A stretch of 42,514 bases of DNA from a virus: positions 1-42,514 of the IMG/VR virus record IMGVR_UViG_3300042898_000735; one strand, given 5' to 3'. The notes under the pieces were generated by a model. It had not been told where the DNA came from, ran no database searches, and saw only the letters and a program-made list of their open reading frames with translations. A program made the translations under genes and the position numbers. This document shows, piece after piece, positions 1-42,514 of this stretch. Position 1 is the stretch's first letter; every line of letters begins with the position of its first letter.

Positions 1-2
1 AG

Positions 3-239
3 TGGGGATTAGTAGTAGTAACAGGAATTATTGGATATTTTCTTAGAATGATCCATACAGATGTGAGAAGTAACACAGAGAGTATAGGTAAACTCAAAGG
101 TAAAATTGAACTTGTAGAACAAGAATCAAGATTAAAGTATCAAGCAATCCAAGAACAAACACAATTAGAAATTAAAAACTTAGCTAGAAGTGTAGCTGAA
201 TTATCAGATGCAGTGAAACAATTAATATTACAAAGATAA
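3..239 (+). CDS. Membrane-anchored coiled-coil protein, 5' end missing
   Basis: The reading frame is open to the left edge of the window, so the gene begins upstream; the internal ATG at 48 is probably not the start. The visible N-terminus (WGLVVVTGIIGYFL) is a hydrophobic segment. About 60 charged residues follow, with a heptad-like pattern (IELVEQES, IQEQTQLEIKNLARSVAEL) and a C-terminus at QLILQR. One membrane helix plus a cytoplasmic or periplasmic coiled coil is the architecture of XhlA-like or holin-associated phage proteins. The next gene starts inside its stop codon, which places it in the lysis cluster. A holin-accessory role is inferred from context only. Confidence 0.6.
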   Translation, partial: WGLVVVTGIIGYFLRMIHTDVRSNTESIGKLKGKIELVEQESRLKYQAIQEQTQLEIKNLARSVAELSDAVKQLILQR

Positions 240-439
240 TGGACACAACAGCAGTATCAACAGGAGCACCAGACTTTGGTGTATTTGGACAACTAGCAGA
301 CTATGGTCCTCTAGGTCTAGCAGTATTAGCACTTGGTTATGTTGCATGGTTATTTATCAAGAGATATCTTGATGAGACTAAGCAACTAAAAGAAGAACTA
401 AAAGAAAAAAAAGTAACAAGAAGAAAAACTAGGAAATAA
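239..439 (+). CDS. Small membrane protein, paralog of the next gene
   Basis: This 66-residue protein has one strong transmembrane segment (GPLGLAVLALGYVAWLFI, about residues 24-41) followed by a very basic tail rich in Lys and Arg. The ATG overlaps the preceding TAA, which suggests translational coupling. It aligns with the next gene over about 35 residues (FGxFxxLxxYGxLGxAVLxLGY), so the two look like a tandem duplication with different tails: basic here, acidic coiled coil in the partner. Position in the lysis module suggests a holin, antiholin or other envelope-active peptide. No specific family was recognised. Confidence 0.7.
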   Translation: MDTTAVSTGAPDFGVFGQLADYGPLGLAVLALGYVAWLFIKRYLDETKQLKEELKEKKVTRRKTRK

Positions 440-690
440 TGTCATTCGGTCCTTTTGAAGTATTAACTCAATATGGTGTATTAGGCTTTGCAGTGCTAGG
501 TCTAGGATACCTTTGTTGGATATTTTTAAACAAACTCATGAAGAGTGAAGAAGAATATAAAGCAAGAGTAGAAGAACTTGAAGGTGAGTACAGAGATGAT
601 CTAGAACAAAAACTAGATGAGAGTACTGAAAGTTCTAAGAGCTTAAAAGAAACTGTGTTAATGTTATTTGGTAAGAGCAAGTATCAATGA
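439..690 (+). CDS. Small membrane protein with acidic coiled-coil tail
   Basis: This 83-residue protein has an N-terminal FGPFEVLTQYGVLGFAVLGL segment that spans the membrane once and matches the upstream paralog. From about residue 34 the tail is charged and mostly acidic (EEEYKARVEELEGEYRDDLE), with a coiled-coil pattern. The start codon overlaps the previous stop (TAATG), and the next gene starts inside this one's end (ATGA). One membrane helix with a helical tail fits a holin or antiholin-like pair with the preceding gene. That role is inferred. Confidence 0.7.
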   Translation: MSFGPFEVLTQYGVLGFAVLGLGYLCWIFLNKLMKSEEEYKARVEELEGEYRDDLEQKLDESTESSKSLKETVLMLFGKSKYQ

Positions 691-1067
691 AAAAGAAACT
701 ACTTATTGTAGGGATATCATTTATAACTCTGATTTGTTTACAGATCTTTTCCAGCGGGAATGAACATGTAGTAGTAGTTGATGATAATATCCAACTTACA
801 GGAGAGAACAAACAACTTACTAGTGCAAATAAAAAACTAACAAATAGTGTTAATCAATTAACAGCTGAGAATCAAGAGTTAACAGAAGATAAAGCTAACC
901 TTGAGAACATGGTATCAGCAGTTATAGGTGACTTAGATAGTACAAAGTCTGTTGTAAAAGATATTAAAAAGGAACTAGCACATGAAAAAGATATTGTTAC
1001 TAAGCAGTCTACTGGTGACCAGTTTGATTTTCAGCCAATCAAACTACCCACTGAAGACGGTAATTAA
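687..1067 (+). CDS. Signal-anchored heptad-repeat protein, i-spanin-like
   Basis: The 126-residue product has a basic N-terminus and a single hydrophobic helix (MKKKLLIVGISFITLICLQI). From about residue 36 it carries a very regular seven-residue repeat of the form (Q/K/E)LTxxNx, giving leucine every seventh position. This predicts a long periplasmic coiled coil anchored in the inner membrane, the architecture of i-spanins (Rz). The downstream gene begins inside this one in another frame, as spanin pairs often do, and a holin-like gene and endolysin follow. The spanin role is inferred from topology and context; no sequence family was recognised. Confidence 0.6.
   Translation: MKKKLLIVGISFITLICLQIFSSGNEHVVVVDDNIQLTGENKQLTSANKKLTNSVNQLTAENQELTEDKANLENMVSAVIGDLDSTKSVVKDIKKELAHEKDIVTKQSTGDQFDFQPIKLPTEDGN
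792..917 (+). repeat. 21-bp imperfect tandem repeat encoding heptads
   Basis: About six consecutive 21-nucleotide units encode (Q/K/E)LTxxNx heptads. The amino-acid period is well kept while the DNA has diverged, which suggests expansion followed by selection for a coiled coil. Confidence 0.65.
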
Positions 1068-1530
1068 AGGAGACTCTGTTGTTATCTTAACAGTAAAGCA
1101 GGCTGATGATATCAATAACATATTTGAAAGCCAGAAAGCTAAGATAGCAGCATTTAAAAAAGACATTATTACAAGAGATAGCATCATTGCAATTAGAGAT
1201 ACTATTATATTACAAAAAGAAAAAGTAATAGTTAAACATGAGTTTGACTATGAGATAGCAAAAAGGCTGGATGTATTAGAGGCATGGATGTTAAATGCTA
1301 GTATTAACGGTACATGGATATATTACTCTTGGGAAGATGGTGTAATATATTCTGTAGACTTAAGTCAGTATCTAGTAAAGAAAGATGACATGACAGGAGA
1401 TATCTTCTTCTATAAATGTGATGCTATACTAGATCCAAAGAAAGAGCAAGAGGAACCACATAAAGGGTGGGAAAAAGATATTATTAAACCCAAGAGACCT
1501 AAGGTAACTGAAGTCCCTATTAAATTATAA
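982..1530 (+). CDS. Exported coiled-coil protein overlapping the i-spanin-like gene
   Basis: This 182-residue protein begins with a typical flavobacterial signal peptide (MKKILLLSSLLVTSLIFSQS). There is no cysteine near the cleavage region, so it does not look like a lipoprotein. Residues of about 45-90 are charged and helical (FESQKAKIAAFKKDIITRDS and on), and the C-terminal half looks globular (NGTWIYYSWEDGVIYSVDL) and ends in a Lys/Pro-rich tail. The start lies 86 nucleotides inside the preceding gene in another frame. By position it resembles the outer partner of a spanin pair, but the missing lipobox argues against a classical o-spanin. Confidence 0.6.
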   Translation: MKKILLLSSLLVTSLIFSQSNYPLKTVIKGDSVVILTVKQADDINNIFESQKAKIAAFKKDIITRDSIIAIRDTIILQKEKVIVKHEFDYEIAKRLDVLEAWMLNASINGTWIYYSWEDGVIYSVDLSQYLVKKDDMTGDIFFYKCDAILDPKKEQEEPHKGWEKDIIKPKRPKVTEVPIKL

Positions 1531-1532
1531 GT

Positions 1533-1808
1533 ATGAAAAAGTTATTAAGAGAATTAATTAGTGATGACAATAGTATTAATGAACAAGCATTTGTAGGAGT
1601 TGTTTCCTTCTTTGCTATGGTATTTGTATTAACAGTAGATGTTATCACAGGTATATTAGGAAATGAATTAGTTATCAAGGAGTTTATCTTTGATGGTTTT
1701 ATGTTATTAACTTTGGGAGCATTTGGTATTACAACTGCCGGAAGAGTTATGAGTTTAAAACATAAGAATAAGAAACAAGAAGAAGCTTCAGAAGAAGTAG
1801 TAGATTAA
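1533..1808 (+). CDS. Holin-like membrane protein
   Basis: The 91-residue product has two hydrophobic segments, around residues 21-42 (FVGVVSFFAMVFVLTVDVIT) and 52-70 (FIFDGFMLLTLGAFGITTAG), and a charged C-terminal tail (KHKNKKQEEASEEVVD). Two helices with a hydrophilic C-terminus match class II or related holins. It directly precedes the endolysin gene, with 18 nucleotides between them. The holin role comes from topology and position. Confidence 0.6.
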   Translation: MKKLLRELISDDNSINEQAFVGVVSFFAMVFVLTVDVITGILGNELVIKEFIFDGFMLLTLGAFGITTAGRVMSLKHKNKKQEEASEEVVD

Positions 1809-1826
1809 TCATATAAAACAAACACA

Positions 1827-2288
1827 ATGCAATTAAGTAAAAATTTATCACTAGCAGAAGTAATGAGATCAGAAACTGCTAAAAGAAAAGGAGTAAGTAA
1901 CATGCCTACACCTGAACACATTGAGAACTTTAAGTTGTTGGCTGAAAAAGTATTCCAACCAATTAGAGAACACTTTGGAGTTCCAATTCATATCTCATCT
2001 GGTTACCGCTCGTATGCCTTGAATAAGGCTGTAGGAGGGTCAGCTTCTAGTCAACATTGTTCTGGTGAAGCAATTGATATTGACATGGATGGCACATCAA
2101 TAACCAATAAACAAATCTTTGATTTTATTAAAGAGAACTTAAATTTTGATCAAATGATCTGGGAGTTTGGAACAGATGCTAATCCTGATTGGGTACATGT
2201 ATCTTATGAGTCTACAGGGAAACAAAGAAAACAAATCCTTAAAGCTTCTAAGACAGCAAGCGGAACTAAGTATACACCATTTAAGTAA
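1827..2288 (+). CDS. Endolysin, peptidase M15 (D-Ala-D-Ala carboxypeptidase-like)
   Basis: This 153-residue cytoplasmic protein matches the M15_3/VanY-like zinc peptidases that cut peptidoglycan cross-links. The signature SxHxxGxAxD is present as SQHCSGEAID, giving zinc ligands His77 and Asp84. The second conserved region has a WVHVS stretch with His124 and an upstream acidic residue (Glu113). The GYRS motif near residue 59 is also typical. The length is normal for a single-domain phage enzyme with no cell-wall-binding domain. It lacks a signal peptide, so release would depend on the holin-like gene just upstream. Confidence 0.9.
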   Translation: MQLSKNLSLAEVMRSETAKRKGVSNMPTPEHIENFKLLAEKVFQPIREHFGVPIHISSGYRSYALNKAVGGSASSQHCSGEAIDIDMDGTSITNKQIFDFIKENLNFDQMIWEFGTDANPDWVHVSYESTGKQRKQILKASKTASGTKYTPFK

Positions 2289-2291
2289 GTT

Positions 2292-2450
2292 ATGAAATTT
2301 AGAAACAGTTGGAAAGCAGCCACTAAACAGTGGGACAAATTAATGATTAGATTAAGAATCTCTTCATTAGATGTATTTGCTCTTGAGATAGACTTATCAA
2401 GAGACTTTTATTTAATTACAATATTGAACTTAACTCTTAAAAATAGATAA
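2292..2450 (+). CDS. Small hypothetical protein (52 residues)
   Basis: A 52-residue frame starts at MKFRNSWKAATKQWDKLMIR and ends in LNLTLKNR, filling the gap between the endolysin and the next gene with one base to spare. The N-terminal half is basic and amphipathic; the C-terminal half is more hydrophobic (DFYLITILNL). The tight fit between neighbours is the main argument that it is real. No family was recognised. Confidence 0.5.
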   Translation: MKFRNSWKAATKQWDKLMIRLRISSLDVFALEIDLSRDFYLITILNLTLKNR

Positions 2451-2451
2451 G

Positions 2452-2745
2452 ATGATAGATGACAAGAACCAGATCATTAGATCTATGAGAAGTTATGAGA
2501 CTGGTGGAAGTACTGATGACTCATGTATGGAAACAGTAATGGTTGATGGTAAACGGAAACGCAGAAGAAAAAAAGGTGGCTGTCATAGTTCTCAGAAGTT
2601 TGGTCAGCGTAGTATTCCAGAAGGAGTTAAAAAAGCAGTAGGAGCTGTAGCAACTGGTGTTGCTGGAGCATTAGTATATAAAAACAGAGATGCTATTAAG
2701 GAAAAGATGGGAATGAAAAAAGGAGGTTCTGTTAAAAGAAAGTAA
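2452..2745 (+). CDS. Basic xxGG-motif protein
   Basis: The 97-residue protein is strongly basic, with an RKRRRKK cluster near residue 38. It has three copies of the recurring motif: YETGGS, KKGGCH and, close to the C-terminus, MKKGGS. A short hydrophobic segment (AVGAVATGVAGALVYK) lies around residues 63-78. The motif links it to the basic protein cluster at 14.9-18.1 kb and to the giant proteins at the right end, although it sits with the lysis genes. A virion component, possibly DNA-binding or ejected, is the inferred role. A rho-independent terminator follows. Confidence 0.65.
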   Translation: MIDDKNQIIRSMRSYETGGSTDDSCMETVMVDGKRKRRRKKGGCHSSQKFGQRSIPEGVKKAVGAVATGVAGALVYKNRDAIKEKMGMKKGGSVKRK

Positions 2746-2768
2746 TTTAACATTCTAAAGTTACAGAG

Positions 2769-2804
2769 ATCCAGGTACTTACAGTGTCTGGATTTTTTAT
2801 TTTA
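2769..2804 (+). terminator. Rho-independent terminator after the lysis module
   Basis: ATCCAGGTAC and GTGTCTGGAT pair as a ten-base-pair stem with two G-U pairs around the loop TTACA. TTTTTTATTTT follows immediately. It closes the lysis operon. Confidence 0.85.
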
Positions 2805-2816
2805 AATCTATTACAT

Positions 2817-2838
2817 TTAAACTTTTTATGTATATTTG
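2817..2838 (+). promoter_or_regulatory. Promoter-like element before the packaging module
   Basis: TTAA, ten bases, then TATATTTG lies between the terminator and the start at 2862. TATATTTG fits the Bacteroidota -7 consensus TAnnTTTG. The spacing of the upstream tetramer matches that of the TATATTATAGTATA motifs found elsewhere in the window. No clear -33 TTTG was seen. Confidence 0.5.
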
Positions 2839-2861
2839 TTTTAAACTTAAAATATATAGTA

Positions 2862-3155
2862 ATGGAAAACCAACAAGAAAAAGAGTTTACAGTTGAAGAA
2901 TTAGCTGCTCAAAAAGAGAATATGCTTAAGTTCTATACAGAATCTTTACCATATTTAGATGCACAGTATCAGTATGAGGAATTACTTTTAAAGATTGATG
3001 AAGCAAGATTTAAAAGAAATAACATTCAGATGCAGTATGCTATGATGGCACAAGCTCAACAAGAATCTGAAGCACAAGCAGATCAGGAAGATGATGAAGA
3101 TGAACTTCCCTTACCTGAGTTAGAACAAAAAGCTAGAAAGCTTAAAAGAGGATAA
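2862..3155 (+). CDS. Conserved small acidic phage protein, unknown function
   Basis: The start is set at ATG 2862 (MENQQEKEFTVEEL). A longer frame from 2784 would begin inside the terminator hairpin and encode an unlikely hydrophobic extension. The 97-residue product is helical and charged, with an acidic stretch (EDDEDELPLPELEQ) and a basic C-terminal tail (KARKLKRG). It opens the packaging operon, two bases before the next gene. No function could be assigned. Confidence 0.65.
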   Translation: MENQQEKEFTVEELAAQKENMLKFYTESLPYLDAQYQYEELLLKIDEARFKRNNIQMQYAMMAQAQQESEAQADQEDDEDELPLPELEQKARKLKRG

Positions 3156-3157
3156 TT

Positions 3158-3547
3158 ATGGCTTTAGTAAATCAAGTACAGAAGCGTGTTAAAATGCCTA
3201 AGTGGGATATAGTAAAATTTCAGATACTTACACATTGTTATATTAATCATATAGCAATGAGTGAGTCTGATCTAAACTGTTTGACTTTACTAAGTTTTAA
3301 TGAACCAATTGAATTAACTCATTTTTGTTATGATGCATCTTCAGATGAAGAATCAATTTTTAAATCTCCACAGACTGTAAGAAATTGTATTAATAAAGCT
3401 GAAAAAAATAACATTGTAGTAAAAGATGTAGATAATAAAAAACTTATAAAGTTAAATCCAAGTTTGAAAATTCAAACTGAAGGAACTGTTTTATTAGACT
3501 ATAAATTTTTAGGATATGATACCAAAGAAAGCAACCAAGCTTTATAG
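3158..3547 (+). CDS. Conserved protein upstream of IHF-like gene, winged-helix candidate
   Basis: This is a 129-residue protein. The stretch IFKSPQTVRNCINKAEKNNI (about residues 67-86) followed by a short strand-like segment (KLIKLNPSLKIQTEG) resembles a recognition helix and wing, so a winged-helix fold is possible. An N-terminal region with ILTHCYINHIAMSESDLNCL looks like a pattern conserved in crAss-like phages next to the IHF gene. The following gene overlaps it by 32 nucleotides. A DNA-binding role is inferred, not demonstrated. Confidence 0.55.
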   Translation: MALVNQVQKRVKMPKWDIVKFQILTHCYINHIAMSESDLNCLTLLSFNEPIELTHFCYDASSDEESIFKSPQTVRNCINKAEKNNIVVKDVDNKKLIKLNPSLKIQTEGTVLLDYKFLGYDTKESNQAL

Positions 3548-3905
3548 TCAAGTTTCTGAAGATTTAGATTTAGATGAAAATCTAGTAGAAACATTTTTAG
3601 AATTTTATTATAAAGAGATTAGAACTTTAATGTCAAACTTGGAATATCCAAGATTAAATATTGATGGGCTTGGTCATTTTGTTGTTAAATCTTATAGTGT
3701 AAATAGAGCAATTGCAAGATATTCTAGATCTTTAGAAAATCATGATACATCTACTTTTGGTGCTTATTATAATAAAAAAATGATGGAAACCAGATTAGAT
3801 TTATTAATGAAAGTAGAAAAAAAAATTTTAGAGGAAGAACAAAGAAAATTAACTTTTAAAAAAACTAAATATGAAAGCAGTTCTAAAGACAATCTGGGAG
3901 AATAG
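3516..3905 (+). CDS. IHF/HU-like DNA-bending protein
   Basis: The 129-residue product follows the HU/IHF layout: an N-terminal two-helix part (YSQVSEDLDLDENLVETFLE), then NLEYPRLNIDGLGHFVVKSY, corresponding to the GxxVxLxGFGxF segment, and a basic C-terminal part. It is longer than cellular HU (about 90 residues) because of a Lys/Glu-rich helical tail. IHF-like proteins are known in crAss-like phages, and one encoded beside the terminase could bend DNA during packaging or be packaged with it. The start lies inside the previous gene and the end overlaps the next by 35 nucleotides. Confidence 0.65.
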   Translation: MIPKKATKLYSQVSEDLDLDENLVETFLEFYYKEIRTLMSNLEYPRLNIDGLGHFVVKSYSVNRAIARYSRSLENHDTSTFGAYYNKKMMETRLDLLMKVEKKILEEEQRKLTFKKTKYESSSKDNLGE

Positions 3906-4173
3906 AAAAGGTATCCTAGAAGGTATTAAAAACTCTGTAATTAGAGATGAGTTTGTAGAAGATATTGCAAGGATGAGACATGACATCTGTGATGATTGTG
4001 AACATTTAGATACAAAAGGAAAGAAGTGTGCTGTAAAAGGTACTAAGCCTTGTTGTGCTGAGTGTGGATGCTCATTAGGATTTAAAACCAGATCACTTTC
4101 TTCTGAATGCCCATTAGGTAAATGGCAAGCAATTGCTACAGAAGAAGAAGAAGACAAACTAGATGAGCTATGA
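3871..4173 (+). CDS. Cysteine-rich zinc-ribbon-like protein
   Basis: In this 100-residue protein, eight cysteines (40, 43, 53, 61, 62, 65, 67, 80) lie in a compact central segment that includes CDDC and CCAECGC. This suggests two zinc sites or a knuckle-type fold. The N-terminal 35 residues are helical and the C-terminus is acidic (EEEEDKLDEL). Similar small Cys proteins occur beside nuclease and terminase genes in Bacteroidota phages. It overlaps both neighbours, so expression is likely coupled to the nuclease that follows. The exact role is unknown. Confidence 0.7.
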   Translation: MKAVLKTIWENRKGILEGIKNSVIRDEFVEDIARMRHDICDDCEHLDTKGKKCAVKGTKPCCAECGCSLGFKTRSLSSECPLGKWQAIATEEEEDKLDEL

Positions 4174-5000
4174 GTATAGTATTTAATGCAGCAGAACATA
4201 GTTATAAAAGCATAGATGGTGCTGAAGGAATTAGTTGGACAAGTGTAACTACACTTATCTCTAGTCTAAAGAAACCATTTGATGCTAAAGCTGTAGCTGC
4301 TAGAGTCACAAAGAATAAAAAATCTAAATGGCATGGTATTGAACCAAAGATTATTGAACAGATCTGGAAGAATGAAGCTGACAGAGCAACAACTCTTGGT
4401 ACATATTATCATAATCAAAGAGAAGCTGACTTATGTTCTTTAGCTTCTATTGAGAGAGAAGGTGTTACTGTACCAGTTATTTCTCCATCAGGAGAACATG
4501 AAGGTATTAGATTTGCTCCTTTACAAAAATTAGATCCAGGCGTGTATCCAGAACATATGGTTTATCTTAAGTCTGCAGGTATCTGTGGACAATCAGATTT
4601 AGTAGAAGTAGTCAATGGTAAATTAAATATCATTGACTACAAGACTAATAAGGAGATTAAGACTGAAGCATTTACTAATTGGGAAGGTATTACTGAAAAG
4701 ATGCTTGATCCTATTAATCACTTAGATGATTGTAACTTTAATCACTATGCTTTACAACTTAGTATTTATATGTATATTATACTTAAGCATAATCCTAAGT
4801 TAAAGCCAGGAAGAATCTTTATACACCATATTACATTTGAACAAGAAGGAGAAGATAAATATGGATATCCAATTGCTGCAAAAGACTCTGATGGTAATCC
4901 AATAGTAAAAGATGTATTACCTATGGCAGTACCCTATCTAGTAGATGAGGTAATATCTATACTACATTATATTAAAGATCATCCTGTAAAAAAGAAATAA
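4170..5000 (+). CDS. PD-(D/E)XK nuclease, RecB-like family
   Basis: The 276-residue protein carries the RecB-type nuclease motifs in order: GTYYHN with His81, an acidic PEHMVY (Glu128), GQSDLV (Asp143), IIDYKT (Asp156, Lys158) and the QxxxY motif QLSIY (Gln196, Tyr200). These are the metal-binding and catalytic residues of Cas4/RecB-like exonucleases. In phages, such enzymes act in recombination, host DNA degradation or processing of DNA ends for packaging. Its place just ahead of the terminase block favours DNA processing. The start overlaps the previous stop (ATGA). Confidence 0.85.
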   Translation: MSIVFNAAEHSYKSIDGAEGISWTSVTTLISSLKKPFDAKAVAARVTKNKKSKWHGIEPKIIEQIWKNEADRATTLGTYYHNQREADLCSLASIEREGVTVPVISPSGEHEGIRFAPLQKLDPGVYPEHMVYLKSAGICGQSDLVEVVNGKLNIIDYKTNKEIKTEAFTNWEGITEKMLDPINHLDDCNFNHYALQLSIYMYIILKHNPKLKPGRIFIHHITFEQEGEDKYGYPIAAKDSDGNPIVKDVLPMAVPYLVDEVISILHYIKDHPVKKK

Positions 5001-5001
5001 T

Positions 5002-5310
5002 ATGAAATTTTATGAAGTAAGACATTATAATCCAACTTACCCAGGCCGTGATAAAATATTAGCTTATAAGGGTATTGTATTATTTAGATACAAAGGAAAG
5101 TTGTTATGCTATCTTAAACATTTAAAAAATAAAACTAAAGGTCATGAGGATCCTAAAAACCCAGATGTATATTTACCAGAAGGTTTTATTGTTTGTAAAA
5201 ATGATCATCTATTATACTATCAACATTATTTAGCTTTAGGTTTTATTGATGGTTTAAAAAATATATTAGGCATAGAGTCTAAACCAAAAGTTGAAAATCC
5301 TTTCTTATGA
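5002..5310 (+). CDS. Conserved hypothetical protein
   Basis: This 102-residue protein begins MKFYEVRHYNPTYPGRDKIL. It is rich in Tyr, Leu and Lys, and the middle (GIVLFRYKGKLLCYLKHLKN) looks like paired beta strands. It lies one base after the nuclease stop, and its own end overlaps the next gene's ATG. I do not recognise the family. Co-transcription with packaging genes is all that context offers. Confidence 0.6.
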   Translation: MKFYEVRHYNPTYPGRDKILAYKGIVLFRYKGKLLCYLKHLKNKTKGHEDPKNPDVYLPEGFIVCKNDHLLYYQHYLALGFIDGLKNILGIESKPKVENPFL

Positions 5311-5822
5311 TAGCAAGACTATTTGATGTTCAGAATGGAGTAGTAATACCTACAGAACATTGTTACACACTCAAGGCTTTAAAAGATATAATGGATAACT
5401 ATCCAGAAGATCATTTAAAGATTTACTTGTATCTTTTTTATATGACATGTCCTAATCCGGATATGAACCCATTCTTTAATACTCCAGATATTGATAAGGA
5501 AGATATTATCTTAAGAGAAATAGAAGCAGAGTTTTCTACTGAAGATCAAGATATTTATATAGCACTAGAGTTTTGCAAAAGAATGTATGAAACACCTACA
5601 TCTAGAGCATACAAAGGTATGGCATCTATGTTAGATAGATTAGCTAGATATATGGAGACCACACAGATTACTGCAGGAAGAGATGGTAATATTAACTCAC
5701 TAGTAGCTGCAGCTAAAAACTTTGATCAAATTAGAGCATCATTTAAGGGTGTGTACAAAGATCTTCAAGAAGAACAATCAAGCAAAGTGCGTGGTGGAAT
5801 TGGTATGGCATATGATCAATAA
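5307..5822 (+). CDS. Conserved helical protein, possible small terminase subunit
   Basis: A 171-residue, mostly helical protein directly upstream of the large terminase with two bases between them. The C-terminal half (SRAYKGMASMLDRLARYMET, NINSLVAAAKNFDQIRASFK) is helical and basic, which could bind DNA or form an oligomer. In many tailed phages the gene immediately before the large terminase is the small subunit, and that is the basis for the suggestion. No helix-turn-helix was clearly seen. Confidence 0.5.
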   Translation: MIARLFDVQNGVVIPTEHCYTLKALKDIMDNYPEDHLKIYLYLFYMTCPNPDMNPFFNTPDIDKEDIILREIEAEFSTEDQDIYIALEFCKRMYETPTSRAYKGMASMLDRLARYMETTQITAGRDGNINSLVAAAKNFDQIRASFKGVYKDLQEEQSSKVRGGIGMAYDQ

Positions 5823-5824
5823 CT

Positions 5825-8026
5825 ATGAGTGAGATATACCAAGATATACCCTGTTGGGATAATGGAACATGGACTACGGTTTCATTTGGCTCTAGAGAAG
5901 AATTTTCTAGATCAATAGCTGATATATTTTCTGAACCTGGAAAGTATGGATTTGATGAAACAAGTTTACTCTTTAATCAAGAGGCTGTAAAATTTAGAGA
6001 TCAAAACCTTTATTGCGTAGCTCCATTTAGATCAAGGGATTTTATATCATATTGGGATGACCAAAAACACAAATGTAGAAAAGGAGTTTTCTATATAAAC
6101 GGTGATAAGAAGTGGTATCTTACCAGGGACTACTATATGTGGTTAAACTTCTTACCTATCTTTGATAAGGAACAACAGAAGTTTGACTTTGCAAAGATTA
6201 GGGATGCTCAGTATCACATGGCTTTATATGAGTTACTTGCTGAACTAAACTATCAACATGTTGCTATCCTGAAGAAACGTCAGATAGCATCCTCATACTT
6301 CCATATCTCTAAGTTACTTAATCAGCTTTGGTTTGAAGCTGGGGTAACTTTAAAGATGGGAGCCAGCCTCAAAGATTATATCAATGAGAAAGGTTCTTGG
6401 AAGTTTATGTCAGAATATGCTGCGTTCTTAAATGAACACACTGCATGGTACCGTCCAATGTCTCCAGACAAAGTCTTAATGTGGCAGCAGAAGATTGAAG
6501 TAAGAAAAGGGGACAGAAAAACAGAAGTGGGTCTAAAGGGTACTATGCAGGGCATGTCATTTGAGAAAGATCCTACAAATGGTGTAGGGGGTCCAGTAAA
6601 ATACTTCTTTCATGAAGAGGCAGGAATTGCTCCTAAGATGGATCTTACATATGAGTACATGCGCCCGGCTATGAGATCAGGTCTAATCACAACAGGAATG
6701 TTTATTGCTGCAGGATCTGTAGGAGATTTATCTCAGTGTAATCCATTGAGAGATATGATTCTTAATCCAGGATCTAAAGATATTTATGCAGTAGAAACTA
6801 ATCTTATTGATTCTAAAGGTACTGAAGGTATGTCAGGTTTGTTTATTCCTGAGCAATGGTCAATGCCACCTCATATTGATATTTATGGTAATTCACTTGT
6901 AGAAGAAGCATTAAAAGCTTTAGATGCACAGTTTGAGAAATGGAAGAAAGAATTATCTCCTGAAGATTATCAATTAAGAATCTCTCAGCATCCAAGAAAT
7001 ATTGAAGAAGCATTTGCACATAGAAGTGTATCCGTATTTCCTCCACATCTTATTGCTGCTCAAAGTAGAAGAATAGAGGATAAAGAATATGGTTATGAAT
7101 TTTTAGATATTACTACAGATGAAAATGGTAAACCTTCTGTTAAAGCTTCTAATAAAATGCCCATTAAAGAATTTCCTATTACTAAAAAAACTGAAGATAA
7201 AACAGGAGTACTAGTTGTATGGGAAAGACCAATTAAAGATCCAACCTTTGGACAGTACTATGCTTCTATTGACCCTGTATCAGAAGGTAAAACAACAACA
7301 TCAGAATCATTATGTTCTATTTATGTAATGAAGGCTCCGGTACAAGTTACTAAAGTTACGGGATCAGAAACTGAAACATACATAGAACCAGATAAGATTG
7401 TAGCAACTTGGTGTGGTAGGTTTGATGACCTTAACAAAACTCACCAGAGACTAGAGTTAATTATAGAATGGTATAATGCTTGGACAGTAATTGAGAATAA
7501 TATCTCATTGTTTATCCAGTATATGATATCTAGAAAGAAACAAAGATTCTTAGTACCTAAGAGTCAGATTATGTTTTTGAAAGATCTTGGTGCAAATAGT
7601 AATGTTTTTCAGGAATATGGTTGGAAAAATACCGGAACATTATTTAAACAACATCTTCTTAATTATGCCATAGAGTATACTAAAGAAGAATTAGATGTAG
7701 AGACAAAAACAGATGGCACTATTGTACGTACAAAATACGGTATAGAAAGAATACCTGACCCAATGCTACTCACTGAGATGCGTGAATATGCACCCGGAGT
7801 CAATGTGGATAGGTTAGTTTCTTTTGCAGCCTTGGTTGCTTTTATGAGAATACAGCAGTCAAATAGAGGTTATGCAAAAAGAGTTATCATGGATGATGCA
7901 GCTAAAAACTTGCAAAAGTCAGATAATTTGTTTAAATTAAATAGTAGTCCGTTTCGTCATATTGGTAAAACCCATTATAAAGGTGGTCAAGATTTTAAAA
8001 GATCTCCTTTTAAGAATTTTAAATAG
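5825..8026 (+). CDS. terL: Large terminase subunit (TerL)
   Basis: A 733-residue packaging motor. The N-terminal ATPase domain shows a deviant Walker A region (LKKRQIASSY, about residues 148-157), a Walker B (YFFHEEAG, about 260) and a coupling-like AAGSVGD segment. The C-terminal nuclease domain shows YASIDPVSEG with Asp483, an acidic VIENN (Glu557) and a late Asp at about 662 in NVDRLVSFAAL. This is the RNase H-like metal triad expected for headful or site-specific cutting. It lacks the Gly and Lys of a standard GKS/GKT loop, with KKRQ probably supplying the basic residue. The portal follows five bases later. Confidence 0.85.
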   Translation: MSEIYQDIPCWDNGTWTTVSFGSREEFSRSIADIFSEPGKYGFDETSLLFNQEAVKFRDQNLYCVAPFRSRDFISYWDDQKHKCRKGVFYINGDKKWYLTRDYYMWLNFLPIFDKEQQKFDFAKIRDAQYHMALYELLAELNYQHVAILKKRQIASSYFHISKLLNQLWFEAGVTLKMGASLKDYINEKGSWKFMSEYAAFLNEHTAWYRPMSPDKVLMWQQKIEVRKGDRKTEVGLKGTMQGMSFEKDPTNGVGGPVKYFFHEEAGIAPKMDLTYEYMRPAMRSGLITTGMFIAAGSVGDLSQCNPLRDMILNPGSKDIYAVETNLIDSKGTEGMSGLFIPEQWSMPPHIDIYGNSLVEEALKALDAQFEKWKKELSPEDYQLRISQHPRNIEEAFAHRSVSVFPPHLIAAQSRRIEDKEYGYEFLDITTDENGKPSVKASNKMPIKEFPITKKTEDKTGVLVVWERPIKDPTFGQYYASIDPVSEGKTTTSESLCSIYVMKAPVQVTKVTGSETETYIEPDKIVATWCGRFDDLNKTHQRLELIIEWYNAWTVIENNISLFIQYMISRKKQRFLVPKSQIMFLKDLGANSNVFQEYGWKNTGTLFKQHLLNYAIEYTKEELDVETKTDGTIVRTKYGIERIPDPMLLTEMREYAPGVNVDRLVSFAALVAFMRIQQSNRGYAKRVIMDDAAKNLQKSDNLFKLNSSPFRHIGKTHYKGGQDFKRSPFKNFK

Positions 8027-8031
8027 AAGAC

Positions 8032-10785
8032 ATGCAAGTATATAATGCTTTACAAACAAAAAGAGGTGCCAAAGTTCAGCACAATAGACTGGGTAGCATT
8101 ACGCAACCTTTACAATTTATTTCTAAAAAAGATAAAGATGATGAATGGGCAGCATGGAATTTAGATTGGTTAGAATGGAATGGACTAAAACAAATCCGTA
8201 GAAATGCTCGGAGACTAATGAAGAACTATAAACTTGCAAAAGGTATTATAGATAAAACAGATTACATTGTAGAAGAAGATAATGAGTATAGAGAAATTAT
8301 TGATGTATTAACAAAAGAAGATACTTCTGCATTAGAATTAAAATTTTATCCAATTATTCCAAATGTTATTAATGTTCTAGTAGCTGAGTTTGCTAAAAGA
8401 AATACTAAGCTAACATACCGTGCTGTTGATGATTTCTCATACAATGAGATGATGGAGCAGAAAAGAGCAATGGTAGAAGAAACTTTAATGGCAGATGCTC
8501 AAATTAAAATTACTGCAGCATTATTAGAACAAGGTCTTGATCCAGAATCAGAAGAAGCACAACAACAACTTGCACCAGATAATTTAAAAACTCTTCCTGA
8601 AATTGAATCATTCTTTAAGAAAGATTATAGATCTATGATTGAAGAATGGGCTACTCATCAACATAAAGTTGATGTAGAAAGATTTGGAATGGATGAGTTA
8701 GAGGAAAGAGGTTTCCGTGATATGCTTATTACAGATAGAGAGTTCTGGCATTTCCGTATGATGGAAGATGATTATGAAGTTGAGCTTTGGAATCCACCAG
8801 TAACATTTTATCATAAGTCTCCAGATGCAAGATATATTTCTCAAGGTAATTGGGTGGGTAAAACAGATATGTTTACAGTATCTGATGTTATTGATAGATT
8901 TGGTTACTTAATGACTGAAGAACAATTAGAAGCATTAGAAGCTATTTATCCAATTAGATCTGCAGGTTATAGTATTGCTGGTATGCAGAATGATGGTTCT
9001 TTCTATGATGGAACAAAATCACATGAGTGGAATACAAATATGCCATCTTTAGCTTATAGACAGTATACATCAATGATGGCTGGTTCTGGTTCTATTTATG
9101 GTAATGGAGATATTATTGCTAGTATATTATCAGAAGGTGAAGATTATACAGATCAAGGTACTGCTTATTTATTAAGAGTAACAACAGCATATTGGAAGTC
9201 TCAACGTAAGGTTGGACATCTAACTAAAATTACTGAAAATGGTGAAGTTATTAATGAAGTAATTACAGAAGATTATAAAGTAGAAGATAAACCTGTTTAT
9301 GATACTAGACTGTTTAAAAATAAATCAAGAGATAATTTAATCTTTGGAGAACATATTGATTGGATTTGGATTAATGAGGTATGGGGTGGTGTAAAGATTG
9401 GACCAAATATTCCTTCATTTTGGGGTATGAACAATCCAGGTGGATTCTCCCCTATTTATATTGGAGTAGATAAAAACCATATTGGCCCATTAAAATTCCA
9501 ATTCAAAGGAGACAACACATTATATGGTTGTAAACTTCCTGTAGAAGGATCTGTATTCTCAGATAGAAATACTAAGTCTACTGCACTATTAGATTTAATG
9601 AAACCATACCAGATTGGATACAATATTGTAAACAATCAGATTGCAGATATCTTAGTAGATGAATTAGGTACAGTTATCTTGTTAGATCAAAATGCATTAC
9701 CAAGACATTCAGCTGGTGAAGACTGGGGTAAAAATAATCTTGCAAAAGCATATGTTGCAATGAAGAATTTTCAGATGCTTCCTCTTGATACTTCTATTAC
9801 AAACACAGAGAATGCATTAAACTTTCAGCATTTCCAAAAATTGGATCTAGAACAAACTAACCGTTTGATGTCTAGAATTAATTTAGCTAACTACTTTAAA
9901 CAACAAGCATATGAAGTAATTGGAGTTAATCCACAAAGGATGGGACAACAGTTATCTCAAACAACTGCTACGGGAGTAGAACAAGCTGTTTCAGCGTCTT
10001 ATGCACAGACAGAGGTATTCTTTATCCAACACTGTGATTATCTAATGCCTAGGGTACACCAAATGCGTACAGACTTAGCACAATATTATAACTCTACTAA
10101 ACCTTCTGCAAGATTAACATATCTTACAGGTGCGGATGAAAAAGTTAACTTCCAAATAAATGGAACAGATCTTTTAATGAGAGACCTTAATATTTTCTGT
10201 AGTACTACTGCAAATCAAAGAGCAATACTTGAGCAGTTAAAACAAATGGCATTACAAAATAATACTACTGGAGCTTCTATCTATGATCTTGGTAAAGTAG
10301 TACAATCAGATTCAATTGCACAACTTAATCATGCTCTTAAAGATTCTGAACAAAAACAGAATGCAGTTAAGCAACAAGAAATGCAAACTCAACAACAGAT
10401 GCAAGAACAACAACTTCAAGCTAAAGCTCAAGAAGAACAACTTAAAAGAGATTTTGACATGCAAGAAGCTGAGAAGAATAGACAAAAAGATATTCTTATT
10501 GCTGAGATTAGAGCAGCTGGTTACGGATCTATGGCAGATATTAATCAGAATCAAGAATCTGACTATGCAGATGCTATGAAAGAAATTAGACAGAGTGAAC
10601 AATATCAAGAACAAAATAATTTGCAAAGAGAAAAACAGTCTAATGAAAATTTAAGAAGTGCTCAGAAAATGGATATTGAAAGAGAGAAGTTAAATACTCA
10701 AAGAGAGATAGCAGATAAACAATTACAGATAGCAAGAGAGAATAAAAATAAGTTTGATAAACCATCTACAGATAAAAAGAAGTAG
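8032..10785 (+). CDS. Portal protein
   Basis: A 917-residue protein between terminase and scaffold/capsid genes, where a portal is expected. The core (WNPPVTFYHKSPDARYISQG and the stretch with HIDWIWINEVWGGVKIGPN) resembles large crAss-like portals. The last 200 residues or so form a glutamine-rich, charged helical tail (QQEMQTQQQMQEQQLQAKAQ), longer than the barrel of small portals and possibly protruding into the head. It would form the dodecameric DNA channel and join the ring proteins encoded later. Function is well supported by order and size; homology was judged by eye. Confidence 0.8.
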   Translation: MQVYNALQTKRGAKVQHNRLGSITQPLQFISKKDKDDEWAAWNLDWLEWNGLKQIRRNARRLMKNYKLAKGIIDKTDYIVEEDNEYREIIDVLTKEDTSALELKFYPIIPNVINVLVAEFAKRNTKLTYRAVDDFSYNEMMEQKRAMVEETLMADAQIKITAALLEQGLDPESEEAQQQLAPDNLKTLPEIESFFKKDYRSMIEEWATHQHKVDVERFGMDELEERGFRDMLITDREFWHFRMMEDDYEVELWNPPVTFYHKSPDARYISQGNWVGKTDMFTVSDVIDRFGYLMTEEQLEALEAIYPIRSAGYSIAGMQNDGSFYDGTKSHEWNTNMPSLAYRQYTSMMAGSGSIYGNGDIIASILSEGEDYTDQGTAYLLRVTTAYWKSQRKVGHLTKITENGEVINEVITEDYKVEDKPVYDTRLFKNKSRDNLIFGEHIDWIWINEVWGGVKIGPNIPSFWGMNNPGGFSPIYIGVDKNHIGPLKFQFKGDNTLYGCKLPVEGSVFSDRNTKSTALLDLMKPYQIGYNIVNNQIADILVDELGTVILLDQNALPRHSAGEDWGKNNLAKAYVAMKNFQMLPLDTSITNTENALNFQHFQKLDLEQTNRLMSRINLANYFKQQAYEVIGVNPQRMGQQLSQTTATGVEQAVSASYAQTEVFFIQHCDYLMPRVHQMRTDLAQYYNSTKPSARLTYLTGADEKVNFQINGTDLLMRDLNIFCSTTANQRAILEQLKQMALQNNTTGASIYDLGKVVQSDSIAQLNHALKDSEQKQNAVKQQEMQTQQQMQEQQLQAKAQEEQLKRDFDMQEAEKNRQKDILIAEIRAAGYGSMADINQNQESDYADAMKEIRQSEQYQEQNNLQREKQSNENLRSAQKMDIEREKLNTQREIADKQLQIARENKNKFDKPSTDKKK

Positions 10786-10833
10786 GGCTTTAGCTATATA
10801 GTGCTAAAAATTAAATAAGCTCTTATAAATTTA

Positions 10834-10861
10834 TCAAGTTTATTTTGTATATTATAGTATA
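10834..10861 (+). promoter_or_regulatory. Candidate late promoter before scaffold and capsid genes
   Basis: TCAA, ten bases, then TATATTATAGTATA lies 17 bases before the start at 10879. An identical 14-base core occurs at 19242. The core resembles a Bacteroidota -7 box (TAnnTT) but there is no clear -33 TTTG, so it may be phage-specific. Confidence 0.6.
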
Positions 10862-10878
10862 AATAAAAACCAACCACA

Positions 10879-12132
10879 ATGAGTGAAACAAAAAAAAATC
10901 CTGATGATGATCAGGTACAAGACCTTACAGCGGTAGGTCAAGTAGATGTAAATATAGATGAGATCTTTGGAATGCCTGGTGCAGAGAATGTTATGTTACC
11001 TGAAGATGGCAAAGAAGAAGAAAAACCTAAGTCTTTATTTTCTAAAGAAAATATAGATACCTCGTTCCTTGACAAGCCTACATCTAAAGAAGATGTAGCA
11101 AAGAAAGAAGAAACTGATGATGTAATAGCTGAATTAGATGGCTTAATTTCTCAGGAAGAAGATGCTGGTAATAAAGGAAGACCTAAAGTAGATAAATCAG
11201 GTCTTGCTGAGTTAGCTAGTAAAATGATTGAAGAAGGATCTTTAATTCCTTTTGATGATGAAAAGTCATTAGAAGATTATACTACTAAAGACTTCAGAGA
11301 ATTGTTTGAGGCAAACTTCCAAGAGAGAGAAGCAAAAGTTAAAGAATCAATTCCAAAAGAATTCTTTAATGCACTTCCTGAAGAATTAAAAGCAGCTGCT
11401 AAATATGTAGCTGATGGTGGTCAAGATCTAAAAGGATTGTTTCGATCACTTGCACAAGTAGAAGAGATTAGACAATTGGATCCATCTGATGAATATGATC
11501 AGGAAGAAATTGCAAGACAATATTTATATGCAACTGATTTTGGAAGTCCAGAAGAAATTGAAGAAGAGATTGAAACATGGAGAGATATTGACAAGTTAGA
11601 ACAAAAAGCAAATCAGTTTAAACCAAAGTTAGATAGAATGCAAGAAGAAATTGTTACAAGACAATTAGCCGAGCAAGAATCTAAAAAAGAACAACAAGCA
11701 CAAGCTGCAAAAGTATACACAGATAATGTATATAATACTCTTGTATCTGGTGATTTAAGTGGACTTAAACTTGATAAGAAGCTGCAAGGAATGCTTTACT
11801 CAGGATTAGTTCAACCAAACTATCCTTCAATTTCAGGTAAACCTACAAACATGTTAGGACACTTGTTAGAGAAGTATCAGTTTGTAGAGCCAAGACATGA
11901 TCTAATTGCAGAAGCTCTTTGGTTACTTGCAGATCCAGAAGGATACAGAAATAAGGTAAGAGATCAAGGATCTAAAAAAGCTGTAGAAGAAACAGTAAGA
12001 AAATTAAAAACAGAAGAGTCTAGAAAACTTGCATCTTCATCTTCATACGTAGAAGAAGAAAAGAAACCTGCTAGTTCTTCAAGACCACAAAAGACACTTT
12101 CTAGACAACCAAATATGTTTAGAAGATTTTAA
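10879..12132 (+). CDS. Probable scaffold (prohead core) protein
   Basis: A 417-residue, strongly acidic protein with long helical stretches (EIEEEIETWRDIDKLEQKAN, RMQEEIVTRQLAEQESKKEQ), a low-complexity N-terminus and a Ser- and Lys/Arg-rich C-terminus ending RQPNMFRRF. Its position between portal and major capsid protein, acidic charge and helical content fit a scaffold that directs head assembly and leaves or is degraded. A basic C-terminal tail that binds capsid is typical of scaffolds. No protease gene was found nearby to remove it. Confidence 0.65.
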   Translation: MSETKKNPDDDQVQDLTAVGQVDVNIDEIFGMPGAENVMLPEDGKEEEKPKSLFSKENIDTSFLDKPTSKEDVAKKEETDDVIAELDGLISQEEDAGNKGRPKVDKSGLAELASKMIEEGSLIPFDDEKSLEDYTTKDFRELFEANFQEREAKVKESIPKEFFNALPEELKAAAKYVADGGQDLKGLFRSLAQVEEIRQLDPSDEYDQEEIARQYLYATDFGSPEEIEEEIETWRDIDKLEQKANQFKPKLDRMQEEIVTRQLAEQESKKEQQAQAAKVYTDNVYNTLVSGDLSGLKLDKKLQGMLYSGLVQPNYPSISGKPTNMLGHLLEKYQFVEPRHDLIAEALWLLADPEGYRNKVRDQGSKKAVEETVRKLKTEESRKLASSSSYVEEEKKPASSSRPQKTLSRQPNMFRRF

Positions 12133-12159
12133 ATAGTAACAAACAAAAACAAATAAATA

Positions 12160-13776
12160 ATGGCAACTCCAGTAATGAACAATGGTATATTCCTCAGAGA
12201 TACCGCTTACAACGCAAGTTCCCATGTGGATTCATACCACTTGGTAAACATGCTGAAAGATGCTGAGCCTATGGACTTAGGCCCAGTTGACCTTTGGGCT
12301 ATGGCTCAGAAAGTTGAAATGCCACTTTATCAAATGTCCTCATTTGGTGGTAAAAATGTAATCATGGTTGATAATGCTCGTGGAGAGTACAAATGGCAGA
12401 CTCCTGTTTCTACAGATCTTCCATATGTAATTGAAGACATTGAAGCTGATAATGATTTCAAAGGTATTGATGGGACTACATTCCGTATCAAATTAAGTAG
12501 ACGTGAGTTTGGACATGGTGATATCATCACTTATGACAAATACAACGGTGTTGAGATGTACATCACAGCTGAAGACATTCTTCCAATTGGAGATGGTTTT
12601 ATCTATACTGTACAGTTGGTAAACAATGACAACTTCAAATACTTGGATAACAAGTACTTGGCTAATGGTACTAAAGTATTCCGTAAAGGTTCCGCAAGAG
12701 GTGAGTATGGTGAGAGATTTTCTGACATTACAACAAGAACAGGATTCCGTGAATTCTACAACTATGTTGGTGGTGCTGAAGCTCACGTACATTATTCTGT
12801 ATCTTCAAGAGCAGACTTAATGATCAAAGGTGGAATGAATGCAGATGGTACAGTTCCTGTAACTGAGATCTGGAGAAACTTTGGTGCAAACAATGATCCA
12901 TCTATCACATCATTAGATGATATGGTAAAAGTAATGGGTAAAGATAAAGTTAAGAAAGCATTTGATAATGGTGACTTATCTAGAACTTTCCTTACTGGAA
13001 TGGAAGCTGCACACTTATCTAAAGTTGCTACCGATATTGAAACTTACTTAATGTGGGGACAAGGGGGTAGAGTTCGTCAAGATGGACCAGATGATCTTAG
13101 ATTGTCAGTTGGACTTTGGAAACAGTTGGATAACTCTTTCAAAAGAATCTACAACAAAAATAACTTTACACTTGATTTATTCCGTTCTGAGATCTACAAC
13201 TTCTTCAATGGAAAAGTTGAGTTCCAAGGACCAGATCCAAAACGTAGCTTAGTTGTACAAACTGGTATGGGTGGAATGAGAATGGTTAATGAGGCAATTA
13301 AAAAAGAAGCTGTATCTTCAGGTCTTTTGATTCAAGCTGCTGATATCGGTGCAATCACTGGTAAAGGAATGGACTTGAACTTTGGATTTGCTTACACTTC
13401 TTATGTTATCCCATTCTTGGCTAACGTGAAGTTTGTATTGAATCCTGCATTTGACAATGTTCACACAAATGATATTGAGAACCCAATCATTGATGGTTTC
13501 CCATTATCTTCTTATTCATTCATTATCTTTGATATCACTGACAATACAAATGACAACATCTTCTTGTTGAAATTGTCTTGGGATAATCAATTGAAATGGT
13601 GGTACCAAAATGGTACTATGGATTACATGGGTCGTACACAAGGTTTCCAATCTTCTGGACAATTCAATGGTTACCGCGTAATGATGTCTCAAACAATGCC
13701 GGCTATTTGGGTTAAAGATCCAACTAAAGTCTTGAAAATTGTTATGAGAAATCCAATTACTGGTGGATCATTCTAA
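12160..13776 (+). CDS. Major capsid protein
   Basis: This 538-residue protein starts MATPVMNNGIFLRDTAYNAS after an A-rich leader. It follows the scaffold candidate and is followed by a strong terminator, as expected for the most abundant virion protein. Pattern and length (REFGHGDIITYDKYNGVEM, DIETYLMWGQGGRVRQD, GMGGMRMVNEAIKKEA) match the HK97-fold capsid proteins of crAss-like phages as I remember them. Codons look more optimised than in neighbours, with more C-ending codons for Phe, Asn and Asp, consistent with high expression. Confidence 0.8.
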   Translation: MATPVMNNGIFLRDTAYNASSHVDSYHLVNMLKDAEPMDLGPVDLWAMAQKVEMPLYQMSSFGGKNVIMVDNARGEYKWQTPVSTDLPYVIEDIEADNDFKGIDGTTFRIKLSRREFGHGDIITYDKYNGVEMYITAEDILPIGDGFIYTVQLVNNDNFKYLDNKYLANGTKVFRKGSARGEYGERFSDITTRTGFREFYNYVGGAEAHVHYSVSSRADLMIKGGMNADGTVPVTEIWRNFGANNDPSITSLDDMVKVMGKDKVKKAFDNGDLSRTFLTGMEAAHLSKVATDIETYLMWGQGGRVRQDGPDDLRLSVGLWKQLDNSFKRIYNKNNFTLDLFRSEIYNFFNGKVEFQGPDPKRSLVVQTGMGGMRMVNEAIKKEAVSSGLLIQAADIGAITGKGMDLNFGFAYTSYVIPFLANVKFVLNPAFDNVHTNDIENPIIDGFPLSSYSFIIFDITDNTNDNIFLLKLSWDNQLKWWYQNGTMDYMGRTQGFQSSGQFNGYRVMMSQTMPAIWVKDPTKVLKIVMRNPITGGSF

Positions 13777-13789
13777 TCATAAACAAACT

Positions 13790-13818
13790 AAGGGAGGGGG
13801 AAACTCCTCCCTTTTTTT
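13790..13818 (+). terminator. Rho-independent terminator after the capsid gene
   Basis: AGGGAGG and CCTCCCT form a GC-rich stem around an eight-base loop, followed by seven T. No promoter motif lies between this site and the next start, so it probably attenuates rather than ends transcription. Confidence 0.85.
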
Positions 13819-13856
13819 ATTAAATTTAACCAACAATAATTAAAACCAACAAAACA

Positions 13857-14873
13857 ATGGAAAATTTTACAATGGTAGAAACCGGGAGAGGAACAGTAAA
13901 GCAAACTGCTATAGCTGTAAGACCTTTCTTTGATGCAAGTGCTTCTAATATGGGATTAGAAGATTATGGTATGTCTTTGTTTGATGGGGTAACTCATCAT
14001 GAACAAATTGCATGTTTAGAAAATAATGGAGTAATTAGATACTTAACAGGTCTAAATGAATTTGCTCCAGATATTAGATTAATGAATGAGGAAGATAAAG
14101 CTGCAAGAGTTAGAGATATTAGATTAGCAGTTATTGAACTTGAGAAAGAATTAGCAGCTAATGTAATTGATGTAGATGATCCACAATTTTGGAATAAAGT
14201 AGTATTACTTAAACCAGACAATTCTGAATTCTGGAATAGAATTAGTATTGCATGTGGTAATGAACCTTTATTTTTGGATCCTAAAGATCCTTATGATAGA
14301 ATTAAATTATATGGAATTGAAGCCGGAGGGTTTTCATTGATAGCTAAAAGCTTTGATGATGCAAGATCTAGACCAGTAGCTCCTAAGTTTTATTTAGATA
14401 AAACAGAAGAAACTGTAATGGCAAGAACTGAATACAAGAAAATGCGTAATAAAGCATTGGCTGAACTTCAGAAATTATTTGACAAAAATAGTACTAAGTT
14501 ATTCTACATTGCAAAACTTGTAGATATCAACAGTACACAATATAGAAAATCAACACCTAATGATGTTATTTATGAGAACATGGATAATTACATCAATGGT
14601 TTTGGAGCAGAGAGCAATAAGGAAAGAGCAGCTAAATCCTTTATTGAAATTGTTAATTTAGATATGGAAACACTAAAAATTAAATCAATTGTTAGAGATT
14701 CCGTATTTTTTAAGTATATTATTAATAAGGCTGATGGTTACATCTATCACACTAAGACTAGTGCATTACTAGGAAGAAATGTATCTGATGTAGTAGAACA
14801 CTTAAAGAATCCTTTACATGAGGATATTCTTAAGGACTTAAACCAAGCTTGTGATAAGTATTGGAATTCTTAA
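13857..14873 (+). CDS. Conserved structural protein, unknown role
   Basis: A 338-residue protein just after the capsid terminator, preceded by the leader AAAACCAACAAAACA. The stretch VRPFFDASASNMGLEDYGMS is near the start; the middle is helical and acidic (NEEDKAARVRDIRLAVIELE) and the C-terminus carries SVFFKYIINKADGYIYHTKT. No enzyme motif was seen. Position suggests a head or head-tail component such as a capsid-associated or completion protein. I do not recognise the family. Confidence 0.6.
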   Translation: MENFTMVETGRGTVKQTAIAVRPFFDASASNMGLEDYGMSLFDGVTHHEQIACLENNGVIRYLTGLNEFAPDIRLMNEEDKAARVRDIRLAVIELEKELAANVIDVDDPQFWNKVVLLKPDNSEFWNRISIACGNEPLFLDPKDPYDRIKLYGIEAGGFSLIAKSFDDARSRPVAPKFYLDKTEETVMARTEYKKMRNKALAELQKLFDKNSTKLFYIAKLVDINSTQYRKSTPNDVIYENMDNYINGFGAESNKERAAKSFIEIVNLDMETLKIKSIVRDSVFFKYIINKADGYIYHTKTSALLGRNVSDVVEHLKNPLHEDILKDLNQACDKYWNS

Positions 14874-14885
14874 ACTTAAAATAAA

Positions 14886-15848
14886 ATGAAAAAATATCAA
14901 GACGGTGGAAAAACCGGAGCTCAACTTAAAAAAGAAGGGATGGCCATGAAGGCTGCCGGTAAAGCTATGAAAGCTAAAGGAGCTGTTATGAAATATGATG
15001 CTAATAAAAGCAAAAGAGAATCATACATGCTTCAAAGCGGTGCTGATGATAGAGCTGGTAATATTACTCAATCTATGAAAACAGGTGGTGCTACTAAAAA
15101 ATACCAAAATGGTGGACCTGTTGAAGCAATGTATAAAGCAATGGGGAAAAAAGAACCATCTTTAAAGAAAACTCTTAAGTATGTAAAAAAGAATGGTTCA
15201 GGATATATTCCTAGTAATAATTCTTCTACACAAAGACCTAATACAGATAGTTATAAAAGTGCAGGAACTAGCATTAAAACTGCTAAAAGACCTAACACTA
15301 AATACCAAGATGGTGGTCGTACAATTAGTGAAAATGCTGCTGCAAGAAAAGTTGCAAAAGGTAAAGGAACAATTAGTAAATCATACCCATCCGGACCAGA
15401 AGAAAAAGGATCATACGTTGGATATAGCAAAGAAGCTAGAAAATCTGACGGTCCTTGGAAATCTATGAAAGATTCTAAACCTGCAAGACCAATTATGAAA
15501 ACAGGTGGTATGGTTAATTCTAATGCAAAAATTGCAGCAGATAAAACTCCTGGTTCTAAAGGTGTTAAGTCTGGAGTTAATCCTAAAGCTGCTGCATCTA
15601 AAGTTGCTAGAGGTAGAGTAGGTGGAACAAGTGCTTCTCCTAAAACTGCAATGCCTAAAATGTCAATGGGTGGAACACGTCCAGGTATGGCTAAAGCAGG
15701 TTCTAAAAAATATCAAACAGGTGGACCTACACCTGAGCAACAAATTGAATCTGGTGCTAGAAAAAATTACATAGCTAATGCAAAAGCAAAACTAATGGGT
15801 GTTGCTGCTGCTGCTAGAAAAAGTTCTGGACGCAAAGGAAAAATCTAA
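14886..15848 (+). CDS. Highly basic xxGG-repeat protein
   Basis: A 320-residue protein dominated by Lys, Ala, Gly and Ser, with little predicted globular structure. The motif recurs as YQDGG, MKTGG, YQNGG, YQDGG, MKTGG, SMGG and YQTGG, often ahead of a basic run. Repeated KAAASKVARGR-like segments and proline-containing linkers separate the motifs. Highly basic, repetitive phage proteins may bind packaged DNA or be ejected with it. It opens a run of seven small basic genes, and the next gene starts within its stop codon. Function is inferred. Confidence 0.7.
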   Translation: MKKYQDGGKTGAQLKKEGMAMKAAGKAMKAKGAVMKYDANKSKRESYMLQSGADDRAGNITQSMKTGGATKKYQNGGPVEAMYKAMGKKEPSLKKTLKYVKKNGSGYIPSNNSSTQRPNTDSYKSAGTSIKTAKRPNTKYQDGGRTISENAAARKVAKGKGTISKSYPSGPEEKGSYVGYSKEARKSDGPWKSMKDSKPARPIMKTGGMVNSNAKIAADKTPGSKGVKSGVNPKAAASKVARGRVGGTSASPKTAMPKMSMGGTRPGMAKAGSKKYQTGGPTPEQQIESGARKNYIANAKAKLMGVAAAARKSSGRKGKI

Positions 15849-16000
15849 TGGCAAAAGAAATGCTAAAAAGAAAAGACGGTAGTTATTCCCAGAGAGGACT
15901 CTGGGATAACATCCGTGCTGCTAAAGGTTCTGGAAAAAAACCTACTGCTGCAATGTTGAAACAAGAGAAGAAGATTAAAGCTTCTACTAAAAAGAAATGA
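15848..16000 (+). CDS. Small basic GLWDNIRA-type phage protein
   Basis: A 50-residue frame, MAKEMLKRKDGSYSQRGLWD and on, with its ATG inside the previous stop (TAATG). The GLWDNIRAAKGSGKKPTAAM segment matches a widespread family of tiny basic phage proteins, with G(L)(W/Y)xNIxA followed by a GSGxKxPT stretch, as I remember it. The C-terminus is polylysine-like. No biochemical role is known to me. The membership and the tight gene overlap make it likely to be real. Confidence 0.65.
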   Translation: MAKEMLKRKDGSYSQRGLWDNIRAAKGSGKKPTAAMLKQEKKIKASTKKK

Positions 16001-16022
16001 TAAGTATATAATATTATATATT

Positions 16023-16208
16023 ATGGACAAAGTATCTAGATTAAAACAAAAAGAAACCAGACTTGTAGGCAAAGGAAATAAAGCTGTAGATGAAGGTAGA
16101 GAGAAAAAAGCTGATAGACTATTAGGTAGAGCAGCTAAAACTCAAAACCGTGTAATAAAGTTAACAGCTAAAAAAGGTGGTGCTGTAAATTCTAAAAAGA
16201 AAAAGTAA
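16023..16208 (+). CDS. Small basic helical protein with xxGG motif
   Basis: A 61-residue protein. The first 45 residues are a charged helix with repeated Lys/Arg/Glu (RLKQKETRLVGKGNKAVDEG, KADRLLGRAAKTQNRVIKLT), followed by KKGGAV and a lysine tail. The core TATATTATG overlaps its start codon, and a TATA-rich stretch lies in the short gap before it. Likely a small DNA- or virion-associated peptide; function not recognised. Confidence 0.6.
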   Translation: MDKVSRLKQKETRLVGKGNKAVDEGREKKADRLLGRAAKTQNRVIKLTAKKGGAVNSKKKK

Positions 16209-16489
16209 TGGCAAAGACACCAGCATGGACACGTAAGGCAGGAAAGAATCCAACAGGAGGTCTTAATGCTACAGGTGTAGCTTCTTATAGAGCTGCTAAT
16301 CCTGGTAGTAAACTTAAGACAGCTGTAACAACTAAACCATCAAAACTTAAACCTGGTAGTGAAGCAGCAGGAAGACGTAAAAGTTTTTGTAGTAGAATGT
16401 CAGGTATGAAGAAAAAACTAACAAGTGCAAAGACTGCTAATGATCCTAACTCAAGGATTAATAAGTCATTAAGAAAATGGAACTGTTAA
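16208..16489 (+). CDS. Small basic DUF6321-like phage protein
   Basis: A 93-residue protein. The elements PAWTRKAGKNPTGGLNATG, RRKSFCSRMSGM and a C-terminal DPNSRINKSLRKWNC match a small-protein family found in many marine and freshwater phages (I recall it as DUF6321; the number should be verified). Two conserved cysteines and the terminal W-x-C are typical. Function is unknown. The ATG overlaps the preceding stop and the gene belongs to the basic cluster, so a virion or packaging-associated role is plausible. Confidence 0.7.
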   Translation: MAKTPAWTRKAGKNPTGGLNATGVASYRAANPGSKLKTAVTTKPSKLKPGSEAAGRRKSFCSRMSGMKKKLTSAKTANDPNSRINKSLRKWNC

Positions 16490-16490
16490 G

Positions 16491-17006
16491 ATGAAAACTA
16501 ATTTACCTAAAAAACAAAACGGAGGTACTAAGAATAGTACTAAGATGACATCTGGTTATTCAACTGATAAAGTAAGGAAAGCCGTAGATCCCTCATACTT
16601 TCTTACTCAAGGTCTTAAGAGTGTAAAGAAGGGAATAAATAAGCAAATTGATAAAACATATAATTCTGCTAAGAAAAAAGTTTTTGATACTATAGGTCCA
16701 CATTTTTTTAAACAAGGTGGTGCTCCTAAGAAAATGCAAATGGGAGGAATGATTGGTATGATGTCCCCTGGAAATTTAGGTAAAGGTAGCTTAAAACCTG
16801 ATACACGTACTGCAGCTCAAAAAGCAGCTGATGCAAAAAAGCAAGCTGAATTTTTAAAGCAAACAAAAAATAAAGCTTATAACGCTTATAAAGATGCAAC
16901 AGATCCTAAAAAAAGAGCCGCTGCACAAAAACAAATGCAACAAGATATTAAATCTGGTAAGATTAAAATTTCTAGAAATGGTGGAGCAATAAAAAGTAAA
17001 AAATAA
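16491..17006 (+). CDS. Basic xxGG-motif protein
   Basis: A 171-residue, very basic protein with four motif copies: QNGGTK near the start, FKQGGA and MQMGGM close together near residue 75, and SRNGGA just before the C-terminal KSKK. Between them is a helical Lys/Ala/Gln stretch (AAQKAADAKKQAEFLKQTKN). No enzyme domain was seen. It resembles its neighbours in composition and motif but not in overall sequence, which suggests that the motif, rather than the protein, is what is conserved. Confidence 0.65.
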   Translation: MKTNLPKKQNGGTKNSTKMTSGYSTDKVRKAVDPSYFLTQGLKSVKKGINKQIDKTYNSAKKKVFDTIGPHFFKQGGAPKKMQMGGMIGMMSPGNLGKGSLKPDTRTAAQKAADAKKQAEFLKQTKNKAYNAYKDATDPKKRAAAQKQMQQDIKSGKIKISRNGGAIKSKK

Positions 17007-17030
17007 TTATTTATATATAACATTATCATT

Positions 17031-17789
17031 ATGAAAAAATGTATGAAGTGTGGTGGGGCTATGAAAAAAATGGCAAAAGGTGGAGAAGCTACAAACAAAC
17101 TAAACAATGCCAAAGGATTTGCTAAACCACAAACAGGTGGTAGTAATACTAAAATGGGATTATATGGTATTCCTAATGCTGGCCCTACAGGAAATAACTT
17201 AAGTGGTACATACTCATATAAAAAAGGTGGTGCTATTGCTAAAGCTAAATTTGGTGCTACTACTCCAGTTAAAACTTCATGTAAAAAAGGAGAAGTAAGA
17301 TCTGCCTCAGGGGGATGTGTATCTGAAAGACCTAAGTTTGCTAAAGGTGGTTCTGCTTTTGGTATGTTATCTGTAAAAGCTGGTGTTGATAAAAACCCTA
17401 AACCAACAGCAGCAGATAGAATTGCAGGAGCTAAAATGGCCAAGAAAAAAATTGGCGGTTCAGTTAAAAAAATGCAAAAGGGAGGAAGTATGTTTGTACC
17501 AACTCCAAAACCAAAAATGACAGTTAATACTAATCCTGTTAAGAAAAGTAAATATACTACAGCTCCTAGAAAAATACCAATGGCTCAAAATGGTGGTAGT
17601 ACTAAACCTGCTGCTAAACCAAAACCTAAATATGTATATGGTGAAGTACCAGGTATTGGTGGACCTGCTGCAGGACAAGCTGCTACTCCAGGAGAAACTA
17701 TCTTAATGGATCAGAAGTTAGCTGCAGAAAGAAAAGCTAAAGCTGCTGCTGCAAAAAGAAAAGCCGAAGCATTAAAAAAAGGTAAGTAA
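17031..17789 (+). CDS. Basic xxGG-motif protein with the densest motif array
   Basis: A 252-residue Lys/Gly/Ala/Pro-rich protein with about eight motif copies: MKCGGA, MAKGGE, PQTGGS, YKKGGA, FAKGGS, KKIGGS, MQKGGS and AQNGGS. The two N-terminal copies are eight to nine residues apart; the others lie 20-40 apart, like beads. Four cysteines occur in short CxxC-like settings (KKCMKCGG, TSCKKGEVRSASGGC). The C-terminus is a Lys/Ala helix. An intrinsically disordered, DNA- or protein-binding virion protein is the best inference. Confidence 0.65.
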   Translation: MKKCMKCGGAMKKMAKGGEATNKLNNAKGFAKPQTGGSNTKMGLYGIPNAGPTGNNLSGTYSYKKGGAIAKAKFGATTPVKTSCKKGEVRSASGGCVSERPKFAKGGSAFGMLSVKAGVDKNPKPTAADRIAGAKMAKKKIGGSVKKMQKGGSMFVPTPKPKMTVNTNPVKKSKYTTAPRKIPMAQNGGSTKPAAKPKPKYVYGEVPGIGGPAAGQAATPGETILMDQKLAAERKAKAAAAKRKAEALKKGK

Positions 17790-17791
17790 TC

Positions 17792-18058
17792 ATGGGATTC
17801 TCAGATGGCAGTAGTTTAGATGGAATTGTTAAATCAATCCGTGAAGACTCTCAATATAAAAAAGGTGGAGCAAAAGCTATGTTAGCAGAAGCTCCTATTA
17901 TGCTGATGAAGAAAGGTGGTTCTACAGATAAGAACTGGATACAGAAAGCAATCAATCCTGCACACAAAGGATTTTGCACTCCAATGACTAAACCTACTTG
18001 TACACCAAAAAGAAAAGCTCTTGCTATTACATTGAAGAAAATAGCTAAAAATAAATAA
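17792..18058 (+). CDS. Small basic protein with xxGG motifs and NPAHKGFCTP tail
   Basis: An 88-residue protein with YKKGGA at about residue 30 and MKKGGS at about 48. The C-terminal half (NWIQKAINPAHKGFCTPMTK, then CTPKRKALAITLKK) matches a motif I remember in many phage small proteins, NPxHKGxCTPMTKxTCTPxRKALA. Thus a widespread phage peptide has the local xxGG motif attached upstream of it. It starts two bases after the previous stop. Function is unknown. Confidence 0.65.
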   Translation: MGFSDGSSLDGIVKSIREDSQYKKGGAKAMLAEAPIMLMKKGGSTDKNWIQKAINPAHKGFCTPMTKPTCTPKRKALAITLKKIAKNK

Positions 18059-18060
18059 TA

Positions 18061-18759
18061 ATGCAAAATAGTACTATCACAGTTAAGATTAAGCAAAGAC
18101 TAAACAAATTGGATAGTCAAGACTATGACAACTTAGAATGTTGGCAGATAGTAGAAGCATTTAATAAAGCCCAAGTTGAATGGGCTAGAAGACAACTTCA
18201 TGGAATCAATCTTGTTAAAGAAGGTGATGAACAATCAACAAGAAGAAAAGATGATCTTCAAGTATTATTAAATACTTTTGATTTAATAACAGTTGACAAA
18301 TCATATTATTATAGAGCTCCATTACCAGTTGATTATTTACAATGGAAAAGAGTTGATGTATATGCTAAAAAAGAATGTTGTGAAAAAAGACGCATGACAG
18401 TTTATTTAGCAGAAGAAGGAAATCTTAATCAACTTCTAAGAGATAAATCTAAACAACCAAGTTTTGAATGGGCAGAAACATTTGTTACCTTAATAGGTAA
18501 TACAGTTCATATTTATACAAATAATGAATTTGATATTCAAGAAGCAGATCTTGTATATTACAGACAACCAATTAAAATACAAATACAAGGATGTGTTGAT
18601 CCTTATACAGGATTACAGTCTTTAGTAAATGTACCTTGTGAATTTAAAGATGACATAGTAGAAGTAATAATTGATGAAGCTGTAAGTATATTAGCTGGAG
18701 ATATAGAATCAGGAAACCAGTTCTCTAGAGGTACAGAAACAGCAGAACGTAACAACTAA
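18061..18759 (+). CDS. Head-tail connector/ring protein, crAss-like
   Basis: A 232-residue protein. Segments such as VKIKQRLNKLDSQDYDNLEC, VEAFNKAQVEWARRQLHGIN and DDIVEVIIDEAVSILAGDIE match a protein that is highly conserved in crAss-like phages, thought to build part of the stacked rings between portal and tail (P22 gp4-like role). The helix-strand-helix order fits. It sits between the basic cluster and the Dps-like gene rather than with the other ring proteins at 26 kb. Assignment rests on remembered conservation. Confidence 0.6.
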   Translation: MQNSTITVKIKQRLNKLDSQDYDNLECWQIVEAFNKAQVEWARRQLHGINLVKEGDEQSTRRKDDLQVLLNTFDLITVDKSYYYRAPLPVDYLQWKRVDVYAKKECCEKRRMTVYLAEEGNLNQLLRDKSKQPSFEWAETFVTLIGNTVHIYTNNEFDIQEADLVYYRQPIKIQIQGCVDPYTGLQSLVNVPCEFKDDIVEVIIDEAVSILAGDIESGNQFSRGTETAERNN

Positions 18760-18764
18760 AAATA

Positions 18765-19217
18765 ATGGACAAACCTAGAATGTTAAAAAGAGATGTTGCA
18801 GCTACTGCTTCATACTCAAGTGCTCCTGCAGGAGAAAATTGTGATACAATGACTGCAGCTTGTGTATCAGAGTTAATGAATGCTGCAACAAGTTTTCATA
18901 AGTTACATTTAAAAGTAACTGGTGCAGGATCATTTGCAGCACACAAAGCTTTGAATGAATTATATGATGCATTACCAGGACATGCTGATGATCTTGCAGA
19001 AGGTTATCAAGGTGCTGCAGTAAAGTTACTTTCCTATACAGAGACAGCTCCGAGAAAACTTGATACAGTATCTGATGCAATCAGTTACTTAAATGATATG
19101 ACAGAAATGGTAAATGGTCTACAAGCTAAAATGCCATACTCAGAAATTGTAAATGACTTAGATACAATCAAATCAACAATTAATTCAGGAAGATATAAAT
19201 TAACTTTCTTGAAATAA
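18765..19217 (+). CDS. Dps/ferritin-like protein with intact ferroxidase residues
   Basis: A 150-residue helical protein. The segment LHLKVTGAGSFAAHKALNEL followed by YDALPGHADDLAEG reproduces the Dps signature, with His48, His60, Asp75 and Glu79 at spacings of 12, 15 and 4. These equal the spacings of E. coli Dps ferroxidase residues His51, His63, Asp78 and Glu82. Dps oligomers oxidise and store iron and protect DNA. A ferritin-like phage family (which I recall as DUF5856) has a similar look. It is encoded among structural genes, so it may be packaged. A hairpin spans its stop codon. Confidence 0.7.
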   Translation: MDKPRMLKRDVAATASYSSAPAGENCDTMTAACVSELMNAATSFHKLHLKVTGAGSFAAHKALNELYDALPGHADDLAEGYQGAAVKLLSYTETAPRKLDTVSDAISYLNDMTEMVNGLQAKMPYSEIVNDLDTIKSTINSGRYKLTFLK

Positions 19218-19231
19218 TTTTGTTATTTCAA
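19209..19231 (+). other. Hairpin across the Dps-like stop codon
   Basis: TTGAAATAA and TTATTTCAA form a perfect nine-base-pair stem with loop TTTTG; the left arm contains the stop codon. There is no clean T-run directly after it, so it is at best a weak terminator or an mRNA 3' end stabiliser. Confidence 0.5.
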
Positions 19232-19255
19232 AAACTTTTACTATATTATAGTATA
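19228..19255 (+). promoter_or_regulatory. Candidate late promoter before the 574-residue structural gene
   Basis: TCAA, ten bases, then TATATTATAGTATA, identical in core and spacing to the element at 10834. The start of the next gene lies 27 bases downstream after an A-rich leader. Confidence 0.6.
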
Positions 19256-19282
19256 TTATATTATTAACTAAAACAAAAAGAA

Positions 19283-21007
19283 ATGGCTTATTTTAATCAT
19301 GCTTTCAAGAAAAGCTTCCTGGCAACAGGGCCGACACAAACAGCATTCCCTGTTACTCTTCCTAATGGAAGTACAGTTAATGCTTCAACATCAAATGGTT
19401 ACCTAGTATCAAATGGTGTACCTACTTATGGTTTAAATCAATTATCTGCAATTAGTGTTAATACTTATGGTACAGCTACTACAAGTACTACTGATGGGTA
19501 CATTGGATGGTTTAACCCAAAAACAAATTTATCAGTTGATATCAATGATGAAGGACTAGCTCCTTGTTGTAATTTATTTCTTGCTGGTTCAGCAATTTAT
19601 TCAAATGACAAGATTGGTCCTTTAGCAGGTGGTTACCAAGAGACTAACAAGTCTAAAATGGTTAACCCTAAATATGTATCTAGATTTTATCAAGTTGATC
19701 CATGTGAACCACAAAACAATGTAATTCATGTAGGTTCTACTTACTGGACTAATGGTGGTGGTGTATTGACAGGATCAATTACAACTCCAGGTGTTGGATA
19801 TGCTCCTAACTCTACTACTGCTGCTGCAGTTGGTACAACAACTGTAACTGGTACAGGTAAAGGTTTAGAGTTAGCAATTACAATTGCAGGTGGTGTACCA
19901 AGTCTTCTTGTTCCACCTCTAGTAACTGTTGTTAATCCAGGTAAAGGATATGCAGTTGGTGATACAGTAACAATTAATTCACCTTCTGGAACTCCAGGTA
20001 CTCTTGCAGTATATACTGTTGGAACTGTAACTGCACCTCATGCACAAGAAGGATGTGGTACATCTTACAACTGTTGTAAAGAGTTTTTATGTGGTGAAAC
20101 ATATAATCTACGTATTGACATTAAAGGTTCTCCAGCTTTGAGATTCTTAAATCACAATGCATACTATACTGCTGATGCTTACACAGGATGTTGTGATCCA
20201 GCTGACATTGCTCCAACTGTAGTTGACTCTACTGAGGTAATGATCAAATGGGCAAGTGGAATTACTAATAGTCCAATTGTATCTCCTTTTGTACAAGTTG
20301 TTGTACAAACTGAAGCAGGTGATCTTTTATATGCACCAGGAACATCTGCTGCATTCTTAGCTGCTAATGGAGCAATTACTTGGGATAACTATGTATCTCC
20401 AGGACATGTAGATGGTGCTTGTGCAGGTTTGATCTTGAACGGAGCATATGTTGATACTAAATTTGGTGACTGTACATTCCAATTATCTGACTTCTATGAA
20501 AAAGAAGCAGTAAGATTGTACGCATCAGAAGTTGACTTAACAGGTGACCCATGTATCTTTGATGGTTTATGTGTTGTTACTGAGTGTCAAGGTTTACAAG
20601 TTCAAGGTTTAGGAGAAACAGTTGTAAGAGATATGACTTTGTCAGAAGCTTACAGACAAAATTTCTTAGCTACTGACTTCCGTATTCGTGAGATTACTCA
20701 AGGAAACCAAATCATTAGTTCTGTTGATAGAAGTGCATTATACTACAGATATATGTTACAACATAATGTTCCAAGAAATTACAATCCTTCTGGTACATTT
20801 GATTCTGATCAGTACATGTTAGAGATTTTCTCTTTAGAGCGTCTTAATACTTTTGCAAGTGATACTGCTCTTTGGTTAGATTCTTGTGGTGTATGTGAAA
20901 TCAATGTAGGAGAAACTGCATATTCTTGCGATACTGTATGTGATGTTCCAATTGCATTCCCTGCAATTCCAGTATACAATCCGTACAACGTAGTTGCTTG
21001 TAACTAA
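19283..21007 (+). CDS. Abundant virion structural protein
   Basis: A 574-residue protein with its own promoter-like motif and a strong terminator immediately downstream, like the capsid gene; this implies high expression. Residues of about 168-250 form an insert with two repeats of a (G/P)G(V/K)GYAxxx(S/D)T pattern (TPGVGYAPNST, NPGKGYAVGDT), a beta-rich module seen in phage tail and fibre proteins. The rest is cysteine-rich, with EGCGTSYNCCKEFLCGETYN, a DIKGSPALRFLNHNAYY segment and a conserved-looking SEAYRQNFLATDFRIREI. Major head-decoration, tail-tube or appendage protein are all possible; no motif decides it. Confidence 0.6.
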   Translation: MAYFNHAFKKSFLATGPTQTAFPVTLPNGSTVNASTSNGYLVSNGVPTYGLNQLSAISVNTYGTATTSTTDGYIGWFNPKTNLSVDINDEGLAPCCNLFLAGSAIYSNDKIGPLAGGYQETNKSKMVNPKYVSRFYQVDPCEPQNNVIHVGSTYWTNGGGVLTGSITTPGVGYAPNSTTAAAVGTTTVTGTGKGLELAITIAGGVPSLLVPPLVTVVNPGKGYAVGDTVTINSPSGTPGTLAVYTVGTVTAPHAQEGCGTSYNCCKEFLCGETYNLRIDIKGSPALRFLNHNAYYTADAYTGCCDPADIAPTVVDSTEVMIKWASGITNSPIVSPFVQVVVQTEAGDLLYAPGTSAAFLAANGAITWDNYVSPGHVDGACAGLILNGAYVDTKFGDCTFQLSDFYEKEAVRLYASEVDLTGDPCIFDGLCVVTECQGLQVQGLGETVVRDMTLSEAYRQNFLATDFRIREITQGNQIISSVDRSALYYRYMLQHNVPRNYNPSGTFDSDQYMLEIFSLERLNTFASDTALWLDSCGVCEINVGETAYSCDTVCDVPIAFPAIPVYNPYNVVACN

Positions 21008-21032
21008 TCAAGTAACTCAATTTTAAAAACAT

Positions 21033-21070
21033 AAAGGGGAGAGAGAGCTTAGACTCCTCTTCCCTTTTTT
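21033..21070 (+). terminator. Rho-independent terminator after the 574-residue gene
   Basis: AAGGGGAGAG pairs with CTCTTCCCTT (one G-U) as a long stem, followed by TTTTTT. No promoter motif lies before the next start at 21083, so partial read-through is likely. Confidence 0.8.
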
Positions 21071-21082
21071 ATTAAAAATATT

Positions 21083-21643
21083 ATGGCTAATCACGTATTA
21101 AGTTTAGAGGTTCAACCAGTAATGAATACTTGCATATTGAAAATGTTTGATACAAGTGTATACACATCTTCAATACCAGTAACATGTCCTACTTTGGATG
21201 TGACTGTTCCTGGTTTTGCATATTCAACACAAATTACAGGAACTGCTATGAGTAACTTTGTTACTTATGGTCACATAACTTTAACAGCTTGTGATTTGCA
21301 ATTACAAACATCAGGATGTGGATCTCAATATACAAATATTCCAGATGGAGTGTATATTATTAAATATAGTGTATCCCCAAATGCAACTGTATATGTTGAG
21401 TATAATCATATGAGAATAAGTCAAGCACTAAATCTTTACAATAAGATTCTTTGTGATGTTGATGCGGCTGCATGTGATCCACCATTTAAAATTAAACAAA
21501 GACTTGAAGAACTAAGATTTATTAATATGTATCTTCAAGCTGCAGTAGCTAAAGTAGAAACTTGTCATGAGCCACAGAAAGGTATGAGCTTATACAATTA
21601 TGCTTTAAAGTTACTTAAGAAAATGGATTGTATAAATTGTTAA
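21083..21643 (+). CDS. Conserved structural protein of Bacteroidota phages
   Basis: A 186-residue protein. The N-terminal half is beta-rich (MANHVLSLEVQPVMNTCILK, DLQLQTSGCGSQYTNIPDG, VYIIKYSVSPNATVYVEYNH); the C-terminal half is helical with a KGMSLYNYALKLLKKMDCIN end. Several cysteines are spaced along it. The pattern is familiar from Bacteroidota phage structural regions, but I do not know a characterised function. It leads the cysteine-rich appendage block, so it could be a fibre-anchoring or chaperone protein. Confidence 0.6.
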   Translation: MANHVLSLEVQPVMNTCILKMFDTSVYTSSIPVTCPTLDVTVPGFAYSTQITGTAMSNFVTYGHITLTACDLQLQTSGCGSQYTNIPDGVYIIKYSVSPNATVYVEYNHMRISQALNLYNKILCDVDAAACDPPFKIKQRLEELRFINMYLQAAVAKVETCHEPQKGMSLYNYALKLLKKMDCINC

Positions 21644-21664
21644 ACTATTAAAAACCAACTAATT

Positions 21665-21853
21665 ATGGCAGCATGTTCAAACTGTAAAGCTAATCTATCT
21701 TGTGGATGTCAAAAAAGAAAAGCAAAAGATGGTACAGCAACCTGTTCAAAATGTTTAGCTTCTTATGAAGCAAGTCTTACTCAAAAAGAAACAATAACTG
21801 TTGAACCACAAGTAAAAACAACTTGGGGAGCAAATAGATATAAAACAAAGTAA
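21665..21853 (+). CDS. Small zinc-ribbon-like cysteine protein
   Basis: A 62-residue protein with CSNC at residues 4-7, CGC at 13-15 and CSKC at 27-30, giving six cysteines suited to one zinc site plus extra ligands. The C-terminal 30 residues are polar and end in TTWGANRYKTK. The leader AAAAACCAACTAATT precedes the ATG. Tiny proteins of this type recur next to cysteine-rich structural genes in Bacteroidota phages. It may fold or load metal into its neighbours, but this is inference. Confidence 0.65.
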   Translation: MAACSNCKANLSCGCQKRKAKDGTATCSKCLASYEASLTQKETITVEPQVKTTWGANRYKTK

Positions 21854-21856
21854 ATT

Positions 21857-23749
21857 ATGAGCATATTTCCCCCACCACCTCCTGGATTTTCAGCATCATG
21901 GTATGGATTTGAACCATGTTGTGGAGGAAATATTTTGTATTTTAGATTTGATGGTACAACTGTTGCACCTAATGAAGGCATTAATATTTATAATGGCCCA
22001 GCTGCAAGTGGTTATGATCCACTAACTAATAGTTATGTACCATTAACAAATCAATGTTATAAAATATTTAGAGGTGAAGCTACTAATCCTGCTAGTCCAA
22101 TCAATGGATCTAACTATGGAAATCTTCAAGCAGTACCTACTAACTTTGGTTCTAACTATACTTGGGATTCTACAACTAATTATGAAACTCCTTGTGGAGA
22201 TGAAGTAATTGTTTGTCCATCTTGTGAGCCTACATGTTATACACTCTTCCCATGTGATAATACTAGCCCTCCTATAACAACTTCTACAGACCTATCAGCA
22301 TATATTGATGAATTTGCATTAATTGAAGTTAATGCTGATCTAGGATTTTTATGTTATTATGTAACAGTTGCTTATAGTTGTAATAATGCCGTTATAGTTG
22401 TAGTAGATGGTGACACACCTTGTTCATGTGATTGTACATGTTATGAAATAATTGGTGATGCTAAGTTAACTTATATTGACTGTGATGGTAATCAAATAGG
22501 TACTAATACAAATGGTTACTGGAAAGATTGTTCATTAGTATATCCAGTTACTAGTCCAGCTGCTGGACCTAATCTTATTATAGTAAATAATGGTGACTGT
22601 ATTGACGGTCAATGTGAGGAAAAATGTTTTGAACTCACTGACTGTGATGGAGTATTAGATCCAATTTATAGTACTGCTCAATCATTAGCTCCATATACTA
22701 CACTAGGTCAAACAGTAATAATTCAAGGATATACTAATTGTTGGACATTAACTGATGTAGTTTTATGTGATTGTGCTATTGATGTTGTTGTACTACAAGC
22801 TTATTCAAGTTGTTTAACATGTAATCCAGATCCAAATTATATACTTACTAACTGTGATGACTTAGGTACTATTATCTATACATCATCGGATCTTAGTGCA
22901 TATGTAGGACAAGTTGTAAATGTTGGTCCAGATTGTCCAGGTTGTTGGATTGTAGAGGAAGTAAATGGTGCTATTCCATCTGACGTACCTGTAACTGTTA
23001 CAAATGCATTTGATGATTGTGAAGCTTGTAAAACTATATATTATAAACTAGAAGATTGTTTAAATATAGAAGCTGATGTAATTACATCAACAGATCTATC
23101 ATTACTTGTAGGATCTATCATAACACTTGATTGGTGTCCTACAATATGTTGGGCAGTATCTATTTCAACAACAAGTGCTAATGCAGGAGTTCTAGGAAAT
23201 ATTTCTAGTGATTTTAATACATGTATAGATTGTCTTAATAGTTTTCAATGCGTATGTTCAAGAGTTACTAATCATGCTACTGTTAATAATACATATAATT
23301 ATCTAGACTGTGAAGGTATTATTCAAACAATTACTGTACTAGCAGGAGAACAATCTGATAGACTTTGTATGGCTTATTGGATATCATCTTATGTTACAGA
23401 TTATGTAGAGTATTTTGGTAACTGTACAAACGGTGAATGTCCTGCACCAGTATATCCTACAAGAAGTGTAAGACCAGGATATAATACTCCATCATGTGAT
23501 GCCGAGAAATGGGATAAGATAACTTGTAAATCATCAGAGATACTATACAAGTCAGTTCTTAAAGGTAGATATGGTATTAGTAACTGTTGTGATGAACCTA
23601 CAGATAAATGGTTAATCAAAAAAGAACTAATAGATCTTGCTGCTTTAGTAGATCCTGATTATATATGTACAGTATCAAGTTGTGGATGTCCTCCAAGTTC
23701 GTGTGGATGTGGTTGTGGAAGTGCTCCTAAAACTTGTAATTCTAATTAA
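21857..23749 (+). CDS. Cysteine-rich modular appendage protein
   Basis: A 630-residue protein made of repeated cysteine modules. One type starts near residues 127, 257, 328 and 395 with the pattern (C/Y)xLxxC, then TSxDLSxYVG and a later CW (for example YTSSDLSAYVGQVVNVGPDC). A second type is near 196 and 467 (CYEIIGDAKLTYIDCDGNQI; CSRVTNHATVNNTYNYLDCE). The C-terminus is very Cys-rich (SSCGCPPSSCGCGCGS). No signal peptide was seen. Disulfide- or metal-stabilised beta modules suit a surface-exposed fibre or adhesin on the virion. Receptor binding is inferred. Confidence 0.65.
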   Translation: MSIFPPPPPGFSASWYGFEPCCGGNILYFRFDGTTVAPNEGINIYNGPAASGYDPLTNSYVPLTNQCYKIFRGEATNPASPINGSNYGNLQAVPTNFGSNYTWDSTTNYETPCGDEVIVCPSCEPTCYTLFPCDNTSPPITTSTDLSAYIDEFALIEVNADLGFLCYYVTVAYSCNNAVIVVVDGDTPCSCDCTCYEIIGDAKLTYIDCDGNQIGTNTNGYWKDCSLVYPVTSPAAGPNLIIVNNGDCIDGQCEEKCFELTDCDGVLDPIYSTAQSLAPYTTLGQTVIIQGYTNCWTLTDVVLCDCAIDVVVLQAYSSCLTCNPDPNYILTNCDDLGTIIYTSSDLSAYVGQVVNVGPDCPGCWIVEEVNGAIPSDVPVTVTNAFDDCEACKTIYYKLEDCLNIEADVITSTDLSLLVGSIITLDWCPTICWAVSISTTSANAGVLGNISSDFNTCIDCLNSFQCVCSRVTNHATVNNTYNYLDCEGIIQTITVLAGEQSDRLCMAYWISSYVTDYVEYFGNCTNGECPAPVYPTRSVRPGYNTPSCDAEKWDKITCKSSEILYKSVLKGRYGISNCCDEPTDKWLIKKELIDLAALVDPDYICTVSSCGCPPSSCGCGCGSAPKTCNSN

Positions 23750-23756
23750 TTTTTCT

Positions 23757-23770
23757 TATATTATAGATAT
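23757..23770 (+). promoter_or_regulatory. Degenerate copy of the TATATTATAG motif
   Basis: TATATTATAGATAT overlaps the start codon at 23769. The first ten bases are identical to the candidate promoter core. If it is a promoter for this gene the transcript would have almost no leader, so it may serve a different purpose or be chance in AT-rich DNA. Confidence 0.35.
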
Positions 23771-25433
23771 GAAGCCATTGAATTTAGATAATAGTCCATG
23801 TAGTCCAATATCAAGTAACTGTGTTATTTGGCAAGGACCAAATATTCCATGTATTAAATTATGTACAGGTGATACTATTTCAGATGTAATAGAAAAATTA
23901 GCTACAGAACTATGTGCTGTATTAGATACACTTAATGTAACTAATTATGATCTATCATGTTTCAACTTAGTAGCTTGTGATCCAAATAATTTCCAAGCTC
24001 TTATTCAGTTTTTAATTGAACGAATCTGTGCATTACAAACTGAACTAAATATTATTGCTGACCCAGCTACAAGTCCTGTTAATGGTACTAAGTCTGCATC
24101 AGCAGATACTTTAATAAAAGTAGCTCCGTGTTTTGTTATAGGTGATGTAACAGTAATGACGGTATCTGAGTATGCTATAGAAATTGGTAAAAAAGTATGT
24201 TCATTAATAGATCAAATAACAATTATTAATAATAATATTCTTAATTTAGATATTAGAGTTACAGCTTTAGAATCAGCACCAGCCCCTACATTTACTTTAC
24301 CAAGTATTATAGTTGACTGTACTCTTGAAGCTGGTGTTATTATTGGTGGAAATTCATATCCTATTGATCAAGTATTAAACGCTTTAGTTAATGATAATAC
24401 CTATGGTTATTGTTCTTTAACTAGTGCAACTGGATTACCTGCTGATTTATTAGCTGCTGTATCACAACAATGTGTTAGCAATACTGATGATTCATTAGCC
24501 AATCCTGGAACTCCAATGGCAACTGAGTATTCACCTAATTGGGTAAATACACCAACTACAATATCAGATGCAATTACAAATCTATGGTTAACAGTTTGTG
24601 ATGCAAGAATAGGAATTGTTAATAATGAATTAACTACAGTAGATACAGCATCAATTGATTTAAATATTACAAGTAATGTTTTAACAGCAAGAGTTACTGA
24701 TACTGGTTGGGTAGATCTTGATGGGTTTGCATATTATGGTGTTGGTGTAGAAAAACCTAAGTGTAGAAGAATTGGTAATGTAGTACACTTTAAAGGAACT
24801 GTATTTGTTCCATTAGAAAATCCAACATCTCCAGGTGCAGTTGTTCCATTAGCTTCTGTAAATACTTATAATTCAGTTGCTGGTAATCAAACCTGGTCAG
24901 GTGTTGGTGGATGCACAATTAGTTCTAATGGATCAATTCAATTTAATAATGGAGCTTCTGTTGTACCAGCTGCAATTACTACTGGTAACTTTGATGATGT
25001 ATATAATTTAGGTTGGATTGTAGCTACAAGACCTATAGATGTAAATGCAACATATGGCACTTCTTTAACAGCAATGTTTGCAGTGTCTATTAGTGCAACA
25101 AAAAGTCTTCAAGTTCAAATGTTACATGATATAGAAATTACTGCTACAAGAGGATCTGGCTATCAAGGTAACTCTCCTTTAAGATTTGTAACAAGTAATG
25201 TAAGAGTAGGTGAATATCTTCCTAACTATATTGGTACTGGTACAGATATTCATAATGCACCAAGTAATGCTAACTTTCCATTACTATCAGATACATTCAA
25301 TGCAACATGGCCATTTAGTTGTGATGCAGGAAATGAAAATCAAGTAGGAGGATTTATTTTTAGACTTGATGGTCTAATTGCATATGTAGATCCTTGTAAT
25401 ATAGAAACAGGTTTATCAATAGTTTGTCCTTAA
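23769..25433 (+). CDS. Fibre protein with N-terminal cysteine anchor module
   Basis: The start is set at ATG 23769 (MKPLNLDNSPCSPISSNCVI); the frame extending back to 23682 only overlaps the end of the previous gene. The 554-residue protein begins with SSNCVIWQGPNIPC, then GDTISDVIEKLATELC, a module shared with the next gene. A short heptad region (INNNILNLDIRVTALES, about residues 153-170) could trimerise. The C-terminal part (from about residue 315, DTGWVDLDGFAYYGVG) is beta-rich and would be the receptor-facing tip. Tail or head fibre is the inferred role. Confidence 0.65.
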   Translation: MKPLNLDNSPCSPISSNCVIWQGPNIPCIKLCTGDTISDVIEKLATELCAVLDTLNVTNYDLSCFNLVACDPNNFQALIQFLIERICALQTELNIIADPATSPVNGTKSASADTLIKVAPCFVIGDVTVMTVSEYAIEIGKKVCSLIDQITIINNNILNLDIRVTALESAPAPTFTLPSIIVDCTLEAGVIIGGNSYPIDQVLNALVNDNTYGYCSLTSATGLPADLLAAVSQQCVSNTDDSLANPGTPMATEYSPNWVNTPTTISDAITNLWLTVCDARIGIVNNELTTVDTASIDLNITSNVLTARVTDTGWVDLDGFAYYGVGVEKPKCRRIGNVVHFKGTVFVPLENPTSPGAVVPLASVNTYNSVAGNQTWSGVGGCTISSNGSIQFNNGASVVPAAITTGNFDDVYNLGWIVATRPIDVNATYGTSLTAMFAVSISATKSLQVQMLHDIEITATRGSGYQGNSPLRFVTSNVRVGEYLPNYIGTGTDIHNAPSNANFPLLSDTFNATWPFSCDAGNENQVGGFIFRLDGLIAYVDPCNIETGLSIVCP

Positions 25434-25442
25434 TATAATATT

Positions 25443-25994
25443 ATGTCAACAACAAATACATGTCAAAAATGTGGATGTCAAGATACTTTCTTGCCAAGTC
25501 CAGCACCATGTCCCACACCTGCAGGATGTCCTAATCCAGAACCATGTTCTGAGGTATTCAATGCAGAGTGTGTAGTATACACAGGTGCTGATATTGATTG
25601 TGGTAGTGCTACTGTAGTAACTACAGGTACAAATATTGCAGATGCATTAAATGATGTTGTAACATATTTCTGTGAAGAACTAACTCAACAGAGATTAAGA
25701 TACATAAAAGAAATCAATACAAATTTTGATAATACTACTGTAACTGTTAGTCAAGCGGAATTAAATGCTTGCGGCATTACACCATCATACTGTAGTGTAA
25801 GTGGTTCTGAGTATTCAGATTTTGTACTTAGTCTTTGGTATCTTTCATCTGGTGTTTGGAAACTTATTCAACCATATGAATCACTAACAGCATTTTATGG
25901 AGTATCTGTAGATGATGCTACCGGACTAATTACAGTTTCTATTACAAGACCTGCTGGTACAACAACAAGGCTAAGAGCCGTATTAATATTCTAA
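25443..25994 (+). CDS. Short fibre-like protein sharing the anchor module
   Basis: A 183-residue protein. The N-terminus is cysteine- and proline-rich (TCQKCGCQDTFLPSPAPCPT), followed by NAECVVYTGADIDC and GTNIADALNDVVTYFC, which align with the anchor module of the preceding fibre. The C-terminal half is a small beta-rich domain ending TRLRAVLIF. It lies nine bases after the previous gene and is followed by a strong terminator. It looks like a short fibre or an adaptor that uses the same attachment site. Confidence 0.6.
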   Translation: MSTTNTCQKCGCQDTFLPSPAPCPTPAGCPNPEPCSEVFNAECVVYTGADIDCGSATVVTTGTNIADALNDVVTYFCEELTQQRLRYIKEINTNFDNTTVTVSQAELNACGITPSYCSVSGSEYSDFVLSLWYLSSGVWKLIQPYESLTAFYGVSVDDATGLITVSITRPAGTTTRLRAVLIF

Positions 25995-26031
25995 GAAGTT
26001 ACAGTTTGTTGGTTTCTGTGACAACAACAGC

Positions 26032-26064
26032 AAAGCCCCCGCACTTGTGGGGGTTTTGTTTTTT
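26032..26064 (+). terminator. Strong rho-independent terminator ending the fibre operon
   Basis: AAAGCCCCCGC and GTGGGGGTTTT pair around ACTT, giving about eleven base pairs including G-U pairs, followed by GTTTTTT. It is the most GC-rich element in the window. Confidence 0.9.
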
Positions 26065-26081
26065 AGTTACATTTGTTAATC

Positions 26082-26109
26082 TCAGTAATTTTTAGTATAT
26101 TAATATATA
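26082..26109 (+). promoter_or_regulatory. Candidate promoter before the tail operon
   Basis: TCAG, ten bases, then TATATTAATATATA lies directly downstream of the terminator and just before the ATG at 26112. Spacing equals that of the elements at 10834 and 19228. TTTG at 26072 may be an upstream element. Confidence 0.5.
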
Positions 26110-26111
26110 GC

Positions 26112-26693
26112 ATGAAGGAAATTAAACAACCAGACATAACAGCTCCAAGATTTAGACCAGACGTATATAGTGTTTTAAATAATCAGTTTTTTGATAAGTT
26201 TAAAAAGAAGTATCCAAAGTATAAAACTATAGATAATTCAACATTAAGAAAAGTAGGGAAAACTTTTAATCAGTTGATATATCAAACAGTTATAGATACA
26301 AGAGATGGTATTCAACTACCAGAATCTATAGGATGGATTTTTATTGGCACTTGTCAAGAAAGCAAAAAGAAAAACATTGATTTTGCTAAATCTCATAAGT
26401 ATGGAGTAATAGTTACAAATAGGAATTGGGAGACAGATGGTAAGTTAGCCAAAATATTTTTTTCAAACTATACGCAAAAACACAAGATAAAGAATAGAGA
26501 GTTTTGGAGTTTTACAGCATGTAGGGAATTTAAAAGAACAGTAGCTAAAACATATCCTATTAACTGGAATATCTACATAGTAGTAGATGCTACAAAAAAG
26601 TTAAATATGATATATCAAAATGCTATGTATAAAGAGTATAAAACTAAAGAAACTAAAAAAGCTTTAGAATCATATAATGACTTTGATATATGA
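26112..26693 (+). CDS. Conserved crAss-like structural protein
   Basis: The start is set at ATG 26112 (MKEIKQPDITAPRFRPDVYS); the longer frame from 26073 would run through the promoter. The 193-residue protein is basic, with an APRFRP motif, GIQLPESIGWIFIGTCQ and KIFFSNYTQKHKIKNREFWS. This pattern is familiar from crAss-like phages, where it sits just before ring-protein genes. A tail or connector assembly role is probable. No enzyme motif was seen. It overlaps the next gene by four bases. Confidence 0.6.
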   Translation: MKEIKQPDITAPRFRPDVYSVLNNQFFDKFKKKYPKYKTIDNSTLRKVGKTFNQLIYQTVIDTRDGIQLPESIGWIFIGTCQESKKKNIDFAKSHKYGVIVTNRNWETDGKLAKIFFSNYTQKHKIKNREFWSFTACREFKRTVAKTYPINWNIYIVVDATKKLNMIYQNAMYKEYKTKETKKALESYNDFDI

Positions 26694-27352
26694 CAACAAT
26701 TGGTGAATCAATATCTAGAGTAAGAAATACTTTAAAGTCTGTTAAAGAAGATCCTTTTTTAACAGATAGAGTAATCTATTATTCTTTGATAAAATACGGA
26801 CAAACTCTTTTAAAGAGAGAAGATAATCAGTTTAGGCTAATGAAAATTAGTACTATTTTTCAAGTTTTACCTTACTTGGAATTAATTGATGTTGATAAAG
26901 TTGATGCTGGTTGTGTTGGAGTATACTCAGAATGTTATTTTAAAAGAACAAAAGAAAAACTACCTACCATATTAGATGGTATGTTTGGCCCTATTATCCG
27001 TACAGTATCTTCAATAGATGGTACAATAGAACTATTTAGAACTGATCCAGGTACATGGGTATCAATGACTAAAACTACAACTTGGAAATATAATAGAAGT
27101 ATATATTTTTGGTATCTAGAAGGTTACTTATATTTTCCTAATTTAGATTGGGATGCTGTAAGAATGGAAGCTGTATTTGAAGGTCCTTTGGATACTTGTA
27201 ATACTGATCCGTGTTTGATTAAACAAGATCAACAACTTGCTATTCCTGAATATTTATTTGCAGAAGTAGAACAATTTGTAGTTAAAGAATTAACCATGGC
27301 TATTCAAGTTCCATCTGATGGACCTGATGATGGTCAAAATGCATTTAGATAA
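26690..27352 (+). CDS. Tail connector/ring protein, crAss-like
   Basis: A 220-residue protein. Its N-terminus (ISRVRNTLKSVKEDPFLTDR followed by VIYYSLIKYGQTLLKRE) is a helical pattern conserved in crAss-like ring proteins; a beta-rich middle (ELFRTDPGTWVSMTKTTTWK) and an EYLFAEVEQFVVKELTMAIQ helix follow. It would sit between portal and tail muzzle. The ATG overlaps the previous stop (ATGA), and its stop overlaps the next ATG (TAATG), so the three small tail genes are translationally coupled. Confidence 0.6.
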   Translation: MTTIGESISRVRNTLKSVKEDPFLTDRVIYYSLIKYGQTLLKREDNQFRLMKISTIFQVLPYLELIDVDKVDAGCVGVYSECYFKRTKEKLPTILDGMFGPIIRTVSSIDGTIELFRTDPGTWVSMTKTTTWKYNRSIYFWYLEGYLYFPNLDWDAVRMEAVFEGPLDTCNTDPCLIKQDQQLAIPEYLFAEVEQFVVKELTMAIQVPSDGPDDGQNAFR

Positions 27353-28395
27353 TGGACTTCAATTATACACTTAGATATAGATCTTTTAATCAACTGTTAG
27401 AAGATGTATCAGTTGACTTTAATACACTAGCTCTTGAAAATATGATTGAGCCTCAAACATTGATTAAGCTTGCTAAAAAGCTTAACTTTGATTTAGGTTT
27501 AAGAATTAATCAACAGAAAGAAGTTATATTAGAAGTATGTCATGGTAAAGTAAAATTACCAGATGATTTTTATACATTTAACTTTGCATTTATCTGTGGT
27601 GCATTTACTGAAGGTGTGGGTTATGATGGTTATGCTAGTGGGACAAATATTCAAGAAGTACCCTATGTTGAAGTACCTGGCAATGTAAATGTATGTGCTC
27701 CAGAAACAGTTAACTGTAGAACATGTAATTCTAATCCATGTAATCATACTGCTGCTTGTGATCTTAATCATCCTATAGTAGATCCAATACCTACAGAATA
27801 TGATCCTTTAAATCCTTATGGCAATACTTGTATTCCTCCAAGAGTTTTTATGAACTGTAAAGGAGAAAAATGGGAACTAATCCAAGTGTTAAATACGGGA
27901 GTTACTAGAACTTATACTACACTAACTCCATTAAGAATGAAGGCTAGTCAAAATATAGAATGTGACTGCCCGAATCTTTATTATAATACACCAAATGAAG
28001 GTTGGTTAAAAGGTGGGTTCTTATTTACTACTTTTCAAACAGGTAAAGTATATTTAAATTACCAAGGTGCAATGGAAGATGATAATGGAGACTTACTAGT
28101 TCCAGATCATGATCTTATAAATGAGTATTATGAGTATGCAATTAAATCAAGAATCCTTGAAAATCTTTATATGAATGGTGAAGATGTTGCACAAAGAATG
28201 CAACTTATTGAACAAAGAGTAAAGACTTCTAGAAATGCTGCATTAAGTTTTATTAATACACCAAACTTTAGAGAAATGGAAAAACTATGGTGGACTAATA
28301 GAAAAGCAATGTACTCTAAATACTATGACATGTTTAAATCCTATTCTCCAAATAGCGGTTACTATAGAAATGCAAACTATAACAGAGTAGTGTAA
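27352..28395 (+). CDS. Tail connector/ring protein with cysteine-rich loop
   Basis: A 347-residue protein. The N-terminus (YRSFNQLLEDVSVDFNTLAL, then LIKLAKKLNFDLGLRINQQK) is helical and KVKLPDDFYTFNFAFICG looks like a strand, both familiar from crAss-like ring proteins. Residues of about 118-142 form a loop with CAPETVNCRTCNSNPCNHTA, unusual for an internal ring. The C-terminal helical region (ILENLYMNGEDVAQRMQLIE) resembles the preceding family's ending. It is coupled to its neighbours by overlapping or near-overlapping starts. Confidence 0.6.
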   Translation: MDFNYTLRYRSFNQLLEDVSVDFNTLALENMIEPQTLIKLAKKLNFDLGLRINQQKEVILEVCHGKVKLPDDFYTFNFAFICGAFTEGVGYDGYASGTNIQEVPYVEVPGNVNVCAPETVNCRTCNSNPCNHTAACDLNHPIVDPIPTEYDPLNPYGNTCIPPRVFMNCKGEKWELIQVLNTGVTRTYTTLTPLRMKASQNIECDCPNLYYNTPNEGWLKGGFLFTTFQTGKVYLNYQGAMEDDNGDLLVPDHDLINEYYEYAIKSRILENLYMNGEDVAQRMQLIEQRVKTSRNAALSFINTPNFREMEKLWWTNRKAMYSKYYDMFKSYSPNSGYYRNANYNRVV

Positions 28396-28396
28396 A

Positions 28397-31300
28397 ATGG
28401 CAAAAGATCTTCAAAATACATCTAATAACCTTACACAAAGTTTTGTAAAAGGACTTAATAAAGATTCTGATCCTTCTTTTATTCAAGAAGGAATGTGGAC
28501 ACATGCATTAAATGCAGTTAACAATACAGCTGAAGGAGATTTAGGAACTTTATCAAATGAGACTTCAAACTTTTTATGTGCTACAGCAGGAAACACAATG
28601 GCTCCTACTGTAGCTAATAAATATATTATAGGTGCTATTTATTTGTATTCTGATAAATGGGTGATTTTTACTGCGGGTCATGATGCGCAGGGGAAACCTG
28701 TTATGTCAGAAGTTGGCTTATTAGAAGAAGAAAGATGTATCTATAGACCAATTGCGCAAGCTGCTTGTTTAGGGTTTGATAAAAGATATCTTATATCTGG
28801 AGTATCTAAATATAACGCGGATTGTACGTGGCAAGTATATTTTGCAGATGGATTAAATCCTGATAGATTTTTTAATGTTGGTGATCCAAAACTTTGGCCT
28901 CCATATGATGCAGTATGGGCTGGATATGGTATTAATGTAAACTATTATCTATTACCAAATGGTAGTAAAATGTTATGGCCAAGTACAGCATGGATGCAAA
29001 AATGTACACCAGGTAATTGTCAAATATGTTCAGATGATAATAAAGTAGATTGTGATAGTCTTAGATTAGCAAGATTAATGGAGACACCTTGTCTTAATTT
29101 AACACTAGGACAACAAGGTGGTACCTTAGCAAATGGAACTTATTTTGCAGTAATTGCATATAGCATTGAAGGTCAAAAAGTTACTGATTACTTTTCACCT
29201 AGTAATAATCAATTTATTTATTACCCAAATGACTTACAGGGCTCATTAACTTTAGAAGTTCAAGCAGATCGTGCAAACTTTGATGAGTTTATATTAGTTA
29301 TAGTACAAAATATAAACCAAGGAACTGTAGCAAAACAAATAGGTATATACTCTACAGCTACAGAAGTAATAAGTATTGATCAAATAGATGCTGCAAGTAT
29401 TACTGTGCCAATTGAACAAATTCCAATTCAAACTCCTGTATTTGAAAAATCAGATCAAATATCAGAAGTAAATACTTATTTGTTAAGAGTTGGTCCTACA
29501 TCTAGATTTGATTTTAACTATCAACCATTAGCTAATAGAATTAATACTAGATGGTCTGCAGTAGAGTATCCAGCAGACTATTATGTTAATGGTGGTAATA
29601 AAACCAATTACTTAAGAGATGAGGTTTATGCATTTTTTATCCGTTGGGTATATGATACAGGAGATAAAACATCAAGTTATCATATACCAGGAAGAGCACC
29701 TAAAAAATTTATCATTCCTGAGACTGGTGCAGATTTATATGAGACAGATGATTTAAATGTAGCAAATACATTAGCTACTTCTGAACAAGTGTTTGATGTT
29801 TACAATACTGCAAGTCAAGGACCTTATCCTTCAACAATGCCAGGAGCAACACTTAATAGTGCTGGCGAATGGGTATTGGAAGATGGTGGTGTTCTTATTG
29901 CTTCAGGAGAAATGGGTTATTGGGAATCATCTGAATCTTATCCAGATAATAATGCAGAAGTTTGGAATTCAAGTTCACATTGTTGGACGGGTGTTCCTAT
30001 TGATTCGGTAACTGGATTACCTATACCTAGTCCTGCATATGACTTATGTGGTGAAAAGATTAGACATCATAAGTTTCCAGAAAACTTTTTTAATACACCA
30101 AGTAATAACAACTCAACTACTGCTGTTCATTTTAGAACTAATCCTAATCCATCAACAACAGGAGAACAGTACTTCATAAGAAACATGGGTGTGTACTTTG
30201 AGAATATTGTATTACCAAAAGATAATGATGGTAATGATATTCCAGGTATTGTTGGTTATGAGATTTTAAGAGGATCTAGAGAGGGTAACAAGACTATCAT
30301 AGCAAAAGGTATGATCAATAACTTTAGAAGCTATGAGATCAAAGGATCTGCTGCTAAAGGACGTACTGGTTTATATGCTAACTATCCATTTAATACAATT
30401 AATCCTATTGGGCCTAATGCAGGTTTTATGGCTGGAGTAACTGATCCTTATATTAATGTAGACAATCAGTTTATTCCAAAAGATATTACATCATTTCATT
30501 CTCCGGATACTATGTTTAGTACTCCTTATTTATCTACTACAGAATTAAAACTCTATGGTAATTTATCTGGATACTCAACACAACAATTTATTGAGCCCAA
30601 TAGACATCCTAAGTTTAAATTACTTGCAAACTATTCTTTAATTCCAATTTATATAACTGGATTTACTGAAGCCATAGTATCTATGTTAGGTAAAAGAACA
30701 TTAAATCAACCTGACTTAGGACCTTATAGTAAATACTTTCAAACACCAATTGCATTTGCTAGTGGTACATCAGGACCAATTGATTATTCTTTAGCACAGG
30801 ATGCAGCTCTTAATGGACCTATACTACCAAATATTTCAAGTGCAACAGGAGCTTATAATGGTGTTTTACAAGATTATTATCCTAACACAGCTTTAAATGA
30901 TGCTGTCATAGCTTTAACACAAGGTTATGAAAGTACAGCTTATGCACAAGCTAACAATAATGTAATTAATGCAGTAAATACAGTTGCTAATGCAGCTGGT
31001 ATGCCGCAATTACTATTAGGTGGTTCAATTGAAATGCCTGCTTATGCTTACCTACCTTTGCCATTAAGAATAGCACAAGGTTTACAGCAAGCAATATTTT
31101 ATTTTTCAGAAGGTGCAGATGTAGCATTACAATTAATTTATGCAATCTTACCATATAGACAGTATGCTTTGCAGTCTATAGCTTATGGTTTCTATAGCAA
31201 TATGAGTAGGAATGCTTTACTAGATGGTAATAATCCTTTTTTGTTTAGATTTAATATTGAAGATAGTTTTTACATAAGAGATAACATACAGAATGTATCT

Positions 31301-33865
31301 AGATATCAAGTTAATAATGCTTTCTTTCAATCTTATAGTATTAACAATTTAAAAAGATCTGATACAGCTGTTGTAAGAACTAAGTCTGGACCCTATTATA
31401 ACGGTTTATTTCCTCAGGGTGTAAATACTGGACCTAGTTTCTTAAATACGGATAAGTCATTAGTTACTCTGGGAACAGTTGTACAAGCAAACGACTTTGG
31501 TCAAGGATCATTTTTTGCACAGGGAGCAAGACCAAATTTTACTAATATAGATACACCATTTAGTTTACCAATTGGTAGTCACTATGGTGCATTAAAAGGC
31601 AGAGTAAAAAATCAATACGGCCAATTAGATTCAATCAAACAAATTATAATTACACCATGTGAACAAACAATACCAAAAACTGCTTCAGTTGGTCCATATT
31701 TTTGTAATGGTGAAGAGTATAAATTAAATGTAATAGTAAGAACTCCTATTTTATTTAATGGGGATACTTATATTAATAGGTATACTGAGAAGAATACAAT
31801 GTTCTATTACTATGATTGGTTGTATGGTCTACCTGATGGATTTGAGTATAATTACTATATCCATCAAATGATTCCAACAGCAAGGTTTAATGTTAATAGT
31901 ATTAGATATGACATCTCAAATATGTCAGAAGCATTTACTCCTGGTTCTCCACAGATTCCAGGTACAGGTGCTAAACCTAGTCAATTTTATAACTTAGATT
32001 ATTATGTTAATGGTAGTAGAAAATATGACTATGTTGATAATCAACCTGAACCAAATGATGATTCATACCCAGGATTTTTTGGCGTAAAAGAATCTAAGTT
32101 CTATTTAGCTAATTCAGCTGTAAGAGATTTCTTTGTAGAAAGTGATGTGTTAATTGATTTTAGAGAGAACTCAGATATTATAGGTGAGAAACATTATGAT
32201 CCTTATAGATATACTGATTACCAGTCATTCTTTGATATGGATCCTAATATAATTACAAGAGGTAACATATACAGATATGATTATTCTTTAAGTGTGTCTA
32301 AGTTATATAACCAGTATTTCTCTTCAGGTAATTTGCAAAATAGATACTATGATCCAAAGGTAGCTTCTTCATGTTATACTTATTATCCGGATAAAATTAT
32401 TTACTCACTACCGCAACAGCAAGAAGCATTAAAAGATAGTTGGTTTATATATTTAGTAAACAACTATGTTAACTTTAAGTCACAGATTAGTGGAGTCAAG
32501 TCTATTAACAAAAGTGGTGTGTTCATTACATTTAAAAATGATAGTCCATTAATGTTCCAAGGATTAGATCAATTACAAACTGAATTAGGAACTAAACTTA
32601 CAATTGGAGATGGTGGATTATTCTCTCAACCAGGACAATCTGTTACTAATGCTGATAAATCATATGAATATGGTTCTTCACAGAATAGATTATCTGTAGT
32701 TAATACACCTGCAGGAATTTATTATGTATCTCAAAATCAAGGCAAGATATTTAACTATTCTCAAGGATTAAAAGAGATATCTCAAATTGGTTTAAAATGG
32801 TGGTTTACATTATTCTTACCATATAAACTTACTGATGATTTTCCAGATTATCCTTACAGTGATAATCCTGTAATTGGTATTGGAATTCAATCTGTATATG
32901 ATAATCAAAATACTATACTTTACTTTAGTAAAAAAGATTACCAACTTAAAGCTGAGTATTCAGGTAGAGTAGCTTATGTTGATCTTATTACTTCTGGTAA
33001 AAGTAAAGGTCTTGGTGATTACTTTACTTTAGATGGTACAGGTCAGTACCAGTTAGGTGATTCATTATTATTTGATGATGCATCATGGACAGTAAGTTAT
33101 GATCCAAAAAATAACTTTTGGTTAAGTTTTCATGACTGGCATCCAGATTATGTGATACCAACTAAAACTACATTCTTAACTTCTAAGACAAATACACTTT
33201 GGAAACATAATTATTTATGTGATAATTTTTGTAACTACTATGGAACTAATTATCCATTTGAAATTGAAATACCTGTTATAACTGGTCAAACTGTAACTAC
33301 TTTAAAATCATTAGATTACATTTTAGAATGTTATAGAAGACAACCAAATAACTGTGTGGACCAACACCAAGTATTAGATTTTAATTTTGATCATGCAGTA
33401 ATATATAATTCAGAACAAGTATCTGGTTATTTAAACTTAAACATATTTCCTAAAAATAATATTACTCTAAGTCTTCAGTATCCTAAACTTAATACAAACA
33501 ATCTATCATCATATGATGTTTTATTCTCTAAAGAAGAAAATAAATATAGATTGAATCAGTTTTGGGATATCACTAAAGATAGAGCAGAGTTTCCTATTGG
33601 ATCAGATTATCCTCCAACAGGACCTTTAATTCCGGGAACTACTATATTAAATGGTAACTATGCATCTGAGAATACTTGGATCACATCTCCTGATGGATAT
33701 AATAGAATACTTAATCCTGCTAATCTTAATTATGATAAACCGCAACTTCAAAGAAAGAAGTTTAGACATTACTTAAACTTTATTAATCTTAGAAGAGATA
33801 TCTCTGGAGACATTAATATGATTCTTAAATTAGCAAATACTAAAAATCAAATTTCTTTAAGATAA
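28397..33865 (+). CDS. Very large tail protein, muzzle/nozzle-like
   Basis: An 1822-residue protein directly after the ring proteins. The N-terminus (SFVKGLNKDSDPSFIQEGMW, followed by HALNAVNNTAEGDLGTLSNE) matches a conserved start of crAss-like tail proteins. It also resembles the G-N-D-P...N pattern at the start of P22 gp10 and T7 gp12 nozzle proteins. The rest is beta-rich with many aromatic residues and no obvious enzyme motif, fitting large propeller or barrel domains around the channel. Its stop overlaps the next ATG. The assignment as the terminal tail assembly (muzzle) is an inference from position and N-terminus. Confidence 0.6.
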   Translation: MAKDLQNTSNNLTQSFVKGLNKDSDPSFIQEGMWTHALNAVNNTAEGDLGTLSNETSNFLCATAGNTMAPTVANKYIIGAIYLYSDKWVIFTAGHDAQGKPVMSEVGLLEEERCIYRPIAQAACLGFDKRYLISGVSKYNADCTWQVYFADGLNPDRFFNVGDPKLWPPYDAVWAGYGINVNYYLLPNGSKMLWPSTAWMQKCTPGNCQICSDDNKVDCDSLRLARLMETPCLNLTLGQQGGTLANGTYFAVIAYSIEGQKVTDYFSPSNNQFIYYPNDLQGSLTLEVQADRANFDEFILVIVQNINQGTVAKQIGIYSTATEVISIDQIDAASITVPIEQIPIQTPVFEKSDQISEVNTYLLRVGPTSRFDFNYQPLANRINTRWSAVEYPADYYVNGGNKTNYLRDEVYAFFIRWVYDTGDKTSSYHIPGRAPKKFIIPETGADLYETDDLNVANTLATSEQVFDVYNTASQGPYPSTMPGATLNSAGEWVLEDGGVLIASGEMGYWESSESYPDNNAEVWNSSSHCWTGVPIDSVTGLPIPSPAYDLCGEKIRHHKFPENFFNTPSNNNSTTAVHFRTNPNPSTTGEQYFIRNMGVYFENIVLPKDNDGNDIPGIVGYEILRGSREGNKTIIAKGMINNFRSYEIKGSAAKGRTGLYANYPFNTINPIGPNAGFMAGVTDPYINVDNQFIPKDITSFHSPDTMFSTPYLSTTELKLYGNLSGYSTQQFIEPNRHPKFKLLANYSLIPIYITGFTEAIVSMLGKRTLNQPDLGPYSKYFQTPIAFASGTSGPIDYSLAQDAALNGPILPNISSATGAYNGVLQDYYPNTALNDAVIALTQGYESTAYAQANNNVINAVNTVANAAGMPQLLLGGSIEMPAYAYLPLPLRIAQGLQQAIFYFSEGADVALQLIYAILPYRQYALQSIAYGFYSNMSRNALLDGNNPFLFRFNIEDSFYIRDNIQNVSRYQVNNAFFQSYSINNLKRSDTAVVRTKSGPYYNGLFPQGVNTGPSFLNTDKSLVTLGTVVQANDFGQGSFFAQGARPNFTNIDTPFSLPIGSHYGALKGRVKNQYGQLDSIKQIIITPCEQTIPKTASVGPYFCNGEEYKLNVIVRTPILFNGDTYINRYTEKNTMFYYYDWLYGLPDGFEYNYYIHQMIPTARFNVNSIRYDISNMSEAFTPGSPQIPGTGAKPSQFYNLDYYVNGSRKYDYVDNQPEPNDDSYPGFFGVKESKFYLANSAVRDFFVESDVLIDFRENSDIIGEKHYDPYRYTDYQSFFDMDPNIITRGNIYRYDYSLSVSKLYNQYFSSGNLQNRYYDPKVASSCYTYYPDKIIYSLPQQQEALKDSWFIYLVNNYVNFKSQISGVKSINKSGVFITFKNDSPLMFQGLDQLQTELGTKLTIGDGGLFSQPGQSVTNADKSYEYGSSQNRLSVVNTPAGIYYVSQNQGKIFNYSQGLKEISQIGLKWWFTLFLPYKLTDDFPDYPYSDNPVIGIGIQSVYDNQNTILYFSKKDYQLKAEYSGRVAYVDLITSGKSKGLGDYFTLDGTGQYQLGDSLLFDDASWTVSYDPKNNFWLSFHDWHPDYVIPTKTTFLTSKTNTLWKHNYLCDNFCNYYGTNYPFEIEIPVITGQTVTTLKSLDYILECYRRQPNNCVDQHQVLDFNFDHAVIYNSEQVSGYLNLNIFPKNNITLSLQYPKLNTNNLSSYDVLFSKEENKYRLNQFWDITKDRAEFPIGSDYPPTGPLIPGTTILNGNYASENTWITSPDGYNRILNPANLNYDKPQLQRKKFRHYLNFINLRRDISGDINMILKLANTKNQISLR

Positions 33866-35763
33866 TGAAATACAAAGTTGGAACATCAAAAATCCAAGGT
33901 AAAGGATTGATAGTTAAGAAACCTATTAAGAAGGGAGAAAGAATTGGTACTGCTCACATTAATGGTAAACCTACATCTGTTGTAGGTAAATATCATAATC
34001 ATGAAGATGAGCCAACAGCTATTAATGTTAAAGAAGGTAACAAAAGATATTTAATTGCAGATAGAGATCTAATGCCTGGAGATGAGATTACAACTAACTA
34101 TAGATTACAACCTGAGTTAGAACAACCAGAAAATTTTAAAAAAGGTGGAGCAGTTAGATTACCTAAGATGCCTAAACCATCTAAGAAAGGTAAATTAGCA
34201 AAAGGATATAGTAGAAGTCTTGATGCTACTAATAGATTGTTTACTGAACATGTACTATTTGAAAAACCTAAATCTAAAAAGAATAAAGTATTTGATCCTA
34301 ATGCAAATTTTCAAGAAGGCGGTTTTATTGAAACAGAACTTACTGATGAAGAAATACAGGGATATAGAGATGGTGGTTATGTTGTAGAAGAAATAGATGA
34401 ACCACAATATCAAGACGGTGGAGTATATACTCACCCTGGAAGACCGGGTGCTAAATACTTAAAAAGACAAGATGGTTGGTATGTTCAATCTCCTGGTAAA
34501 GAAGGTTATGTAAAAGTTCAAGATCCTCAAGGTAATAGAACAAAAGAATTAAATAAATCTGCTGTATTAACTGATGAGGTTTATGCACTTAGCCCTACTC
34601 AATCAAATTATATAAATGATTCTGTTCCTTTAAATAGAGCAGTTAGTGAATCAACTGATACACAAGCATCTAGAAATCTTACAAAAAGTATTGAAGCAAA
34701 AAAAGTAGATGAAAGCAATCGTGCCATAGTACAGAGAGCAAATATGCGTGATGGCTATAGACAAAATATTGAGAACAATCCTAAGTTATCTGTTGAAACA
34801 AAACAAAAAATGCTTTCAGAGTTTAACAATTTAAGTCCTGTTGATCAAAATAAATCAGCTTATCTTGCATTAAGTAAAACAGTTAATCCAGATCAAGTAA
34901 AACCTTTAACTGCACCACTGGGTGCTAGTGCATGGGATATTGCAACTAATCCATTGGATGCCTTTAAAGCATCTATTGTATATGGAGATTATACACAACT
35001 GCCTAGAAATTATAATGATGCTAAAATGGCTGGAGTAAACATGACTCCTAGAAGTTACCAAGAAAGATTTGCTCTTGATCAAGATGGTCAAGGTGGAAAA
35101 AATATAGTTGGTAATTTTTTAAACCAGACTGTAAATCCATTAGATATGGGTGATAAGGTGTATAAATATGCAAGAAAAGGAGATTACTTAAATGCAGGTT
35201 TAAACTTAGCAAGATTTACTCCAATGTTATACACAGCTCCTGGAGCTAAAGTATTAGATTATTTAGATGATGTAGGTTCAGCTGTAGGAACTGTAATGGG
35301 TAAATCACCATTAGCAAGATTTACAAATAGTTCTAGTAGTCCTTTTATTCAAGCTGTTGGTAAATCACTTAATGCAGATAATTTACTTACAACCAAAGGC
35401 ATAACTTCTGGACTTTTAAATTTACCAAATGTTGCTAATACAGGTTTGCAGTATTATCAAACTGGTAAAAATAAAGATTTAAAAAACTTTGCAGGAGAAG
35501 CATTAAAATCAGCAGCATCATTAGCTCCTTTAACGGGATCAAAAGTATTATCTCATATTAATCCTTATAGGACTGCTTATTTTGGTACTAAAGCAGGATT
35601 TGATTTAATGCATAAACCAGAAAAAGAAGATGCTGCATTAAGCATACCATCTCTACTAAGAACATTTAATAGAAAAGAAGGAGGAACTGTAGATGCTGAA
35701 CTAACAGATGCTGAAATACAAGACCTTATAGATCAAGGATACATCATTGAAGAGCTGGACTAA
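33865..35763 (+). CDS. SET-like domain fused to an xxGG-motif virion protein
   Basis: A 632-residue protein. Residues 1-80 read as a compact SET domain: SKIQGKGLIV (8-17), KYHNHEDEPTA (42-52, corresponding to the NHxxxPN motif) and DLMPGDEITTNYR (68-80, corresponding to the GEExxxxY motif). Then come NFKKGGAV, a basic stretch, and FQEGGFIETELTDEEIQGYR near residue 148. The same ELTDxEIQ module recurs at the C-terminus (VDAELTDAEIQDLIDQGYII). The middle is helical. As the first of three giant xxGG proteins it is probably packaged or ejected. Lysine methyltransferase activity is a prediction from three motifs. Confidence 0.6.
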   Translation: MKYKVGTSKIQGKGLIVKKPIKKGERIGTAHINGKPTSVVGKYHNHEDEPTAINVKEGNKRYLIADRDLMPGDEITTNYRLQPELEQPENFKKGGAVRLPKMPKPSKKGKLAKGYSRSLDATNRLFTEHVLFEKPKSKKNKVFDPNANFQEGGFIETELTDEEIQGYRDGGYVVEEIDEPQYQDGGVYTHPGRPGAKYLKRQDGWYVQSPGKEGYVKVQDPQGNRTKELNKSAVLTDEVYALSPTQSNYINDSVPLNRAVSESTDTQASRNLTKSIEAKKVDESNRAIVQRANMRDGYRQNIENNPKLSVETKQKMLSEFNNLSPVDQNKSAYLALSKTVNPDQVKPLTAPLGASAWDIATNPLDAFKASIVYGDYTQLPRNYNDAKMAGVNMTPRSYQERFALDQDGQGGKNIVGNFLNQTVNPLDMGDKVYKYARKGDYLNAGLNLARFTPMLYTAPGAKVLDYLDDVGSAVGTVMGKSPLARFTNSSSSPFIQAVGKSLNADNLLTTKGITSGLLNLPNVANTGLQYYQTGKNKDLKNFAGEALKSAASLAPLTGSKVLSHINPYRTAYFGTKAGFDLMHKPEKEDAALSIPSLLRTFNRKEGGTVDAELTDAEIQDLIDQGYIIEELD

Positions 35764-35798
35764 ACTTTTGAAGTTTAGTAAATAAATTAAAATTTATT
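35760..35798 (+). other. Two adjacent inverted repeats between cargo-like genes
   Basis: CTAAACTT/AAGTTTAG (loop TTG) is followed at once by AATAAATT/AATTTATT (loop AA). Neither has a clean T-run after it. They may stabilise an mRNA end, bind a protein, or weakly terminate. Confidence 0.45.
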
Positions 35799-35812
35799 AT
35801 ATTTAGAATATA
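35798..35812 (+). promoter_or_regulatory. Degenerate copy of the promoter-like motif
   Basis: TATATTTAGAATATA lies ten bases before the ATG at 35822. It resembles the TATATTATAGTATA core, but the TCAA tetramer is missing at the usual distance. Confidence 0.4.
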
Positions 35813-35821
35813 ACCATTAAT

Positions 35822-38800
35822 ATGAAAAAGAAAGTAAGAATTTATAAGTCTCCAACAGGTAAAGGAGAGTTTATAAACAAAACTGCGCAATTTCTTCAAA
35901 GAGCACAAATGGGTGGGATGCCGGACCCTGCTACTATGGGATATCCTGGAGCAGCAGAAGAAGAAGTATCTTCAGAAGATCAAATAGCACAAAGCATAAT
36001 TTCAGATATTCAGAATGGTAGACCAAAGGAAGAAACTGTTGTAAAATTAGTTAATAGTTTTAACCAAGATCCAATGACTGCGGATCAATACTATGAGCAG
36101 ATTTTTAATGCATTGAAATCTCAACAACAAGAACTAGAAGATGAAGAAGTTTCTGGAGTTGAAGAAGAAAATACAGATCAACAAACTCAAGTAGAAGATG
36201 AAGTAGCTTCACAAGAAATAGAAGATGAATGGATAGAAAATAAAGGAACAGCTACTGCTAATCAAATGTTGGCAGAAGATGATGAGTCAATTGCTGCAGA
36301 AGATTTAAGAGAAGCTGAATCTCAGTTAGTTATGCAGGATGGTGGTATGATGCCAACAGATTTTGATATGTCTATGTATGAAAATAGATATCCTGTACAG
36401 TATGCTGGTTTAAGTGCATTTCTACCTCAAACAATTTTAGATGATAATGCTTCATTTGCTCAACCTATGTCAGGTGAATTAGATGAAGAATTTAAAAAGG
36501 GTGGTGCATATAAAAAAGCTAAATCAAAATATGTTAAAACTATTTTAGGTTTAAATAAAAAAGTTGATGGTGGACCACAAGCAGTAGAAGAAAGTGCTGA
36601 TCCAACCGGAGCTAATGTAAGAAACAATAGACTTAAACAATTTGTTTCTACATTAAAAACAAATAGTGATTATGCTCAAGCTAAAGAACAAGCTGAACAA
36701 GAGTTTGAACAATTAGCACTACAGCAACAGCAAATGCAGATGCAGATGCAACAGCAAATGCAGATGCCTCCTAATCCATATATGCAAAATGGTGGAGAGC
36801 AAGATATTTATAATGGTCAGGATTATGAAAATCCAATGCACCATTTACAATTATATTCTCATGCAGCTCAAGATGTATTTGGTGATCCAATGAATCAAAC
36901 AACTCAAGCTCAGAATGGAATTCAAGTTGGAAAGTTAACTCCAGAAGAATTAGAACAAGCACGTAACTATGGTATTATTGATCCTGGATTTAGTCCTGAT
37001 GGAACAAGAAGTCAAATAAAAAACCGTCAAAGACAAGACTGGACTGATAAACAAATGCAAACTGGGAACGCTAGTTATGAGGATATGCAAAAAGGTATTT
37101 ATCCAAACAGATTTAATCCTGCATCTAATCAAACCGGAGACCCTGCCATTTATAATGGATTAACTCAAGCTGACTTAACTAGAATGAGTGGTGGATATGG
37201 TATAGATGCTGCTCATGGAAGTACTTTTAATCCTGGAAGAAATATGGGTAATATTCGTATGCCAAAAGGTATGATGGGTATGCCTCCTATTACTAAAATG
37301 GATGTCAGAAGATCTGGATTATTTGGTAGACCTAAAGAATACTCAGTAGAATTTGGACAAAGCCCTATGCCTGGAATGCCAGGTGCTGGTGTTGGTTTCT
37401 ATGGTTATGGAGCAACAGCTACACCACCAAAAAAGAAATCTCCAGGAAGAATCTTTACTGAAGAAGCTACTAAACAAGTTAACAAACAAGCAACAACAGA
37501 AGTAGCAGCTGCTACACCTGCATCAGAAGCTGCACAAAAATCTGCAGAAGGAACATCTCAAACTGCGGCATCATCAGGTACTACAAGTAGTAATCTTGTT
37601 GAAGCAGGTGCTTATCCTGAAACAGTAGCAGAAACTCCTGTTACAACTCCAACAGCAGCTAATAAACTCTTTACTTTACCAGGTAAATCTGGATACTACT
37701 ATAGAAAAAGAGCGGATGGTTCTTATGTTAAATTTAAAGGTGATCCTAGTAAACATACATCATCTACTCAACCTGTAAAAACAAATGGTAAAGCTGTATA
37801 CATTACACCTAAAGATCCAACATATAAATACTTAAATACTAAAGCTAAATTTGCTAATGAGTATGATCCAAATGCTGTAGCTGCTGCAGTTACACCAAAG
37901 GTTTCAAAAGAGGCAGAAGACAAAAAATTAGTTAATGCAATATTAAAAAAACCAAGTAGTCAGCGTACACCTGAAGAAAGAGATTTTGTAAGAAAATGGA
38001 AACAAACAAAACTTAATGCAGGTATTAATAGTTTTCCTGAATTAGTAAGTAATGTTTATGAATCATTACCTGATGTTCCGGGTTGGATGGATCCTTCACA
38101 ATATGGATCTTTAGAAGCACAACGCAATGCAAGACTTAAAGCTCAAGGTAAACCAATACCACCAAGTAAATCTAGTGGAGCAAGTTTGTATACTGATTCT
38201 GGATATGAAGAAGGAGGAGCTATTATGGATCCTCAAATGGATCCTTATGGTAACCTTCAACAGTTTGTATATGGTGGTAATGATATGTCTATTCCTGAAT
38301 TAAACCAGGAAAGCATTGACTATATGAATTCTAAAGATACTACAGATGGTTACTTCCAATATGGAGGACTAACTACATATGAAGATAAAGGAGAAGTTAA
38401 GTCTGATCCTTATGAAGACTATAGAAAACAAGTTGGTGACAAATTAAATATGTCATTAAGAGATGACTTGTCTGCAAAAGAATTATTTGAGATGGGTAAT
38501 AAAGCTGGAATTAGTTTTGGTCAAAAACCTGCAGCTCCAGCAGCTCAACAACAAATGCAGTATCCTTCTTATGATCCATTTGCTGTTATGAATATGATGG
38601 CTAATGCTGGAAGAGGTGGTAGAGGATCTGGAATGTTTCCTGCAAACTTAGCTGGGTCACCACAGTACTATGGTAAAATTAAAAAGGGTCCTTACAATCC
38701 ATTAACAGGCGCTGGAGTAAGTGGTGGTTTTGGTCCTAATACAAATCTTAAGTCTATTAATGTAACTAAGACAGGTATGTTTGGTAGACCTAAGAAATAT

Positions 38801-41002
38801 ACCATGACATATGGTAATCCAGAAATGGACCCAAGAAAACAAAACTTAATTACTTTACCGGGTGAAGGAGTAGAAGGTTATGCTGGTCAAGCATCACCAT
38901 CAGGAAATCAAGATAGACTTTCTAATACTCAAGGTTTAAAACTAGGTACTAGAGCTAAAATAGCTGCTAAAGAATTATTTGGACGTAGAGGTCAAGATGA
39001 TCCTTATGCACCACAACAAGAATCAATGAATCAAGAACCTGCAGATAATACAGGAGGAGGGGAAGATCAAGATGAAGTAAAAAGATTTCAAGCACAGCAA
39101 GAAGCTAGAGGTTTGGTATATGATGATATTGAGAATAAGTGGATTCCAAAAGTTACTGGCCAATCAGCTAAAGATGCAGGTAGTGATTTGATGGCTCAAT
39201 CAAGAGCTGATATGGAAATTGCAACTTCTGGAAAATTACCTGTACCATCTGGACAAGGTGAACTTGATAAGTTAAGAGCGCAAAGACAATCAGTTCTTGA
39301 AGGAGAGTTAGCTCAGTCTGCACAAGATAAAGAAAGAGCTGCTATGGGTCCAGTAGGATTCCAACAAGATAATGCTTTGTCTCCTGGACAAATGGAGATT
39401 GATCAAGATATTCAAGCTAGACAACAAGAACTTGATCAAGAAGCTGCAAGTCAAAGAGACCTACAAGCATTAGAAGCATCAGATGCTCAAGATAGAGAAA
39501 TGGGTATTGGTATATATGATCCTAGTTATACTCAAAACTTTGGTAAAGCTGGTTTAGAAGAATTACAGAAAGAAGAGCAAAGAATTGATGGACTAATGAG
39601 AGAGTCTGATTTACAAGATCAGCAAGATGGTATTGGTATATACGATCCTAGTTTTAGTAAAGATTTTGGTAAGGCTGGACTAGATGCTTTACTTCAAGAT
39701 AGAAAACAAAAAGATGCTGCTGCTGCAAAAATTGCTGCTGCAAGAGCTGCTGCCGCTAAAAGAAATGTTGTTACTCCACAAGGTAGAGGTTCTATGACAG
39801 GTCCTTCTAATAATCAAGCTGCTACTATTCCTGCTAAAAATACTCAGCAAAATAAAGATCTTGATGTAGACACTGCACAAAACATGTCTGCTGAAGAAAG
39901 AGCACAATTAAAAAGAGCACAAGACTATATAAATTCTCCTCAGAGACAAGCTGAAATAAAAAGACAAAAAGCACAAATAGAAAAACAAAAACTTGCTCAA
40001 ATGAATGAGCAAGAAAAAACTGTATATAATACAAAAGATAAGGTTAATAAAGCAATGGATCAGGTTTATAAAACTGAATATGATAAACCATTGAATGCTT
40101 TACTTGACAAACGCCTGCGTGTAGAGAAAGCAATTGAGCAAAGAAAAGATTTGACTCCTGCACAAAAGAAACAAAAGAGACAAGAAGCACTAGATAAATT
40201 CTATATTGAACAACAACAGTTAGAAGAAAAATATGCTAAGATAAAACAAGAATATCAAGATGCAGCTAGTTTTGAACCTGAACGTAGTAAAGGCAGTTCA
40301 ACTGTAAAGAAGTTTAATGTTAAGGTACCTAAGTATTTTAGTAATGGTGGAATGTTACCTAAAGCTGTGTATGGTAATAACCCTGTAACATATACTGATA
40401 ATCCAGCATTAGCAGGAATGACAGATGTTCAAATGATTACTCTTAACCCTGGTATTCAAGGTTTAAGCGGTGGTATTAATTGGGGACAACTATCTGCAAC
40501 AAATACTGTTACTCAGGAAAATGGTGTTGGTCAACCAAATACCTATGGTGCTGCTGCTCCTACTGCCCCAACTCAACCTGAGGGAATGATAGTTGGAAAA
40601 GAAAGTCAGCAAGTAGAAAAAGAATATGCTCCACCAGCAGGAGATGTTTCAATTGATGTTAAGAACAAAAGAATGGGTGAGTTTGACCCAGAAGCTTGGC
40701 TGAATACAGGTAATGCTGCTATCAGAGGTTTAACTAAATTTATTGGAAATGATGAGGACACTAATATGTATGATGATTACAACTCAGACAATATGTTTGG
40801 AGCAAGTAATACCAAAGATAGAGGTGACTATGTTCAGTATGGTCAAAGATTAGGTATGTTCCGTGATCCTGAAGAAGGTCAAAAAAGAACTGGTAGAACA
40901 AAACAATATGGTGGTGCCATGAATGTAGATGATGAAATCTATATGACAGATGAAGAAATTGAAGATTTCTTAGCAAATGGTGGATCACTTGAATATTTAT
41001 AA
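35822..41002 (+). CDS. Giant xxGG-motif cargo-like protein
   Basis: A 1726-residue, Gln/Glu/Lys/Ala-rich protein with long disordered or helical stretches and about eleven xxGG motifs (for example MQDGGM, FKKGGA, MQNGGE, YEEGGA, FQYGGL, FSNGGM, LANGGS). It carries two internal repeats: a GLFGRPKEY/GMFGRPKKY pair near residues 490 and 980, and a GIGIYDPS(Y/F)xxxFGKAGL pair near 1230 and 1270. A segment near residue 618 (LPGKSGYYYRKRADGSYVKF) resembles one in the preceding protein. The C-terminus IYMTDEEIEDFLANGGSLEY is a variant of the ELTDxEIQ module. Large, late-encoded and tail-proximal, it is a candidate ejected protein. Confidence 0.6.
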   Translation: MKKKVRIYKSPTGKGEFINKTAQFLQRAQMGGMPDPATMGYPGAAEEEVSSEDQIAQSIISDIQNGRPKEETVVKLVNSFNQDPMTADQYYEQIFNALKSQQQELEDEEVSGVEEENTDQQTQVEDEVASQEIEDEWIENKGTATANQMLAEDDESIAAEDLREAESQLVMQDGGMMPTDFDMSMYENRYPVQYAGLSAFLPQTILDDNASFAQPMSGELDEEFKKGGAYKKAKSKYVKTILGLNKKVDGGPQAVEESADPTGANVRNNRLKQFVSTLKTNSDYAQAKEQAEQEFEQLALQQQQMQMQMQQQMQMPPNPYMQNGGEQDIYNGQDYENPMHHLQLYSHAAQDVFGDPMNQTTQAQNGIQVGKLTPEELEQARNYGIIDPGFSPDGTRSQIKNRQRQDWTDKQMQTGNASYEDMQKGIYPNRFNPASNQTGDPAIYNGLTQADLTRMSGGYGIDAAHGSTFNPGRNMGNIRMPKGMMGMPPITKMDVRRSGLFGRPKEYSVEFGQSPMPGMPGAGVGFYGYGATATPPKKKSPGRIFTEEATKQVNKQATTEVAAATPASEAAQKSAEGTSQTAASSGTTSSNLVEAGAYPETVAETPVTTPTAANKLFTLPGKSGYYYRKRADGSYVKFKGDPSKHTSSTQPVKTNGKAVYITPKDPTYKYLNTKAKFANEYDPNAVAAAVTPKVSKEAEDKKLVNAILKKPSSQRTPEERDFVRKWKQTKLNAGINSFPELVSNVYESLPDVPGWMDPSQYGSLEAQRNARLKAQGKPIPPSKSSGASLYTDSGYEEGGAIMDPQMDPYGNLQQFVYGGNDMSIPELNQESIDYMNSKDTTDGYFQYGGLTTYEDKGEVKSDPYEDYRKQVGDKLNMSLRDDLSAKELFEMGNKAGISFGQKPAAPAAQQQMQYPSYDPFAVMNMMANAGRGGRGSGMFPANLAGSPQYYGKIKKGPYNPLTGAGVSGGFGPNTNLKSINVTKTGMFGRPKKYTMTYGNPEMDPRKQNLITLPGEGVEGYAGQASPSGNQDRLSNTQGLKLGTRAKIAAKELFGRRGQDDPYAPQQESMNQEPADNTGGGEDQDEVKRFQAQQEARGLVYDDIENKWIPKVTGQSAKDAGSDLMAQSRADMEIATSGKLPVPSGQGELDKLRAQRQSVLEGELAQSAQDKERAAMGPVGFQQDNALSPGQMEIDQDIQARQQELDQEAASQRDLQALEASDAQDREMGIGIYDPSYTQNFGKAGLEELQKEEQRIDGLMRESDLQDQQDGIGIYDPSFSKDFGKAGLDALLQDRKQKDAAAAKIAAARAAAAKRNVVTPQGRGSMTGPSNNQAATIPAKNTQQNKDLDVDTAQNMSAEERAQLKRAQDYINSPQRQAEIKRQKAQIEKQKLAQMNEQEKTVYNTKDKVNKAMDQVYKTEYDKPLNALLDKRLRVEKAIEQRKDLTPAQKKQKRQEALDKFYIEQQQLEEKYAKIKQEYQDAASFEPERSKGSSTVKKFNVKVPKYFSNGGMLPKAVYGNNPVTYTDNPALAGMTDVQMITLNPGIQGLSGGINWGQLSATNTVTQENGVGQPNTYGAAAPTAPTQPEGMIVGKESQQVEKEYAPPAGDVSIDVKNKRMGEFDPEAWLNTGNAAIRGLTKFIGNDEDTNMYDDYNSDNMFGASNTKDRGDYVQYGQRLGMFRDPEEGQKRTGRTKQYGGAMNVDDEIYMTDEEIEDFLANGGSLEYL
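37289..38815 (+). repeat. Diverged duplicate of a (G/S)xFGRPKxY segment
   Basis: About 20 codons at 37289-37350 (KMDVRRSGLFGRPKEYSVEF) and at 38756-38815 (INVTKTGMFGRPKKYTMTYG) encode the same pattern. Both are followed by a proline- and glycine-rich stretch. They are about 1.47 kb apart within one gene, consistent with an old domain duplication. Confidence 0.6.
39503..39691 (+). repeat. 126-bp direct repeat inside the giant gene
   Basis: Units at 39503-39565 and 39629-39691 encode GIGIYDPS(Y/F)xxxFGKAGLxxL, with much of the DNA identical (for example GGTATTGGTATATA). Each is followed by a charged helix, so the repeat period is 42 residues. Confidence 0.75.
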
Positions 41003-41011
41003 CTTTACAAC

Positions 41012-42514
41012 ATGTTAAGAAAAGTAAAAATTACAGGAGTACCCAAAGCAAGAACAGGATATCAAGTTCGTGGTTCATTAGCTAATGATGTCCCAGCAAT
41101 GGGTGGAGCAGATTATAATGCTTACATAGGTCAACCAAACTTTAAAGTAAATAAAACTTTAACAGCTGTTCCTAGAGAAGCTGCTAACTTAGAAGCTGAA
41201 GGTGGGGAAACTGTTATGGGTAATATTGATGGAAGCAATATTCCATCTTTCTATAATATTAAAGGCCCTAGACATAGTAGTGGTGGTGTTCCTTTAAATT
41301 TACCTGATGATAGTTTTATCTTTAGTGATACTAAAGCTATGAAGATAAATGATCCATCTTTACTTAAGATGTTTAACATGGCAGTTAAGAAAGGTGGTTA
41401 TACTCCAGCAGAGATGTCTAACAAATTTGATATAAATAGATATAGACAAATTCTTCAAGATCCTAACTCAGATAAGATTGCTAGAAAAACAGCTGAGATG
41501 ATGATCAAGAATTATACTATGAAACTTGGTGCATTAGCTTTGGCTCAGGAATCTAAAAAAGCTTTTCCACAAGGAGTGCCAATGATTGCTAAACCTTACA
41601 TGGAATCTGTAGGTATCAAAGAAGAAGACATCTTACCACAAAAAGAAGAAGAACAAGCTGAATCTTCAATGCAAGAACAAATGGAGGCTCCAGATTATGA
41701 AGCACAGGAGAATCCAGAAACAATGCCTAACGGAGAGCCAATTGCTCAACCTGAGGCAATAGGTCCACCACAAGAAGAAATGTCACCAGAGATGATGCAA
41801 CAAGCTCCTATGGCTATGTATGGTATGAGTTTAGGTGGCTTTGATAATGAGTATGCATTTGGTGGTTACTATGCAACTGGTGGTGCTCAAAATATTACTC
41901 CTTATGAGAAAGCTAAAACAAAACAAGGTAATATAACTCCTACAGGTACTAGAAATGAATTTAGTAACCGTAAACAAGATGTTGATACCTTTTTAGCACA
42001 ATGGGAACCAATTATTCCTGGAGTATCTAAAATGTCTGAAGGAAATGCTCAAAAAGCTATTTATGAATGGTCATTAAAAAATAATCCTGAAGGCATTCAA
42101 AAAATGTGGGAAACACATGGTCTTACTGCTAAGGGAATGAAAAGTGCTAAATTAAAAAAATTAAGTAAGGATGGATCAGGTAAGTTTACTGCCGAAGAAT
42201 TAAAAGATCCTAAAATATTAGAAGCACTTCAAGAAGCATATGTAGATAATTTATTTGGAGTAAGACAATTAGATCCTACTAAACCAGAACCAAAGAAAGA
42301 TTCTGAAAAAAGTGTTGATATTATTCCTCCACCTAAAAAGAAATGTGAGTGTATTGATCCTGAAACAAATGAAAAAACAGTATTTGATATTGAATCAGAT
42401 GAAGAATGTATGTGTGGAGAAGATGAGCCAGGTAGTGTGTCAGAAGATGTGGCAGCAGCTCCTCCAAAAGGTCCTGCACCATTCTGGTTACAAGATACTA
42501 TAAATACTATGGGT
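41012..42514 (+). CDS. Conserved cargo-like/structural protein, 3' end missing
   Basis: The frame starts at ATG 41012 (MLRKVKITGVPKARTGYQVR) and stays open for 501 codons to the window edge. The N-terminal region (VPREAANLEAEGGETVMGNI, HSSGGVPLNLPDDSFIFSDT, KKGGYTPAEMSNKFDINRYR) matches a protein I recall as widespread in Bacteroidota phages. A Met/Gln/Pro/Glu-rich linker follows, then FGGYYATGGA motifs, a helical region, and a cysteine module (KKKCECIDPETNEK ... CMCGED). It is the third consecutive large protein with xxGG motifs, and is likely a virion or ejected component. Confidence 0.65.
   Translation, partial: MLRKVKITGVPKARTGYQVRGSLANDVPAMGGADYNAYIGQPNFKVNKTLTAVPREAANLEAEGGETVMGNIDGSNIPSFYNIKGPRHSSGGVPLNLPDDSFIFSDTKAMKINDPSLLKMFNMAVKKGGYTPAEMSNKFDINRYRQILQDPNSDKIARKTAEMMIKNYTMKLGALALAQESKKAFPQGVPMIAKPYMESVGIKEEDILPQKEEEQAESSMQEQMEAPDYEAQENPETMPNGEPIAQPEAIGPPQEEMSPEMMQQAPMAMYGMSLGGFDNEYAFGGYYATGGAQNITPYEKAKTKQGNITPTGTRNEFSNRKQDVDTFLAQWEPIIPGVSKMSEGNAQKAIYEWSLKNNPEGIQKMWETHGLTAKGMKSAKLKKLSKDGSGKFTAEELKDPKILEALQEAYVDNLFGVRQLDPTKPEPKKDSEKSVDIIPPPKKKCECIDPETNEKTVFDIESDEECMCGEDEPGSVSEDVAAAPPKGPAPFWLQDTINTMG

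Follow-up and report, generated by a model that had tools for sequence, protein, structure and literature searches.

A Y/F/M-x-x-Gly-Gly motif that may mark joints between modules of probable virion proteins in crassvirus-like phages

The window analysed here is a stretch of 42,514 nucleotides from an uncultured phage (positions 1-42,514 of IMG/VR record IMGVR_UViG_3300042898_000735). Several of its proteins carry a short peptide containing Gly-Gly, and the locus raises the question of whether this recurrence exceeds chance and what the peptide does. A first-pass annotation had counted about 40 such motifs in at least nine proteins, and had proposed three possible roles for them: cleavage after GG, docking, or tagging for packaging/ejection.

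The window TerL and portal match PHROG families in profile searches. The portal matches 129 phage records, every one below 60% identity, and many of them are crass-like (gut crassviruses, Cellulophaga and Flavobacterium phages). The relative G005 (about 115 kb) encodes the crassvirus muzzle, ring 1 and ring 2 families (PF25731, PF24228, PF25702). Given these families in G005 and the crass-type portal and TerL of the window itself, the window is a crassvirus-like fragment (Crassvirales or a near relative). Capsid searches recovered at least 597 related stretches in environmental metagenomes, where the group is thus abundant. Elsewhere in the window, an endolysin-like protein at 1827-2288 (phrog_894, E-value = 2.7e-39) is preceded by small membrane-type genes that overlap at 982-1067, possibly forming a lysis cassette with it. 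Large Cys-rich fibre-like proteins occupy 21857-25433; the ORFs 21857-23749 and 23682-25433 share 68 bases, and the real start of the latter, which opens with GTG, probably lies further in.

Occurrence of the motif in the window and its relatives

The literal pattern of the first-pass annotation occurs 20 times in the window proteins, and a relaxed form, [YFMIK]xxGG, 36 times. For each protein we compared the observed number of [YFMI]xxGG with that in shuffled copies of the same composition. The small proteins concerned are listed below, with observed against expected numbers in brackets.

2452..2745, + strand: 97-aa basic protein with SYETGGS and a C-terminal MKKGGSVKRK (2 against 0.21, p 0.014)
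14886..15848, + strand: 320-aa very basic protein with 8 GG, 7 of them motif-type (7 against 0.72, p 0.001)
16023..16208, + strand: 61-aa basic protein with a single C-terminal AKKGGAVNSKKKK (1 GG against 0.54, excess not significant)
16208..16489, + strand: stand-alone DUF6321 protein (MAKTPAWTRKAGKNPTGGL...; PF19846, E-value = 1.2e-19)
16491..17006, + strand: 171-aa basic protein with PKKQNGG, FFKQGGA, KMQMGGM and SRNGGAIKSKK (2 against 0.24, p 0.02)
17031..17789, + strand: 252-aa basic protein with 10 GG (5 against 0.63, p 0.001)
17792..18058, + strand: 88-aa protein with QYKKGGA, then LMKKGG fused to a WIQKAINPAHKG...CTP module (2 against 0.10)
17915..17920, + strand: Gly-Gly joint of the 88-aa protein (GG at residue 42), directly before STDKNWIQKAINP

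Motifs of the 320-aa protein include KKYQDGG, SMKTGGA, KKYQNGGP, IMKTGGMVNSNAK and KKYQTGGP, and the GGs of the 252-aa protein are partly tandem-spaced (MKCGGAMKKMAKGG ... KKMQKGGSMF). The small carriers contain 24% K+R and 9% G, and some of their motifs lie 8-12 residues apart. Three large carriers follow the muzzle gene, in an order kept in relatives.

28397..33865, + strand: muzzle protein homologue (the relative's protein is PF25731 crAss_MUZ, E-value = 4.5e-18), used as context and as a negative control, its GG logo lacking the motif pattern
33865..35763, + strand: 632-aa protein with an N-terminal SET domain and motif sites at residues 94, 152, 170, 185 and 606 (4 against 0.59)
34144..34149, + strand: GG94 (FKKGG) of the 632-aa protein, conserved at 0.7-0.8 against a mean identity of 0.34
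35822..41002, + strand: 1726-aa giant protein, predicted cargo, with 17 GG (7 against 1.99, p 0.002)
41012..42514, + strand: 501 aa, truncated by the window end, a cargo C1-like candidate from a structure model and BFVD matches (3 against 0.57)

Over the eight enriched proteins, p ranges from 0.001 to 0.02, and significant excess is confined to proteins that the first-pass annotation had named. Its statement that TerL, the capsid protein, the rings and the fibres lack the motif agrees with the shuffle test, which gave no excess in TerL, portal, scaffold, rings, fibres or muzzle, save for one literal match in the capsid protein (residue 224, p 0.07). The 61-aa protein has a single AKKGGA site and no excess; in the 501-aa protein only the GGs after GG31, GG64 and GG91 are motif-like. 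Plain GG pairs are hardly enriched in the window proteins, so that the signal is the context and not GG itself. The Y/F/M-x-x-GG motif is real, and it is more specific and less frequent than first thought.

The motif is confined to two main gene groups, which also bear it in six relatives of 109-123 kb. With ORFs called mechanically, it was also found in the cassettes of 45 relatives between the gene for a 338-aa protein and that for ring protein 1, and, at 80 loci flanking the muzzle gene, in proteins encoded downstream of that gene. Gene content varies freely in the small-gene cassettes, while capsids are 91-98% identical. The proposed class of motif-bearing, cargo-like proteins thus extends over these relatives, not over phage proteins generally: Pelagibacter phage HTVC028P and Methylophilales phage MEP401, small marine phages that are both in culture, have no excess of the motif, and we rejected it as a general small-phage trait. 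Our literature searches found neither a GG motif nor a processing protease in crass-like phages.

Across relatives the consensus reads hydrophobic (-6), P (-5), K/Q (-4), Y/F/M (-3), K/Q/A (-2), any residue, G, G, any residue, V/I/T (+2). The logo of the small proteins (532 distinct GG contexts) reads hydrophobic (-6), P (-5), K (-4), M/Y/F (-3), K/Q (-2), K/T (-1), GG, S/A/T/M (+1), V/T (+2), K (+3), and the specificity lies mainly N-terminal of GG. The logos of the 632-aa and 1726-aa families closely resemble it, whereas the muzzle logo does not. With the small basic proteins as training set, a matrix told the sites of these two families from random positions with an AUC of 0.77-0.79; the value was 0.67 for the 501-aa family and 0.46-0.64 for muzzle, TerL, portal, capsid, 338-aa and scaffold proteins. 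The outcome was alike when either of the other two protein classes served for training. Motif GGs are often conserved at 0.8-1.0 where mean identity is 0.28-0.34, whereas non-motif GGs of the same protein are not conserved. Codons at GG are near background and 168 distinct 9-mers occur, so that selection acts on the protein; with codon use so close to background, we rejected a DNA-level recombination signal.

The large carriers and crassvirus cargo proteins

The SET domain (33865-34105; PF00856, E-value = 1.1e-5) of the 632-aa protein, which is itself a predicted cargo protein, is replaced in some relatives by an unrelated ITMQGV-type domain ahead of the same KKGG joint. Among 36 homologues of this protein, the only invariant columns are Met1 and both Gly of FKKGG. 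In the 1726-aa protein, conserved motif sites lie at residues 31, 250, 818, 1697 and 1720, and the motif-type GGs are mostly conserved at 0.6-1.0 against 0.1-0.6 for the others. Its C-terminal GG...MTDEEIEDFLANGGSLEYL unit is common to the 632-aa family: the unit GG-x-LTDEEIxxYxxxGGYIVE (40895-41002 and 34318-34430 in the window) occurs 43 times in the 632-aa family, 30 times in the 1726-aa family, and not at all in the other families tested.

The structure model of the 501-aa protein is ordered over residues ~45-215 (pLDDT about 90) and disordered over the motif region 226-320 (below 50). GG31, GG64, GG91 and the residues around each of them are strongly conserved, and the latter two GGs fall within the predicted folded domain. 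The best matches of this model in a BFVD search were an Fpv3 (Flavobacterium phage) protein and the 895-aa structural protein of phi4:1 (E-value about 1e-3, low TM-scores); the PDB fold search gave no match, nor did the protein match phages. Likewise, tblastn of the 320-aa, 252-aa and 88-aa proteins against 50,697 phages gave no match, probably owing to fast divergence and the low-complexity filter.

In PhicrAss001 the gene of gp45 (cargo protein C1) directly follows the muzzle gene; gp45 was detected by mass spectrometry, cryo-EM resolved parts of it in the capsid and tail, and it is treated as one extended chain (PMC10172136). The large carriers of the window occupy this same gene position. 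PhicrAss001 gp45 has 21 overlapping GG pairs, some in motif form (NIFDTGG, NAFAEGG, SMFAYGG), and its resolved segments lie between GG sites: 214-245 between GG209 and GG263, and 425-552 between about GG427 and GG562. Canonical sites of gp45 are GG20, GG209, GG263 and GG562, and those of phi17:2 gp041 are GG84, GG327, GG518 and GG551. Twelve gp45 homologues are modestly enriched in [YFMI]xxGG (p < 0.05 in five). An hhalign comparison of the 501-aa family with the portal-bound domain of gp45 (425-552) is weak by sequence (E-value = 0.0039, probability 8.5%). Another one (E-value = 1.2e-4) is with phi17:2 gp041, over the C-terminal region of the longer homologues found in relatives. This gp041 is a homologue of the phi4:1 895-aa protein, its structural annotation resting on similarity to phi4:1 gp40; by eye, it joins an N-terminal domain like that of the 632-aa protein and a domain like that of the 501-aa protein in one chain, with motif sites between them. 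The motif also occurs in a csAssE-Sib protein. Homology of the 501-aa protein to gp45 and to the phi4:1 structural protein is suggestive, and by homology and position the carriers of the window are probably in its virion. The window group differs from PhicrAss001 in splitting the cargo region over three proteins with longer disordered parts, and in a cassette of small basic carriers, which is not seen at that place in PhicrAss001. Neither a protease nor cleavage nor a GG motif comes up in the main text of PMC10172136. The gp45 homologue of Bacteroides phage DAC15 (L218:1925-4423) contains an IHIK...KFTxYCGGxVT module twice, with GG sites flanking the copies.

Position of the motif at module borders

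Internal copies of four unrelated modules start directly after the motif in 55 of 56 cases: WIQKA in 18 of 18 (including four copies whose GG fell inside the search pattern), DUF6321 in 15 of 16, RAVxxSC in 6 of 6, and the NAKV-type in 16 of 16. These counts take in related loci, so that the copies are not independent, although the four families are. In 29 stand-alone copies of the modules the motif is absent and a Met stands at about the same place. Thus, internal KMKSGG-STPAWTRKEGK corresponds to stand-alone MAKTPAWTRSEGK, and internal MKKGG-STDKKWIQKAINP to stand-alone MATKKDKKWIQKAINP, the free form, in relatives, of the module in the 88-aa protein. The modularity that the first-pass annotation had read from this protein is borne out and strengthened, internal copies sitting behind GG in all 18 cases. 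DUF6321 likewise stands alone in the window but lies internally, behind a joint, in other phages, and the GG of the window protein is part of the module itself; in the 320-aa protein the NAKV-type module follows KTGG.

A blind test over all motif sites gave a weaker result (66/116, against 27/79 at random positions). Among homologues of the large proteins, similarity ends at motif GGs 1.8-4.0 times more than expected, against 1.6-1.8 times at other GGs and 0.7-1.2 times at other Gly pairs (GP/PG, NG/GS), and it is at motif GGs that entire domains, among them the window's SET domain, are exchanged or inserted. These observations suggest that the motif marks joints between modules, in proteins that the virion probably contains.

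Processing, docking or recombination at the joint

Some of the same modules occur in T4-like phages behind a different joint. DUF6321 is found in 519 phage records, mostly of cyanophages and many T4-like. We split 122 distinct copies by the presence of T4-like genes in the flank. Next to such genes, no copy follows GG and 63 of 65 follow Glu, in most cases as Glu-Gly or Glu-Ala where the module begins; in the other copies the joint is GG in 18, Met in 21, Glu in 12 and of another kind in six, the last being a point against a processing joint. The DACYxKVK module behaves similarly (23 E, 6 other and 0 GG in T4-like phages; 4 GG, 3 E, 1 other and 1 Met outside them). The T4-like loci are depleted in Y/F/M-xx-GG itself, with 6 found where 18 were expected, and loci with GG joints are ten-fold enriched in it. 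The change of joint with lineage for one and the same module favours a processing joint.

The T4 head protease gp21 prefers LxE/IxE, and only 34 of 75 E joints fit a strict [LI]xE. This enzyme removes propeptides and cuts core proteins (PMC5694885), and SPN3US gp245 cuts head proteins after Glu (AXE; PMC10052503). The Glu joints are consistent with cutting by gp21 without proving it. T4-like cyanophages also encode proteins of 271-849 aa that resemble chains of small basic modules with acidic linkers ending in Glu-Gly/Ala between them (L308:5425-6240, L309:2957-4240, L313:694-3243), possibly processed head polyproteins.

Among the three original readings, cleavage at a joint appears best supported. 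Judged from these sequence comparisons, a processing joint cut after Gly-Gly is the most likely explanation of the motif, at about even odds, the cutting itself being what we infer. A protease would recognise the residues before the joint (hydrophobic at -6, Y/F/M at -3, K/Q/A at -2, then GG), and its cut would free the domains of the large cargo proteins as well as small basic modules whose starts are close to native, in parallel with the action of the T4 prohead protease on head proteins after Glu. As in T4, one short site would be common to unlike internal proteins, segments or propeptides would be lost in head maturation, and some of the same small modules stand behind Glu joints in T4-like phages; unlike in T4, the joint is Gly-Gly, does not fit [LI]xE, and recurs many times inside a protein, where T4 has a single N-terminal copy. 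Adenovirus and African swine fever virus precursors, core proteins and polyproteins of which some are small and basic, are cut at GG-X sites with a hydrophobic residue at P4. In our motif the hydrophobic peak at -3 before the first G would be P5 if the cut follows GG, one position further.

A candidate enzyme would be the putative zincin metallopeptidase domain of a predicted giant cargo protein encoded downstream. A YHE[AS]WH-type zincin motif, seen at motif level and with no profile match, occurs in this protein in all six relatives, and PhicrAss001 gp47 has a YHEAFH zincin-type motif. In G005 the protein has 3508 aa (77028-87554; loci L121/L122). No Pfam peptidase was among the matches listed around TerL, portal and capsid of G005, where a diverged one could escape, and the structural region yielded no dedicated endopeptidase family. 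PF18894 metallopeptidase, present in eight of ten relatives, is a weaker candidate, since in G005 it is a 392-aa gene in the opposite-strand arm, far from the head genes. For an Ulp1/adenain-type protease, PF02902 (Ulp1/C48) had no match in ten relatives, and none in the control genomes either. Zincin-like domains have been suggested as processing enzymes of polyvalent proteins (PMC5512222). These large proteins of virions or transfer systems consist of unrelated domains that can be exchanged, and our carriers resemble them. The virion RNA polymerase of N4 contains a zincin-like domain and yet is packaged uncut (PMC5512222), which counts against cutting. The window group has a SET domain among its exchanged parts, and most of its motif sites are in proteins other than the one with the zincin; a joint motif is not described for polyvalent proteins in the sections of PMC5512222 drawn on here. 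Also against cutting, sites 8-12 residues apart would give tiny fragments, and the gp45 model of residues 425-552 (PMC10172136) runs through an atypical AFGG at 425-428, so that this site is not cut.

The motif could instead be a short linear docking peptide for a common prohead partner (scaffold, capsid inner face or portal), with many copies giving avidity. A degenerate motif common to otherwise unrelated, cargo-like proteins, in many copies each and within predicted disordered regions, is what docking would give. Yet the motif is missing where these modules stand alone within the same cassette, and a tag need neither abut every module start nor become a Glu joint in T4-like phages. The ends of the small proteins are not enriched in the motif either, which also led us to reject an N- or C-terminal targeting tag. 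On balance we find docking rather unlikely as the whole explanation, but the T4 capsid-targeting sequence combines docking and cutting (PMC5694885), and both may hold.

If no enzyme or partner recognised the motif, it might be a mere flexible hinge or a shuffling point for recombination, and Gly-Gly is indeed flexible and stands at module borders where homology ends. The aromatic residue or Met at -3, Q/K at -2 and V/T at +2 would then be superfluous, yet they recur in three unrelated protein classes; GP/PG and NG/GS pairs have little or no excess of breaks, and codon use carries no DNA-level signal. A hinge or shuffling point is accordingly improbable. An origin by chance or slippage in Gly/Lys-rich, low-complexity proteins, for which the composition and close spacing of the small carriers might speak, is highly improbable: a frequency equal to that of composition-preserving shuffles, which the first-pass annotation had named as the outcome that would count against the motif, was not found, the shuffles falling short of the observed counts. 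Besides, a matrix from one class recognises the sites of the others and not the controls, motif GGs are conserved and other GGs are not, and T4-like genes adjoining the same module are depleted in the motif.

Extending the processing reading, we propose tentatively, and judge somewhat more likely wrong than right, that crassvirus-like phages, together with several further environmental lineages of phages, mature their heads by a separate system, and that a Gly-Gly-specific protease in it, perhaps the giant-protein zincin, would cut cargo polyproteins and small basic proteins at Y/F/M-K/Q-x-GG, parallel to the Glu system of T4-like phages and with some modules common to both. Crassviruses are among the most abundant viruses of the human gut, and the GG joints bear on the unsettled question of how their cargo proteins are packed and ejected. 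Even if left uncut, the joints give a rule for dividing the carrier proteins into domains. If they are cut, what reads in gp45 as one extended chain may in truth be several separate peptides, many hypothetical small basic phage genes would encode packaged modules, and available mass spectra of virions could be searched directly for the site.
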